The notes beneath the pieces are model-generated. The model was not told where the DNA came from. It saw only the letters and a program-made list of their open reading frames with translations, and did no database searches. This document shows positions 1-64,000 of a DNA stretch of 64,000 nt, in pieces. The stretch comes from Periplaneta americana. Taxonomy: Eukaryota > Arthropoda > Insecta > Blattodea > Blattidae. Positions within the stretch are counted from its first letter, which is position 1. Each line of letters opens with the position of its first letter. A program made the translations under genes and the position numbers. The stretch covers positions 15,703,800-15,767,799 of the forward strand of contig NC_091131.1 of NCBI RefSeq assembly GCF_040183065.1. The letters run 5' to 3'.

Positions 1-625
1 AATCAGGAACAAAATCGTCATGTTTAAAATGATCGGAGCATACTCTGCTTGTATCAAGATTGAATTTATCCTGTCTTTTGCACGCAATTACCCATTTTTT
101 TTTCTAATTCCTAAATCTTTAGGATTGGTAAAGAAAGACAACTTTTTATTTTTATTGTTAGAATTGTTGCATACCACAACAGCACATCTTTGACCTGGCA
201 TAATGCATTCAAAACAACATAAACAAGAAAAAAACACGAGATATTGCTTCGAAGCATTTCAGGTTTGGCGCGCTCAGCTATCTTGTGACGTCAGAATCGC
301 TCTCCTTTCCCCGTCAATCCCTCGCCGACGAGCTCGATACTAATGCAACCTATGAGAAGTTTAGAAGCCTTGAAACAAGACAACATCATTATTGTTAGTA
401 TGTTAAGTGGTCAAAGCCTGATGTTCCCTTGTTTTACAAATTGTCAAAGGCTCCTAATTTTATAAACATGGCCCACTGATAATTTTTTTGTTTTGCTGTT
501 ATTTATACTCGTTATAACATCACTGGTCATATCGCGAGTTAATCTTTTGGGTGAAATCCGAAGGCCTATGTACTATTGTTGAGACTAGTTCTATTGTTGT
601 GAACTAGATGGCGTCTGCAGATGTA
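1..625. other. AT-rich DNA without a recognised gene
   Basis: No convincing reading frame, tRNA or repeat was seen. It lies downstream of the 3' end of the minus-strand peptide gene whose last exon ends at 1275. Confidence 0.5.
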
Positions 626-634
626 TTACTGATT

Positions 635-818
635 TTTTATGAATATAATTTTGGTGATGAATGAAGCCGGTGATATTCAGGGATGCTGTGGCCCGAATTT
701 CCTTACATTTGCCTTATGGTTGAGGGAAAACCAGGAAATTCAACCCAACCGGGAATCGAACCCGGACTCTCTGCGCAAGAGGCCAGCATGCTGACCCCCA
801 CACCACAGAGGTGGTCGT
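635..818 (-). mobile_element. tRNA-derived SINE with 9-bp target-site duplication
   Basis: On the minus strand a tRNA-like head carries a good Pol III B box (GGGTTCGATTCCCGGTTG), followed by a body with the motif GGTTTTCCCTCAACC shared with the SINEs near 31.3 and 59.0 kb. The copy is flanked by TTACTGATT at 626-634 and 819-827, the mark of retrotransposition. The A box is eroded. It is younger than its surroundings, since the duplication is perfect. Confidence 0.75.
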
Positions 819-929
819 TTACTGATTAAATTATGTCTTCATTGTTTTTAGACATAGGTTTCTTATTTCAGTGTTAATGAAAAAAAAACACGGTATGTTA
901 TGTACTGTATAAACTGCTTGCTTGTATGT

Positions 930-1022
930 AGGCCTATGTATGTATGTATGTATGTATGTATGTATGTATGTATGTATGTATGTATGTATGTATGTATGTA
1001 TGTATGTATGTATGTATGTATG
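930..1022. repeat. (TATG)n microsatellite
   Basis: Nearly pure tetranucleotide repeat of about 23 units. It gives a spurious Met-Tyr-Val-Cys reading frame that should not be taken as a gene. Confidence 0.95.
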
Positions 1023-1030
1023 CAGGTATG

Positions 1031-1036
1031 TTTATT
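1031..1036 (-). promoter_or_regulatory. candidate polyadenylation signal of peptide gene 1
   Basis: TTTATT on the plus strand reads AATAAA on the minus strand, about 240 bases after the stop codon of the terminal exon at 1275. It is a plausible but unproven 3' processing signal in AT-rich DNA where the hexamer also occurs by chance. Confidence 0.3.
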
Positions 1037-1274
1037 TTGTCACACCTGTTTTAGATATGAAATTCTTGCATTTCTCAAATACTGTTTGGCATAGGAAGTA
1101 GTTTCTTGAGAAGTCATTTTGAAAGTTACTGAGGCTGGATAAAATAAACACACGTGTTTATACAGTGCCATACTATATTTCTTTCACACGACTCTTGCAT
1201 CTTCTGTGTGAATGTGATCTACAGTAAATAGTTCACTAGCGAATTTGCAGTCTAGCTGAGAGTTGAGGTTTCTG

Positions 1275-1475
1275 TTAATCGTTGTCGAAGACCCGCGGGT
1301 CCAAGGGCAAGTGAACATTCCTGAGGTGCTTGGGAAGCCTGGGGGGTGGTGGGGATGGGCGTCCTGGACGTTTGGGACGTCGCGCCTGAGGGCGACGCCA
1401 GATGCGGAATCGCTTCAGCCATCTGTGTTTCGCACGCCGCAATCTTGCACCGTGGTGCATGTCCGCCATTCTGTC
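1275..1475 (-). CDS. Terminal exon of secreted cationic Pro/Arg-rich peptide precursor, gene 1
   Basis: Seen: on the minus strand a pyrimidine-rich acceptor ending TTCCAG precedes an in-frame exon of 66 codons plus stop. It opens with a 14-residue segment ending G-A-R-L-R-R, a furin-type R-x-R-R site. Then comes a basic aromatic stretch (RWLKRFRIWRR) and a Pro/Arg region (RRPKRPGRPSPPPPRLP), and it ends in a more neutral tail rich in L, P and D. It is much GC-richer than its flanks. The phase (0) matches the donor of the signal-peptide exon at 9130-9279, giving a 116-residue precursor with a 7.65 kb intron. The first 14 residues align without gaps to the exon at 33015-33194. Known: R-x-R-R processing and Pro/Arg-rich cationic tails are typical of insect antimicrobial peptide precursors. 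Inferred: secreted defence peptide; a neuropeptide or other secreted basic peptide is possible. Confidence 0.72.
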   Translation of the reverse strand, partial: DRMADMHHGARLRRAKHRWLKRFRIWRRPQARRPKRPGRPSPPPPRLPKHLRNVHLPLDPRVFDND

Positions 1476-1817
1476 CTGGAATATAATAGTAATATTAAAT
1501 AACACGGAATTGACAGTTCATTTAGCAGTGTATTGGACTGTATTTTTTCCTAATATCAGTTAACTATTAATGTTCAACATTTTTCATAAACAATTACTAG
1601 GGTTTCCAACTCTAGAGGACGGAAATTCAGGACACATTAAAAAATAAAAAAGCACATAAACTTATAATGAATTTCAGTGTAAATACACTTGTATTTTGAG
1701 CTCAATTATTCAACTAGAATTGTTTATAGGGTTGCCAACTGTCCGGAATTTTTCCGGATTGTCAGGAAATCGGTCCTCTATGCAGGAAAAAAATTAAATT
1801 GTTTTCAGGACGCTTAG
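1476..1817. other. Intron sequence of gene 1 with no recognised element
   Basis: The acceptor AG lies at 1476-1477. The rest is AT-rich and holds a short duplicated phrase (GGGTT..CCAACT) near 1600 and 1730, but nothing that I can classify. Confidence 0.45.
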
Positions 1818-2925
1818 GGTCGATTTCTAAAACACGGACGAAATCGTGGTTCCAAACCTCGGTTTTTAAACCGCGATCCAGATCTGAATCTTTATGCGAT
1901 TTCTGAAATGAAGTCGAGACTCGGCTTGAAAAGAAACCGAGGTTCATGGGTTTTATATATGACAACGCAGCTTAGAATCGATTTTTATTCTTGTAAACAG
2001 TCGATATTAGAAACAAATCAACATCAGGATTAATATTTTTTATTGAATTGCATAAGTCACGTTCTTTTTTTCTCACCTAAGGTATTGTTATATTTATTAA
2101 TTTGCACAATATATGTGCGTATTTAATAGGGAGAGAATTTTTAAGTACCAGAATGGTATTGCCCAAATAATTAGCACAAATCGAGCGTTTATGTTGTAGT
2201 TTATCATTTGTCCATAACAACTACCAACATTAACTACCTGAAAACTAGGTTCCAAGGGATTAATAACCTAAATATTAACTGGATTAAAATTTCAATTGAA
2301 ACTAAAATGTAGTATGGTTTTATTTTCACATATAATAGGCTAGTATTACGTGGAAAGCCCCAGTAGCATAAAAGTTAAAATGAGAAGACAAAATTACGTT
2401 TGCTTCATATTCTTACAGGGCCACATAATTTTCGAGTATTGAATAAAATGTGCAAAACTACTGTAAAGACTAAGAATTAAAATATATCGTCTTATAGGTA
2501 TAACGGTTTAATTAATATAAAATATTATATCTTCTTTCCCTCAAAGCAACAAATAGGTGCATTTCGTTGCAGATTATTATTTAGCATTTTTGCTAAATTT
2601 TGCGTCGATTCCTTCGAAAATCGAAATATTCGCCAGAAATTATTGTCGTTATATAATTACAAATGATCATTCCTCTCTCTCATCACTCTAAACCGGAGAT
2701 TTAATATTCGTAGATACAAATTTTCCTTGAAAATCATCCAGCTGATCTACTTCCTCCATCTTGCATACATGTAGCCATGGTTTTAAACCTACCCCAGCCG
2801 TGGTCTCTGCGTCAGACCATGGTTTCGAGCCGTGGCTCAGAAAAATGAAAAAAACCTCGTTTTATAAATCCAAACGCGGTTTAAAGCCATGTCGATGGTC
2901 TAGACTTCGTTTTAGAAATCGATCC
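1818..2925. mobile_element. Non-autonomous DNA transposon with terminal inverted repeats
   Basis: The left end (GGGTCGATTTCTAAAAC) matches the reverse complement of the right end (GGATCGATTTCTAAAAC), and the similarity continues imperfectly inward with further inverted blocks such as TTTAAACCGCG. No transposase frame remains in the 1.1 kb interior and I see no clear target-site duplication, so the superfamily is unassigned. It lies in the intron of gene 1. Confidence 0.6.
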
Positions 2926-3091
2926 ATGTCCGGAATTTTGCTCATTGCAATATTATAGTATTCTAAAATGTCATATTGATATTTCGTCATTAGAGGTCCG
3001 ACGTAGTTTGCAATGGCTACCAAATACTCTTTATCATCATCAACAACAATACGATTTGGGCCCATTGGCCCGTTTCGTCTCCATAGCAATA

Positions 3092-3883
3092 TTAAAATTG
3101 GTCTTTCCAGCGTTTTCTAGGGCGTCCGATTCGTCTTCTCCCTTGGGGTTTATAATGGTGTAGTCGGTATGGAATGCGAGTTGGTTCCATCCTACATATA
3201 TGTTCATGCCATTTATTCCTATATTCTGTGATAGTTTCTGTAATATTTGGCATATTTAGTTCCTGTCGTATGTCTTCATTTCGCTTGTGGTCCAATAAGC
3301 TATATCCTGCTATTGGCCTTAGCAGTCTCATTTCAGCTGCTTCTATTCTCTTCATTTGTTGAGTTGTCATACACCATGTTTCGGATCCATAGGTTAATGT
3401 TGGAATCGCCATTGTTTTGTAAAATTTTAAAATTGTGTCAGTCCTAACTTTCTTCTTTAGTGTTCTTTTTATCGTGCCAATTAACTGCTGGAATTTAGAG
3501 AGCTTCCTATCTATGTCGTTAATTTGTTCATATGATATCATACAACCTAGGTAATTAAAACAGTTCACTTGCTCTATGATTTCATTATTAATAATTATTT
3601 TTGTTCTTAATGGCGTTGTTCCCTTAAAACCCATCACTTTAGTCTTTTTAGTAGATATCTGAAGATCATATTCTTTGGCGATGCAGTTCAGTTTAAATAA
3701 AGCTCGTTGGAGGTCATCTTCTGTGGTTGTAAATATAGCCTGATCATCAGCAAACAATATTGTATTTAGAGGTGTATTGGTTCGGTTAAAAATTGTTTCC
3801 ATATGTAATAGCCACCTTCTGGTGACGTCGTCAATGTATAAATTAAATAAAACAGGTGATAAAGAACACCCTTGTCGAACACT
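3092..3883 (-). mobile_element. LINE reverse transcriptase fragment (C-terminal half)
   Basis: A 236-residue open frame on the minus strand extends upstream in frame to about 3883, where it is cut by a stop. Visible RT motifs are VRQGCSLSPVLFNLYIDDV (finger/palm region), LFADDQA (the YADD catalytic box with F for Y), FNYLG, and the carboxyl tail with TYGSETWCMT and GRPRKRWKD. It is a non-LTR element different from the GHVARMGES family below. The 5' half and endonuclease are absent, so this is a 5'-truncated dead copy. Confidence 0.85.
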
Positions 3884-4203
3884 TTATAATTATACGATAT
3901 AGGCTACTTCTTGATGAATAGAAGCAAAGAATTTGTAAGTATTATAAGCTCTTTGGATAGAGCACAGAAGCGAGTTCGTGGTGCTCATTGGTGATATGGG
4001 TTGGTAGTAAATCAGCATTTGAATAACTTGAGTGACTCTGATGTGCATCTGTTTGAGGAGGAAGCACTGAATGTGTATCAGAGGGCCATTGACTATTTGC
4101 AAAAATGGTTTGGTTACTATTCTTCACTTCTTAAGAAAATCACTTTTCTAAGTCTTAATGATATTTTCACGTTCAGTGTCCTTACTGAAATTGTGAATAT
4201 ATT

Positions 4204-5286
4204 ACTTACTTACTTACTTACTGGCTTTTAAGGAACCCGGAGGTTCATTGCCGCCCTCACATAAGTCCGCCATTGGTCCCTATCCTGAGCAAGATTAATC
4301 CAGTCTCTATCATCATATCCCACCTCCCTCAAATCAATTTTAATAGCTATTATCTTCCCATCTACGTCTCGGCCTCCCTAAAGGTCTTTTTCCCTCCCAA
4401 CTAACACTCTATATGCATTTCTGGATTCGCCCATACGTGCTACATGCCCTGCCCATCTCAAACGTCTGGATTTAATGTTCCTAATTATGTCAGGTGAAGA
4501 ATACAATGCATGCAGCTCTGTGTTGCGTAACTTTCTCCATTCTCCTGTAACTTCACCCCTCTTAAGGTACGTTTTCCTCGGTGCAACTATTGCAATGATC
4601 GTGCAACGATAATCGTTGATCACTATTTCTTTGTATTTTCTAGAGTCGTGGCAGTCGCTCGGAGAAAAACAGCTGCATAGAAAATACAAAGAAATATTGC
4701 TCAACGATTATCGTTGCACGATCATCGTTGAACGATCATCGTTGAACGATCATCGCAATAGTCGCACCGAGGAAAACGTACCTTTAGCCCCAAATATTTT
4801 CCTAAGCACCTTATTCTCAAACACTCTTAATCTCTGTTCCTCTCTCAAAGTGAGAGTCCAAGTGTCACAACCACAAAGAACAACCGGTAATATAACTGTT
4901 TTCTAAATTCTAACTTTTAGACTTTCTGACAGCAGACTAGATGACAAAAGCCTCTCAACCGAATAATAACAGGCATTTCCCATATTTATTCTGTGTTTAA
5001 TTTCCTCCCGAGTATCGTTTATATTTGTTACTGTTCCTCCAAGATATTTGAATTTTTGCACCTTTTCAAAGGATAAATCTCCAATTTTTATATTTCCATT
5101 TCGTACAATATTCTCGTCACGAGACATAATCATATACGTTGTCTTTTCGGGATTTACTTCCAAACCTATCACTTTACTTGCTTCAAGTAAAATTCCCGTG
5201 TTTTCCCTAATCGTTTGTGGATTTTCTCCTAACATATTTACGTCATCCGTATAGACAAGCAGCTGATGGAACCCGTTCAATTCCAA
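4204..5286 (-). mobile_element. 5'-truncated LINE of the GHVARMGES family, with (TAAG)n tail
   Basis: Read on the minus strand it encodes QLLVYTDDVNMLGE (YADD box as YTDD), [17 protein letters not shown], and after a nested MITE the tail SRRLRWAGHVARMGESRNAY, followed by a 3' UTR ending GTTCCTTAAAAGCCAG and a (TAAG)n tail. Compared with the copy at 28403-29700 it is truncated at the 5' end and carries frameshifts. The nested element at 4565-4783 interrupts the frame. RTE- or Jockey-type affinity is not settled from sequence alone. Confidence 0.85.
4565..4783. mobile_element. Harbinger-like MITE nested in a LINE
   Basis: 219 bp with near-perfect terminal inverted repeats AGGTACGTTTTCCTCGGTGC, followed by inner inverted blocks (AACGATAATCGTTG type). 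It is bounded by TTA at 4562-4564 and 4784-4786. Uninterrupted LINE copies read TCTTAGCCC across this point, so the insertion and its 3-bp duplication are read directly. A TTA/TAA target with short TIRs is the PIF/Harbinger pattern; no transposase is present. Confidence 0.8.
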
Positions 5287-5511
5287 ACTGGACTTTGAAA
5301 ATGGTACCAAGATCCTATTGAAAAAGATGATGCCGATATTGAAAGATCTAACAATTCCTCAAGAACGCTGGGACACTGTTTTGAAACTTAAAGAAAATTG
5401 CTGAACACATACATACTCTTCCAATTAGGAATGCTCATGTGGAGCGAGCTTTTTTGATAAATAATAACGAGGAATGCGCACAAATGTGCATATAGTATAG
5501 TTGTTGCGCGG

Positions 5512-7250
5512 TTATTCGTTGCTGTAGTCTTTCAGGGACCTTGTTCTGCTGGGACAAACAGTGAAATGATAGCGGCTACAATGTTTCTCGCACAGATTGC
5601 ACACACACTGGTCTGTTGGCTCGTGGAATCCTGGCTTCGTGCATAGTTTATGGTGGAATCCGTGAACTGCTAGTCTTGTCAGGGCGCTGCGTAGATCGCA
5701 GTTTGGTCCTGTCCAATTTCTATCTACCATGGCGTCCGTTGCGTAGAATTCCTGCGAGATCTCTTCTCTTTTCTTTCTTCATTCGAGTAGAAGACAAGAG
5801 TCTAGGGAGCGTAAGCAATTCTGCTCCTCGCAATGCCGAATGAGGGCGGAAAGACACGAATATTATACCTGCTATGCTGAATGACAGCGACAGCCGTAAA
5901 AGAGGAAGCAGGCAATATTGCTTCTCGGAATGCCGTGCGGTCACGTGCTCACTGATGTAATAATATAGTTTTTATGTTAAAATATATCTTGAGATAGACC
6001 TAACTGAATTTTCGGTCATTGTATTACAGAGGTGTGAAAATTATTAGAATAATCTTAATTTTAAAGGTTTTTTTTTATAGTTCCTTCACAAATATTAATT
6101 GAATTGAGGAATATTGGTATATATTACTATACTGATGTAGGATATATTTACTACTAACAATGCCGGAAAGCATTGTTGTACATTGGTATTTTTCTTATTT
6201 TACAATTGTTATGGGAATTCAGAAATTATTATATTATGTTGGCGGAATTGGAAACATCAAAAATTAATTAAGAAATGCTTTAAACAAATTGTTCTTTGCG
6301 TTTACATTGTTGTGAAGTTCAAATGAACGTATACATCTGTTTTGTGCATTAACATTGCCATTTTAATTGTAATTAGATTTATTTATATTTAATTATAATA
6401 CAGATAATGACCGCAAATTCAGTTAGGCCTACCTCAAGATGTATTTTAACATAAAAACTATATTATTACATCAGTGAGCACGTGCAGAATTTCCCTTCTC
6501 ATCTTCGGACAAACACAATAATGGTGAATCATGTCATATGTACGCAGATGCTGAAATACAGGTCTTTAAAGATAAGTTTAATTTAATTTAAAATACAAAA
6601 TCTCCACACCGCACGGCATTCCGAGGAGCACTATTGCCTGCTTCCTCTCTACGGCTTTCGCTGTCATTCGGCATAGCAGGTTTAATATTCGTGTCTTTCC
6701 GCCCTCATTCGGCATTGCGAGGAGCAGAATTGCTTACGCTCCCTAGACTCTTGTGAGTAGAAGTTCATCCGCTCGTTTTGAAGATGGCAGCAGCAGTTGT
6801 GTTCGAACGTCCTCGATGAAGAAGGTTTCCCGGACAAGCTCGTAAGCTAGTCTTGATGGTGTATATATTGATATTCCTAGAGTTGTCTTTAGAAATCTGG
6901 CTTTAACTGCTTCCAGGTTTTCCAGGGCTTTTTTTTTTGGATAGATATGACCAAATTAGATGTATACCGTATGTGAGAATTGGGAATATTTTTGCTCTGA
7001 AAAGAGTCATTGCAGTGTCCAGCGACAGTTTCTGTAGCTGTCTTATCTCGTAAATAGCTTTCGTTGCTGCTATTGCCCTTTCCTTTGCGTGTATGTTGAA
7101 GCATGTTCTGGTTGTCTGGAAAGTTACCCCAAGGTATTTGAAGCTGTTCACAATCTGTAATAGCTTTTTTAATAAAGAATCTCTGAAGTGACGAGAGAAA
7201 CCGGATGAGGCCAGAACTTGTAAAATCATAACTCTTAGTAAAGAAGAACT
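5512..7250 (-). mobile_element. LINE C-terminal fragment of a second family, split by a TIR element
   Basis: Minus-strand frames at 6903-7229 (FKYLGVTFQTTRTCFN, FPILTYGIHLIW) and 5512-5784 (TGPNCDLRSALTRLAVHGFH, then a Cys-rich tail CVCNLCEKHCSRYHFTVCP resembling a zinc knuckle) belong to one element. The two halves are separated by the 960-bp TIR element at 5794-6753 and otherwise run on in frame apart from one TGA and a shift at an A-run. The C-terminal Cys/His motif follows the RT, as in several insect LINE clades (R1, I, LOA and Jockey types). Confidence 0.75.
5794..6753. mobile_element. Long-TIR element with 9-bp target-site duplication (Mutator-like MITE)
   Basis: The outer arms of about 150 bp are inverted copies beginning ACAAGAGTCTAGGGAGCGTA. 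Inner blocks around 5941-6024 and 6406-6486 are also inverted, so nearly the whole element can fold back. It is flanked by GAGTAGAAG at 5785-5793 and 6754-6762. A 9-bp duplication with long arms fits the Mutator superfamily, but no transposase frame exists to confirm it. About 120 bp near 6487-6604 has no partner in the left arm and may be a later insertion or a deletion on the left. Confidence 0.75.
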
Positions 7251-7328
7251 TTAATAGCAGCAACAAACAGTACCATTAATTATTCTTCATTGAATAAAGT
7301 TTTGCTCCAAAAATTAATATTTCGTTTG

Positions 7329-7329
7329 C

Positions 7330-7384
<55 letters not shown>
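7329..7384. repeat. (ATT)n microsatellite
   Basis: About 18 perfect trinucleotide units. Probably grown from the A/T-rich 3' tail of a neighbouring LINE. Confidence 0.95.
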
Positions 7385-7385
<1 letters not shown>

Positions 7386-7559
7386 GGCTCCATTAAAACC
7401 CGAGGCCCCATGCGTTCGAACGACTATGAAGCAGTAAAAGGGCAAAGGTCGTGCATAACGGCAGTAGTTTTTAAACATCTTGGGTTAAGCAATTTCCATG
7501 GGTACGGTATTAAAAAATCAAACGATGTTATTTCCTGTACCATTATTAAAGTTTCCTCG

Positions 7560-8160
7560 AAGTTTTGTGCAGAGTCCTGCCTCTCCACCTGTATTTCAGA
7601 AGAGTATATTCTATTATCCATGTGCTAAAAAGGAATAATGTTAATCTTCCCGCTTGCTTAAAAAAAGGTCCCATGTGCAGACGCTTGTATTGCCCTATTT
7701 TGACTATGCTGACATTTCGACATCTTGACAACACTGATTTTTCCAGCGACAACAAAACGAAACTTCGACGTGCTCATAATTTGTGTGTACGTTTTGTAAG
7801 CAATATTCGCAATTATGATCATATTACTCCATTCCTGGAAGCAATAGGTTGATTTGAACTAGATAAAAGAAGAAATGTTCATTTACTTCTCCTTCTCTTC
7901 GAAATATTAAACTCTTCTATTCCTTCGTACCTGTCGTCTCGCTTCACTTACCTTTCTTCCCACCACAATCTGAACACACGCTCTCGCCATGAAACAATAC
8001 TAACAAAACCATTCCATCGCACCTCCTCATACTCATCCTCTTTCACAATATCCCTGCCAACACTCTGGAATTCACTACCAGTTAGCATCAGGGACTGTAG
8101 AAATAAAATTGAATTCAAACGCAAACTTACTAGGCACTTGGTCAGAAATTGAGACTCGTT
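7560..8160 (+). mobile_element. CR1-like LINE, C-terminal domain fragment
   Basis: The plus strand encodes SDNKTKLRRAHNLCVRFVSN, an in-frame TGA where Trp is usual, then ELDKRRNVHLLLLLFEILNS, SIPSYLSSRF, HRTSSYSSSF and TLWNSLPVSIRDC, ending with a stop at about 8152. This ordered set (LRR-HN-C-RF, then HRT-Y-SF, then LWNSLP) is the usual carboxyl end of CR1/L2-type LINEs. The RT core itself is missing. Confidence 0.75.
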
Positions 8161-8280
8161 CAGACATGGCTTCTTGTAAATAGTTCTCTTATTCTAGCAT
8201 AAAATATTTCAATATCCGGTAATTTCGTTACTATATAATTTTATTGTTCTAGATTTAATTTCAACTTCATTAAAAAGTGT

Positions 8281-8402
8281 ATATTTCCTGTTCCTCGACT
8301 TTGGAATTCCCTACCGAGTAATGTCAGGGACTGTCAGACATCAAATCAATTTAAGAATAGGTTAACGAGATATTTTTCTAACAATTATTGTCAACAATAA
8401 TA
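8281..8402 (+). mobile_element. Second partial LINE C-terminus in tandem
   Basis: Encodes PRLWNSLPSNVRDCQTSNQF followed by a short basic end and a stop. It repeats the carboxyl motif found 200 bases upstream, so two related fragments lie head to tail. Confidence 0.65.
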
Positions 8403-8462
8403 GCTGTTTCAGGTTTCTCAGTGTTTAATGGTTATATATATCACAGCTAGATATATAAATTA

Positions 8463-8463
8463 T

Positions 8464-8510
<47 letters not shown>

Positions 8511-8560
8511 TATTATTATTACCATTATTATTATCATTATCATTATTATTATAACTATTT
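8463..8560. repeat. (ATT)n-rich microsatellite
   Basis: Imperfect ATT repeat between LINE pieces, with interruptions ACC and ATC. Confidence 0.85.
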
Positions 8561-8685
8561 CTTACCAATGTTTATTATTGTCACACTAACATTAGTTATC
8601 CAATTTTCATCATTTACTTTCATGTTGTTTTATGATCTAGATATTAATGTAATAACTATGTAAGCAAATGTATTTAATTAGAATT

Positions 8686-8772
8686 AGAGTCTGGCTGGGC
8701 GGAAGAAAAGGCCTACTGGCCTTAGCTCTGCCAGATTAAATAAATTATTATTATTATTATTATTATTATTGT
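8686..8772 (+). mobile_element. CR1-like LINE 3' UTR end
   Basis: The conserved 3' end phrase (GGAAGAAAAGGCCTACTGGC, then TTAGCTCTGCCAGATTAAAT) is followed by an (ATT)n tail. The same phrase recurs at about 8900, 12912, 15100 and 36830. Confidence 0.75.
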
Positions 8773-8884
8773 TCTTAACTTCTACAATAAATTGTCTAGC
8801 TTTTATTAATCAGATAATCTTTTCGTACTTTTATTTTTATTGTAATTGTAATTATAATTTTAATTGTATTCTTCATACTGTAGT

Positions 8885-8952
8885 TGTAACCCCTGCTAGA
8901 AAGGAAGAGAAGGCCTGATGGCATTATCTCTACCAGGTTAAATAAATAAATA
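8885..8952 (+). mobile_element. Another LINE 3' UTR end of the same family
   Basis: A diverged version (AGAAAGGAAGAGAAGGCCTG, ATGGCATTATCTCTACCAGG) ends in a short TAAATAAATA tail, placed directly after the preceding copy. Confidence 0.65.
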
Positions 8953-9129
8953 CTAAATACTTTTGTTTTCAAAGAAATCGGCGCCCATATGCAGCTCACT
9001 TCAGTCCGGTGTCTAAGATGACCCGTGTCGATCTCTAACCATTTCATTAGGATATTATTTTTCACCATAGTTAATGCCAGTTTCATTAAATTGTAAATGC
9101 ATTATAATGCAAGAGAAATGTCCTCTTAC

Positions 9130-9279
9130 CTGCACCTCGTTAAAGAGAGGGTCTTGCTGGTCGGCGAGGGTAGCTACACCGGTAGCCTCGGCTGCCGCTA
9201 TCATCTCCACTACCTGCGGCAACAGCAGCAGCGATAGCAGGAGCAGGAGCAAGGTGGTGGTGCTACCTAGCTGCCCCAT
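9130..9279 (-). CDS. First coding exon (signal peptide) of secreted peptide precursor, gene 1
   Basis: Seen: a 50-codon minus-strand exon starts at ATG 9279 and ends in CAG followed by GTAAGA, a near-ideal splice donor in phase 0. The protein starts MGQLGSTTT, then a hydrophobic core LLLLLLSLLLLP, a likely cleavage region around EMIAAAEA, and an acidic segment (ADQQDPLFNEVQ). This is a classic signal peptide plus propiece. The exon is GC-rich (GCAGCAGC-type codons) compared with its flanks. The next acceptor of matching phase and composition on this strand is the terminal exon at 1275-1475. No ATG with a better signal peptide lies upstream in frame. Inferred: the product is secreted and processed. 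Alternative: an undetected small exon may lie inside the 7.65 kb intron. Confidence 0.75.
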
Positions 9280-10215
9280 CTCTCCAAGACTGCTAATAGG
9301 TCTCCTCGCTGGTTCTTCTTCCTGAACAGGAAATTTATCAACTTGCGTGATCCTTTGCGTTGATCCGTGTGGTATGACAAGAATACAATGTTACCCAGTT
9401 CGACTAATTGTGCAACATCGTGTTGAAATAACGAGTGGTATTGCTGGAGGCGGAATGTCGCATCATGGCGCTACGAAACATTGAACTAATGAGACAGTAC
9501 TGAGAAGATGCAAGGATTGACCACGGACGTTTTTCGTGTTGTTTTCTCAGATTGCAGAAGGCAATTCTGCTGTTAAAGTCGTACCTCTCCTTGACGAAGG
9601 AATGCAGACCACGTGGTATTGGAGTAGCGAAAAGTGGGGGGGGGATTGGATTGTTGTTCTGCCTCTCCGATAACTGAGTACCACAGTATCATTACGTGCG
9701 CGCGGGTTCGATCCCCGGTGTTAAATGGATCAACATTCACGAAGTTTGTTCAGTTATAGACAACTTTGTTCAATACTAGATTAACGAATTTCTTGTATGC
9801 TATGTATTAATTAAAAAAATTCCTACAGTAATGGTCGCTTTAAATGCTGTAACTTACAAACGTTTATTGCGTCTTCCTTTTTATACTATGTTTACAGCCA
9901 GAGGTCTCTGCGTTCTTACGAGATCGCATCCGGAGATATGCAATCCAAGTCAGAACGTCTTGCAGAGATATCTGTCGGAAAATAAAGGCAGCTTGATGGG
10001 GAGGGGAACTATTAACCGATACTGGGTGACACTACGTTGTTTACTTGCAGAAATTCTCTGGCAAGTGGCATATACTTTTGTAGTTCGCTTCCAGGAATGC
10101 TAAGAGTAGGATTTTTTTTTTTTCAATCTTAAAAAATCTGAGAACCGTTCTAAGATAGTTAAATATGGTGAAGAACCTGTAAATTGAAAAAGAAATCTCT
10201 TTAAAATACCCTTTG
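9280..10215. other. Upstream region of gene 1; no other gene seen
   Basis: This should hold the 5' UTR and promoter of the minus-strand gene. A GATA-type site (TTATCA) lies near 9335. A G-run with GGGGATTGG is near 9640. A B-box-like phrase GGGTTCGATCCCC at about 9708 suggests a decayed SINE head. None of these is strong enough to call. The 90-codon frame at 9831 has no recognisable domain. Confidence 0.4.
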
Positions 10216-10327
10216 ATATGAAGGATTCAGAGCCATAGTGGGCCAAGCGCTATTTATTAAAAACTGAGAAAGCAAGGGTTAAAGTTAAGTGAATACCATA
10301 GTTTAATGAAGATTGACATATCATTTA

Positions 10328-10412
10328 GGTCAATGTAGAGTATCCACCGCCCACTGAACGAATATTTCACACTTTTATCACTGCCAATGCTGCGCTATAA
10401 ACCAATTTTCGG
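10328..10412 (+). repeat. 85-bp repeat shared with 53233-53318
   Basis: Begins GGTCAATGTAGAGTATCCAC and continues through GAACGAATATT to GCGCTATAAACCAATTTTC. A second copy with few differences lies 43 kb away. The nature of the repeat is unknown. Confidence 0.75.
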
Positions 10413-11088
10413 CAATCTAATGTAAAAGACTGCCTACAGATATTTGGAAAGTTTCAGAGAAAATACACAAATTCAATCTTCTAACACGATTTTTTTTATG
10501 AATTAAGTAATTTGCTGGGAGACATCGTTAGATATAGACTACTCTTACACTAAATCTGGAGTAATTTAAGCTTATTAATCAGATATGATTCTACTTACTG
10601 TTTTTTTATATGCTCACCTGTATGTAATTTCTATTTTATACATATTTCATTGTTATTTTCCATCCAAAGATCATTAAGAACGCTGAATATTACTTAATAT
10701 CTCCTATCTTTCTTCAAATAGTGTTTATATGCCATGTTAAATTTCATTTGTTTTCATCAGTTAACAATGATGCACATTGGGAGCAACATATAAGAAATTA
10801 TCGTCCTACACAATCCACGCTATATTCACGTTGTTTTGAAATGATTAATCGAAGATGGTTTGCTTATTGTTTATTACACGTATGTAATTTCTATTCCATA
10901 CGTTTTTTTTCTATCCCGAGATCATTAAGAATGGTGAATATTATTCATGCTTGTTTCCTGTATTTCTTAAAATATGTGGCATGTTAGTTTTTATTTGTCG
11001 TCATTTACGAAAAATGATGCGCCAAAAAATAATAATAATTTCGTACTCACTCCACATCCCTATAGGCCTATTCACATTTGTTTTTCAG

Positions 11089-11240
11089 TGATTTATTAAA
11101 GAATGTACAGGTATTTAAAAGACTAATAGTTTAGAAACATGTTACATAAATCATCTTTGTGCCAAAAGAGAATGCTTCCTGGACCAAATTATATTAAAGA
11201 ATGTATCGATATTTAAAAGACTAATTTAGAAACATGTTTA
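11089..11240. repeat. Short direct duplication
   Basis: The segment with ATTAAAGAATGTA, ATTTAAAAGACTAAT and TTTAGAAACATGTT occurs twice (about 11090-11138 and 11189-11240) inside the Helitron-like block. Confidence 0.7.
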
Positions 11241-11754
11241 ATGTTTTAATGTGTATACTTTATATTACTTGCTATATGTTTCTATTGAATTATGGTAATA
11301 ACTTCATTTTAACCCTTGTTTTCTACGGTTTTAGTAAATGGCGTTTGGCCCACTATGGTTCTGAACCCTTCATATGTGGAATAAGGCCTGCAGTAACTTT
11401 AGAATTTCCCACGCAGTCGACTTCGCTGGCTCTGATGATATATTTTCACGGACTGCGTGAGAAATTTTCACGGATACACTCAACAGTTTTCTTGATGACT
11501 GGCGGGCTTCCGCTTGATTTCCTCTTGCAAATGCATGCCCTTGTCTTAAAATCGTAGTATCGCTTGCGAATTCTAGTCTATTGGATGGTTCTCGCCAAAC
11601 CTTGTTCGGAAATGTCCTAAAACACTAATAACTTACTGTACTTGTTAACGTGAAGATCATGGATAAAAAAAGCTTTTCTGTCCTCCATAGCAGCTATTTC
11701 GTCTCAACAATGAACAAATATTATTATGCAGCAGTATTACCACCATATCCAGTC

Positions 11755-12275
11755 TGCTGTCAAAAAATCTGAAAGTTAGAATTTATAAAACAGTTATATT
11801 ACCGGTTGTTCTTTATGGTTGTGAAACTTGGACTCTCACTTTGAGAGAGGTACATAGGTTAGGGGTGTTTGAGAATAAGATGCTTAGGAAAATATTTGGG
11901 GCTAAGAGGGATGAAGTTACAGGAGAATGGAGAAAGTAACACAACGCAGAATTGCACGCATTGTATTCTTCACCTGACATAATTAGGAACATTAAATCCA
12001 GACGTTTGAGATGGGCAGGGCATGTAGCACGTATGGACGAATCCAGAAATCTATATAGAGTGTTAGTTGGGAGACGGAGGGAAAAAGACCTTTGGGGAGG
12101 CCGAGACGTAGATGGTAAGATAATATTAAAATGGATTTGAGGGAGGTGGGATATGATGATAGAGACTGGATTAATCTTGCACAGGATAGGGACCGATGGC
12201 GGGCTTATGTGAGGGCGGCAATGAACCTCCGGGTTCCTTAAAAGCCAGTAGGCTAAGTAAGTAAGTAAATAAGTC
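11755..12275 (+). mobile_element. LINE of the GHVARMGES family, 5'-truncated
   Basis: Reads SSLLSKNLKVRIYKTVILPV, VLYGCETWTLTLRE, FENKMLRKIFGAKRDEVTGE, then a TAA in place of the usual Leu codon, then SRRLRWAGHVARMDESRN and the 3' UTR ending GTTCCTTAAAAGCCAGTA with a (TAAG)n-like tail. Only the region after the RT catalytic box remains. Confidence 0.85.
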
Positions 12276-12300
12276 AGTCTTACCACTATAAGTCATATAA

Positions 12301-12707
12301 GTCCCGTCGCTCTAATTTCCGGCAGCCAATGCGTTGCAGGTCGGCTACATTTAAACGTGTGCGTCTTGTGAATCGCTGAGGAAGGCGTTATTCATTTCTT
12401 ATGGCTCGATAAATACTTAATATAATCGCCCGCCATTTTGGCTCTTTCGTTGGCGTTCGTAGAAAGCACACGAAAACGTTATTTGCCGCTCAATTATTTG
12501 CTGAATTACAGTGCGTTTGATTTATTATCATAGGAGCTACGACATGATAATGTTTAACGGTGTGGCAAATAGATTCCTCGTATGATAGCTCGGCAACGAA
12601 AGAACAAAAATGGCGAACGACACTACCTACCTAGACTTTATAGAGCCTTCACTTCCTAAGACGTAAGCAAAGAGGAGGAGTCACGCCGGGAATTACAGCG
12701 TCGCGAC
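12301..12707. mobile_element. MITE with TIRs and ATAA flanks
   Basis: Left end GTCCCGTCGCTCTAATTTCC matches the reverse complement of the right end (GTCGCGACGCTGTAATTCCC). Inner inverted blocks CTCTTTCGTTG and CAACGAAAGA flank the centre. ATAA stands at 12297-12300 and 12708-12711. No coding capacity. Superfamily unassigned. Confidence 0.65.
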
Positions 12708-12911
12708 ATAAAACAGAACTTACTGAGTTTTTATTTCTCTCAGTATGAATTTTAAGTATCCGAGGCTCATTAAACGTGAGTTGGATGTGTTCTAAACCGG
12801 AAAGGTCATTTATGGGAGCCCTATGTAATTTTTAAAAGTGATGTCGATTTGTATTTAAATTCGATACTTCAAATAATTTTTATATTTGTTACTGGAACCA
12901 AAAACATTAGA

Positions 12912-12985
12912 TATTAAGGCTGGTTGAGTGGAAGAGAAGGCCTTATGGCCTTAATTCTGCCAGAGAAATTAAAACGTTCTAAAAA
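12912..12985 (+). mobile_element. CR1-like LINE 3' end fragment
   Basis: Carries the GTGGAAGAGAAGGCCTTATG and GCCTTAATTCTGCCAGAG phrases of the 3' UTR family seen at 8.7 and 15.1 kb, without any coding part. Confidence 0.7.
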
Positions 12986-13424
12986 ATCGCCAGTGAAGAA
13001 AAGTTTAGTAAATTGGCTAATGTTTACCAATTTTTTAAAGACGTGTGCGATTTATCTTGCAGTATGTGAGGAATTTTATCTGTAACTTGAGGCATCGTGA
13101 CCTCTTTGACCGAAGTGTGGAATGTACGGCAGACGATATGAATTTTAGTGACATTCCACAAGCGACAAAATGCGTAGTAGCTGCGACATCGAGGCCAAGT
13201 TATGAAAACTAAATTGGCGTCTTGACGTCGGTGACCGGGAGGTGATATTTCGATTACGATGCAGCTAAGTCCAACTGTAGTCGAAATGTTTTAAAGTGAA
13301 ACCTTTAAACTGAACTCTACAGAGAATTTCAGCATTATTCTTTCTTCATCCACTTTCTTCAACACAGCTTCGTCTCTTATTCTGTCTATTTCACACGCTC
13401 CATTTTTCTCCATATCCACAAATG
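12986..13424. other. Unique-looking DNA, no gene seen
   Basis: No reading frame, tRNA or inverted repeat worth reporting was found here. Confidence 0.45.
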
Positions 13425-13494
13425 ACTCTCAGAGAACCTGGATGTTCATTGCCACCCTCACGTAAGCCCACCATCGGTCTCTATCCTGAGCAAG

Positions 13495-13499
<5 letters not shown>
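13425..13499 (-). mobile_element. GHVARMGES-family LINE 3' end fragment
   Basis: The plus strand reads CATTGCCACCCTCACGTAAG and ATCCTGAGCAAGATTAAT, the complement of the conserved ORF end (Ala-Met-Asn-Leu region). It is followed by an (AAT)n tract. Confidence 0.75.

Positions 13500-13568
<69 letters not shown>
13498..13568. repeat. (AAT)n microsatellite
   Basis: About 23 perfect units between the LINE fragment and the Helitron. It has probably replaced the original Helitron 5' terminus, whose last bases are also AATAATAAA. Confidence 0.9.
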
Positions 13569-13570
<2 letters not shown>

Positions 13571-14252
13571 CTGTAGCCCAAATTTTTCTGACAATTTTCG
13601 ATTTTCCAAAGATAATTGGTCCTAACATATATAATTAACCACCCTGAAACCGAAAATCGCTTTTTTGAAATTTTTGTTTGTATGTCTTTCTGTCTGTCTG
13701 TCTGTCTGTCTGTATGTTTGTTACCTTTTCACGCGATAATGGCTGAACGGATTTCAATGAAAATTGGAATATAAATTAAGTTCGTTATAACTTAGATTTT
13801 AGGCTATATGGCATTCAAAATACATTATTTAAAAGGGGGGTTATAAGGGGGCCTGAATTAAATAAATCGAAATATCTCGCTTATTATTGATTTTTGTGAA
13901 AAATGTTACATAACAAAAGTTTCTTCAAAACTAATTTGCGATAAGTTTTATTCCTCGAAAAAGTTTGATAAGACTGATATTTAATGAGATAAATGAGTTT
14001 TAAAATTAAAATAACTGCCATGTAAGGCCGTGTAATGAATTAAAAAACAAATGACTTGGTCTATAAGGGGCCTTGGACAGCAACAATCGAAAGCTATGAA
14101 AGATAGCCTAAAGAGAATGTTTCTGTGTTTGTATGAAGTAATATCAGAAGCTAAATTAACCGATTTGTATAATTAATTATTATTTCACCATTGGAAAGTG
14201 TAGTTCCTCTAGATGGACATAATGCTATAATGTTATTACAGTAACTTCTGAT

Positions 14253-14450
14253 GTAATATAATATAATATAATATAATATAATATAATATAATATAATATA
14301 ATATAATATAATATAATATAATATAATATAATATAATATAATATAATATAATATAATATATATGATACGATACGATATGATATAATATAATATAATATAA
14401 TATAATATAATATAATATAATATAATATGTAATATTATATAATATAATAT
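14253..14450. repeat. (ATAAT)n pentanucleotide expansion in Helitron copy 1
   Basis: A nearly pure pentamer tract of about 200 bp, with a short TACGATACGATATG interruption. The equivalent tract in copy 2 is about 110 bp, so it changes length between copies. Confidence 0.9.
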
Positions 14451-14605
14451 AAGTCATTTGAAGGGTTCAGAACCATAGTGGGCCAAGCGCCATTTACTGA
14501 ATACGTAGAAAACAAGGGTTAAAATTAAGTTATTACCATAATTCAATGGAAACCTATAGCAAGTAAAATAAAATATACACATTAAATCTAAATGATGTCA
14601 ATCTT

Positions 14606-14809
14606 GTAGAATAACTCTTCTCGGGTTCTCAGCCAGGTGAGTTAGGAGATTAGCTTCCAAGCTTTCGACGGCTAGCTCTGCCATCTTCTTCAGGGACGAA
14701 GATGGCAGAGCTAGCCGTCGAAAGCTTGGAAGCTAATCTCCAACTCACCTGGCTGAGAACCCGAGAAGAGTTATTCTACATCAAACGCCGGGAAAGCCTC
14801 AAGTCATAC
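14606..14809. mobile_element. Fold-back insertion with 12-bp target-site duplication
   Basis: 204 bp absent from Helitron copy 2 and flanked by GATGTCAATCTT at 14594-14605 and 14810-14821. Two arms of about 85 bp are near-perfect inverted copies around a tiny loop near TTCAGGGACGAA (arms include GATGGCAGAGCTAGCCGTCG). The right side continues about 30 bp beyond the symmetry (AACGCCGGGAAAGCC). A variable-length duplication with an inverted 5' part fits twin priming by a LINE or Penelope-like element rather than a DNA transposon. Family is inference. Confidence 0.7.
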
Positions 14810-15074
14810 GATGTCAATCTTCATTAAACTATGGTTGCATGTAATAAAAATTAAGAAACAGGTTAAAGGAATTGTCATTGCACCAAATGAGTGTCTCTGG
14901 ACCAAAGTGATCGCATTTTAATTATTTGGATGCAATTTAAATTAAGTAACATATTAAATGATTTATCTTTCTATCAAACACGAATGTTCCCTGGATCAAA
15001 CGTCCTATTTTAATTATGTAATTACTTTATATTTATTTCTAACGGGTGCAGCGGAGCGCACGGGTACTGCTAGT

Positions 15075-15860
15075 AATAATAATAATTCTTTATTTATACT
15101 GGCAGAGTTAAGGCCATAAGGCCTTCTCTTACACTCTACCAGGTCACAAAGTATACAAGCAGTTAAAATTTAACAAAAAGTTAAAGAACAGAATACTAAC
15201 GTATTACAAAAAAAAATAATAATAGCATAATAAAATCGACACTAAAAAACATGAAAATAATACAATAATAGAAAAAAAATACATTGGAATATAGTGAAAG
15301 CAACTCATTTAGTACAAATGGTTAATATGGAAAAACGTAAGGAAGAATATATCAAAATGGAATGTAATAAAATAATAATAATAAAGAAAAGAAATACGAA
15401 AATTAAATAAAATTCATGATAAGAAGGCTATGATAATAAATTCATCGGCTGATAAAGAGAACAAAAAGGGGAAAGGAAGGAAAAAGAAATATATAGCCTA
15501 TATTTTTACAAAACTATGGCAGAGAAAAGGGCTTACAACTGAAAGGTATCTAATTAAAAAAAATGCAATTTTAATTTATTTTTGAAACTAGACAATGTCC
15601 GACAATCTCTAACATGTTGTGGTAGAGAGTTATAGAGATGAGCTGCAGAGACGGTGAAAGATGAAGAGTAGAAGGATGTTCTGTGTTTAGGAATGGAGAG
15701 TGTGATATGGTGTTGTGAGCGAGTATCTATTTCGTGATATGAGGACAAATGTTGAAAACGAGAAGCTAAGTAGCTAGGGTTAGAGGTTTGAAGAATATTA
15801 AAGAGTAAAGTGAGAGAGTGAATAGTTCTTCGCTCTTTGAGACGGACCCAGGACAGCATA
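15075..15860 (-). mobile_element. CR1-like LINE 3' portion
   Basis: On the minus strand a 101-residue frame encodes RRTIHSLTLLFNILQTSNPS, SYLASRFQHLS, HRTSFYSSSFTVSAAHLYNS and LPQHVRDCRTLSSFKNKLK. This is the C-terminal domain seen at 7.6-8.15 kb. A 3' UTR of about 480 bp follows, ending in the GGCCTTATGGCCTTAACTCT phrase and a (TTA)n tail. It starts immediately after the Helitron 3' end. Confidence 0.8.
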
Positions 15861-15864
15861 TTTT

Positions 15865-16060
15865 TATTATGTCCCTAGCATCATAACCCACCTCCCTCAA
15901 ATCTATTTTAATATTATCCTCCCTTATATGTCTCAGCCTCCGCAAAGGTATTTTTCCCTCAGGCCTCCCAACTAACACTGGATTCGCCCAAACATGCTAC
16001 ATGCCCTGCCCATCTCAAACGTTTGAATTTAATTTACTTAATTATGTTAGGTGAAAAAGA
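15865..16060 (-). mobile_element. GHVARMGES-family LINE fragment
   Basis: The complement encodes pieces of the GHVA tail: KIDLREVGYDARD upstream of the 3' UTR and the GRPEGKIPLRRLRHIREDN segment. It is diverged, has small deletions, and lacks the usual tail. Confidence 0.75.
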
Positions 16061-16128
16061 CACAAAATAAATCTCTTTCCGCAGGAATATTCCCACATTC
16101 AATTACAACAATGTAAAGTTAAAATTTC

Positions 16129-16201
16129 TGGAGGCGCCGGGTATCGATCCCGGTACCTCTCACATGCTAAGCGAGCGCTCTACCATCTGAGCTACGCCCC
16201 C
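16129..16201 (-). tRNA. tRNA-Ala-AGC: tRNA-Ala (AGC)
   Basis: A 73-nt cloverleaf on the minus strand: acceptor GGGGGCG paired with CGCCTCC and discriminator A, D arm with TAGCTCAGATGGTAGAGC (good A box), anticodon loop TTAGCAT giving AGC, one G-U pair in the anticodon stem, and T arm with GGGATCGATACCC (B box). A TTTT run follows within 10 bases, fit for Pol III termination. No intron. Confidence 0.95.
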
Positions 16202-16342
16202 AGTTGCGAATCTCAATTCCAGCATCTTGAATCCAGAGCAACAGATTACACCGAACGTTTCTCGTTGCCCCACTTTCACCAATCGTGGTATTAAGTGCCA
16301 ATACAGGTTAGTAAACGTGCTCCAAGAACCACATTATTGTCT

Positions 16343-16415
16343 GGGGGCGTAGCTCAGATGGTAGAGCGCTCGCTTAGCATGTGAGAGGTACCGGGATCGA
16401 TACCCGGCGCCTCCA
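16343..16415 (+). tRNA. tRNA-Ala-AGC: tRNA-Ala (AGC), divergent twin
   Basis: Identical over all 73 nt to the minus-strand gene, with the 5' ends facing each other across 141 bp. It is followed by TTTTT seven bases later. Identity and inverted placement suggest a recent inverted duplication or gene conversion. Confidence 0.95.
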
Positions 16416-16507
16416 GTTGTTTTTATTTATCGAAATATTTACTTTTATATTATGGGATGTAATGTAGAAATGGTAGATATGGTAGAGACTGGATCAATCT
16501 TATTATT

Positions 16508-16577
16508 GTTATGTACCGAAGTACATCTGGTAATTCCGTGCAGGAATTCTGCATTATATGCGTAAATACATCACTTA
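16508..16577 (+). repeat. Left remnant of a dispersed tRNA-like repeat monomer
   Basis: ATGTACCGAAGTACAT, TTCCGTGCAGGAATTCTGC and TATGCGTAAATACATCAC correspond to parts of the 374-bp unit arrayed at 54.6-57.5 kb. The remnant ends exactly at TTA, where the 3.8 kb element is inserted. The other side of the monomer resumes at 20363. Confidence 0.6.
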
Positions 16578-16957
16578 GGCCCAATTGTATAAAACTCCCT
16601 GACTAAAGATCAACTTTGATCGAAGATCGGAAAGTGAACCGAGTTCAGACATTTCTTCTATTGCATAAAACTCTCCTGCGATCAAATTACCTTGGTTCAA
16701 ATGCAATCTAAGTTCACGTGAAAAGGATTTGACAACATCGCATAAACAGGTGAAATACGTGATGCGCGGACCATGTTATACCAAAGAGTTTGTAATATAT
16801 AACTAGAGACACCAACGGCGCTAGTTTAGCGTACAAAATTGAACCGTTGTTCGGCCGCCATTAAAGGGAGTTGATGCTTCGCCGGGAGTGCGAGCAGTTC
16901 ATGCTTATTGAGGAGTACGAATAAATATAAGTACACTTGAAGGGAAATAATAAGAAA

Positions 16958-17176
16958 ATGGTGAAATACTGCGCCGCAAATAATTGTTCGAATATAGCTA
17001 CTATTGTAGGATGCCCAGGAAAGCATGCATATCTTAATATTTGGAAGAATGTTCCAAATGCAGTTCCTCCTTTGAATGTGTTTACAGAATGTCGGAATAT
17101 TTCTTGGATAAGGTTTTTCCAGAAACACATTAATCAGGTTTATAAGGTTGATTTCAACAATGTATGTAAGGGTTAG
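16958..17176 (+). pseudogene. THAP-like zinc-finger start, fragment
   Basis: A 72-residue frame begins MVKYCAANNCSN, which fits the first two cysteines (C-x4-C) of a THAP C2CH DNA-binding finger, a domain found in transposases (P, Kolobok and some Harbinger-related elements). The later C-x2-H pair and the AVPTF box are not seen, and the rest (GCPGKHAYLNIWKNVPN) is not recognisable. It may be exon 1 of a decayed transposon gene or chance. Confidence 0.35.
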
Positions 17177-17370
17177 ATGCCATCATATTACAGTGGATTA
17201 TAATAGCAGAGTGCATAAGAAAATCCTCAGACTATATCTGTCTAAAACTCCTTTGTTTCACAGTAAATGAATTAAGCATGTAATTTCCATACCTGGTACA
17301 GTATGTACTTCTAGTTTTTGGTTGTATTAAATGCAAAGAAATTAGTGAAAATGTAGCTGATGGCCTAGCT

Positions 17371-18960
17371 AGGCCTATTATTACCACTACTACTAGATCT
17401 ACTATGACCACTACTACTAGGCCTACTAATACCACTACTACTAGGTCTACTATGACCACTACTACTAGGCCTACTATTACCACCAAAACTAGACCTACTA
17501 TTAGGCCTATTATTGCCACTACTACTAGACCTACTATTACCACAAAAACTAGGCCTACTACTACCACTAATACTAGGCCTATTATTACCACTACTACTAG
17601 GCCTACTATTACCACCAAAACTAGACCTACTATTACGACTACTGTTAGGCCTATTATTACCACTACTACTAGACCTACTATTACCATAAAAACTAGGCCT
17701 ACTACTACCACTAATACTAGGCCTATTATTACCACTACTACTAGGCCTACTATTACCACCAAAACTAGACCTACTATTACGACTACTGTTAGGCCTATTA
17801 TTACCACTACTACTAGACCTACTATTACCACCAAAACTAGACCTACTATTACGACTACTGTTAGGCCTATTATTACCACTACTACTAGACCTACTATTAC
17901 CACCAAAACTAGACCTACTATTACGACTACTGTTAGGCCTATTATTACCACTACTACTAGACCTACTATTACCACCAAAACTAGACCTACTATTACGACT
18001 ACTGTTAGGCCTATTATTACCACTACTACTAGACCTACTATTACCACCAAAACTAAGCCTACTACTACCACTAATACTAGGCCTATTATTACCACTACTA
18101 CTAGGCCTACTATTACCACCAAAACTAGACCTACTATTACGACTACTGTTAGGCCTATTATTACCACTACTACTAGACCTACTATTACCACCAAAACTAA
18201 GCCTACTACTACCACTAATACTAGGCCTATTATTACCACTACTACTAGGCCTACTATTACCACCAAAACTAGACCTACTATTACGACTACTGTTAGGCCT
18301 ATTATTACCACTACTACTAGACCTACTATTACCACCAAAACTAGACCTACTATTACGACTACTGTTAGGCCTATTATTACCACTACTACTAGACCTACTA
18401 TTACCACCAAAACTAAGCCTACTACTACCACTAATACTAGGCCTATTATTACCACTACTACTAGGCCTACTATTACCACCAAAACTAGACCTACTATTAC
18501 GACTACTGTTAGGCCTATTATTACCACTACTACTAGACCTACTATTACCACCAAAACTAGACCTACTATTACGACTACTGTTAGGCCTATTATTACCACT
18601 ACTACTAGACCTACTATTACCACCAAAACTAGACCTACTATTACGACTACTGTTAGGCCTATTATTACCACTACTACTAGACCTACTATTACCACCAAAA
18701 CTAGACCTACTATTACGACTACTGTTAGGCCTATTATTACCACTACTACTAGACCTACTATTACCACCAAAACTAAGCCTACTACTACCACTAATACTAG
18801 GCCTATTATTACCACTACTACTAGGCCTACTATTACCACCAAAACTAGACCTACTATTACGACTACTGTTAGGCCTATTATTACCACTACTACTAGACCT
18901 ACTATTACCACAAAAACTAAGCCTACTACTACCACTAATACTAGGCCTACTATTACCGCT
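17371..18960. repeat. 24-bp minisatellite with higher-order structure
   Basis: About 66 copies of a 24-bp unit of the type ACTAGGCCTATTATTACC plus six bases. Four variants (translating as RPIITTTT, RPTITTKT, RPTITTTV and KPTTTTNT) are arranged in 72-bp triplets with periodic substitution of the fourth type. The unit length is a multiple of three and lacks stops, so three frames on the two strands stay open for 560-592 codons. These are artefacts of the repeat, since the amino-acid periodicity equals the DNA periodicity in every frame. Confidence 0.95.
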
Positions 18961-20362
18961 ACTAATTGTATTAACAAGTCTGTACTGACCTCTAACTTGG
19001 TGGTCACCAACTACACAATGAATAGATTGTTTTGTGATAAAATTTATTCTCATTATATTTTAAATCAGTTTCCAGAATTTTTATGATCTCATATTTCATC
19101 ACTAAATATTTTCTAAGCACCATATACCTTCCTCTTCCTTTGCATGAAAGGACTGAAATATAGATCATTTTAAATATTACAGTAAATATCCATTATTGTG
19201 TCTTTAAAACAATACTAGTAATACTGAAAATTAATGCTGACATTGCCATTATTCAATATTTCACATACTTATCCCGAGTGTATATGGGTGATTTAATTTA
19301 TTTTTTAGAATATCGCCAAAGATGAATCATTATAATACTTTAATAAATATAGCGCTCCTCTGCCATTCATGTTTATTTCATCACGACTCATCCTTTGTAA
19401 AAGATGTTTGAAACAGTGTCTGTCACCAGGCTACATCAATGTATTGTGGTACTGTTCTTGAATTTCGCGCCGCAAACACTCCCTTTAATGGCGGATGCTA
19501 GCCGATTCAATTTGTGACATTTTTCTTGCCTTCCACTCACGGGTATGTGTCTCTAGTAAGTATTACAAACTCTTTGTGTTATACAGGTTTGTTCAGTGTT
19601 GCCAATCTAGCGACTTTAACTCTTTTTCAACAACAATTTCTTTTAACTTTTATATTGCTTAAATAAGGATTTAGTGACCTTTTTAGCACCCCATAGTGAC
19701 AAAATTTAATCTTTCTTTGTCGATAATGAGAAATCTAGCGACTTTACAACTACTTTTTGGCGACTTTCCGTACACTCTGTTGGAGACACTGGTTTTTTGT
19801 GCAATGTAAATAATGGCGGACAATAAGAAGAAGGTTGACTGTTCTCCAAGTTGTTATCATGTTATGGTGTTTGATACTGCTAAACATAATAAAGCTTTAT
19901 AAAACGACAATTTTCGTTTAGTAATACAGTTAATTGAACATTTATGAATGTACCTATCATATCCATTAATAATTAATGGTTGTTATAAACATAATATAAT
20001 TATAGGTTATGTTATTTGATACTGCTGAACACGATAGAGCCTTATAAAATATAAGATTGTTTTTGTATTGAGGCAAGAAATTGAAAGAAATATATATACA
20101 TGTACCTATGATATCTATTAATATTAATAATAATGGATATTTTATTTGCACAATCTGTCACTCGTATATTTCAAACAGAAAAGAAACAACTGAACTTGGA
20201 TCATCTAACTTAATCGGAGAAATTTCTTCAGTCAAAGTTGACTTTAGTTTGAGACAAATTAATCTCAGATTAGACTTTATACAACACAAAATTCCAAGTT
20301 CAGCTGAAACAAGGATCAATATAACCTCTGATCTAAGATTAAATGGTTTATACAATCGGGCC

Positions 20363-20435
20363 TTAGTGATTTAAGATGGCGCTCATTCCGTCGGATCCCG
20401 GCCACTTAGTCACTCTTAACGAGTCCATCTCACTT
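20363..20435 (+). repeat. Middle part of the dispersed tRNA-like monomer
   Basis: GTGATTTAAGATGG, CGTCGGATCCCGGCCACTTA and GTCACTC match the arrayed unit right after the TTA insertion site. It shares GCGCTCATTCC with the inverted unit at 54.8 kb but not with the direct units. Confidence 0.75.
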
Positions 20436-20813
20436 TTTTTTTTTTTATAATTGTAGGCCTACTGATATAACTATAATTTTCCTGAAAATTCGAAAATTAC
20501 CATAGAAATTGTATATAATATATCATTTTTTCAATATCAGCTTTAAAAGAATGTCAGTTTCTTACCTTTTAAAACTTCCTGGACGACTTACATTAAATTT
20601 ATAAGATGGCTCTGTAACATCTGTAATAAATTGCCAACAATTATCAGCAAGCATGTTGGGTATTAATTTCCGTTGTATCGCGTTTGCATTTCGGACATGT
20701 CCTGGTAGAACCTTCCCCATGTCCATCACTGACAGCGCCAATATTTATTGAAAAGAAATCCATGTACGAATGGAGAAAGAATATCTTAAGAGACAATTTG
20801 AACCCCATAATGT
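20436..20813. other. Unassigned DNA with a faint minus-strand reading frame
   Basis: A T-run is followed by AT-rich sequence. The complement of about 20580-20740 could encode DMGKVLPGHVRNANAIQRKL and FITDVTEPSYKFNVS, but I recognise no family. It separates two parts of the tRNA-like monomer and may be an insertion. Confidence 0.3.
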
Positions 20814-20995
20814 CACAGTCTACTATATACAGTCACGAAGCTTGAGTTTTGAGGGTGCTAGAAACAATCGACTGTGACGGTACTATTTTGCATTGCCTGT
20901 AATGAGGCGATATTAGCGATCCTAGTGGTGAGCAACTATCTATGGATGCATATTTACTACGTATTGAGCTTCGCGACTGTATATACTGGACTGTG
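20814..20995. mobile_element. Small MITE, copy 1
   Basis: 182 bp with ends CACAGTCTACTATATACAGT and the inverted GTATATACTGGACTGTG. ATAATGT flanks it at 20807-20813 and 20996-21002. A related copy in opposite orientation lies at 41457-41650. Non-coding. Confidence 0.75.
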
Positions 20996-21101
20996 ATAAT
21001 GTGTTGGACATTGTGCCACTGTCATACATATGTGACACAGTGCATGGGGGTTAGTCACTAAAGGGAAACTGAGAGGATTCAATCCGGCATCGGAACTAGA
21101 A

Positions 21102-21173
21102 TCCGGTGTGGCTTAGTGGATAAAGCGTCAGCACGTAGAGCTGAAAACTCGGGTTCGAGTCCCGGTGCCGGAG
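21102..21173 (+). ncRNA. tRNA-like module of the dispersed monomer
   Basis: A 72-nt cloverleaf-compatible sequence (TCCGGTGTGGCTTAGTGG, then the T arm GGGTTCGAGTCCC) followed by GAGAATTTTTCTCC with a T5 terminator. It is the diverged relative of the modules in the array at 54.6-57.5 kb. The anticodon loop ACGTAGA lacks the universal T33, so a working tRNA is doubtful. Confidence 0.55.
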
Positions 21174-21207
21174 AGAATTTTTCTCCGCTCCACCCATCCT
21201 TCATCCT

Positions 21208-21297
21208 ATGGCTTAATCTTGCTCAGGATAGGGACAGATGGCGGGCTTATGTGAGGATGGCAATGAACCTTCTGGTTCCTTAAAAGCCATTTGTGAG
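21208..21297 (+). mobile_element. GHVARMGES-family LINE 3' end fragment
   Basis: Reads CTTAATCTTGCTCAGGATAG, GATGGCGGGCTTATGTGAGG and GTTCCTTAAAAGCC, the last codons and 3' UTR of the family, directly after the tRNA-like monomer. Confidence 0.8.
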
Positions 21298-21604
21298 TAA
21301 AGTAGAAATAGTGTGAGCGTGATATAGAGTTAGGGATTTTCGCTATAACACACGTGGATAAGAATATTCCTAGATCTTTAAGATTTTTTCTTACCTTATT
21401 GTGACACATCCCCTACAATTGTAGCATTTCTGCGCACTTATTTTAGTTTCCTCTCCTAAGATGCATCTACACGGTTCAGTTTTCCATACTTTACGCAGAA
21501 TATTGAAAGAATCAAGTTGAAAACGCACGTTCAATTAAGATGCATGCAGATTTTGTGTCTACGTGGTGCACCGTGTTGAACGTTATCTTCATTACGTATA
21601 TATA

Positions 21605-23201
21605 TCTATACTAATAATAAATCTGTAGCCGAAATTTTTCTGGTAATTTTCGATTTTCTAAAAATAATTGATCCTAACATATACAATTAACCACTCTAAA
21701 ACCGAAAATCGCTTTTTTGAAATGTTTGTTTGTCTGTCTGTCTGTATGTTTGTTACCTTTTCACGCGATAATGGCTGAACGGATTTCGATGACAATTGGA
21801 ATATAAATTAAGTTAGTTGTAACTTAGATTTTAGGCTATATGGCATTCAAAATATGTTATTTAAAAGGGGGGGTTATAAGGGGTCTGAATTAAATAAATC
21901 GAAATATCTCGCTTATTATTGATTTTTGTGAAAAATGTTACATAACAAAAAGTTCTTTAAACATCATTTCCGATAAGTTTTATTCTTTGAAAAATTTTGA
22001 TAGGACTGATATTTAATGAGATAAATGAGTTTCAAAATTAAAATAACTGCCATCTAAGGCCGTGTAATGAAATAAAGAAATGAATTCGTCTATAAGGGGG
22101 CCTTGATCAACAACAATCGAAAGCTATGAATCATAGCCTACGGAGAATGTTTCTGTGTTTGTATGAAGTAATATCGGAAGCTAAATTAACCGATTTGTGT
22201 AATTAATTATTATTTCACCATTGGAAAGTGTAGTTTCTCTATATGGACATAATGCTATAATGTTATTACAGTAACTTGTGAGTGAACTGAGGACAGGTAA
22301 GATTAAAATAGCTTCTTATGCACAAATAACTTGATAGGCTATTCTGTTCATTCGTTTCCTGTATTTCTTAAAATAATGTTTATCTCAGAGAATTAACGAA
22401 CAACGAGAGTGTATTGATTTAGTATGCAGTAATAATATGTTAGCTTAGCATTCCATTATTTTATAATCCAAATTTTAACTATGCTCAATTGAATCGTGTT
22501 AAAATACATACAATATGTATGCATTAAATGCAATGCAAAAAAATTGGGTAATGAGCCAAGCAGATTATATTGCGCTGTTGTAAAATAAAATTTGTTCCTC
22601 CTGAGATTCAAGAGCCCCCATAACAAATTAAAAACTTACTTATCGGTGTACATCCGTTATCAACACATTTTTTATATAATATAATATAATATAATATAAT
22701 ATAATACAATATAATATAATATAATATAATATAATATAATATAATATAATATAATATAATATAATATAATATAATATAATATAAGTTATTTAAATTATTT
22801 GAAGGGTTCAGAACCATAGTGGCCCAAGCGCCATTTACTGAATACGTAGAAAACGAGGGTTAAAATTAAGTTATTATCATAATTCAATGCAAACATATAG
22901 CCAGTAAAATAAAGTATACACATTAAATCTAAATGATATGTCAGTCTTCATTAAAGTACGGATGCATGTAATAAAAATTAAGAAACATTTTAAAGGAATT
23001 GTCATTGCACGAAATGAGTGGTCTCTGGACCAAAATGATCGCATTTTAATTATTTAAATACAATTGAAATTAAGTAACATATTAAACGATTTATCCTTCT
23101 ATCAAACACGAATCTTCCCTGGATCAAATGTCCTATTTTAATTATGTCATTACTTTATATTTATTTCTAACGGGTGCAGCGGAGCGCACGGGTACGGCTA
23201 G
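21605..23201 (+). mobile_element. Non-autonomous Helitron, copy 2, both ends intact
   Basis: Starts TCTATACTAATAATAAATCT after A and ends CGCACGGGTACGGCTAG before T, so both Helitron terminal rules are met. A stem-forming GTGC...GCAC lies about 20 bases before the end. No Rep/helicase frame is present. It contains an (ATAAT)n tract at 22676-22784 and shares the body of copy 1. Confidence 0.9.
22676..22784. repeat. (ATAAT)n expansion in Helitron copy 2
   Basis: A pure pentamer tract in the same place as the longer tract of copy 1. Confidence 0.9.
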
Positions 23202-23765
23202 TTAATTAATAAATATTAAATATCAGTCCAATACTTAGGCCTACTTGATTCTCAATATTGTGGTTGTACAGTCCATACGCACTCGTATTTGCAGTAATCT
23301 TCAGTAAAGCTATTCGTACACTAGACTGCAAAAGAAATGCCCAGTTGAAGTCACTATCGATTTGAAATATTATCATGTTACGTGGACTTTGCTTAGGAAA
23401 CAATAGAAATATAGATGCACGGAAGGCATTGTATTATAAACTCTATTATTGCTCTGTTATCCATTCAGTTTGTTCTTGTATGTCTTCAGTAAACTAGCCT
23501 ATAAACAGTTCTGTATCTGGATTTGTAATAAAATTGATACTTTTTTGTTAATACAATATGAAACGTAACTGGCCGTATATATCGATTGTAACAATGACAG
23601 CATCCATGGATAATAAGGAAGGCTGTGTGGAATATAAACTGCAGTTTCACTATTTTCGTGTAGTATTCTTATTAATATTCTAAAATAAAAGTATATGAAT
23701 AATTTAAAATCAACTCACATTAAATAATAACGTGAACATGTTATAAAAAACGTATTTACATGTTT
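23202..23765. other. AT-rich DNA, no gene seen
   Basis: No domain-bearing frame or repeat recognised between the Helitron and the inverted-repeat complex. Confidence 0.45.
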
Positions 23766-24017
23766 TTAAAAAACTAATCTCAGGAAAATAGCTTTCCACC
23801 TCGCCATGTTTGCCGAAGGCCTCGGAAAACGATATAATTCCGTATCGGCATTTCTTTTGAAGCCCAGTGTACTTGCCGCTATTTTCAGCTTAAAAGGTTC
23901 ACCATTATCAAACAAAAGAGTTTGTGCGAGATCGTGCGTATTTGCTTGCTTTCCGCACAGAACCAATACGCGGTAAGTGTGAAATACCTCATTCAGTATT
24001 CCCAACGTAACACACAT
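23766..24017 (-). CDS. Unrecognised 83-residue reading frame
   Basis: The frame starts MCVTLGILNEVFHTYRVLVL and ends PSANMARWKAIFLRLVF. Part of it (up to about residue 33) lies in the left member of an inverted repeat whose partner is at 24725-25012, where the sequence is kept but the frame is not. I recognise no domain. It could be an exon of a mobile element or chance; the lack of conserved frame between the copies argues against function. Confidence 0.25.
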   Translation of the reverse strand: MCVTLGILNEVFHTYRVLVLCGKQANTHDLAQTLLFDNGEPFKLKIAASTLGFKRNADTELYRFPRPSANMARWKAIFLRLVF

Positions 24018-24215
24018 AACAATTTCCCTATTCTTACCGCTTAAGCGTCATATTCATTTTACTGCTTTAGGCTTTTAACATATTATTTTTAGAGACGTTC
24101 AATATAATAATAATTATAAATTGGAAACTTACCACTGCAATTTCACGTAAATTGCACTGTTAATTATTGTTTTTAAATATTTGCAACAATTAAGTAAACT
24201 CTACAACATCACAAT
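23918..24215. repeat. Inverted repeat arm A
   Basis: Inverted partner of 24725-25012 with high similarity (shared phrases include TTACCGCTTAAGCG and GTTACGTTGGGAATACTGAA on opposite strands). It stands outside the fold-back element that contains its partner. Confidence 0.85.
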
Positions 24216-24217
24216 GG

Positions 24218-25421
24218 TAATATACGTTACAAGAGCGGTATGTTGACGTTTTCATGTTCGAGGAAAAGATTGAAAAAGCGAAACGTAGTTGAGCTTTTTT
24301 AATTTCCGAGAACATGAAAACAAACATACCGCTCGTGTATCGTACATTATTTTGTGCGAAGATCGTTTATTACATACCTGAAAGACGAATTTCTAATTAG
24401 TTGCAATGAAATTGGTTTCTGTTTAATGACGGCAACTTCGGAAAGCCAAAATATCTTTCTTCAACATTGTTGCTATAAAATGTTTTCTGTGTTTACAATA
24501 CTCCAGCAGGCCGTGATATAAGACTGTCTTTTTTTTCCCCAGTCTATAAATGCGAACTTAAAACAAACGGTAAGGTTATGTAATGATTTATTTTTCATTT
24601 TAATATTTTAACAATATTATTTATATAACATATTGCAGTAATAACATCGGCATCTGGAATCTCGTTGATTTTTTCACGGCTTCCTTAATGTTACTTGTAT
24701 CAGGAATGCAATAAGTTTCGTGGAGTAGTAGACTTTACTTAATTTTTGCAAATATTTAAAAACAATAATTAACATTGCAATTTAGGTGAAATTGCAGTGG
24801 TAAGTTTCCAGTTTATAATTATTACTATGTTAAATGTTTCTAAAAATAATATGTTAAAAGCCTAAAGCAGTAAAATGAATGTCGCGCTTAAGCGGTAAGA
24901 AGAGGGAAATTGTTATGTGTGTTACGTTGGGAATACTGAATGTGGTATTTCACATTTACCGCGTATTGGTTCTGTGCGGAAAACAAGCAAATACGCACGA
25001 TCTCGCACAAAAGTTACTGCATTTGTAATGCAAGTAACATTAAGGAAGTCGTGAAAAAATCAACAAGATTCCAGACTCATCATAGACAGGGGGGGAAAAA
25101 AAGACAGACGTATATCACGGCCTGCTGCAGTATAGTAAACACAGAAAACATTTTATAGGAACAATGTTGAAGAGAGATATATTTGTTTTCCAAAGTTGCC
25201 GTCATTGAACAGAAACCAAGATGGAGATTTCATTGCAACTAATTAGAAATTCCTCTTTCAGGTATGTAATAAACGATCTTCGCACAAAATAATGTACGAT
25301 ACACGAGCGGTATATTTGTTTTCATGTTCTCGGAAATTAAAAAAGCTCAACTACATTTCGCTTTTTCAGTCTTTTCCTCGAACATGAAAACGTCAACATA
25401 CCGCTCTTGTAACGCATATTA
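24218..25421. mobile_element. 1.2 kb fold-back element with compound arms
   Basis: Outer arms of about 330 bp (24218-24530 and 25080-25421) are inverted copies starting TAATATACGTTACAAGAGCG. Each arm contains its own hairpin: GAGCGGTATGTT...GTTTTCATGTTC against GAACATGAAAAC...ACATACCGCTC. Inside lies a second inverted pair (24650-24712 and 25018-25078) enclosing a copy of arm A (24725-25012). No transposase and no clear target duplication; superfamily unassigned. Confidence 0.75.
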
Positions 25422-26684
25422 CTATTCCAGTTTACTCACGGCCCTCTAAACAATTAGTGCTCGCTACATGATATTGTTCAACGAAATACGCGCAAGATAC
25501 CCACCGGCGATGGGTAGCTTTCAATTGCCGCACGCGCTCTCATTTTTAGTGGAAAAAAGCATGCACAATTGAATGCGTTGTTGAATTGTAGATGCATTTG
25601 ACAGTATGCAAAAACCAATAAATCTTACATTTCACCCGCATAACCTAACATTTCGAGATTGATTTCATATTATAGTTCTGAAGCAATGTATGAATACCAT
25701 GGAATGTAAATAAAAAAATACAATACAATACAATCATATCATTTACAGGATTGGACGTTGTCCTGTTCCGTCTTCAGGAATTAGAAACATAGATAGATTA
25801 TTCCTGTCTTTTTGTATTTAAATTATTAAAAGGTCAATGTAATTAAAATTAATAATATCTTTGAAAATTCTTGAAATTATTACATCAATATCATAAAAAT
25901 ATGGTATTCAACTTTTAATGTACTTGAATTCTAAGTTCTCAAAAAATTTAACTTTTTAATATTATTTTTTTTGAGATATGCAAATTAAAAAAAAATTACA
26001 TATAATAATATTCTAACCAAAGAAAAGTTACGAATCTAAAAGTTATGTCTCACATTTTAAAACATTTATAACGATGTAGGAATTACATAAATATTAGTTA
26101 CAATTTTTTGCATTTTGAGTATAATTATTAGAAAATATCCCTTTAAGAATTTGTTTTATACCGTCGTAAGTTTCTTTCGTATTATGCACGGGAAAGGTCA
26201 CTGGTACGAAATGACAAACATTTAAATTATGCAAAATAATTGTTTTTAGACTCTGATAATACGAATCAACGAAGAGACAGCATTATTGAGGAACATGATC
26301 TCTTACCAATACCATCAGTCCGTTTACATCGCTGCAATAAACCAATTCTTCACTTTCTGTAAAGAATGAAAATTAGTTCACCTGTAATGACAGAATCAAA
26401 AGAAAATGGTTAATGTTCAGAATAGTCTGGTTTATTAATAGAAACGAAGATACAATGGATGTAAGATTGTTCTTTTACTCTGTTGTAGGTATTTTGTAGA
26501 AAGGAAAATGCAGTTTTTTTATTTTTAACTTTTATTTCTTCTGGAGTATAAAAGAAATGTCTAAGATAAGTATAGGCGCTCGTAGAGCACACAAATGTAT
26601 CTGTATGAGAAAACAAGGCTTTAGAATTATACAACAATTAAAGAACATAATATGTAAGTATGGTGTTGTATAATCAACAATAAT
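25422..26684. other. AT-rich DNA, no gene seen
   Basis: Only short unsupported frames. A (CAATA)n-like run lies at about 25722. Nothing else was classified. Confidence 0.45.
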
Positions 26685-26775
26685 CTCACTAGAGGTTTTG
26701 ATTTTATCGATAAATCTGCGAGTGGAACACGAGCAGATTTATCTAGAGAAAATCGAACCTCGAGTGGGATTTAAT
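26685..26775. repeat. Imperfect palindrome
   Basis: CTCACTAGAGGTTTTGATTT with CGATAAATCTGC pairs with GCAGATTTATC and TCGAACCTCGAGTGGGA downstream, giving a stem of about 35 bp around a loop GAGTGGAACACGA. It may be the end of an unrecognised transposon. Confidence 0.6.
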
Positions 26776-27605
26776 TGACTATTACACGATTAGAAGAAAG
26801 TATATAAAGATTAGAAATAACGAAGTACTCCAATACAATAAAATATTAATTGACTTACGAAAATACAACTGTCTTCAAATTTGTACCATCTCAACATTAT
26901 AAATATTACGCTAGTAGATGGCAATAGTGTGTTATTATTAGCCGTTTTCTTGGTATCAGTTGTGCCAACTATGGAATCTTCATTGAACTCTGTGGACGGT
27001 TACTGGTCAAGAAGGCTTTGTTGATTCAGTTTCATTTTTATTAAAACAGTTGCATTCCACTTCAATTATCCCAATCCCAGTAATCAATGTCACTTGTCAG
27101 ATGATTTTCAATAAATCTTAATATTAAAAAAATCTCTGATACGTGACTATTCATAATATCATAACTTATAGCAGAAGCTATAACATAACCTAAATAATAT
27201 AAACGAGTGTTAGAAAAGTTTTAATTAGGGATGATGAAATAAATAAGAAAAACGTTTTAATTAACGATGATGAAATAAAAAATAAACATGAATAATTTTA
27301 AAAGAAACAATTATTGAAAGTACAATTTCCAAATTTGAATGTTTTAGTGGTTGGTAGTTCAGTTGATGTTATATTGGACGTGTGCGTAAAAGAAGTGAAC
27401 TCGTTGATGTACATGGTGTATCCCTCAACTTATTCAGGATTTCCGAATGGTGCTCTTCATATATGACCAGTGATCTTTATTACTTCTTGTTCTTGAATGC
27501 CAATGCGAGTCATATTTGAAAGTGCTGTGCATCCACTGGAGTGGTTTGTAATTTTCTGTTTTTTGACGTCCAGACCAGTGCAGTTTGAAATGTTGGCCAA
27601 CAGAG
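26776..27605. other. AT-rich DNA, no gene seen
   Basis: Short frames only; none has a recognised domain. Confidence 0.45.
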
Positions 27606-27689
27606 AAACAAATGCTAGGGTAGTGATAAAAATAAACAAATGCTAGGGACGCGATAAAATTAAACAAATGCTAGGGACGCGATAAAATT
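27606..27689. repeat. 28-bp tandem repeat, three copies
   Basis: AAACAAATGCTAGGGACGCG plus ATAAAATT recurs at 27606, 27634 and 27662; the first copy differs at a few sites. Confidence 0.9.
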
Positions 27690-28060
27690 GTTCGATAAGC
27701 AGCCATGATTAGTTGAAAGACGTCGTTTCGTACCGTTTTATTGGTCAAAAGTAGTATGACGTAGTAAAAGTATAATAGTCAATATAATATGGTGAGGTAC
27801 TAAAGATCAAAGGTGACTGGCGCTTCAGTGCTACCAACATTTGAACTAAAGCACTGTTATTAAATAAATGTTCATGGCTTAAAAAAGAGATGTGATGAAA
27901 ACAGCAACTTCACTCACAACTCTCTATAGGCCTATAAGGGAATAAAATGTTATATTATAATCGCGATATAAAATAAACACACAATAAGTAGGCTATAACA
28001 TGTGGATAAAATTGATGAATTTAATTTGAAGTAGCTTGCCTCTCCTGTTTAATATCTCAA

Positions 28061-28318
28061 GCCACCGTCGTAGCTCAGGCGGTAGCGCGTTTACCTGCTA
28101 GTCCGCAGCTGCGCACGCGCGTGGGTTTGATTCCCGTTTGGACTGATTACCTGGTAGGGTTTTCTTCCCCGACACTTTTCCAACCCTAACGCGAATTCAG
28201 GTAATCTATGGCGAATCCTCGGCCTCATCTCGCCAAATACCATCTCGCTATCACCAATTTCATCAACTTTAAATAACCCAGTAGTTGATACAGCGTCGTT
28301 AAATAACCAAAGTAAAAA
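28061..28318 (+). mobile_element. Full-length tRNA-derived SINE
   Basis: The tRNA-like head carries an A box (TAGCTCAGGCGGTAGCGCG) and a B box (GGGTTTGATTCCC). The body contains CTGGTAGGGTTTTCTTCCCC, and the tail GATACAGCGTCGTTAAATAA is shared with the SINE at 31202-31456. No clear target duplication was found. Confidence 0.8.
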
Positions 28319-28402
28319 ATCTTATTGTGTCAATCTAACAGTAACAAAATGACTATCGTGTAATATACTCTACGTGTATTCTAGGAAGTGTTGTCAGTAT
28401 TT

Positions 28403-29700
28403 ACTTACTTACTTACTTACTGGCTTTTAAGGAACCCGGAGGTTCATTGCCGCCCTCACATAAGCCCGCCATTGGTCCCTATCCTGAGCAAGATTAATCC
28501 ATTCTCTATCATCATATCCCACCTCCTTCAAATCCATTTTAATATTATCTTCCCATATACGTCTCGGCCTCCCCAGAGGTCTTTTTCCTTTTGGCCTCCC
28601 AACTAACACTCTATATGCATTTCTGGATTCGCCCATACGTGCTACATGCCCTGCCCATCTCAAACATCAGATTTAATGTTCCTAATTATGTCAGGTGAAG
28701 AATAAAATGCGTGCAGTTCTGTGTTGTGTAACTTTCTCCATTCTCCTGTAACTTCATCCCTCTTAGCCCAAAATATTTTCCTAAGCACTTTATTCTCAAA
28801 CATCCTTAACATATGTTCCTCTCTCAAAGTGAGTCCAAGTTTCACAACCATAAAGAACAACCGGTAATGTAACTGTTTTATAAATTCTAACTTTCACATT
28901 TTTTGACACCAGACTGGATGATAAAAGCTTCTCAACCGAATAATAACAGGCATTTCCATATTTATTCTGTGTTTAATTTCCTCCCGAGTATCATTTATAT
29001 TTGTTACTGTTGCTCCAATATATTTGAATTTCTCCACCTCTTCAAAAGATAAATCTTCAATTTTTATATTTCCATTTCGTACAATATTTTCGTCACGAGA
29101 CATAATCATATACTTTGTCTTTTCGGGATTTACTTCCAAACCTATCTCTTTACTTGTTTCCAATAAAATTCCCGTGTTTTCCCTAATCGTTTGTGGATTT
29201 TCTCCTAACATATTTAGGTCATCCGCATAGACAAGCAGCTGAGGTAACCCGTTCAATTCCAAACCCTCTCTGTTATCCTGGACTTTCCTAATGGCATACT
29301 CTAGAACAAAGTTAAAAAGTAAAGGTGATAGTGCATCTCCTTGCTTTAGCCCACAGTGAATTGGAAACGCATCTGACAGAAACTGACCTACACGAACTCT
29401 GCTGTACGTTTCACTGAGACACATTTTAATTAATAGAACTAGTTTCTTGGGAATACCAAATTCAATAAGAATATCATATAAAACTTCTCTCTTAACCGAG
29501 TCATATGCCTTTTTGAAATCTATGAATAACTTATACTCTCATTTTTTCTCCAATATCTGTCGAATACAAAATATCTGGTCAATGGTTGATCTATTACGCC
29601 TTAAACCACACTGATGATCCCCAATAATTTCATCTACATATGTCAATAGTGAAATTAATCTAAGAGGTAGAAAATCACTGAATTTAAGTAGATGATTAAG
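28403..29700 (-). mobile_element. GHVARMGES-family LINE, longest copy, 5'-truncated
   Basis: On the minus strand the 176-residue frame (28894-29424) has [20 protein letters not shown] and [19 protein letters not shown], with the intact YADD catalytic box, and [17 protein letters not shown]. Upstream to about 29700 the RT continues as [20 protein letters not shown] and IIGDHQCGLRRNRSTIDQIF with one TGA in place of Trp. Downstream, frame-shifted, are the GHVARMGESRNAYRVLVGRP tail and GRPRRIWEDNIKMDLKEVGY, then the 3' UTR and (TAAG)n. The endonuclease is missing, so it cannot move. Confidence 0.9.
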
Positions 29701-30061
29701 TAGGGAGGAGAAAATATTGAAGTTGCAACTTAGTACCTCACGTTACATTGTACTGACTGGATAGCCTAGCCGGATTCTGAACATTAAAGCATAGAGACAA
29801 AGTTGTTTAAATTGCTTGGAAAACCAAAACAATTAACAAAGGGAATACGCTCTTACTTGATTTTTTATTTTATATTATTTAAATATTTTATTTATATTTT
29901 TATAAGCTCTCTATTTAAACCACAGTTGCCAATTTAGTGATTTTCTTCTAGATCTGGTGTTTTTCCATGCATGACTGGTGACAAAAACAGTGTACTTTAG
30001 GCACATCTAAATTATAATGATTTTACTCTTTTTGGTGATATTTCTAGTGTCTTTCCAAACA
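29701..30061. other. AT-rich DNA, no gene seen
   Basis: Nothing recognisable apart from a T/A-rich stretch near 29860-29910. Confidence 0.4.
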
Positions 30062-30464
30062 CTATACTTGTTTTTTTGAAAGATGGGACATGACAGGAGC
30101 GTTGCGATCGGAAAAACAACTGAATGTCACATAGCGTGGTAGACCTGTTGCTATGGTAACAACGGTTGAGTTGCCAAATTTCCAGTTCGGCACGTGGCGA
30201 GTACTTAATAGCTCTCTTGGCGACATTTATTGTGCACACAATGTCAGCATTGGTACGTTTCGTCTTAGATTCTCTGTCGATTTTTGTATTGTTTTCTTAC
30301 CTTCGCGTCAATTGTCAATGAATGTTTTAACGTCAGCCATCTTAACGTCAATTGCTAGCTTCCATCAGCTGGCAGCGTGGTAGTCCATATTGGCAACATG
30401 GCACTGTAGTTCCAAGCTCGGCCGCTTAACTGTCATGTCCCATCTTTCAAAAAAACGGGTATAG
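30062..30464. mobile_element. MITE with 34-bp terminal inverted repeats
   Basis: Left end CTATACTTGTTTTTTTGAAA and inner GATGGGACATGACAG match the reverse complement of the right end (CTATACCCGTTTTTTTGAAA and the same inner block). 403 bp, non-coding. TA at both ends would suit a Tc1/mariner-type target, but this is not certain. Confidence 0.75.
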
Positions 30465-30774
30465 ATATATGCAGTAATTTAGTACCTCTGATTATGTTTG
30501 AAGCCAGAGATTAGTGGGTGGTATGTAATACCACAGACTACAATCACTAATCGCGATCATGGTTGTAGTGTGTCTCCATTGCGATCGCGATCAGAAGCTT
30601 AATCCTGTTTCCATAACTAGATAATAGCGCTGAGGCACGACACGATATTAATTTTATGAACTGTATATCAATTGTGAATGAATAAGTTTTTGTTCTCAGT
30701 TAAAGTGTTATCACTAATTTTCGCGTGACCCATATATTCAATGAGATGAGTGATGACAGGTAATATAAATTTAA
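30465..30774. other. Unclassified DNA
   Basis: Contains a weak repeat of GCGATCGCGATCA near 30580 but no gene. Confidence 0.35.
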
Positions 30775-31765
30775 GGGGTTAGGTACAGTACAGTAAAATT
30801 TTGGAAATATTCAAAGTTTTTTCCCCTCCATTACTGTATCTTGTACAATAATGAAAATTGATATGTGTAAAACACTGTCCTTCTGCTATACGATAAAAAT
30901 ATTTTGCGATTCAAAAAAAATTATTTATATATATTTTTTTTAAATTCAAAATTCACTGTGCAATAATGAAGCGTTTCCCTCATAACTCAAAAAATATCCA
31001 ACATTCTGTGATGAAATTTTTTGTGTATATTTATGCATATCATATCTACAATATGATGCAAAATCATTTTTCTACCTTTGATAGATTGTCTGATAAAAAA
31101 TAAATTAATTAAAAAAAATGGTCAAATATCAGTATTTTCTTCTAACACAAAATAAAAAAAAATATTATATATTAAGAAATGTAGTTGAAAGAGCATAATA
31201 TATTTTTATTTTAGTTGGTTATTTTACGACGCTTTATCAACATCTTAGGTTGTTTAGCGTTTGAATGAGATGGTGATAATGCCGGTGAAATGAGTCCGGG
31301 GTCCAAAACCGAAAGTTACCCAGCATTTGCTCATATTGGGTTGGGGGAAAACCCCGGAAAAAACCTCAACCAGGTAACTTGTCCCGACCGGGAATCGAAC
31401 CCGGGCCACCTGGTTTCGCGGCTAGACGTGCTAACCGTTACTCTACAGGTGTGGACAGCATGATATTGTAAACATGAGTTTTAGCAATAAAATAAAAGAG
31501 ACAGAATATGAAAAAAGGTAACAAATTTTTGAGTAATGAGGGATATGCTTCATCACTGCACAGTGAACTGCCACCGTTTTGAATTTTGAAAAAAAAAAAT
31601 GTAAATAATTTTTTTAAATAGTAAAAATATATATTTTTTTTTCGTATAGCAGAAGGACAATGCTTTACACATAACAATTTTCTTTATTGTACAAGATACA
31701 GTAATGGAGGGAAAAAATGTTGAATATTTCCAAAAATTTTACTGCTGTAAGCTGTACCTAACCCC
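30775..31765. mobile_element. TTAA-flanked MITE, copy 1, carrying a SINE
   Basis: Ends GGGGTTAGGTACAG and its inverse CTGTACCTAACCCC, with TTAA at 30771-30774 and 31766-31769. The copy at 47308-48018 has the same ends, interior and TTAA flanks. TTAA duplication is the piggyBac pattern; because TTAA contains TA, a TA-target family remains possible. Without the SINE at 31202-31456 the element is about 726 bp. Confidence 0.8.
31202..31456 (-). mobile_element. Full-length SINE nested in a MITE
   Basis: The minus strand shows a tRNA-like head with B box GGGTTCGATTCCC, body GGTTTTCCCCCAACCC and GCAAATGCTGGGTAACTTTC, and tail GATAAAGCGTCGTAAAATAA. Flanks AGCATAATAT (31192-31201) and AGCATGATAT (31457-31466) form a 10-bp duplication with one change. 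The homologous MITE at 47.3 kb lacks it. Confidence 0.9.
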
Positions 31766-31816
31766 TTAATAGCCCTAACTCACACTGGACCATTCAGGGT
31801 AACTGTAAATCATTAT

Positions 31817-32646
31817 GGCCCGGTTTCTTCAACCTTTGTTATAATGCGCCTAACATAGCGTTAATTAACTGTAAGTTAAAAGTATGAATTGCTGTTAAAA
31901 ATATTGCGTTTCTTCGACTTTATATTTCACATTTTAACATTCTGTTTGTTAACTCTCTGTTAGGACGAGAGATTCTAGAGTTTAACCATAACCTATAACC
32001 AAGTATAGGCTCACTTCTGTTTTCTGAACTCTGACAATTGCGATTCTCGCTTGTTTCCGTTGTTTGATTCAGAGAGGATAGAAGTCTTTCTATTCTCTCA
32101 GGTTTGATTTCTGCTTCTTTCCTCGTCTGTATCACAATAGCGTGGAGCGATGTATTGGTATTGCTGTTATGAAATGGAAAACACTGGAACAAAAAGTAAT
32201 CTTGGGACTAATTTCTCTTCTTTCGAAAGAAACCTTCTGCTCGAAATTATTTCCCAGTATAAACCAATTAATAAGAATAAACAAACAAACGGATCTAAGT
32301 TGAAAGCGAAAAGTGAGGCTTGGGAGAAAATAGTCTATACCTTTGTACGAAATTCTGGTCTGTCAAATCACAGAAATCATCCGCTCTATTTATGTATTCA
32401 TGGATATCATTTTCTAAATAATGCAGGTATATAAGTTCAGTATCTAATGCACCAGCCATATTGGATACTTCTATGCTAACAGAGAGTTAAATGATTTAAC
32501 TACATGAAATTGGATAGTTAAATTAACATAGGTTTTAACAGCCTGTTAGTACTAACAGTAGTTGAAGAAATGCTTCAACTGTTAAGTTTACAGTAAAATG
32601 GAATGACACACTGTTATAATTCAACAAAGGTTGAAGAAACCGGGCC
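31817..32646. mobile_element. Harbinger-like element retaining a Myb/SANT-like reading frame
   Basis: Ends GGCCCGGTTTCTTCAACC and its inverse; TAT and TAC stand outside, near the TWA target of PIF/Harbinger. Subterminal blocks such as GTTAACTCTCTGTTA recur inverted. The reading frame in its middle is described separately. The element is too short for a transposase, so it is a deletion derivative. Confidence 0.7.
32174..32434 (+). CDS. Myb/SANT-like DNA-binding domain, transposon-derived
   Basis: From the ATG at 32174 the protein begins MENTGTKSNLGTNFSSFERN and continues LLLEIISQYKPINKNKQTNG and AEAWEKI-like AWEKIVYTFVRNSG. This matches the pattern F-x3-E-x3-L-(10-14)-ENK-T, then K-x3-W-x2-I, of the Myb/SANT-like domains carried by PIF/Harbinger accessory proteins and related host genes (MSANTD family). 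The last third is not recognisable and may be intronic. It sits between inverted ends, so it is a transposon exon and not a free host gene. Confidence 0.6.
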   Translation: MENTGTKSNLGTNFSSFERNLLLEIISQYKPINKNKQTNGSKLKAKSEAWEKIVYTFVRNSGLSNHRNHPLYLCIHGYHFLNNAGI

Positions 32647-33014
32647 TACGTCACGGTGAGATAGCTGAAATCAAAGAAATTAACGACACACCCTCTATAG
32701 AATTTTATTGAATCTTGATATCATGCTATATAATACACTTTTTAAATAGATTAGAACACTACACTCATTTTCTGCTAGGGCTGTAACAAATATTATTTCC
32801 GAATAATAGGAAAAATTGATACTTTGCATTTCAAGACTTAATGTGTGAAGAAAAATGTTGTTCAAAACACTACATGTTGGCTGAAAGGGTTTAAAAGTCT
32901 TTGTAAAGTGAGGTAATCCCAGATCTGTTGTTTCCTGTCGGTCGATGAAGGATGGCGATTCCCTGATCTGTTTGTGTATGGTTGCGGTTTTCTTCGAGGT
33001 AATGCTGGCGGCAT
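32647..33014. other. 3' flank of gene 2; no other gene seen
   Basis: Downstream of the stop codon of the minus-strand gene 2. A TTTATT (AATAAA on the minus strand) near 32704 could serve polyadenylation. Confidence 0.35.
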
Positions 33015-33194
33015 TCAGATTTTCTTCCTGCCCATTCCTCTGAGGTAGGGCGGGAGAGTGGGGGGATCAGGCAGTGGCCTGCGTGTTCTCCTGCGTGGAC
33101 GATTCGGGCGTTTTTTTTTAAAGCGCCCCCAGAAGCGCAGTCTCTTCGGGGACCTGCGTACCCGGACTCCTTCCTCGTGGAGTGCTACATGGTC
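33015..33194 (-). CDS. Terminal exon of secreted cationic Pro/Arg-rich peptide precursor, gene 2
   Basis: Seen: on the minus strand CTGTTTCAG precedes a phase-0 exon of 59 codons plus stop. Order: DHVALHEEGVRVRR (acidic propiece ending in R-x-R-R), a basic aromatic segment (SPKRLRFWGRFKKK), an Arg/Pro region (RPNRPRRRTRRPLPDPP), TLPPYLRG and MGRKKI. The predicted mature part is extremely basic. The G-R-K-K near the end could be an amidation and dibasic cleavage signal. GC-rich against AT-rich flanks. The first 14 residues align without gaps to the gene 1 exon at 1275-1475, with D, A, G and R-x-R-R conserved. It pairs with the signal exon at 43733-43867 (104-residue precursor, 10.5 kb intron). 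Known: Pro/Arg-rich peptides with such processing are common in insect immunity. Function here is inferred. Confidence 0.72.
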   Translation of the reverse strand, partial: DHVALHEEGVRVRRSPKRLRFWGRFKKKRPNRPRRRTRRPLPDPPTLPPYLRGMGRKKI

Positions 33195-33302
33195 CTGAAA
33201 CAGTATGACGTCAATATAATGACCTCTTGTTGAAATGTGTGCTAGGTTATACAGACACAGTAACAAGTCACAGTCAGTGATAGTATTAGGATATATTCAA
33301 TT

Positions 33303-33368
33303 AGAGCAGAAATTATAGTAGATGGTGACATGATTGATCAGGTCACAAAATTTAAATACCTAGGATGA
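33303..33368 (+). mobile_element. Short LINE reverse transcriptase remnant
   Basis: Encodes EIIVDGDMIDQVTKFKYLG, the conserved strand after the catalytic box of many LINE RTs (I.G..I..V..FKYLG). Nothing more of the element is present. Confidence 0.55.
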
Positions 33369-33458
33369 ATTACCTGGGTATTTTAAGTCAAGATATAAAT
33401 AAAGTTTTGGAAAAAAAATACAAAAAATATTAAATGTTAAATGGCTATACTATAAGAT

Positions 33459-34026
33459 ATTTTATGCTCGACCATGCCGAAATGTAGTAAGTATACACCT
33501 GGTAGCAGACCTTTAATGCATGTCATTAAAGTACACCTACTCATTAAAGGTCAGGTCTTTCAGCCAATGACGACTCAGGTTACAACTGTTCAGCCAATGA
33601 CAGGTCAGCTTTCTACCGTTATAAAACCGCAAGTATCGATTATTCTCGGATATGCAATCGAAAGAGAATTAGCGAAAAGTCACGGAGGCTGGAAATCCAA
33701 TACTGTCGCAGAAGGTTATGTTCTGTTACTACAATAATTAGCGTTAATTGTAAATAATATTCAAATAAATTCAATTTGTCATCTCGTTTTTCTATGTCGA
33801 ATTCAATAATCAAGGTTATAATATTATAATATTATCAAGTTTAACGGGACTACATCAAGGTCAATGACAATATTGTTCCTCGGAATAAGTCATTACTTTC
33901 GCTTCTGCGCACATCTCACAATTCACGACCTAGAACAAGGTCACTTCCGATCTTGTCAGTTACAAATAAAATGTATACATCTGAATACCGGTAATTTAAA
34001 GTTAGAAATATGGTCGAGCATAAAAA
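33459..34026. mobile_element. Element with inverted ends and a tyrosine-recombinase-like frame
   Basis: ATTTTATGCTCGACCAT at the left recurs inverted as ATGGTCGAGCATAAAA at 34009-34025. The enclosed frame 33474-33737 ends AKSHGGWKSNTVAEGYVLLL, close to the carboxyl motif of tyrosine recombinases used by Crypton-like elements (H-GGW-S-TVAEGY, with Y as nucleophile). Only this short end of the domain is visible. Confidence 0.45.
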
Positions 34027-34032
34027 GTCGTA

Positions 34033-34155
34033 TGAAACTCGCCTATAATGGTAATTAAGAAGCTCGTATGAAAATTATGAAACTCGCTTGCGCTCGTTTC
34101 ATAAATATCCATACTCAATTCTTAATTACTGTCATTATAGGCTCGTTGCATAATG
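34033..34155. repeat. Imperfect palindrome
   Basis: TATAATGGTAATTAAGAA pairs with TTCTTAATTACTGTCATTATA, and ATGAAACTCGC with GCTCGTTTCAT, giving a long hairpin just outside the preceding element. Confidence 0.65.
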
Positions 34156-34675
34156 TACTATTATTAAAAGTATGAAGTAATAAATTCGACTTTAACTACA
34201 TCGTGTCCACAAATTATTGGGCGAATATATAAACTACATTATTTTCACTATTATTGCGCCATCGAACAACAGACGACAGAGTCTTCTCGACTCCTCCTGC
34301 ACTGCGAAATGACACAGTTCATATCAATGTGCAGATTTACACAAGCCAGTTCTTCCTCGTCCCGTCCCGTGATCACTTTGATCACATTTCCGTCCCCTCC
34401 CGTATGTGGTACCTAAGAAGTTACGTCCATTTTCGTTTTTTTTCTCCTTCAAAATTTTCTAGGACTCCTTCAGTGGAGCAGTGTAGCCCATAGTGGGACT
34501 AGTGGCCAACAGGCTTGGAGCTCACATATTTGGTTTTTTACAGCCCTGAACCCCTTGCAAGGACGCGTTTTGCGTGCCTTTTAGATTTGTCCTCCAAATT
34601 CTCCTCTTTCAATTCAATTGCATAGACAGATATGATATTACTACCATTTCAAAGAGGAATATTTCTAGGTTTTCA
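34156..34675. other. Unclassified DNA
   Basis: No gene recognised. Pyrimidine-rich around 34340-34450. Confidence 0.4.
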
Positions 34676-34774
34676 GGACATTACGTCTAAGGACACCAGG
34701 TTTAATGGATAGTAGATCTAATAAAATATGAAGTCTGATAAAAAAAATGTCCAGTAATAACTCAGGTCTAAAAG

Positions 34775-35755
34775 AAAAATGTTCAATGCCTAAATGTCTA
34801 AATAAAATTTACGTCTAATATGTAAATGTCTAAATAAAATTTACGTCTAATATGTAAATGTCTAAATCAAATTTACGTCTAATATTTAAATGTCTAAATA
34901 AAATTTACGTCTAATATGTAAATGTCTAAATAAAATTTACGTCTAATATGTAAATGTCTAAATCAAATTTACGTCTAATATTTAAATGTCTAAATAAAAT
35001 TTACGTCTAATATGTAAATGTCTAAATAAAATTTACGTCTAATATGTAAATGTCTAAATAAAATTTACGTCTAATATGTAAATGTCTAAATAATATTTAC
35101 GTCTAATGTGTAAGTGTCTAAATAAAATTTACGTCTAATGTGTAAATGTCTAAATAAAATTTACGTCTAGTGTGTAAATGTCTAAATAAAATTTACGTCT
35201 AATGTGTAAATGTCTAAATAAGTTTTACGTCTAATGTGTAAATGTCTAAATAAAATTCACGTTTAATGTGTAAATGTCTAAATAAAATTTACGTCTAATG
35301 TGTAAATGTCTAAATAAAATTTACGTCTAATATTTAAATGTCTAAATAAAATTTACGTGTAATGTCTAAATAAAATTTACTCTAATGTGTAAATTTCTAA
35401 ATAAAATTTACGTCTAATATGTAAATGTCTAAATTTACATCTAATGTGTAAATGTCTAAATAAAATTTGTCTAATGTGTAAATGTCTAAATAAATATTAC
35501 GTCTAATGTGTAAATGTCTAAATAAAATTTACGTCTAATGTGTAAATGTCTAAATAAAATTTACGTCTAATGTGTAAATGTCTAAATAAAATTTACGTCT
35601 AATGTGTAAATGTCTAAATAAAATTTACGTCTAATGTGTAAATGTCTAAATGAAATTTACGTCTAATATTTAAATGTCTAAATAAAATTTACGTCTAGTA
35701 TGTAAATATCTAAATAAAATTTACGTCTAACGTATAAATTTCTAAATAAAATGTA
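34775..35755. repeat. 32-bp minisatellite
   Basis: About 30 copies of TAAATGTCTAAATAAAATTT plus ACGTCTAATGTG, with ATGT/ATAT/ATTT variants in blocks. Its core resembles the flanks (ATTACGTCTAAGGACA near 34680 and TATTAGACGTCATT near 37320). Confidence 0.95.
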
Positions 35756-36027
35756 TGTATAAATCTCAAATAATTTTAACAATACTTACTAAAAAGTTGA
35801 TATTGTTACGACAATGAACATACGTTTCCTTAGCAATACGGTACCGTACCTTGTCAGTTTCAGACATTTTTAAGCAAAATAAATACATATACTATTAATT
35901 CTCCTGAAGGTAAAAAAAAATATTGTTCATAATAATTTCGACTACAACTTAAGATTGAGAAGTAGAACCAGCAATAGGATCTACTGGAGATGTTCACTCA
36001 GAGACGCTTGCAATGCTACTTGTGTCA

Positions 36028-36193
36028 CCAAGTCTACAAAGTGTGGAATGTGTTTAATCTTGTATTAAATGGACTCCAAAGAACTATAAATAGTGTTGAA
36101 GGATGGCACTCGAAATTCCAAAAAAATGATTATATTTCATCCTGCATCCATATGGAAGATTTTAGAATATACAATATAAACAGACTAAAATAA
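36028..36193 (+). pseudogene. MULE-like transposase C-terminal fragment
   Basis: The frame reads VWNVFNLVLNGLQRTINSVE and GWHSKFQKNDYISSCIH. The pattern WNV-x4-L-GL-RT-NSVEGWH-F is characteristic of the end of Mutator-like (MULE) transposases in insects. Upstream catalytic parts are absent. It lies in the intron of gene 2. Confidence 0.6.
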
Positions 36194-36415
36194 TAATGAA
36201 GAGCTCATAACAGCTCCTGGCAGGACATGGGAGAGTTCAGCATCCCGTAAAGAAATCGTACCAAATTAATCAAAGGTAAGTAGAAAGAATGGTAACACGT
36301 TACCACCAGTATAAAGATCGTGCTGAAATTGATTTGAACTTGAGAACTTCAAGCTACAGGCTGAAATTCCATGCTGTACCGGAAGATGAAAATGAAGATT
36401 AATCTACTATATCGA

Positions 36416-36662
36416 CGTCGTTCCTGCAATAACTCCTATGTGACATATTTATCGATTTTCAGATATTTGCTGTATTAAATAACTTAAATAGTGATATAGC
36501 AAATAATAAAATCTCCTATATGTAATTATATTTATTTGTTTTGAAAGTGTAAGAATTCACAGTCTCCTATGTACGGCTGCCATAGCATGAATTAATGTGT
36601 ATTTCCTTCCTCATGAAAGATTTTATATTTTGCACATAGGAGTTATTGCAGGAACAACGACG
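36416..36662. mobile_element. Small MITE
   Basis: CGTCGTTCCTGCAATAACTC and CTATGTG at the left are the inverse of CACATAGGAGTTATTGCAGG and AACAACGACG at the right. 247 bp, non-coding, no certain target duplication. Confidence 0.75.
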
Positions 36663-36760
36663 ATGATATATTTTGATTGCTCAAATATTTCAACATTAGA
36701 CCTACTGTATTTTATTCCTGAATTATATGTATAAAACAATAATACACAGATAAAATAATA

Positions 36761-36781
36761 ATAATAATAATAATAGTAGTA

Positions 36782-36819
<38 letters not shown>

Positions 36820-37247
36820 TCTTTATTTATACTGGCAGAGTTAAGGCCATAGGGCCTTCTCTTACACTCTACCAGGTCAAAAAGTATACAAGCAGTTAAA
36901 ATTTAACAAAAAGTTAAAGAACAAAATACTAACATATTACAAAAAAAATTAATAACAGCATAATAAAATCGACACTAAACAACATGAAAATAATACCATA
37001 ATATAAAAAAAGAAAGTAAAATACATTGGAATATTGCAAAAGCAACTCATTTAGTACAAATGGTTAATATGGAAAACGTAAGGAAGAATATAACAAAATG
37101 GAATGCAATAAAATAATAATAATTTTGAAAAGAAATACGAAAATTAAATAAAATTCACAATAAAAAGGCTATGATAATAAATTCATCGGCTGATACAGAG
37201 AACAAATAGGGGAAAGGAAGGAAGAAATATATAGCCTATATTTTTAT

Positions 37248-37300
<53 letters not shown>
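36761..37300 (-). mobile_element. CR1-like LINE 3' UTR with flanking trinucleotide tracts
   Basis: It follows the 15.1 kb copy closely, from the (TTA)n tail and GGCCTTAACTCTGCCAG-type end through about 430 bp of UTR, but stops before the coding end. An (ATT)n tract at 37252-37304 abuts its far side. Confidence 0.8.
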
Positions 37301-37306
<6 letters not shown>

Positions 37307-37437
37307 TAGGCTAAATGGTATTAGACGTCATTGCAAGTTAGACTATCTAGTATTAGACATTTTTGTTAATTGGACTAGGTTGTATTAGATTGGTTCAAAA
37401 GATAAAATGTCATTAGACTTACAAAATTAGACTTTGA

Positions 37438-37626
37438 GGGCCGTACTCATAGATATTCTTAGCGCAGACTTCCGGTGGATGATCAGCGAACTAACGTTTT
37501 TCGTATTCATAAACCAGTGTTAGCGATATGATATGATATGAATCCTGTACAAGTAACCAGTCGATAGCCGGAGCTAGTTTAGCACGCTCGTAGCGCGGGC
37601 TAGCGAAATGTCTATGAATAGCACTT
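37438..37626. mobile_element. Degraded MITE
   Basis: Left end GTACTCATAGATATTCTTAG resembles the inverse of the right end (GTGCTATTCATAGACATTTC), with GCTAGC-type blocks near both. Similarity is imperfect and target duplication unclear. Confidence 0.5.
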
Positions 37627-37824
37627 AATGTCATTAGATTTAAAATCCTTAGACCTACTCACTGCCATCTGAATTTAATTTGTTATTTGGCGGGAAACGT
37701 ATAAATTACATTGTTATTGGAGGCAAAAATACCTTTAATCCCCTACCAGTAGATGTAGCCATGGTTGCCAGATTCTATCGTCAGGAATTCAGGACAGATG
37801 ATGATACTGCATACCTTAACGTGA

Positions 37825-38214
37825 CTTACTTACTAATGACTTTCAGAGAACCTGGAGGTTCATTGCCGCCCTAACATAAGCCCTCCATCGGTGCCTATCC
37901 TGAGTAAGATTAATCCAGTCCCTACCATCATATCCCACCTCCAGCAAATCCATTTTAATGTTATCCTCCCATCTACGTCTCGGTCTCCCCTAAGGTGTTT
38001 TTCCCTCAGGTCTCCCAACTAACACTCTATACGCATTTTTGGATTCACCCATATGTGCTACATGTCCTGTCCATCACGAATGTCTAGTTAATCTTCTCAA
38101 AAGAATATTAGCTAAAATTTTGTATGTCGTCAATAAAAGTGATATTCCTCGAAAGTTACTACAGTTAGTCTTTACCCCTTCTTAAATATAGGTACGATTA
38201 TGGACTTCTTCCAT
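37825..38214 (-). mobile_element. Internally deleted LINE insertion with 13-bp target duplication
   Basis: TACCTTAACGTGA stands at 37812-37824 and 38215-38227. Between them, on the minus strand, an N-terminal RT piece (SIIVPIFKKG, then NFRGISLLLTTYKILANILL) is fused to the GHVARMGES-type 3' end and (TAAG)n-like tail. The RT palm in between is gone. The junction lies near 38075-38085. Confidence 0.8.
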
Positions 38215-38699
38215 TACCTTAACGTGATTACACATGAAGAGCACAGGAAAAGAACGTGCTTTGTCCACTTTTTTTCAAAAATGAGTTATGCATGCTATGA
38301 GATGCAGGATTCCATGTAGTTTAAAGTTATTAATCGACCAATGTGATAATGTGAATAGTCGAAGTGCTACAAGAGATTTTAGATTTGGCGTATAGGGAAA
38401 GAACGTGCTAAGTCCTCTCATTACAGGGAAATAATGTGCTCTGTCCTCTGTTTCTGTGATTTAATTTTTAGTTTCCTTACGGATTGGCATGCATGTTATA
38501 GCAGGAAGAAGGGAATTGGAGTAAAAATAATATTCCATTCTTTTTCATTATTGTTATAATGAGAAAATTCGTTCTTGCTGCATAAACTTTATGTACAAGT
38601 ATAAATCTTTTTAGTTTGAGAAATTCAGTTTAGAAGTATAAGTGTTGTAAATTTGTCACTTAAATTTTAATATTATTATTAAATAATATTATATTATTG

Positions 38700-40099
38700 A
38701 ATGTTGAGTACTTCATCTGAGGATGGAACTCAGAGACCTTCGACTTCTAACAGTGTTAAGAAAAAGAAAGTACGAGGGAGAATGACTGCAGTCATGAAGA
38801 AATTAAGGGTTCAATCAAATGAAGTAGAAGACTGCAACTGTTAGTTAAAGTGTTTCGAGGAAGTAAGTGCTGAAGAAAGATCAAGTATTATAAGGCAATT
38901 TAATGATTTAGAAGACTGGAATCAACAATCATTACATATGACTGGGCTCATTACAATAATTCCAGTTTATCGAAAGCGATCAGTCATTACAGCAATGGAA
39001 GGACCAATAAATTGTATCTCCCAGAAGAACTATCAGTGAAAAAGATGTATGAGATGTTCAAGAAAAAATACCAAAATTTAATAATTTCATATGAAACATA
39101 CAGAATAATGTTCAACACCAAATTCAATATAGCATTTGGATATCCAAGGAGTGATACATGCATGTGATAAGTACACAGCTGAGATGGAAGTGCTGAATGC
39201 AAGACTGACTGAAAATAATTTAGATGGCAACATGAAGAAACAAGTTTTGGAATAAATTAATAAGATCACCAGTAACAACAAGGTCCATAAACTCAAAGTT
39301 GAAATATTTTATACCAGAAAGAGGAATGCTCGTTTAAGAAGTCGGAAGTTTGAAGAAACAGAAGCAATTTTCATGGACTACGAAAAAATGTATGCTTACC
39401 GTACATTAGTATCAATGATGTCTATTAGTATTACAGAAGGCAATTATCTGTTTACTCTTTCAATATTCATCAAATTTCAGATGAAACTTCAGTGTTTTGT
39501 AGTTGTACTGAAGATAATGGTAGAAAAGGAGCCAATGAAGTCGTATCCTTTTTAAATCACTTTGTGACAGGAATAATAGACAACAAAGCGGATATCTTGA
39601 ATATTTTTGTGATTCATGTTCAGGCCAGAGCAAGAATTATATTGTTCTGAAGTATCTTAATTATCTTGTGAACGAATTTAAACTTATGAACAGAATGAAA
39701 CATTCGTTTATGGAATGTAATAAAATATAGGACTAACTAATACAAATGCAGTAACAAAACTTCCAATGGGTTGGGTGCGGATCATGGTACAAGCTCGAAG
39801 TAAACCTACGCCTTTTGATGTTGTGGTGTTCAATCAAGATATGATGGGAAGTTGGGAGTCATTTCTGCAGAAGAAATATTTGAGGAAATACTCATTTCTT
39901 ACAAGGCCCATCAGAGGGGTAATCATCACAAAAGAACACCCTCACCTCATTCAACATCGTGATATGTGTAATGGAACTAGGATTTCATCGGTGGTGAGAG
40001 CTTCACTGCGATTTCGAGAGCAGCAATCTGAAGAATACCCATGTCCTGCTTACAGAGGCAAAACACAAATTATTTTGAATAATTTATTTTATATCTGCT
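38700..40099 (+). pseudogene. Decayed transposase-like gene of the Sola-like element
   Basis: The plus strand reads MLSTSSEDGTQRPSTSNSVK, then RSSIIRQFNDLEDWNQQSLH, then CDKYTAEMEVLNARLTENN, then NEVVSFLNHFV and FCDSCSGQNKNYIVLKYLNY, and in the 111-codon open frame at 39766-40101 MGWVRIMVQARSKPTPFDVV and YLRKYSFLTRPIRGVIITKE. Several stops and frame changes interrupt it. The Cys-rich N-terminus and DSCSGQNKN motif belong to a transposase-like family common in insect genomes, where that Asp may be catalytic. No intact copy is present here. Confidence 0.65.
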
Positions 40100-40261
40100 A
40101 ATAATTTAAATATCGGTAACATTATTTCTAACAAAGAAACTTCTCTGGTAATATCGAAGGAAAAGTATTAGGACCTCCAGATTTTGAAGGAATTTCGTGG
40201 ACACGAAGATAGAGTGTTTTACACAAACCTTCCACACTAGACTGGGCTGTGCCTTTTGGGA

Positions 40262-40316
40262 CAAAAGTGATTTTTATTGTTATTAGGTCCTGTGCAGTTT
40301 GGAACAAAAGTGATCA

Positions 40317-40349
<33 letters not shown>

Positions 40350-40378
40350 GGCTCTGTGCATTTTGAGTCAAAAGTGAG

Positions 40379-40420
<42 letters not shown>

Positions 40421-40459
40421 GTCCTGTGCTTTTTGGGACAAAATTGCACAAAAGTGATC

Positions 40460-40526
<67 letters not shown>

Positions 40527-40687
40527 GGCTTTGTGCATTTTGGGACAAAAGTGATTTTTATTATTATTAGTTCATGTGTATTTTGAGCCAAAAGTGATCT
40601 TTATTATTATTATACCTTGTGTGTTTTGGGACAGAATTGATCTTGCTTTATTCTTATGAGGCCCTGCGCATTTTGTGACAAAAGTGA

Positions 40688-40736
<49 letters not shown>

Positions 40737-40738
40737 GA
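40262..40738. repeat. Compound (ATT)n / 40-bp spacer repeat
   Basis: ATT tracts of different length alternate at least seven times with a spacer of the type GGCTCTGTGCATTTTGGGAC then AAAAGTGATC. The spacer, not only the trinucleotide, has been amplified. It yields a poly-Asn/poly-Ile frame that is not a gene. It lies inside the Sola-like element. Confidence 0.9.
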
Positions 40739-41456
40739 CCCACTCCACTTCATTACAGAAAAAGTTAAAAAAGGAAAGAGAAAATGTTTAACGTTATGTT
40801 AAGGTTTGTCAATCCCGTGATTTTGAAATTCTGAATTCAAAATTTCTATACACACAATACGCACAAACACACATACAAACACGTTTCCGGAAGAAAACGG
40901 CTTTACTTGTAATATTTAATCTAAAATTAATTCCTCCGTACATAAGAAGCACGTTTTTTCCCTGTACGTATGACATTACTTTACGTAAATGTCAATAAAA
41001 CTACAATTTTCAAAAATAAGGATGCAAACTTATATTCAAATTCATTCAGATAACCTGTTCTTTCATACTGACTTAAGTGTTCATTAATATCTCCGTTGGT
41101 ATCCATGGAATTTGGTTTCAAACTTTGAAAATGCTCTCCTGAAAAATTTGATAAAGTGGACAAAGCACGTTCTTTTCCTGTGCTCTTCACATTTGAATTA
41201 ATTCAATTTGTAATACAACTGGTTTGATTTGTTTCACGTATTTAAACCAATTGTATAGAAGCTAATTACTTTTCTTACATTTTTGCTACATTATGAAATT
41301 TCCTTTGAATTATTGATAAAGTCTGGAAAAATTATGTGATATTAGAGTCTGATCTATAAAGAAAGCATGATACAGTATTTACATTCTATAGATAATAAAT
41401 CAATTTCCAAAGAGAGTGAAGGCTAAAGATACGGTGCAATACTTAATACATACTAT

Positions 41457-41650
41457 CACAGTCTAGTATATACAGTCACGAAGTTGAATACGTAGAGAAT
41501 ATGCATCCATAGATAGTTGCTAACCACTAGGATCGCTACTATCGCCTCATCACAGACAATGCGAAATAGTACTGGCACAGTCTATTGTTCCTAGTACCCT
41601 TAACAACTCAAGCTTCGTGACTGTATAGTCTATAGGCCTACTAGACTGTG
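41457..41650. mobile_element. Small MITE, copy 2
   Basis: The same family as 20814-20995 but in the opposite orientation: ends CACAGTCTAGTATATACAGT and inverse, interior GATAGTTGCTAACCACTAGG. It has a few extra bases at its right end. No clear duplication. Confidence 0.75.
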
Positions 41651-41952
41651 GCATTACCGTTCTTATTTCAATACAACCCGATAGGAGGCAGCAGGCGGCA
41701 TTGAGAACTATGTTATACATAGGTTGGACAGGACCTTGAAAAAATGAGTAAGGAATTTTAACGACTATTTCGTTTATATGATGTCATTCTATTTTCGGCC
41801 AATAGAATGTTTGTACTTATTTTCTCTTCTGTTTAGTAAGTAATCGTAAGTTGTTCTGTTCTTGCATTTCTTTATACACCAGATTTCATATTATGCATTG
41901 CACTTATTTCCTTTGTTGTTATCGGGGTCCATTTGTTCATCTATATAATATA

Positions 41953-42859
41953 AGGTACCTGGGGGTATTAAGGCCCAGCATGTTATAAGGTCCACCACCT
42001 AGTTTTGCCATTAGTTATACACTTTTGGAAAAGAGAGCAACAGCCCTTAAGACCTATTTCTTCTTGCATTCGAGTGAGGTATAAAGAAATTTGATTCTCG
42101 TTCTTGTTTGTAGCTGACTGGTGGCAACAAGTTATGTGTGATTATTTCTGCTTTCATTATAACATTTTGCAAAATTTAAGTTGAGATTTAATCGTTTTAC
42201 TGTGTGTTATTAATATAATATTAAATGCACGTTATTGTGTAAACATTAAGAAGTTTGGGGCTACCGTGAAACTTTCGCTAATGAGCATATGAGCACTCCA
42301 TAACTTAAAATTGGCGCGAAGTAACAGAGCAGGAAATAAGGCCCATGAAATAAATACGTGGAAACTCCCACAAGTTCATAGAAGTCTCTGAACTATAAAG
42401 TTCAAACTCTGAAGCACAATCATTTTTTGCAAGAAATGAAACAAACGAAAGACTGACAATTCCTAATGCAGAAAGAGCATTGGATGAACCATCAACTTCA
42501 GGATTTGTAAACATCCAGGGGACGCGGAGAGAATTGTTGTAGATATAAATGTGTGTGTCTCTTGTGAATGTTGGGTGCACGATGAATGTGTAGGTCTCAC
42601 TGAGGAAAAAAACCGAAGACTTTGTATGCCCAAATTCTTTATTGTGGACCTTATTATCTGTCACAGCAGGGTATAAGGGCCAGTGACATGATGTTAATTT
42701 TCATTGCTCACAACATTTATGTGTCTGTTTGAATATTTATTTGAAGTAAAATATTACTATAAAAGTATGCTATTCCATTATTTAAAATTTGCTAAACGTC
42801 TCCATTTTAAAGAAAGAACGTTTTATTCCTTAGGTGGGCCTTATTACCCCCGGTTACCT
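41953..42859. mobile_element. Degraded transposon with PHD-like remnant
   Basis: Left end AGGTACCTGGGGGTATTAAG and the inverse of the right end (AGGTAACCGGGGGTAATAAG) match well. Between them the plus strand encodes, out of a continuous frame, ERALDEPSTSG and near 42550-42620 CECWVHDECVGLTEEK. That Cys-x2-Trp-x-His-x3-Cys string is the second half of a PHD finger, found at the carboxyl end of pogo/Tigger-like transposases. Other transposase parts are missing. Confidence 0.55.
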
Positions 42860-43079
42860 GAGGTTATGAAGATATGTGTAATGAAGTATGCAATCAATTG
42901 TAGGTATATATTAAGCAAATACATTTTTTAAATTACACATGGTAAATTTCCTTCAATTCTAATTCCGTTTGTGTACTCAGAAAATGTCAGTGTTCTGTCT
43001 AGCCTACTAAACATCAGGGGAAACCGGTTGAAATTCGGTCGGATGCTCTACCTTGACGGATGCTCTCTAAAGATAAGAA

Positions 43080-43675
43080 TTCACTACATCGTATCGCACG
43101 CATCGGACGAATCGCACGGATCGAAAAAAGACTATCTTTGCTGTAATTGTTATGTAACCGCGTTCACTACATCGTATCGGACGCATCGCCTCTCGGCAAA
43201 TCCGTCCACGTTTCTCGGATGCGTGCGATCATGGCCTTCTTTAATAAATCAATTTTAATTGGTCAACTGTTAGTATTATGTTGTGCCATGTTCATTGTCG
43301 CGCCAAAATGGCAGACGGAAAACTTATTTCGCTTGTAAAAAATTGCGAAGAATTATATAATTTGAGGCGTTCCCATTACAGTAATCAAGTCGTTTCTTGC
43401 AAATATATTATGTAACCAATATTTTTTTTCGTTTCTTCGTCTTCAATTAAGACGCATGAAGCAATTACAAATTCTTATTCGCTAACAGACGTAATTAATA
43501 GATCTAACTTCAACTCCTTTGCTTTCAGTAATGTCAATATCGTACGACGTCATGTTTTAAACAGCTGATAGGGAATCCGATGAGGCGATGAGGTGGAGCC
43601 GTTACAGCGAACGCACTGCACTTAAAATATCCGTTGCGTGCGATTCGTACGAGGAGTGCGATACGATGTAGTGAA
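43080..43675. mobile_element. Harbinger-like element with MADF-domain start
   Basis: TTCACTACATCGTATCGCAC at the left (a second copy lies at about 43163) is inverted at 43656-43675. At 43308 on the plus strand MADGKLISLVKNCEELYNLR then RSHYSNQ fits the opening helix of a MADF (Myb/SANT-like) domain, as found in the accessory protein of PIF/Harbinger transposons. The frame then leaves the domain, perhaps at an intron. No transposase. It ends about 57 bp from the donor site of gene 2 exon 1. Confidence 0.6.
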
Positions 43676-43732
43676 CGCTTACCTTAACAGGTCGAATGAA
43701 AACCGGTTGTAAGCTCTACTTTGTAGACTTAC

Positions 43733-43867
43733 CGGGAACTTGATGTGCTGCACGGGGAAGTTGGACCTCGCGGCGAGGGTCAAAGCGCCAGGATCCTCGC
43801 CCGCCTTCTCGGAGAACGCCGCGAGTACGAGCCCTGCGAGGAGGAGCAGGGATGCACAGGGCTTCAT
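43733..43867 (-). CDS. First coding exon (signal peptide) of secreted peptide precursor, gene 2
   Basis: Seen: 45 codons on the minus strand from ATG 43867, ending CCG followed by GTAAGT, a consensus donor in phase 0. The protein begins MKPCASLLLLAGLVLAAFSE, a compact signal peptide likely cleaved near A-F-S-E, then an acidic segment KAGEDPGALTLA and SNFPVQHIKFP. I chose this ATG over one 27 codons upstream because it puts the hydrophobic core at the usual distance from the N-terminus. GC-rich. The acceptor of matching phase is at 33194, where the R-x-R-R exon starts. A paired GATA motif lies 64-102 bases upstream. Its signal peptide is not obviously homologous to that of gene 1, which is common for fast-evolving secreted precursors. 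Confidence 0.75.
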
Positions 43868-43930
43868 GGCAGTGTGGTCGCTGCGGCCGATCTGCAACCT
43901 GCAACGACCAGCGCCGGCGAGTATCTGGGC

Positions 43931-43969
43931 GGCAGATAAGTCAGGCATGCGGGGTCGCGCTTATCTGCC
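43931..43969 (-). promoter_or_regulatory. Inverted pair of GATA sites upstream of gene 2
   Basis: GGCAGATAAG (43931-43940) and its exact inverse CTTATCTGCC (43960-43969) flank a GC-rich 19-bp spacer. AGATAAG is the GATA-factor site. GATA factors are known to control immune peptide genes in insect fat body; the role here is inference from position. Confidence 0.45.
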
Positions 43970-44990
43970 TTGAGAAATGCAAGGCTTGCCAACTAGTTTT
44001 CGTAAAAATAAGGAATATTAGGAAACCGACAATTTTTTTTTTTTTGTAAAGAAAAGCTTCTGTACTGAATTCCAGCTCTTGAATCGATGAAATGGAAAGT
44101 ACAGCCTACAGCATATGTTTCATATCCTTAGCGATAAGCGACAGTTCACTGGCCGCTGCTGTGTTATGCACTAAAATAGTCATGTCAGCATCAGCTCGCC
44201 ATGAGTACGTCGCCCGCCGTGTAAACAGTCGTGCTCGCGGGCACCTGCACTCTTCCCCTATTTCGCCGCAAGAGGGGTGTCAGGAGTAAATAAGTGGGCG
44301 TACTGGAATTGGTTCCCAAATCTGTGAATCGGTTCCCAGTTCGTCCCAGAGCTATACCCGAATTGGTTCCAGGTTGATTTCATCTATGTACTGCAATTGG
44401 TTCCCGCGCTAGATTAAGGCAGAAAACATTTCTTTTCCCATTTTATACAAACTTAGGACTGTCAACTACTGCCTACGGTAGTAGGTAGGTTAAAAATGTT
44501 TTGTGCTTGGCGGACACACTGCGTCGAATATCTTAATAATTTTCTATGTTGAATCATTCATAATTTTATTTAAAGTTGCAATATCACAAGTGTCGTGGTT
44601 ATGTTCGACGTTGCATTCCACTCTAATATCTGAATCAGAAAGTTTCACGAAACACTTACATCCGCTTTTAACACAAGTATATCTTTCCACACCACCAGAT
44701 AATGCTTTCTGAAAACCGATCATTCACCACTAAGAGTTTCTTCCTCTTTTCAACGAGCATACTAGTGAAATCCATTACTAAGTGCAATACGGTTGTCCTG
44801 TACTTCCACTGCCACTACTCTGATAATCACTGAAACTTATGATCGGTATTTATATTTTAACGTATATAAAACCACGGGTCATGATCGAATATAAGTGGTG
44901 TTATAGGCAATAACAACTACCTCATCCCCGTTGGTGATATTTGGACACTGTCACTACTCTGCTACATGATCGATTAATATCCCTTCCCAC
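43970..44990. other. Upstream region of gene 2; no further gene seen
   Basis: A T-run lies at 44032-44045, and GC-rich DNA at about 44130-44285 may be promoter or an upstream noncoding exon. Around 44290-44410 a phrase GGAATTGGTTCCC recurs loosely (GAATCGGTTCCCAG, GAATTGGTTCC, CAATTGGTTCCC), a small degenerate repeat. Confidence 0.4.
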
Positions 44991-46755
44991 ACAGCCTTGG
45001 AACCTACTCGCGTTGTTGATATTTGAACATGGGGAACCTACTCGCGTTGTTGATATTTGAGCATGGGGAACCTACTCGCGTTGTTGATATTTGGACATGG
45101 GGAACCTACTCACGTTGCTGATATTTGAACATGGGGAACCTACTCGCGTTGCTGATATTTGAATATGGGGAACCTACTCACGTTGCTGATATTTGAACAT
45201 GGGGAACCTACTCGCGTTGTTGATATTTGAACATGGGGAACCTACTCGCGTTGTTGATATTTGAACATGGGGAACCTACTCACGTTGTCGATATTTGAAC
45301 ATGGCGAACCTACTCGCGTTGTTGATATTTGAACATGGGAACCTACTCGCGTTGTTGATATTTGAACATGGGGAACCTACTCGCGTTGTTGATATTTGAA
45401 CATGGGGAACCTACTCGCGTTGTTGATATTTGAACATGGGGAACCTACTCGCGTTGTTGATATTTGAACATGGGGAACCTACTCGCGTTGTTGATATTTG
45501 AACATGGGGAACCTACTCGCGTTGTTGATATTTGAACATGGGGAATCTACTTGCGTTGTTGATATTTGAACATGGCGAACCTACTCGTGTTGTTGATATT
45601 TGAACATGGGGAACCTACTCGCGTTGTTGATATTTGAACATGGGGAACCTACTCGCGTTGTTGATATTTGAACATGGGGAACCTACTCGCGTTGTTGATA
45701 TTTGGACATGGGGAACCTACTCGCGTTGTTGATATTTGAACATGGGGAACCTACTTGCGTTGTTGATATTTGAACATGGCGAACCTACTCGTGTTGTTGA
45801 TATTTGAACATGGGGAACCTACTCGCGTTGTTGATTTTTGAACATGGGGAACCTACTCGCGTTGTTGATATTTGAACATGGGGAACCTACTTGCGTTGTT
45901 GATATTTGAACATGGCGAACCTACTCGTGTTGTTGATATTTGAACATGGGGAACCTACTCGCGTTGTTGATATTTGAACATGGGGAACCTACTCGCGTTG
46001 TTGATATTTGAACATGGGGAACCTACTCCCGTTGTTGATATTTGGACATGGGGAACCTACTCGCGTTGTTGATATTTGAACATGGGGAACCTACTTGCGT
46101 TGTTGATATTTGAACATGGCGAACCTACTCGCGTTGTTGATATTTGAACATGGGGAACCTACTCGCGTTGTTGATATTTGAACATGGGGAACCTACTCGC
46201 GTTGTTGATTTTTGAACATGGGGAACCTACTCGCGTTGTTGATATTTGAACATGGCGAACCTACTCGCGTTGTTGATATTTGAACATGGGGAACCTACTC
46301 GCGTTGCTGATATTTGAACATGGGGAACCTACTCGCGTTGCTGATATTTGAACATGGGGAACCTACTCGCGTTGTTGATATTTGAACATGGGGAACCTAC
46401 TCGCGTTGTTGATATTTGAACATGGGGAACCTACTCGCGTTGTTGATATTTGAACATGGGGAACCTACTCGCGTTGTTGATTTTTGAACATGGGGAACCT
46501 ACTCGCGTTGTTGATATTTGAACATGGGGAACCTACTCGCGTTGTTGATATTTGAACATGGCGAACCTACTCGCGTTGTTGATATTTGAACATGGGGAAC
46601 CTACTCGCGTTGTTGATATTTGAACATGGGGAACCTACTCGCGTTGTTGATATTTGAACATGGGGAACCTACTCGCGTTGTTGATATTTGAACATGGGGC
46701 ATCTACTCGCGTTGTTGATATTTGAACATGGGGAACCTACTCACGTTGTTGATAT
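44991..46755. repeat. 34-bp minisatellite
   Basis: About 51 copies of GGGGAACCTACTCGCGTTGT plus TGATATTTGAACAT, very homogeneous with few point variants. It starts about 1.1 kb upstream of the gene 2 start codon. The edge unit grades into GTTTGGGAACCAACTG. Confidence 0.95.
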
Positions 46756-47303
46756 TTTGTTTGGGAACCAACTGAAGAACAGCGAAATAAGTACACCGGT
46801 AATACAAAACATAATGATTGCTTACTTATGGTACCTACTGAATACAATACGATGACGTGTAGCCTATAATTTATTTTGTTGGGTTGGCGGCAAGGATTAA
46901 TTAATTATATTTTTATATGTATACGTTTATTTGTTGAAAGATAATCAATTTTTGTTATTTATAAGATTAAATTGCGTTAGTGATATCAATGTAATTATGA
47001 AGACTATATTATCTGTAAGAAATTTAATATACCGAATAAATCCAAAGACAACCAGATATTTTTTGTACTCTGACGCCCACGACAAAGATATGCCACTTGA
47101 AATTCAACCGTCGTTCACCGGAAGAGATAAAATACATTTGTACTCGGTTTTAGATTATGGAAGCCTGGCGGCGAGAGGCATTAAACATCTGAAGGATGAT
47201 CATGGTACCAATTAGAGGTCACTGAGTCTCGTTCATCTGGGGTACATGGATAGTCTGTGTAATCTGAGGATATTTCCGAACTTTGAACGGTCTTTGCGGT
47301 GTC
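46756..47303. other. Unclassified DNA
   Basis: A 94-codon plus-strand frame at 46931 (MPLEIQPSFTGRDKIHLYSV inside) has no recognised domain and weak composition support. I do not call it a gene. Confidence 0.35.
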
Positions 47304-47307
47304 TTAA

Positions 47308-48018
47308 GGGGTCAGGTATAGTTTACAACAGTAAAATTTTGTAAATATTCGATATTATTTCCTCCATTACTATATCTTGTACAATAATGAAAATTAGTGT
47401 GTGTAAAACACTGTCCTTCTGCTATATGAAAAAAAAAAAATTTTTACGATTTAAAAATTATTTACATTTTTTTTTTTCAAAATTCATTTCACTGTGCAGT
47501 GATGAGTTTTCTACATAACTCAAAAACTATCCAACATTCTGTGATGAAATTTTTTGTGTGTATTTATGCATGTCATATCTACAATATGATGCAAGATCAC
47601 TTCTCTATCTTTGATAGATTGCCTGATAAAAAGTAAATTCATTTTAAAAATGGTCAAATCAGTATCTTCTTCTAACACAAATTGAAAAAAATATTATTTA
47701 TTAAGGAATGTAGTTGAAAGAGCATGATATTGTAAACATGAGTTTCAGCAATAAAATAAAAGCGAGAGAACATGAAAAAGTTAACAAGTTTATGAGTTTT
47801 GAGGGAAACGCTTCATCACAGCACAGTGAACTGCCACCACTCTGAATTTTGAAAAAAAAAAATATATATATATCGTAAACATATATATATTTTTTCATAT
47901 AGCGAAAGGATAGTGTTTTATACGTACCAATTTTCACTACTGTACAAGAAACAGTAATGGAGAAAAAAAATGTTGAATATTTCCAAGAATTTTACTGCTG
48001 TAAGCTGTACCTAACCCC
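47308..48018. mobile_element. TTAA-flanked MITE, copy 2
   Basis: 711 bp with ends GGGGTCAGGTATAG and CTGTACCTAACCCC and TTAA at 47304-47307 and 48019-48022. It lacks the SINE present in copy 1 and so shows the empty site. Both copies contain a similar minus-strand frame with GGSSLC-DEA, which is not evidently a real protein. Confidence 0.85.
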
Positions 48019-48082
48019 TTAAGGGTTGAAAAGACGTCCGCATGGTTTCTCATTCATCTTACCTCTATTCTGGGAGTGTATG

Positions 48083-48584
48083 AGCGTATTCCGAATCTCA
48101 CCGGTGAGCAATCCGATGGCATCACGGTGTTCCGAATTCCACCGATGACGTCATTGATGCTCCACCGGTGTCGCACCGGTGCCATCAGCTTGCAGAGGTG
48201 GTGGCAGTCTCCATCAGCCGCCATCAGTGAATCTGATTGGTTCTTGTATAGGGCGGGAATTGGCAGACGAATGACATCGTGCACTGTTGTGTCATGGCGG
48301 TGTGTTCTGCTGTATTGTTTGTAATGAGCACAACGTAAAAACAATATGTTAATGGCTTATGAGCGAACATGTCAACGGACCAGTTATTACTACCGGTTCA
48401 AGAAATAAATTGTTTATGCTCTCTTTTCTTTGAACGAGATGACAGTACGGAAATTTCGCAAAATTTTGCTAGCGTAGCACAGACAACAACCTATACAGTC
48501 GCCATGACAGCCATTAATCCTTCCTAATTCGCTGCAGCGTGACGTCATTGTTGTCCACCGGTCCGGTGAGATTCGGAATACTCT
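48083..48584. mobile_element. TIR element with 5-bp duplication
   Basis: Left AGCGTATTCCGAATCTCACC is the inverse of the right end (AGAGTATTCCGAATCTCACC) and CACCGGT blocks follow. GTATG stands at 48078-48082 and 48585-48589. Interior frames (GC-rich, 48120-48320) show no known domain. Confidence 0.65.
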
Positions 48585-48589
48585 GTATG

Positions 48590-49255
48590 TGTAAAGCATG
48601 TTTCTGAATGTTTTGCATGCAGAAGATTTTTCGTCTGCCTCCACCGTATGCATGAAATTTAATAAAAAATTTCGATTAGATAACATTTCCAGATATATAC
48701 ACAGACAAGGTGAGTTTTCTAACCTCTTGCAGAGAAAAGTTCATGGCATGTTATTACATACAGATATTCGTGATGGAAATAGATTTCTAAATATTGAATA
48801 AACACATTCCACTGAATTTGTTGATCCAGTTGCTTCAACTTTCTAATCATTCAATTATTCTTTTCCGTAGTGACTGGCAAGTGATAAAACTGGAGATAAT
48901 GTGTTAAGTCGTGTCTTGGAGTCGTTCAGATTACCAAACTGCGGCACTAACGGCTTTATGACGACAACGGCTTGGGATGTTACTCATGCCAGACATTCCC
49001 CGCAGAGCGTTTACTGCCAAGACATTTTGCGTACTTAGAAACGAAATGTGCAAAATGTTCTTAGACAAATTTGAAGGTTATATGATATTCGGAGCAGCAT
49101 GCCATAGTCGAAACGAGGAAAGTTACAAAATCTACATATTTAAGGGTTTCAGCCATATAGGAGGCTAAACCACATTTCCTGAGTTCGATCCGCGGCTCTG
49201 GAGTAGGCCTAATTATTGCACGAGTGACTCGGCAAGACATTTTACATTACATACA
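48590..49255. other. Unclassified DNA with a B-box-like phrase
   Basis: No gene recognised. GAGTTCGATCCGC near 49182 may be the relic of a SINE head. Confidence 0.35.
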
Positions 49256-49258
49256 ACA

Positions 49259-49260
49259 CC

Positions 49261-49323
<63 letters not shown>

Positions 49324-49347
49324 TATTATTATTATTATTATTATTAT
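49259..49347. repeat. (AAT)n/(ATT)n microsatellite pair
   Basis: AAT units switch to ATT units at about 49322, making a hairpin-forming trinucleotide tract. Confidence 0.9.
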
Positions 49348-49575
49348 ACAGCTACTGCCGTCTTCCTGTGCCAATCCTCCAAAGCCTTCTGTCTTGTGCG
49401 TCTTCAGTCCTCAACCCCCTGCTGTGCATGACCTCCATTACTTCGTTGTCCCAAGTTCTTTTTGGTCTACCTCTTTCTCTTCTTCCTGGAAGTTTCCACT
49501 GGTAAATTTGTTTAGGATCTATCTTCGCCCATTATCATCAGATGACCAAACCAAAAATTTTATTGTCGTGATATA
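49348..49575 (-). mobile_element. LINE C-terminal remnant of a third family
   Basis: The complement shows, with frame changes, FGHLMIMGEDRS and the KKRKRYTKKNLGQ-like basic stretch followed by the HAQQGVEDRRR region. This follows the usual LINE carboxyl order (GH-M-M, GRP-W, RGL-DR-W). Heavily decayed. Confidence 0.5.
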
Positions 49576-49729
49576 AATCCAGGCTTATTGGCTTATCCTA
49601 TCATAAACAACAAACTAATGAAATAATTTCACCACCTTTTCCAGACAACCTAATTCCTCACCTTTTCGAGTGAACTGTAGTACCAACTATGCTAACTTGA
49701 ATAGCTTAGGAATAGTTTATATTATATCA

Positions 49730-50326
49730 GTCTTACTAATAAACCGTGTATAGTTTTTGTACGAGACTTATGCAGAGTTGAGACAGAAAACGTTACTAAT
49801 AAACCGTGAATAAGCTATGGACGTATAAACAGGCTGTAACTATACAATGGGAATTGCTTTCAGTAGTTATATACACGAAACCCCTTGTTTAAGCGTTGTA
49901 TATAGGGAAAAAATGGCCGCCCCTTTGACAGCTGTTCGTATCGACTGTCATTTTATGATGATGTTTACCTTGTAACCACAGAAGAACAAACCAAAGATCA
50001 TAGAATTATTAGAATAATATTGCTGTAGCTTGTACTCTTTGACCAAAATGTAGTGTGGTAATCGATTAGAGCCAGTTGTACTATCGATATTTAACACGCC
50101 ACACTAAAGCGCTCTACCGGATCCAGTAGAGAACCTCAGATATTCTATTACCTTTCGTAACGAAGTAATGACGAGATATGACGTAGCTGTGTAACAGTTA
50201 TACTGTTATACACGACGTATGTAGTGATTATTAGTAAGGAATTTACACACGACTTATAAACGAGCTACTCATTGTATAAGTATAAGACAGTTAAACGTCT
50301 GTATATAGAGTTTTTATTAGTAAGAC
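49730..50326. mobile_element. TIR element with repeated subterminal motif
   Basis: GTCTTACTAATAAACCGTGT at the left is the inverse of ATTAGTAAGAC at the right. The TTACTAATAAACCGTG phrase recurs at about 49794 and, inverted, at about 50230. About 600 bp, no coding capacity. Confidence 0.65.
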
Positions 50327-50441
50327 CGTATATCTTTAAGACGGATTTAATAGTTGTTATTTTATATGGTGATTTTTAAACTTCCTTTTGTAGTATATAT
50401 GTCATATACTAACATATATTACATTTTTGCGTTAAATCTGA

Positions 50442-50846
50442 ATGAGGGAAAGTAATTTATGTAGTGATGATATCAATGTCCGTTTTGAGAAGGATGATCA
50501 ACAAGCCAATAATGTTAACGATGAAAAGAAGTCTATTTACAACCCATGTATTCCTCACTTCAGTGAGAGATACAAAATGAATATTAATACATGGGAAGTG
50601 AAGGGGCTTCTTTTTGGCGCTAGGGGAACTTCATTTAAGTCAACCAAAACCATTCTCCTTTCTCTTAAATTTTCTAATGAGAACATTAACAAAATTTGTC
50701 TAATGGTATTGAGAGATTCATTATCCATTTTACACAATCACTTGTATAATACTATGCATTTTTTTTACTTCATTTCATTACCCTTCAATGTATTTTCATC
50801 TCATGTTTCTCCGAAATCAAATTGTACTTTATTTTTGAATTTATAA
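50442..50846 (+). pseudogene. Possible LINE C-terminal relic
   Basis: A 134-residue frame. The part TWEVKGLLFGARGTSFKSTK then ICLMVLRDSLSILHNHLYNT resembles the carboxyl segment seen after some insect LINE reverse transcriptases (GL-GARG...F...F, then LR-S--IL-NHLY). No RT core is nearby, so this is an isolated fragment or an unrelated gene. Confidence 0.4.
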
Positions 50847-51307
50847 TTGTACCTTATTCTCTCCGCAATCATATTGTATTTTTAATTTAACCTCTGCTTT
50901 GTATTCTGGATCCTAGTGGTCAGCCGTAGATGTCGGCCAGATGTCCCAAATTGTGGAATTTGTGTATTGCTAGACTCTTTGTAATAGAACATAATGTAAT
51001 TTTATTGTTCAACATGTGTCTTATTTTTTTAGAGGTATCAGTAGTGTGTTTTCTTGCATCCTGCAATATAAAGTTATATTTAAACTCAAAAGGTAAAATT
51101 CAAATACTTTCATAAGTTTTAAGGGAGCAGTTTAACACCTGTGGCGAAATAAATTCGTAAGGTTTTAAATGTTGAATGCTACAAGACTAGGTAACAAAGA
51201 GTTGCTGATTATTTCTCATTCTTTGACAGCGTTACGTGTCATCGACAATCACGGGAGAAGTTCCAGTCAGCAGCCGGTTAGCTTCTCGCTTGGTGAGTGA
51301 ATTTTCT
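50847..51307. other. Unclassified DNA
   Basis: No supported gene; AT-rich. Confidence 0.4.
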
Positions 51308-51388
51308 ATACCTTATTTTATTTCAAGGAGTGCAGTTCGGTGTTCAAAGGAGCCACCGAACTGCACTCCTTGTAATAAAATAAGGTAT
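51308..51388. repeat. 35-bp-arm hairpin
   Basis: ATACCTTATTTTATTTCAAG with GAGTGCAGTTCGGTG pairs almost perfectly with CACCGAACTGCACTCCTTGT and AATAAAATAAGGTAT around an 11-base loop. It may be a small fold-back insertion. Confidence 0.85.
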
Positions 51389-51631
51389 ACTATTCTTTCT
51401 TGGTACCATAGTAATGTAGATATAAGAACTTAAATGACATGAACTCTTCTTCTCGTATTAGAGTCGAAAGACAAAGACTTCTGAGAATCTGAATACCCTA
51501 GGCTCTGTATAATGTTCTTATTAAATATTCACCGTCGCTTCCTAGGAAAGCTACATTCTATTTTTGCTCCAACGAGAATACTCGTATTTTAAAGAAACGC
51601 TTCTTAAAAAGCAATACGGCTAGAAAGAAGT

Positions 51632-51892
51632 AATTGAAGCATCGGCTGGAACAACGTTGTAAGTTACAAAATTTTCATTCGGCGTGTTTCCGTGTAATAA
51701 TGTTGTATGTCATGTTACCTTGCTATACTCTATGGCTTGCAACTGTTCATCAATGCAGTACGTGAAATTTGTCCACTCAAAAGTTTGCTACTCTATAAGA
51801 ACAACGTTGTACGCGTACACATTTTTGCAGCTCCTGCAAATTTTACCAAATGTAACTTGCAGTATAACGTTGTTCCAGCCGACGCTTCAATT
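51632..51892. mobile_element. Small MITE
   Basis: AATTGAAGCATCGGCTGGAA then CAACGTT at the left is the inverse of AACGTTGTTCCAGCCGACGC then TTCAATT at the right, with AAGTTAC-type blocks inward. An internal ACAACGTTGTACGCG repeats the motif. 261 bp. Confidence 0.7.
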
Positions 51893-52187
51893 GTTGCAAA
51901 AATGCACAAATGAAAAATTATATTTTGTGCAATTTGCGAAATGCTTATGCAATATTATAAACATTTGTGCAGAAAGATACAATTAATTAATTATGCAGAA
52001 ACAAAAAGTTACAGTATGTAACATTGAAATGCTTGGTGAAGTTTTATTAACGTACTGCCAGCATTTTTCAGTATTTGATCCATCAACAAGTATAATAAAT
52101 TTATCATTAAATTGAATTAGCACTATAGGAAATTAAACACAAACACTGAAAATACCTTAGTTTTGTAGTGTGGAGCATTAGAAACTC
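51893..52187. other. Unclassified DNA
   Basis: AT-rich and featureless by eye. Confidence 0.4.
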
Positions 52188-52375
52188 GATGTGATCACTG
52201 GGAGAGCTGTGGTCCCACCCAACCCGCCCTAAATAGGTTCCTTACTTATAAGGAAAATAATCGTACTTGAAGGAAGAAGGCGGCCATATTTCGTCGTTGT
52301 GACTTTATTTGAGGTGGAGTGGGAGAATGATTGCAGTGTCGCCAACTGTGGTAACCATTCATATTATCTTACACA

Positions 52376-52440
52376 CCTAACCTAACCTAACCTAACCTAA
52401 CCTAACCTTACCTAACCTAACCTAACCTAACCTAACCTAA
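52376..52440. repeat. (CCTAA)n interstitial telomere-like repeat
   Basis: Twelve or so pentamers, one altered. TTAGG is the ancestral insect telomere unit. It is internal to a fold-back element, with a degraded mirror tract at 53580-53700, so it marks neither a chromosome end nor a simple fusion point. Confidence 0.9.
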
Positions 52441-53232
52441 TGTGCTACACACCTATTGTAACATTCCTAACGTTTAGCACACCTGCTGTAACATTCCTCA
52501 CAGTTTCATTTCGTTTGCCGATATTGGCACCCCTGCTTCACCTGTACCTTATTGTCTGCTGGAATTCTGAGTCCATCTAGTGGAAGTGTAGTGAAACTGC
52601 GACTCTGTTAATTACGCTTCCGAAGTTGTTTCTGTGTTATCTGCAAGAATTATTTTGTCATTGTAGTGATAATTGCATTTATATTGTACAATAAAAATTG
52701 AAATGTGACGTGGCTGAGATAAACATGTTCTAAATTGACTTCCAGCGCCACAATCCCAGTGATAAACGTGTGAATATTCGTTAGGAGTCCGTTGGAAGTG
52801 GCAGTAGAGTAATAAAACTTGACCAAATGCTTTTCTAGTAGCTATGCCCTTCAAGATTTATTGTTAGCAGAGTATTAACTCTTTTTATTGAAAGATGGTT
52901 TCTAATTTAAATTTTTACAAGATTCACGCAACTAAATCCTCGCTCATAATTTACGGTATGCGATGGAATTATATAAATCAATTAGAAGAAAATTGTTCAC
53001 TTAACTTACATGAATTGAAGCAACTCTTTGAAATAAATTCCCGAACATCTATTGCTCAATACATTTTTGAACACGCCCATGTCATTAGCATTTCATTTAA
53101 ATTCAGATTAGTTCAAACACATCTCTGATTTCATTTTCTCCATTACCATCTTCGTTTCTGAAGTCCAATGTGGTTGTCGCATTTTTGCACATTTACATTC
53201 AATGTTTGTTGCATCTTTAGGAGTCGAGTAGC

Positions 53233-53318
53233 AAAATGGGTCAATGTAGAGTATCCACCGGCCACTGAACGAATATTGCACACTTTTGTCACTGCCAATA
53301 TGGCGCTATAAACCAATT
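53233..53318 (+). repeat. 85-bp repeat, second copy
   Basis: Matches 10328-10412 with about seven differences, including ATATGGCGC for ATGCTGCGC. Confidence 0.75.
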
Positions 53319-53858
53319 TTCAATACTTTTATCACAACCACAACACATTTAAAATCTTACTGTAACATATAATTATAGAGAATTATTACTACATTAATTC
53401 ATTTAGTATAACACGAAACATGTAAAATGTAATTATTGTGAAAGTCTCCATTGCTTCTTCAAATTAGTAGTATTAGTACGATTCACTTCCACTAGATGGA
53501 AACCGACACGATTGGCAGAGCCGGCAATACATGAAAACGAAATGATAATAAGTGTGAGGGATGTTACTACAGGTGTGTAGTATTATGTGACAGGTTAGGT
53601 TAGGTTTGATTAGGTGCGTATTATGTGACAGATTAGGTTAGGTGTGATTAGGTGTGTAGTATTGTGAGAAAGGTTAGGTAAGGTTTGATTAGGTGTGTAT
53701 GTTATTACTATGTTGGCAACACTGAAACCCAGAGAAACCCACTGTTACATTAAAGAAATATGGCGGTATTCTTCGTTCACGCACGGCGATTTTCGTATAA
53801 GTAAGGTACGTATTTACGGCGGGTTGGGCGGGCTTACAGCTCTCCCAGTGATCACATC

Positions 53859-54584
53859 AATTATCTACTACTCATTACTTTAAATCCAAGACATTTTGAA
53901 GGTATTTTATCAAGTTCCTGTAGTGGCCGGGACATAAGTAACATTTACCAAAAAAAAAAAACTTAATTTTAAAAATCTAAATTAGTACACAACACTCCAT
54001 ACTTGATAGTTAGCATTAGTGGCTTGTGGACCATCCCAAACCGCGATCTCTATCCAAAATAACAATTGTGTAATGGATTCTTTCTTCTTGTTTTATTTAT
54101 AGACGTCTTATTCAGTAATGGATCCGAATTTTAACGTCTGTGTTAAGTCAAATTTCAGAAAATCAATATCTTTACATAATCACAACTACAATAGTAAGTT
54201 AAGGCAATTACAATAACTTTATAAACAGTAAATTATTGTTGCAAACACACGAGATGAATAATGAGAGGGATGATATATGAACGCGTCTGTACTTACTTAT
54301 ACAGAGGATGAAAACAGGGCTTAGATGCATTATAGGTAACCCCAGCCTATTTAATATCGATTCATATTCTTATCTGGAAATAGTATATTATCGATTGTTA
54401 TTCTAATATAGCGAACTTATTAAAATTAATTCTTTTTTTTTATTTCAATAATACGTAATGCCACGGTCTTCACAAAACTTATTTATTATTTATTACAGTT
54501 TTTTACGCAAATATTTTTCCTTGGACGTTCGAAATTAAATTTTAATTTCTTTCTTATTATTTCAATGATGAGTATTGCCTTAGC
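53859..54584. other. AT-rich DNA, no gene seen
   Basis: A-run at about 53951 and no domain-bearing frame. Confidence 0.4.
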
Positions 54585-54630
54585 CTACTCTAACTTACGA
54601 TGAAAGAGTAATGGAACGGAGAAAAATTCT

Positions 54631-54702
54631 CTCCGGCGCCGGGATTTGAACCCGGGTTTTCAGCTCTACGTGCTGATGCTTTATCCACTAAGCCACACCG
54701 GA
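54631..54702 (-). ncRNA. tRNA-like module, inverted unit
   Basis: Same 72-nt module as in the direct units, on the minus strand. Its unit carries GCGCTCATTCC, shared only with the dispersed copy at 20.37 kb, so it is the more ancestral form. Confidence 0.6.
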
Positions 54703-55096
54703 TACAACTCCGACGCCGGTTAGAATCGTCTCAGATTAAGCTCCAACTCTTGGGTTCCCTCTAGTGGCCGCCCTCTGCACTACGTCATAGATGTCTATGA
54801 ACGCAGGACCGAAGTCCATACCTGTGCTGAGGTGCACTCGATATGAGTGACTAGTTGGCCGGGATCCGACGGAATGAGCGCCGTCTTAAATCACGAAGTG
54901 ATTTTACGCATATCATATATATTATTTTAATGTACCGAAGTACATATGATATTTCCATGCAGATATTCTGCGTCATCATATGGACTTCGGTCCTGCGTTC
55001 ATATACATCTATGACGTAGTGCAGAGGGCGGCCACTAGAGGGAACCCAAGAGTTGGAGCTTAATCTGAGACGATTCTAACCGGCGTCGGAGTTGTA

Positions 55097-55168
55097 TCCG
55101 GTGTGGCTTAGTGGATAAAGCATCAGCACGTAGAGCTGAAAACCCGGGTTCAAATCCCGGCGCCGGAG
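55097..55168 (+). ncRNA. tRNA-like module, direct unit 1
   Basis: Perfect cloverleaf: 7-bp acceptor (TCCGGTG with CGCCGGA), 4-bp D stem, 5-bp anticodon stem TCAGC/GCTGA, loop ACGTAGA, 5-bp T stem CCGGG/CCCGG with loop TTCAAAT. A box TGGCTTAGTGG and B box GGTTCAAATCC are good, and TTTTT follows after seven bases. The loop would read GTA but has C at position 33 instead of T, so decoding is doubtful. Confidence 0.6.
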
Positions 55169-55470
55169 AGAATTTTTCTCCGTTCCATTACTCTTTCATC
55201 GTATGATGACGCAGAATATCTGCATGGAAATATCATATGTACTTCGGTACATTAAAATAATATATATGATATGCGTAAATCACTTCGTGATTTAAGATGG
55301 CCGTCGGATCCCGGCCAACTAGTCACTCATATCGAGTGCACCTCAGCACAGGTATGGACTTCGGTCCTGCGTTCATATACATCTATGACGTAGTGCAGAG
55401 GGCGGCCACTAGAGGGAACCCCAGAGTTGGAGCTTAATCTGAGACGATTCTAACCGGCGTCGGAGTTGTA

Positions 55471-55542
55471 TCCGGTGTGGCTTAGTGGATAAAGCATCAG
55501 CACGTAGAGCTGAAAACCCGGGTTCAAATCCCGGCGCCGGAG
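55471..55542 (+). ncRNA. tRNA-like module, direct unit 2
   Basis: Same sequence as unit 1; the upstream flank has the CCCCAGAG variant. Confidence 0.6.
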
Positions 55543-55844
55543 AGAATTTTTCTCCGTTCCATTACTCTTTCATCGTATGATGACGCAGAATATCTGCATG
55601 GAAATATCATATGTACTTCGGTACATTAAAATAATATATATGATATGCGTAAATCACTTCGTGATTTAAGATGGCCGTCGGATCCCGGCCAACTAGTCAC
55701 TCATATCGAGTGCACCTCAGCACAGGTATGGACTTCGGTCCTGCGTTCATATACATCTATGACGTAGTGCAGAGGGCGGCCACTAGAGGGAACCCCAGAG
55801 TTGGAGCTTAATCTGAGACGATTCTAACCGGCGTCGGAGTTGTA

Positions 55845-55916
55845 TCCGGTGTGGCTTAGTGGATAAAGCATCAGCACGTAGAGCTGAAAACCCGGGTTCA
55901 AATCCCGGCGCCGGAG
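55845..55916 (+). ncRNA. tRNA-like module, direct unit 3
   Basis: Same sequence as unit 1; CCCCAGAG variant upstream. Confidence 0.6.
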
Positions 55917-56218
55917 AGAATTTTTCTCCGTTCCATTACTCTTTCATCGTATGATGACGCAGAATATCTGCATGGAAATATCATATGTACTTCGGTACAT
56001 TAAAATAATATATATGATATGCGTAAATCACTTCGTGATTTAAGATGGCCGTCGGATCCCGGCCAACTAGTCACTCATATCGAGTGCACCTCAGCACAGG
56101 TATGGACTTCGGTCCTGCGTTCATATACATCTATGACGTAGTGCAGAGGGCGGCCACTAGAGGGAACCCAAGAGTTGGAGCTTAATCTGAGACGATTCTA
56201 ACCGGCGTCGGAGTTGTA

Positions 56219-56290
56219 TCCGGTGTGGCTTAGTGGATAAAGCATCAGCACGTAGAGCTGAAAACCCGGGTTCAAATCCCGGCGCCGGAG
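56219..56290 (+). ncRNA. tRNA-like module, direct unit 4
   Basis: Same sequence as unit 1; CCCAAGAG variant upstream. Confidence 0.6.
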
Positions 56291-56592
56291 AGAATTTTTC
56301 TCCGTTCCATTACTCTTTCATCGTATGATGACGCAGAATATCTGCATGGAAATATCATATGTACTTCGGTACATTAAAATAATATATATGATATGCGTAA
56401 ATCACTTCGTGATTTAAGATGGCCGTCGGATCCCGGCCAACTAGTCACTCATATCGAGTGCACCTCAGCACAGGTATGGACTTCGGTCCTGCGTTCATAT
56501 ACATCTATGACGTAGTGCAGAGGGCGGCCACTAGAGGGAACCCAAGAGTTGGAGCTTAATCTGAGACGATTCTAACCGGCGTCGGAGTTGTA

Positions 56593-56664
56593 TCCGGTGT
56601 GGCTTAGTGGATAAAGCATCAGCACGTAGAGCTGAAAACCCGGGTTCAAATCCCGGCGCCGGAG
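56593..56664 (+). ncRNA. tRNA-like module, direct unit 5
   Basis: Same sequence as unit 1; CCCAAGAG variant upstream. Confidence 0.6.
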
Positions 56665-56966
56665 AGAATTTTTCTCCGTTCCATTACTCTTTCATCGTAT
56701 GATGACGCAGAATATCTGCATGGAAATATCATATGTACTTCGGTACATTAAAATAATATATATGATATGCGTAAATCACTTCGTGATTTAAGATGGCCGT
56801 CGGATCCCGGCCAACTAGTCACTCATATCGAGTGCACCTCAGCACAGGTATGGACTTCGGTCCTGCGTTCATATACATCTATGACGTAGTGCAGAGGGCG
56901 GCCACTAGAGGGAACCCAAGAGTTGGAGCTTAATCTGAGACGATTCTAACCGGCGTCGGAGTTGTA

Positions 56967-57038
56967 TCCGGTGTGGCTTAGTGGATAAAGCATCAGCACG
57001 TAGAGCTGAAAACCCGGGTTCAAATCCCGGCGCCGGAG
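56967..57038 (+). ncRNA. tRNA-like module, direct unit 6
   Basis: Same sequence as unit 1; CCCAAGAG variant upstream. Confidence 0.6.
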
Positions 57039-57340
57039 AGAATTTTTCTCCGTTCCATTACTCTTTCATCGTATGATGACGCAGAATATCTGCATGGAAA
57101 TATCATATGTACTTCGGTACATTAAAATAATATATATGATATGCGTAAATCACTTCGTGATTTAAGATGGCCGTCGGATCCCGGCCAACTAGTCACTCAT
57201 ATCGAGTGCACCTCAGCACAGGTATGGACTTCGGTCCTGCGTTCATATACATCTATGACGTAGTGCAGAGGGCGGCCACTAGAGGGAACCCCAGAGTTGG
57301 AGCTTAATCTGAGACGATTCTAACCGGCGTCGGAGTTGTA

Positions 57341-57412
57341 TCCGGTGTGGCTTAGTGGATAAAGCATCAGCACGTAGAGCTGAAAACCCGGGTTCAAATC
57401 CCGGCGCCGGAG
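57341..57412 (+). ncRNA. tRNA-like module, direct unit 7
   Basis: Same sequence as unit 1; CCCCAGAG variant upstream. The unit stops at ACATTAAAATA, where the flanking 12-bp repeat begins. Confidence 0.6.
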
Positions 57413-57769
57413 AGAATTTTTCTCCGTTCCATTACTCTTTCATCGTATGATGACGCAGAATATCTGCATGGAAATATCATATGTACTTCGGTACATTAAA
57501 ATACTACTCTAACTTGTTTAGTTAGCTTTCTTTATGTAAATTATGAAACTTTGCATTATAAATACCTCATTACTAAACATTTTACATAAAAATCAATTCT
57601 CTCTAGACCAAAATAAATAACTTGTTAAAAAAAAATAATAATGTGTTTTTTATATTTATTTTATGCTGAACATGGTTCAGATGTTAAAGTTTTTCCGCAA
57701 CATACATTTAAGTTGTTGGAGGGAATCAAAGACCCTCAATTAATATTTTTTTATTTTTTAGTTTCTTTT

Positions 57770-58080
57770 TTCACATATTTAGCAATTCCAAAAATGGTTT
57801 GCTTATCATACAAGTGGAATGGGTTTGGGTCGAAGCCCCCCAATTAACACTTTTATTTTTCTATCGCTTTTTACATAGGCCTACTTAGCTAGAGGCTTAC
57901 AATTCTGAAAATAGTTTCCTAATAAAGCAAATAGAGGGGTTGGGGGTCAAGCCCCCAATTAATACCTTTTTTCTATCACTTTTTTTACACAGGCCTAATT
58001 AGCTAGTTGCTTACAATTCCAAAAATACTTTCCTAACCATACAAGTAGGGGGTTGGGGGCGAAGCCCCCCAATTAATTGT
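57770..58080. repeat. 114-bp tandem repeat with G-rich hairpin
   Basis: Three diverged copies, each ending in a hairpin-forming phrase such as TTGGGGGCGAAGCCCCCC before AATTAA (at about 57827, 57940 and 58054). Between them CTTACAATTC and TAGCTAG recur. Confidence 0.8.
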
Positions 58081-58526
58081 CTTACTAATCATTTTTGGAT
58101 GTTGAAAGGTAGATAAAATTTACTAACAGCTTTCGATGTACATGTTTGAGCAAGAATTCAGCGATGTTTTTCTTCCTTCCCTATATCTACTACCACGTCT
58201 TTACTACCTTTCTTCTGTTTTTGGGGGGGTCTAAACATACCTCTCGGCAGAGCGAGCCCTAATCCATTATTATAAATCACATAAAAACGAATACAACATA
58301 TCTTTGTTTGAACACACAACAATTAAAAAAAAAATTGAGTAATAACTCCATAATTAAAATTCTTTGTCTTGAAATTTAACCCTGTAGGAAATTTTTTTCT
58401 CAATTTCACTTTGATGTTTACAAATTATGTTTGTAGCGTTTGAAATACCCGCCATGGTAACATGCAAACAATCTTTGTTTCTCATTATTATTCAAGCAAT
58501 AGATATCGATAGTTGAATGTCGATAG
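58081..58526. other. Unclassified DNA
   Basis: No gene recognised. Confidence 0.4.
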
Positions 58527-59012
58527 TTTCATTTATCGAACTGCTACTTCCGTTGACCTTTTTTTTAGGAGATATATAACTGTGGGTACCTATAATGCAT
58601 CTGTTCCGAAAACAGTTCCATAATGGATAATTAGCAAAGCAACATCTTTAGCATGACCTGTGGCTTGTAAATGAAAACAATTGATAGTAGGTATCTCAAT
58701 CATACCAACCTCATAAAATGCCAGATGGAACTATGAAGCGTCCACCGCTGTGGTTAGCATGACTGGCCGTTTCATTCATCGAACTGCTACTTCCGTTGAC
58801 TTTTTTTTTAGGAGATATATAACTGGGGGTACCCATAATGCATCTGTTCCGAAAACAGTTCCATAATGGATAATTAGCAAAGCAACATCTTTAGCATGAC
58901 CTGTGGCTTGTAAATGAAAACAATTGATAGTAGGTATCTCAATCATACCAACCTCATAAAATGCCAGATGGAACTATGAAGTGTCCACCGCTGTGGTTAG
59001 CATGACTGGCCG
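58527..59012. repeat. 243-bp tandem duplication
   Basis: 58527-58769 and 58770-59012 are nearly identical (differences include ACTGTGGGTACCTA against ACTGGGGGTACCCA). Each copy ends with the head of a SINE (CCACCGCTGTGGTTAGCATG), but only the second continues into the SINE body. Confidence 0.9.
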
Positions 59013-59190
59013 TGAAAGTTGCGAGCCCGAGTTGAAATCCTGGTTGGGACAAGTTACCTGGCTGAGGTTTTTTCGAGAGTTTTCCCTCAACCTATTACGA
59101 GCAAATGCAGGGTAACTTTCACCGCTGGACTGTGGACTCATTTCTCTGGGATTGTCACCTTAATTCAGACGCTAGATATTATTTTTGTTT
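58979..59190 (+). mobile_element. SINE of the 31.3 kb type
   Basis: Head with eroded B box (GAGTTGAAATCC), then GGGACAAGTTACCTGGCTGA and GCAAATGCAGGGTAACTTTC as in the 31202-31456 SINE. The tail is truncated. Confidence 0.75.
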
Positions 59191-59385
59191 AATAAGTTTC
59201 AAGAGCTTTTTTATAAACAATATCAATAAAATAAAATATCAAGCCCTTGGATCAAACTTTCATATTTATTTTGAGAAGACTTATTTAACACTGATTTTAC
59301 TACAAAGATTCCAAGAGATGCAATTTCATGTGTTTCAACTTCTTTCTTGTTAATTTGAATTAATTACATTTTTATGTAAGTACTG

Positions 59386-59452
<67 letters not shown>

Positions 59453-61106
59453 CCAGTAATAAGTTGTTTCACTCCGAATAAAACTATTTTTTGTAAGTGA
59501 AAAAAAAAACAGTTGAATGTACTTCCAATCCTTTATTACACTCTCAATTAAAACTTTGTTCACCCCTAACAACTGGAGTAACAAATATGCAGGTACATGG
59601 AAATAACATTAAATTAATGCCACATAAAAACGAGAACACTTTCATCTTAGAGCAGTGATGTCAAAGCAAGCGCATTTTTCTGACCTTGATGTCGAGCGCG
59701 GGCATCAAGCGCTAAGTATGGAAAGGGGAAGGGTTGTGTATATAAATAAGCAGCCTGTTGAATTAAGAAAACAGTGGTGCACAAACTTCAAACGGAACGT
59801 GAAATTTTATCTCGTTATTTTTATATGGCTGCTTTCTGTTTGATATTATCTAGGCTATATTGTCTGTAAAACAAAAGTACTAACACCAATTTCTTAATAT
59901 TGCACTTGTGTTTTAAATGTTAATAACATAATAGAGAGTTAAGAAGGAATATTCACATAAATTCCATAGTAGTACAACTATACTGTACTAAATGGATCAA
60001 ACACATCATTCATAAAGAAAGTGATATCCCAAAAAAAGGGATTGAGTATGACATAATAAGTTGGAATTGGTATTGATGTTACCTTTAGCCTTATAAATGT
60101 AATCAATAAATAATGAAAGCAATATTACAGTACAAAACAAAGTTACCTAGGTGCTGCATATGTTTTAAGTGTAACTGATATTCCATAACAAAACTCTTAT
60201 CGCATTATGCTTTTAAGGTGATATTGGTGAGCAACTTCCTATCATCAGAATATTAAATTATTTTCTCGAAATGTGCTGAAGCTATAGAGCTGACATTTTT
60301 ACAACACATGGGCACGTATCTTTTGCTTATGATGTAACAGTAGTTGCTTTGTTAATCCATTTCCTTACAAACAATTTCCATGCGAATATTTTCAAAATTT
60401 TCAATACACTATCTTCAGTAATACGTATATACGGTGTATTAGATTTACGAAAACATTCTGTAAGGCTACTAAATAAATAGGCCTGAAAATTTCACTTGTC
60501 TATACGAAAAGTTGAGAAAATATTTCTTTGTAACAAGAAATTCAAACTTGTAAAAAATGAACATTACAATTAAAACTTACATTCTTATAATGCACTTATA
60601 CTTCTCAGGCAAATCTAAAAATTAACATGGATATAGTTTTAATAAGTTCTCCTCCCTTTATCCATTGAATCAGTGCTGGTCATCCCTGTATATAGCTCGA
60701 CCAAGCGGCATATACCACCTCTTTCGTCTGTCTCTTTCCTTTCCACTGTAAAGCGCTCAGGCTCTCCTGAGCTGTAAAGCGCGCGCTTGCTCCTGTGGGC
60801 ATCAGTTGACATGACTGTCTTAGAGTGTAACAAGAGTACAATCATACCGTGTAACTAGAGTTAGATGAATCTGGCCACAATAATGCAATTTAACATTAAG
60901 TTATTGTGTTGTTTCGATTAAGGATCAAACTCTTTTATCCATAAGGGAAAATAGACAAGGTCATGTTTCAACAGACATCTTTTTCCTTGTACTGTATGTT
61001 GCAATTCTACATATTGCCACACTTCGATATAAATAGGCCTAGTCGTTTCTGGAGTTGAACTATTAGCATTGAATTAGCTCGTCCCATCCAAAATTGTTGG
61101 GTACTA
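59191..61106. other. AT-rich DNA with a (TA)n tract; no gene supported
   Basis: A pure (TA)n tract spans about 59388-59449. GC-richer DNA at 60640-60840 contains GTAAAGCGC twice and may be an old repeat. The 62-codon frame at 59655 and the 68-codon frame at 60845 have no recognised domain. Confidence 0.4.
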
Positions 61107-61114
61107 GTGATAAG

Positions 61115-62249
61115 TAGGGACCGGATTTTTATGTAGCCTAATTACATATTATATTCCTTTCAACCTAAACATATATAAATAGCAAATCTTTGCGAATCTT
61201 GTAATTACCATTAATATATTAAAATTTGATACTACATATGTTTACATATTTACCCCACATTACATATTATGACTTGGTATTACATAAATCTACATATTTA
61301 GGGGTTTTATTCATTTTTACTTCTCTAAAAGGAAAAAAGAAACTTCTGCTTACAATTTGAAATACACAGATATAAAAAACCTTTTTACTCTACCCAAGAA
61401 AGGATATAATATTGTCCTGCACACGTCTTAACAAGCCGTTCCCATGCAATTTGTAACCTTACTCACCCTCTTCCTAATCTTTCTAGGGAAAACCCGTGTC
61501 AAGTCTGACATGAGTCGCAATAAAGTAGCCGACTTTAGAAAAGAAGCTGGAGTAAAGGAACAAACTGGAAAGATGTTGAAAGATTGAAATAAATAGCTTT
61601 TCAGGTTATTTCTTGACATCTTTACTTCAAATTTAGTAGAACTATAAGGAAATGGCATTTTCCGAGCAATTAGAAAATATGGTCCTCGGCTGGAATAATC
61701 CTACCCTTCTGAATGAGACAGGAATGTCACTTTTCAAACAACAGTTTGTAAATGCCTATAGTTTGAGGTTTTAGTAGGTACTTTGTTTCTTACAAGGAGC
61801 AGCTAAAATGCATATGCTCCACATCTCCTCTTATTTTCTCCTAATCCAGTAAAGCGAAACAGTGCTTGCAGTACTGTTGTGTCATTCATTTCACTCAGTT
61901 CTCTAGTTTTAGTACTTACAGTATAAAGTGCACGTGAGTTTATCTGCTGCTTTTAACTAACTAAAATGGCCCCTGTATCTTCAACCCTAACGACAAAAAT
62001 AAAATCATGGATTGCGATGGACGAAGCTTTCACTACAGATGGAAAAATAGTAATGTGTCAAGTGTGCGGTAAAAAAGTCAGGTCTTCTATGAAATCACAA
62101 CTGGAGACTCTTACCTATCCTATACCTGGCAGATATTGATACTAAATATTTTTATGATTTTACATATTTTGGTACATATTCAGCTCATTTTTCTTACATA
62201 AATATGTACATATTTTACACCTTGATATGACATAAAAATCCGGTCCCTA
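61115..62249 (+). mobile_element. hAT-like transposon, deletion derivative
   Basis: Ends TAGGGACCGGATTTTTATGT and its inverse, with the 8-bp duplication GTGATAAG at 61107-61114 and 62250-62257, which is diagnostic of hAT. Subterminal TACATATT motifs are dense at both ends. It keeps the start of a zinc-finger gene (61966-62137) but no transposase catalytic region. Confidence 0.85.
61966..62139 (+). pseudogene. CGGBP1-like zinc-finger N-terminus of the hAT element
   Basis: MAPVSSTLTTKIKSWIAMDE, then FTTDGKIVMCQVCGKKVRSS and MKSQLET. A Cys-x2-Cys pair in the setting F-TDG-x4-C-C-K is the start of the BED-like finger shared by hAT transposases and CGGBP1-like proteins. The His ligands are missing because the frame ends soon after MKSQLET. 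Confidence 0.6.
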
Positions 62250-62257
62250 GTGATAAG

Positions 62258-62970
62258 TAGATTTCGAAGTTCAGGTCCCGTTGGAGGAGATGCAGGTTAA
62301 GTGATAGCGGAGTGTTGGACGGAGTTGGGGGAAACAGACTAGAGCTTGTTTATGTTTTCCAGTCTGGTTAAAGGTTTCGTAAGTACTAGCACTGAAGCTG
62401 GACAGTTGGGACTACGTGAAGTCATTGCAATGTCGAGAACGAAATTCAATTGGAACACATTTTTATATATACATTATTAAATTCCTTCCACAAAAACACA
62501 GTAGAAATAAGCAATTTTATTTGAAATGGCAAAATGTCGGCGAAAAACACCCTTAATTATTATGCACTAAAATATATAATGATTTGATTTTGAAGTACCG
62601 GTATCTATATTTAAAAATTATACCATATAAATCCAAATTAAAAATAGAAGGTATTTAGAATACGTAATTTAAGTTATTATTAATATATATATATATATAT
62701 ATATATATGCTTAATTTATTTTCATTTTAAGTATAATAATATTTCTTCGTTTCTTGGTACCGTAACAATTTTACTCATACGGGTGTTAGGTTTATATTAA
62801 ATACAATATTGCTGTCTAAATGTTTTGTCTAAATATTGTTTCTTTTATAGTAATCCAATTAGTTTCAGACAAGTCTATTTCAGTGACATATGTTTTATAA
62901 TATTACTGTGCTTATGCCACTTCTTTTCCTTATTTTGTTATTTACAAATGGTATGTGTTCTGATAATCTA

Positions 62971-63021
<51 letters not shown>

Positions 63022-63108
63022 GTTACAAAGTATCTTTCTAAATAGTATTGCCCTGTATAACTGTTTTAGACCTAAGAATAATGTTACGTTTATACAATAT
63101 ACAGATTA
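62258..63108. other. AT-rich DNA with microsatellites
   Basis: A (TA)n tract at about 62682-62708 and an (ATT)n tract at about 62978-63020. No gene recognised. Confidence 0.4.
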
Positions 63109-63805
63109 TTTCCGGGCTGGTGTTACAAACTTTCAGGGATGATGGCGAAGGGCACATGTATGAATTTGAGACAGGAACCATGGTCCGGAAATGACCGAGT
63201 CGAAAGTTATAAGCAAAAATAGTTGTGTGGAAATGGAATTGTAATTTGGCACCACGTGCCTTCCTTCCCTTAACCTTTGGAGCAGTCGTGGAAAGATGGT
63301 ATGGGCCGGATGTCTCCTACGTGGGTACTTATACCGATACAATCTGTGAGCTTGTCTACTATTCCCATTGGCTCATCCGTATTCGAAAATCAGGTCTGCT
63401 TATTCCGCTCTCGTGTACTCCTCCATTTCACTAGGACTGATCGACTGGACACTGCAACTTGTACACATACACTACGTGCATATCAGGACCCACCATGTCC
63501 GTTACACATTACGCTATCTGCATTGCTTTAGTGTAGTTTCCTGTCCCCATCCCTCATATAACGCACTGAACGGAATACTGTAAGTAGATAACGTAAATAA
63601 CGTCAGATGAATACGTATATGTAAGATGTACAGATAAATACACATAAATAAGGTGTACGGAGGAATAAAATTATTTCATTTCCACTCAACTATTTTTGCT
63701 TGTAACTTTCGACTCGGTCATTTCCGGACCAGGGTTCCTTATCTCAAATTGATACATGTGCCCTTCCCCATCATCCCTGAAAGTTTGTAACACTAGCTCG
63801 GAAAC
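63109..63805. mobile_element. TIR element with about 115-bp arms
   Basis: TTTCCGGGCTGGTGTTACAA, CTTTCAGGGATGATGG and AATGACCGAGTCGAAAGTTA at the left are inverted at 63682-63805 with about 90% similarity by eye. The 450-bp centre has overlapping short frames without a domain. Superfamily unassigned. Confidence 0.75.
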
Positions 63806-64000
63806 ACTCTGTAGATACGATAATGCGATGTATTCCAACCAACGAAATGTTTACGTTCAGGCGAAGATTTAATTTTTTCCTCGCTTGGCCTATATTGCTC
63901 CACCTAACTAACATGATGTATGTACGAGGAGAGGGACTACCTTGCCAGCTGCTTTGTAAACACTGTATTATTCCGTGTGTACTTAACTTCAGAGAAAAAA

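Follow-up and report, generated by a model that had tools for sequence, protein, structure and literature searches.

Gene structure of the locus

The window, that is, the whole stretch of DNA analyzed, comprised 64,000 nt of the Periplaneta americana assembly GCF_040183065.1 (NC_091131.1, positions 15,703,800 to 15,767,799, forward strand). Two genes, A and B, were located on its minus strand, and NCBI models were already present for both (P0001 and P0002, respectively), each named "uncharacterized protein" in NCBI and UniRef. An excerpt of PMC12774602 describes an NCBI-annotated P. americana assembly, probably this one, for which P. americana RNA-seq data and transcriptomes served as pipeline input. 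The features of gene A are listed below.

1031..1036, minus strand: AATAAA downstream of the gene, weak evidence (214 such matches in the window)
1275..1475, minus strand: terminal coding exon, DRMADMHHGA-RLRR, then a 52-residue cationic Pro/Arg-rich tail and stop; inside P0001
1476..9129, minus strand: intron of 7.7 kb, phase 0, GTAAGA...TTCCAG; junction as in P0001
9130..9279, minus strand: exon of the signal peptide, with its coding start at ATG (MGQLG); its most hydrophobic 12-mer averages 3.04
9280..9321, minus strand: 5' part of the signal exon according to the NCBI model, in-frame EEEPARRPISSLGE
9585..9692, minus strand: extra 5' coding exon of the NCBI model, without a hydrophobic stretch
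9878..9885, minus strand: TATA-like box TATAAAAA upstream of the gene, identified by consensus match alone, of which the window contains 35

The features of gene B are as follows.

32704..32709, minus strand: AATAAA downstream of the gene, weak evidence
33015..33194, minus strand: terminal coding exon, DHVALHEEGV-RVRR, then a 45-residue cationic Pro/Arg-rich tail and stop; inside P0002
33195..43732, minus strand: intron of 10.5 kb, phase 0, GTAAGT...TTTCAG; junction as in P0002
43733..43867, minus strand: exon of the signal peptide, with its coding start at ATG (MKPCA); its most hydrophobic 12-mer averages 2.90
43868..43948, minus strand: N-terminal extension of the NCBI model, 27 residues, in-frame; best hydrophobic 12-mer 0.89
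43934..43966: inverted GATA-type pair AGATAAG (43934-43940 plus strand, 43960-43966 minus strand), 67-99 bp 5' of the ATG

The four exons of the original prediction, with their positions, phase 0 junctions, GTAAGA and GTAAGT donors and pyrimidine-rich AG acceptors, were all verified in the sequence. The proposed junctions (9130/1475 and 43733/33194) were matched exactly by the NCBI models, whose exon joins are letter-identical to the proposed splice sites (...FNEVQ/DRMAD... in A and ...HIKFP/DHVAL... in B). The exons were indeed GC-rich islands in AT-rich DNA, with a GC content of 0.59 to 0.65 versus 0.354 for the window, and they accounted for four of its six GC-rich islands. A six-frame search of the window for the pattern R-x-[KR]-R followed by a Pro/Arg-rich tail returned two occurrences, genes A and B. 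The original observation of paired paralogous genes in a blattodean is thus confirmed at the level of gene models and sequence features.

The signal-peptide exons lay where predicted, but the coding starts differ in the NCBI models, which begin 50 residues (A) and 27 residues (B) earlier. These residues precede the signal stretch, which counts against the host-defense reading discussed below. The extension of gene B is probably 5'UTR, and the extra exon of gene A (9585-9692) may possibly be 5'UTR as well. A repeat origin of this exon was rejected: the segment immediately upstream of it, 9700-9720, resembled two of the window's tRNA genes in their 3' portion, but at chance level (E of 0.12 and 0.42). 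The GATA-type pair upstream of gene B comprises two of the eight AGATAAG matches in the window. Its nearer site falls within the coding extension of the NCBI model, and the farther one lies immediately upstream of that extension. Any role in regulation would be a guess, which we do not press because of the site within the extension.

Features of the predicted precursors

Each predicted precursor contains a hydrophobic signal stretch and an RxRR site, separated by a propiece of about 40 residues. This propiece had been described as acidic, which holds mildly for A (pI 5.4) but not for B, where it is neutral (pI 7.1); in both cases the position of the signal cut was judged by eye. The tail of A has 52 residues, a pI of 12.0, 16 K+R, 11 Pro (21%) and a net charge of +13; that of B has 45 residues, a pI of 12.0, 18 K+R, 9 Pro (20%) and a net charge of +17. 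Neither contains cysteine. The first part of the putative mature peptide is cationic-aromatic (KRFRIWRR in A and KRLRFWGR in B), and the second part is rich in proline (RPSPPPPRLPKHLR in A and RPLPDPPTLPPYLR in B). No PRP or YLP motif was found in either mature part. An amphipathic helix in the aromatic-basic segment was also considered and rejected, as the hydrophobic moment was reached by 1430 to 1801 of 5000 shuffles in four tests.

Proline after a [KR]R site is unfavorable for furin. In the mature parts, three of the four [KR]R sites in A and two of the five in B are followed by proline, while at the pro-site the next residue is Ala or Ser. Besides an amidation-like GRKK site, tail B has two additional RX[KR]R motifs, and tail A has one; processing may therefore go further.

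Divergence between genes A and B

The terminal exons of A and B, aligned over their whole length, gave a local score of 99, and none of 5000 shuffles reached the local or global score. Their first 14 residues aligned without gaps, as predicted, with six identities; 71 of 100,000 shuffles reached this score and 123 of 100,000 this number of identities. The block preceding RxRR is partly conserved (D..A....G.R.RR). The signal exons were only weakly alike, with 69 of 5000 shuffles reaching the local score and 31 the global one, or 126 and 510, respectively, when the hydrophobic part was removed. The sequence features and gene models thus support the prediction of two tandem paralogous genes for putatively secreted, R-x-R-R-bearing, Pro/Arg-rich cationic peptides.

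Over 50 aligned codons of the terminal exons, dN was 0.57 and dS was 3.1, with 27, 13 and 33 differences at codon positions 1, 2 and 3, respectively. Since the silent sites are saturated, these values suggest that the duplication is old and constrained. Comparison of the two gene regions by blastn (same orientation, E of 1e-3) gave a single match of 280 bp with 83% identity, between intron A (4208-4480) and intron B (37824-38096), which we take as a shared repeat; the terminal exons did not align as DNA in this search.

Search for relatives and comparison with known peptides

A search of 5.8 billion proteins, in which shared exact 5-residue words were needed and diverged relatives would be missed, yielded no relatives other than the two P. 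americana proteins. The description of the family as lineage-specific is consistent with these searches, which returned P0001 and P0002 alone, but they are blind to diverged relatives. The saturated synonymous divergence between A and B in fact predicts relatives in other cockroaches. No Pfam (E of 0.01) or NCBIfam family matched A or B, the attacin domain of attacin and blattellicin included. When the Pfam threshold was relaxed to E of up to 10, the sole match was a sub-threshold transglutaminase for B. Four strings of 8 to 9 residues from the two tails were absent from the published main texts searched. Table 4 of Kim et al. 2016 (25 rows and 21 transcripts, of 86 candidates overall), taken from an excerpt of PMC4864078 and compared by eye, held no match to A or B.

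Insect proline-rich antimicrobial peptides (AMPs) of the apidaecin, drosocin and oncocin/pyrrhocoricin types are cationic, Pro- and Arg-rich and Cys-free. The predicted peptides of A and B share these properties; however, they lack PRP and YLP, are longer and have an aromatic-basic first half. Class I peptides, which target the ribosome and inhibit bacterial translation, have a PRP/YLPRP-type core and about 25% or more proline, and membership in this class was rejected as PRP is absent from both mature parts. Cysteine-stabilized cockroach AMPs (defensin, termicin and drosomycin) contain six or more cysteines in the mature peptide, compared with none in A and B. In precursors of the cathelicidin type, a signal, a propiece, a basic cut site and a C-terminal cationic peptide, which may be Pro/Arg-rich, follow in this order. 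A and B show the same order, but have no cathelin domain by Pfam and a propiece of about 40 residues.

Further similarities were found with the myticalins, linear cationic Pro/Arg-rich AMPs of mussels, as described in an excerpt of PMC5577615. They too have a secreted precursor, a linear Arg-rich mature peptide with a pI above 11 and a site for convertase cleavage that separates the mature part from the propiece, and they are multigene and taxonomically restricted. However, the myticalin propiece is C-terminal and anionic, whereas that of A and B is N-terminal and the basic tail ends the protein. The myticalin gene has three exons, with the signal, mature peptide and cleavage site in one exon and a second intron of phase 1, whereas in A and B a phase 0 intron within the propiece splits the signal and the mature peptide between exons. 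The two are likened by description, and no mussel protein was among the matches in the protein searches with A and B.

Putative function and alternative explanations

The best fit to the layout and composition is that A and B are paralogous genes for secreted, convertase-cut, linear Pro/Arg-rich host-defense peptides, a reading we hold to be somewhat probable. If the genes are expressed in this way, the signal peptide would be removed from each small precursor, and a furin-like convertase would cut after RLRR, before Ala (gene A), or after RVRR, before Ser (gene B). The cut would free a Cys-free linear peptide of about 52 (A) or 45 (B) residues with a net charge of about +13 or +17, respectively. 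The freed peptides would attach to the anionic surfaces of microbes; from there they would either act on membranes or pass into the cell and engage nucleic acids or proteins.

Several observations count against this reading. No NF-κB-like site of three patterns was found in the 1.2 kb upstream of each gene, although the window-wide rate leads one to expect only about 0.1 per 1.2 kb. PRP and YLP motifs are lacking, the hydrophobic moment does not exceed that of shuffles, and the additional basic sites in the tails leave room for further processing. A dN/dS well below 1 is atypical of fast-evolving defense peptides, although here dS is saturated and just 50 codons were compared. In favor of host defense, an inducible Pro-rich AMP has been reported in the same species: according to an excerpt of PMC5861062, Paprp-1 (Li et al. 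2018) is a P. americana AMP gene that encodes a Pro-rich peptide and is especially strongly induced by E. coli. Gene A or B could itself be Paprp-1, a special case compatible with the host-defense reading; the species and the proline content fit, but both proteins are named "uncharacterized" in the databases, and we regard this identity as unlikely.

Less probable still is that A and B encode secreted signaling peptides (neuropeptide, hormone or cytokine), with constrained parts acting on a receptor and the basicity reflecting processing sites. The RxRR site, the amidation-like GRKK of gene B, the low dN/dS in the terminal exon and the partly conserved block before RxRR are in line with this; it was a loose resemblance of this block that brought insect PTH into consideration. 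However, the amidation-like site is absent from mature A, tails with 31-40% K+R and about 20% proline are unusual for a receptor ligand, and no peptide hormone was among the PDB sequence matches listed for B or the tail of A. Identity with insect PTH was rejected on these matches and on the signal G[KR][KR], which occurs once (GRKK) in mature B and not in mature A. The excerpt of PMC7224569 gives G[KR][KR] as the strictly conserved amidation/cleavage signal of iPTH, which resembles A and B in its small secreted precursor and basic cut sites but differs from mature A in this signal.

Equally improbable, in our estimate, is a role as secreted basic Pro/Arg-rich non-immune proteins (salivary, accessory gland, cuticle or egg case), in which the basic region would bind acidic partners. 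The composition is equally compatible with this, as is the absence of an NF-κB-like element upstream, but a lone RxRR separating a short propiece from a tail that is basic throughout is uncommon in such proteins. That the exon pairs are chance open frames is highly improbable: the introns are large, the signal exons only weakly alike (69 of 5000 shuffles) and the terminal exons unaligned by blastn, and the NCBI prediction may be partly ab initio, but independent NCBI models with identical junctions, protein-level paralogy with a silent-site excess, and the distribution of GC islands and RxRR-tail patterns argue against it.

Within the host-defense reading, we more tentatively propose that A and B belong to an old cockroach family, with at least two genes, of secreted linear defense peptides unrelated in sequence to named insect AMPs. 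They would combine an aromatic-arginine segment with a Pro-rich tail lacking PRP and be released at RxRR, and purifying selection would have maintained them since a duplication so old that silent sites are now saturated.

Significance

Peptide genes that are short, spliced and interrupted by large introns are easily overlooked, and A and B, although annotated, are "uncharacterized". From their sequences, they look like an undescribed defense-peptide family, which may overlap the Paprp-1 reported in the excerpt of PMC5861062. If one of the genes is Paprp-1, the pair would supply its locus, structure and sister gene. If the peptides prove active, the repertoire published for P. americana would gain a linear Pro/Arg-rich class, or the locus and structure of one, with possible relevance to the infection resistance of this microbe-exposed pest and to the control of its symbiont Blattabacterium.

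Gene models and exon structure

Genes A and B are two neighbouring minus-strand genes predicted to encode precursors of secreted, cationic Pro/Arg-rich peptides. Their exons in the window are as follows.

1275-1475, minus strand: gene A terminal exon, open, phase 0, pyrimidine-rich acceptor
9130-9279, minus strand: gene A signal exon, open, phase 0, GTAAGA donor
9585-9692, minus strand: extra exon of gene A in the NCBI model (P0001)
33015-33194, minus strand: gene B terminal exon, open, phase 0, pyrimidine-rich acceptor
43733-43867, minus strand: gene B signal exon, open, phase 0, GTAAGT donor

The four signal and terminal exons showed the phases, donors and acceptors of the original prediction, and the NCBI protein models of genes A and B (P0001 and P0002, respectively) splice at identical sites. 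The spliced products match NCBI entries named 'uncharacterized protein [Periplaneta americana]'. The initial observation is thus right, with more support than its reader could know. The window probably comes from the chromosome-level P. americana assembly, described with a scaffold N50 of 188.1 Mb and an NCBI pipeline annotation using species RNA-seq and transcriptomes (PMC12774602). The P0002 cluster contained two member sequences on the same contig, perhaps two isoforms.

The mean GC of the window was 0.354, and just 446 of 63871 130-bp windows reached at least 0.58, merging into six islands. Four of these six were the signal and terminal exons. When all six frames were scanned for R-x-[KR]-R with a Pro/Arg-rich tail behind it (at least 30 residues from motif to stop, at least 15% Pro and at least 20% K+R), the only two hits in the window were genes A and B; the thresholds were set when both genes were already in view. 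Among 190 first-ATG frames of at least 40 residues, eight had a hydrophobic N-terminus, and the one GC-rich frame among these was that of gene A; gene B was missed because of an earlier ATG in its frame.

The NCBI starts lie 50 residues ahead of MGQLG in gene A and 27 ahead of MKPCA in gene B, the originally proposed start methionines. The best 12-residue hydrophobic mean was 0.86 (first 40 of 50 residues, A) and 0.89 (B) in these extensions, and 3.04 and 2.90 after MGQLG and MKPCA, respectively. We infer that the extensions are 5'UTR read in frame; if they were genuinely coding, the signal stretch would be internal.

Relationship between genes A and B

The terminal exons aligned with a local score of 99 (shuffle mean 38, maximum 83), and none of 5000 shuffles reached either the local or the global score. 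The claimed paralogy holds for the terminal exons. The signal exons are weakly alike: out of 5000 shuffles, 69 reached their local score and 31 their global score. With the hydrophobic part removed, the resemblance was weaker still, at 126 and 510 shuffles, respectively. Over 50 aligned codons, dN was 0.57 and dS 3.1, with silent sites saturated, so that the ratio is only indicative. Differences at codon positions 1, 2 and 3 numbered 27, 13 and 33. Protein-level constraint and an old duplication fit these sequences best. In same-orientation blastn (E 1e-3), the terminal exons did not align as DNA, and the sole match between the gene regions was 280 bp at 83%, within both introns.

Repeats and mobile elements around the genes

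LINE-like reverse-transcriptase fragments (RVT_1, minus strand) were located in the gene A intron (3092-3883 and 4903-5358) and between the genes (28894-29538). Also between them, a 600-residue open frame (17284-19086, plus strand) crosses a 72-bp minisatellite of 22 copies; it translates to Thr-rich TTRPTITTKTRP repeats, had no Pfam match, and the minisatellite is open in other frames too. The gene B intron holds a 32-bp tandem repeat (34791-35752, 30.6 copies), and a 34-bp satellite (44999-46757, ~52 copies, 96%) begins ~1.1 kb upstream of gene B. An array built from tandem 374-bp units (54979-57503, 6.8 copies, 99% match) contains seven plus-strand tRNA-Tyr(GTA) genes, with further tRNA-Tyr genes at 54631-54702 (minus) and 21102-21173 (plus). 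At 16128-16202 and 16342-16416 lie two equally scoring tRNA-Ala(AGC) genes in opposite orientation, 139 bp apart.

Relatives and known cockroach peptides

Protein searches (5.8 billion sequences, E up to 10) returned P0001 and P0002 alone (2/450, 1/8 and 1/21 candidates); they depend on exact shared 5-residue words, so distant cockroach or termite relatives would escape them. Neither gene had a Pfam or NCBIfam match above cut-off or a relevant match in the PDB sequence search. The best PDB match, 7zal (E 0.016, B residues 22-46), fell outside the tail, the cationic stretch after RxRR, and was taken as chance.

Four strings from the tails did not occur in the searched literature. Kim et al. 2016 list 25 rows in their Table 4, and by eye none of these resembled A or B; most of that study's 86 candidates stand outside the table (PMC4864078). 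In the available text of a Rhyparobia neuropeptide survey, a similar precursor was not found (PMC12604039), which is weak evidence. Li et al. 2018 described 11 P. americana AMP genes, among them one for a Pro-rich peptide, Paprp-1, whose induction by E. coli was particularly high (PMC5861062). Gene A or gene B is possibly Paprp-1. A Blattella survey described expanded defensins, termicins, drosomycins and attacins, and its introduction counts 'Pro-rich peptides' among cockroach AMP types (PMC7712779). The six AMP genes described as assayed in a recent P. americana immunity study included no Pro-rich ones (PMC12864434).

Proposed processing and mode of action

The signal peptide would be removed first, and a cut at RLRR|A (gene A) or RVRR|S (gene B) would then free a linear, Cys-free peptide of 52 or 45 residues, respectively. 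Both tails have a pI of 12 and share the motifs KR-x-R-x-W-x-R, RP.RP and RP.P.PP.LP..LR. Within them, [KR]R is followed by Pro in three of four cases (A) and two of five (B), and such pairs would thus tend to escape the same cutting enzyme. RX[KR]R recurs once in A (then Pro) and twice in B (then Arg, then Pro).

PRP is absent from both mature parts, so an apidaecin-type ribosomal mechanism is not indicated. Caution about a ribosomal mechanism also follows from the mussel peptide myticalin A5, which, even with 28% Pro, is reported to be a far stronger inhibitor of T7 RNA polymerase than of translation (PMC5577615). The likeliest action of the peptides would be on a microbial surface or an intracellular target. 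Judged from sequence, a defence function is a good guess, and genes A and B would probably represent a new family within a known kind.
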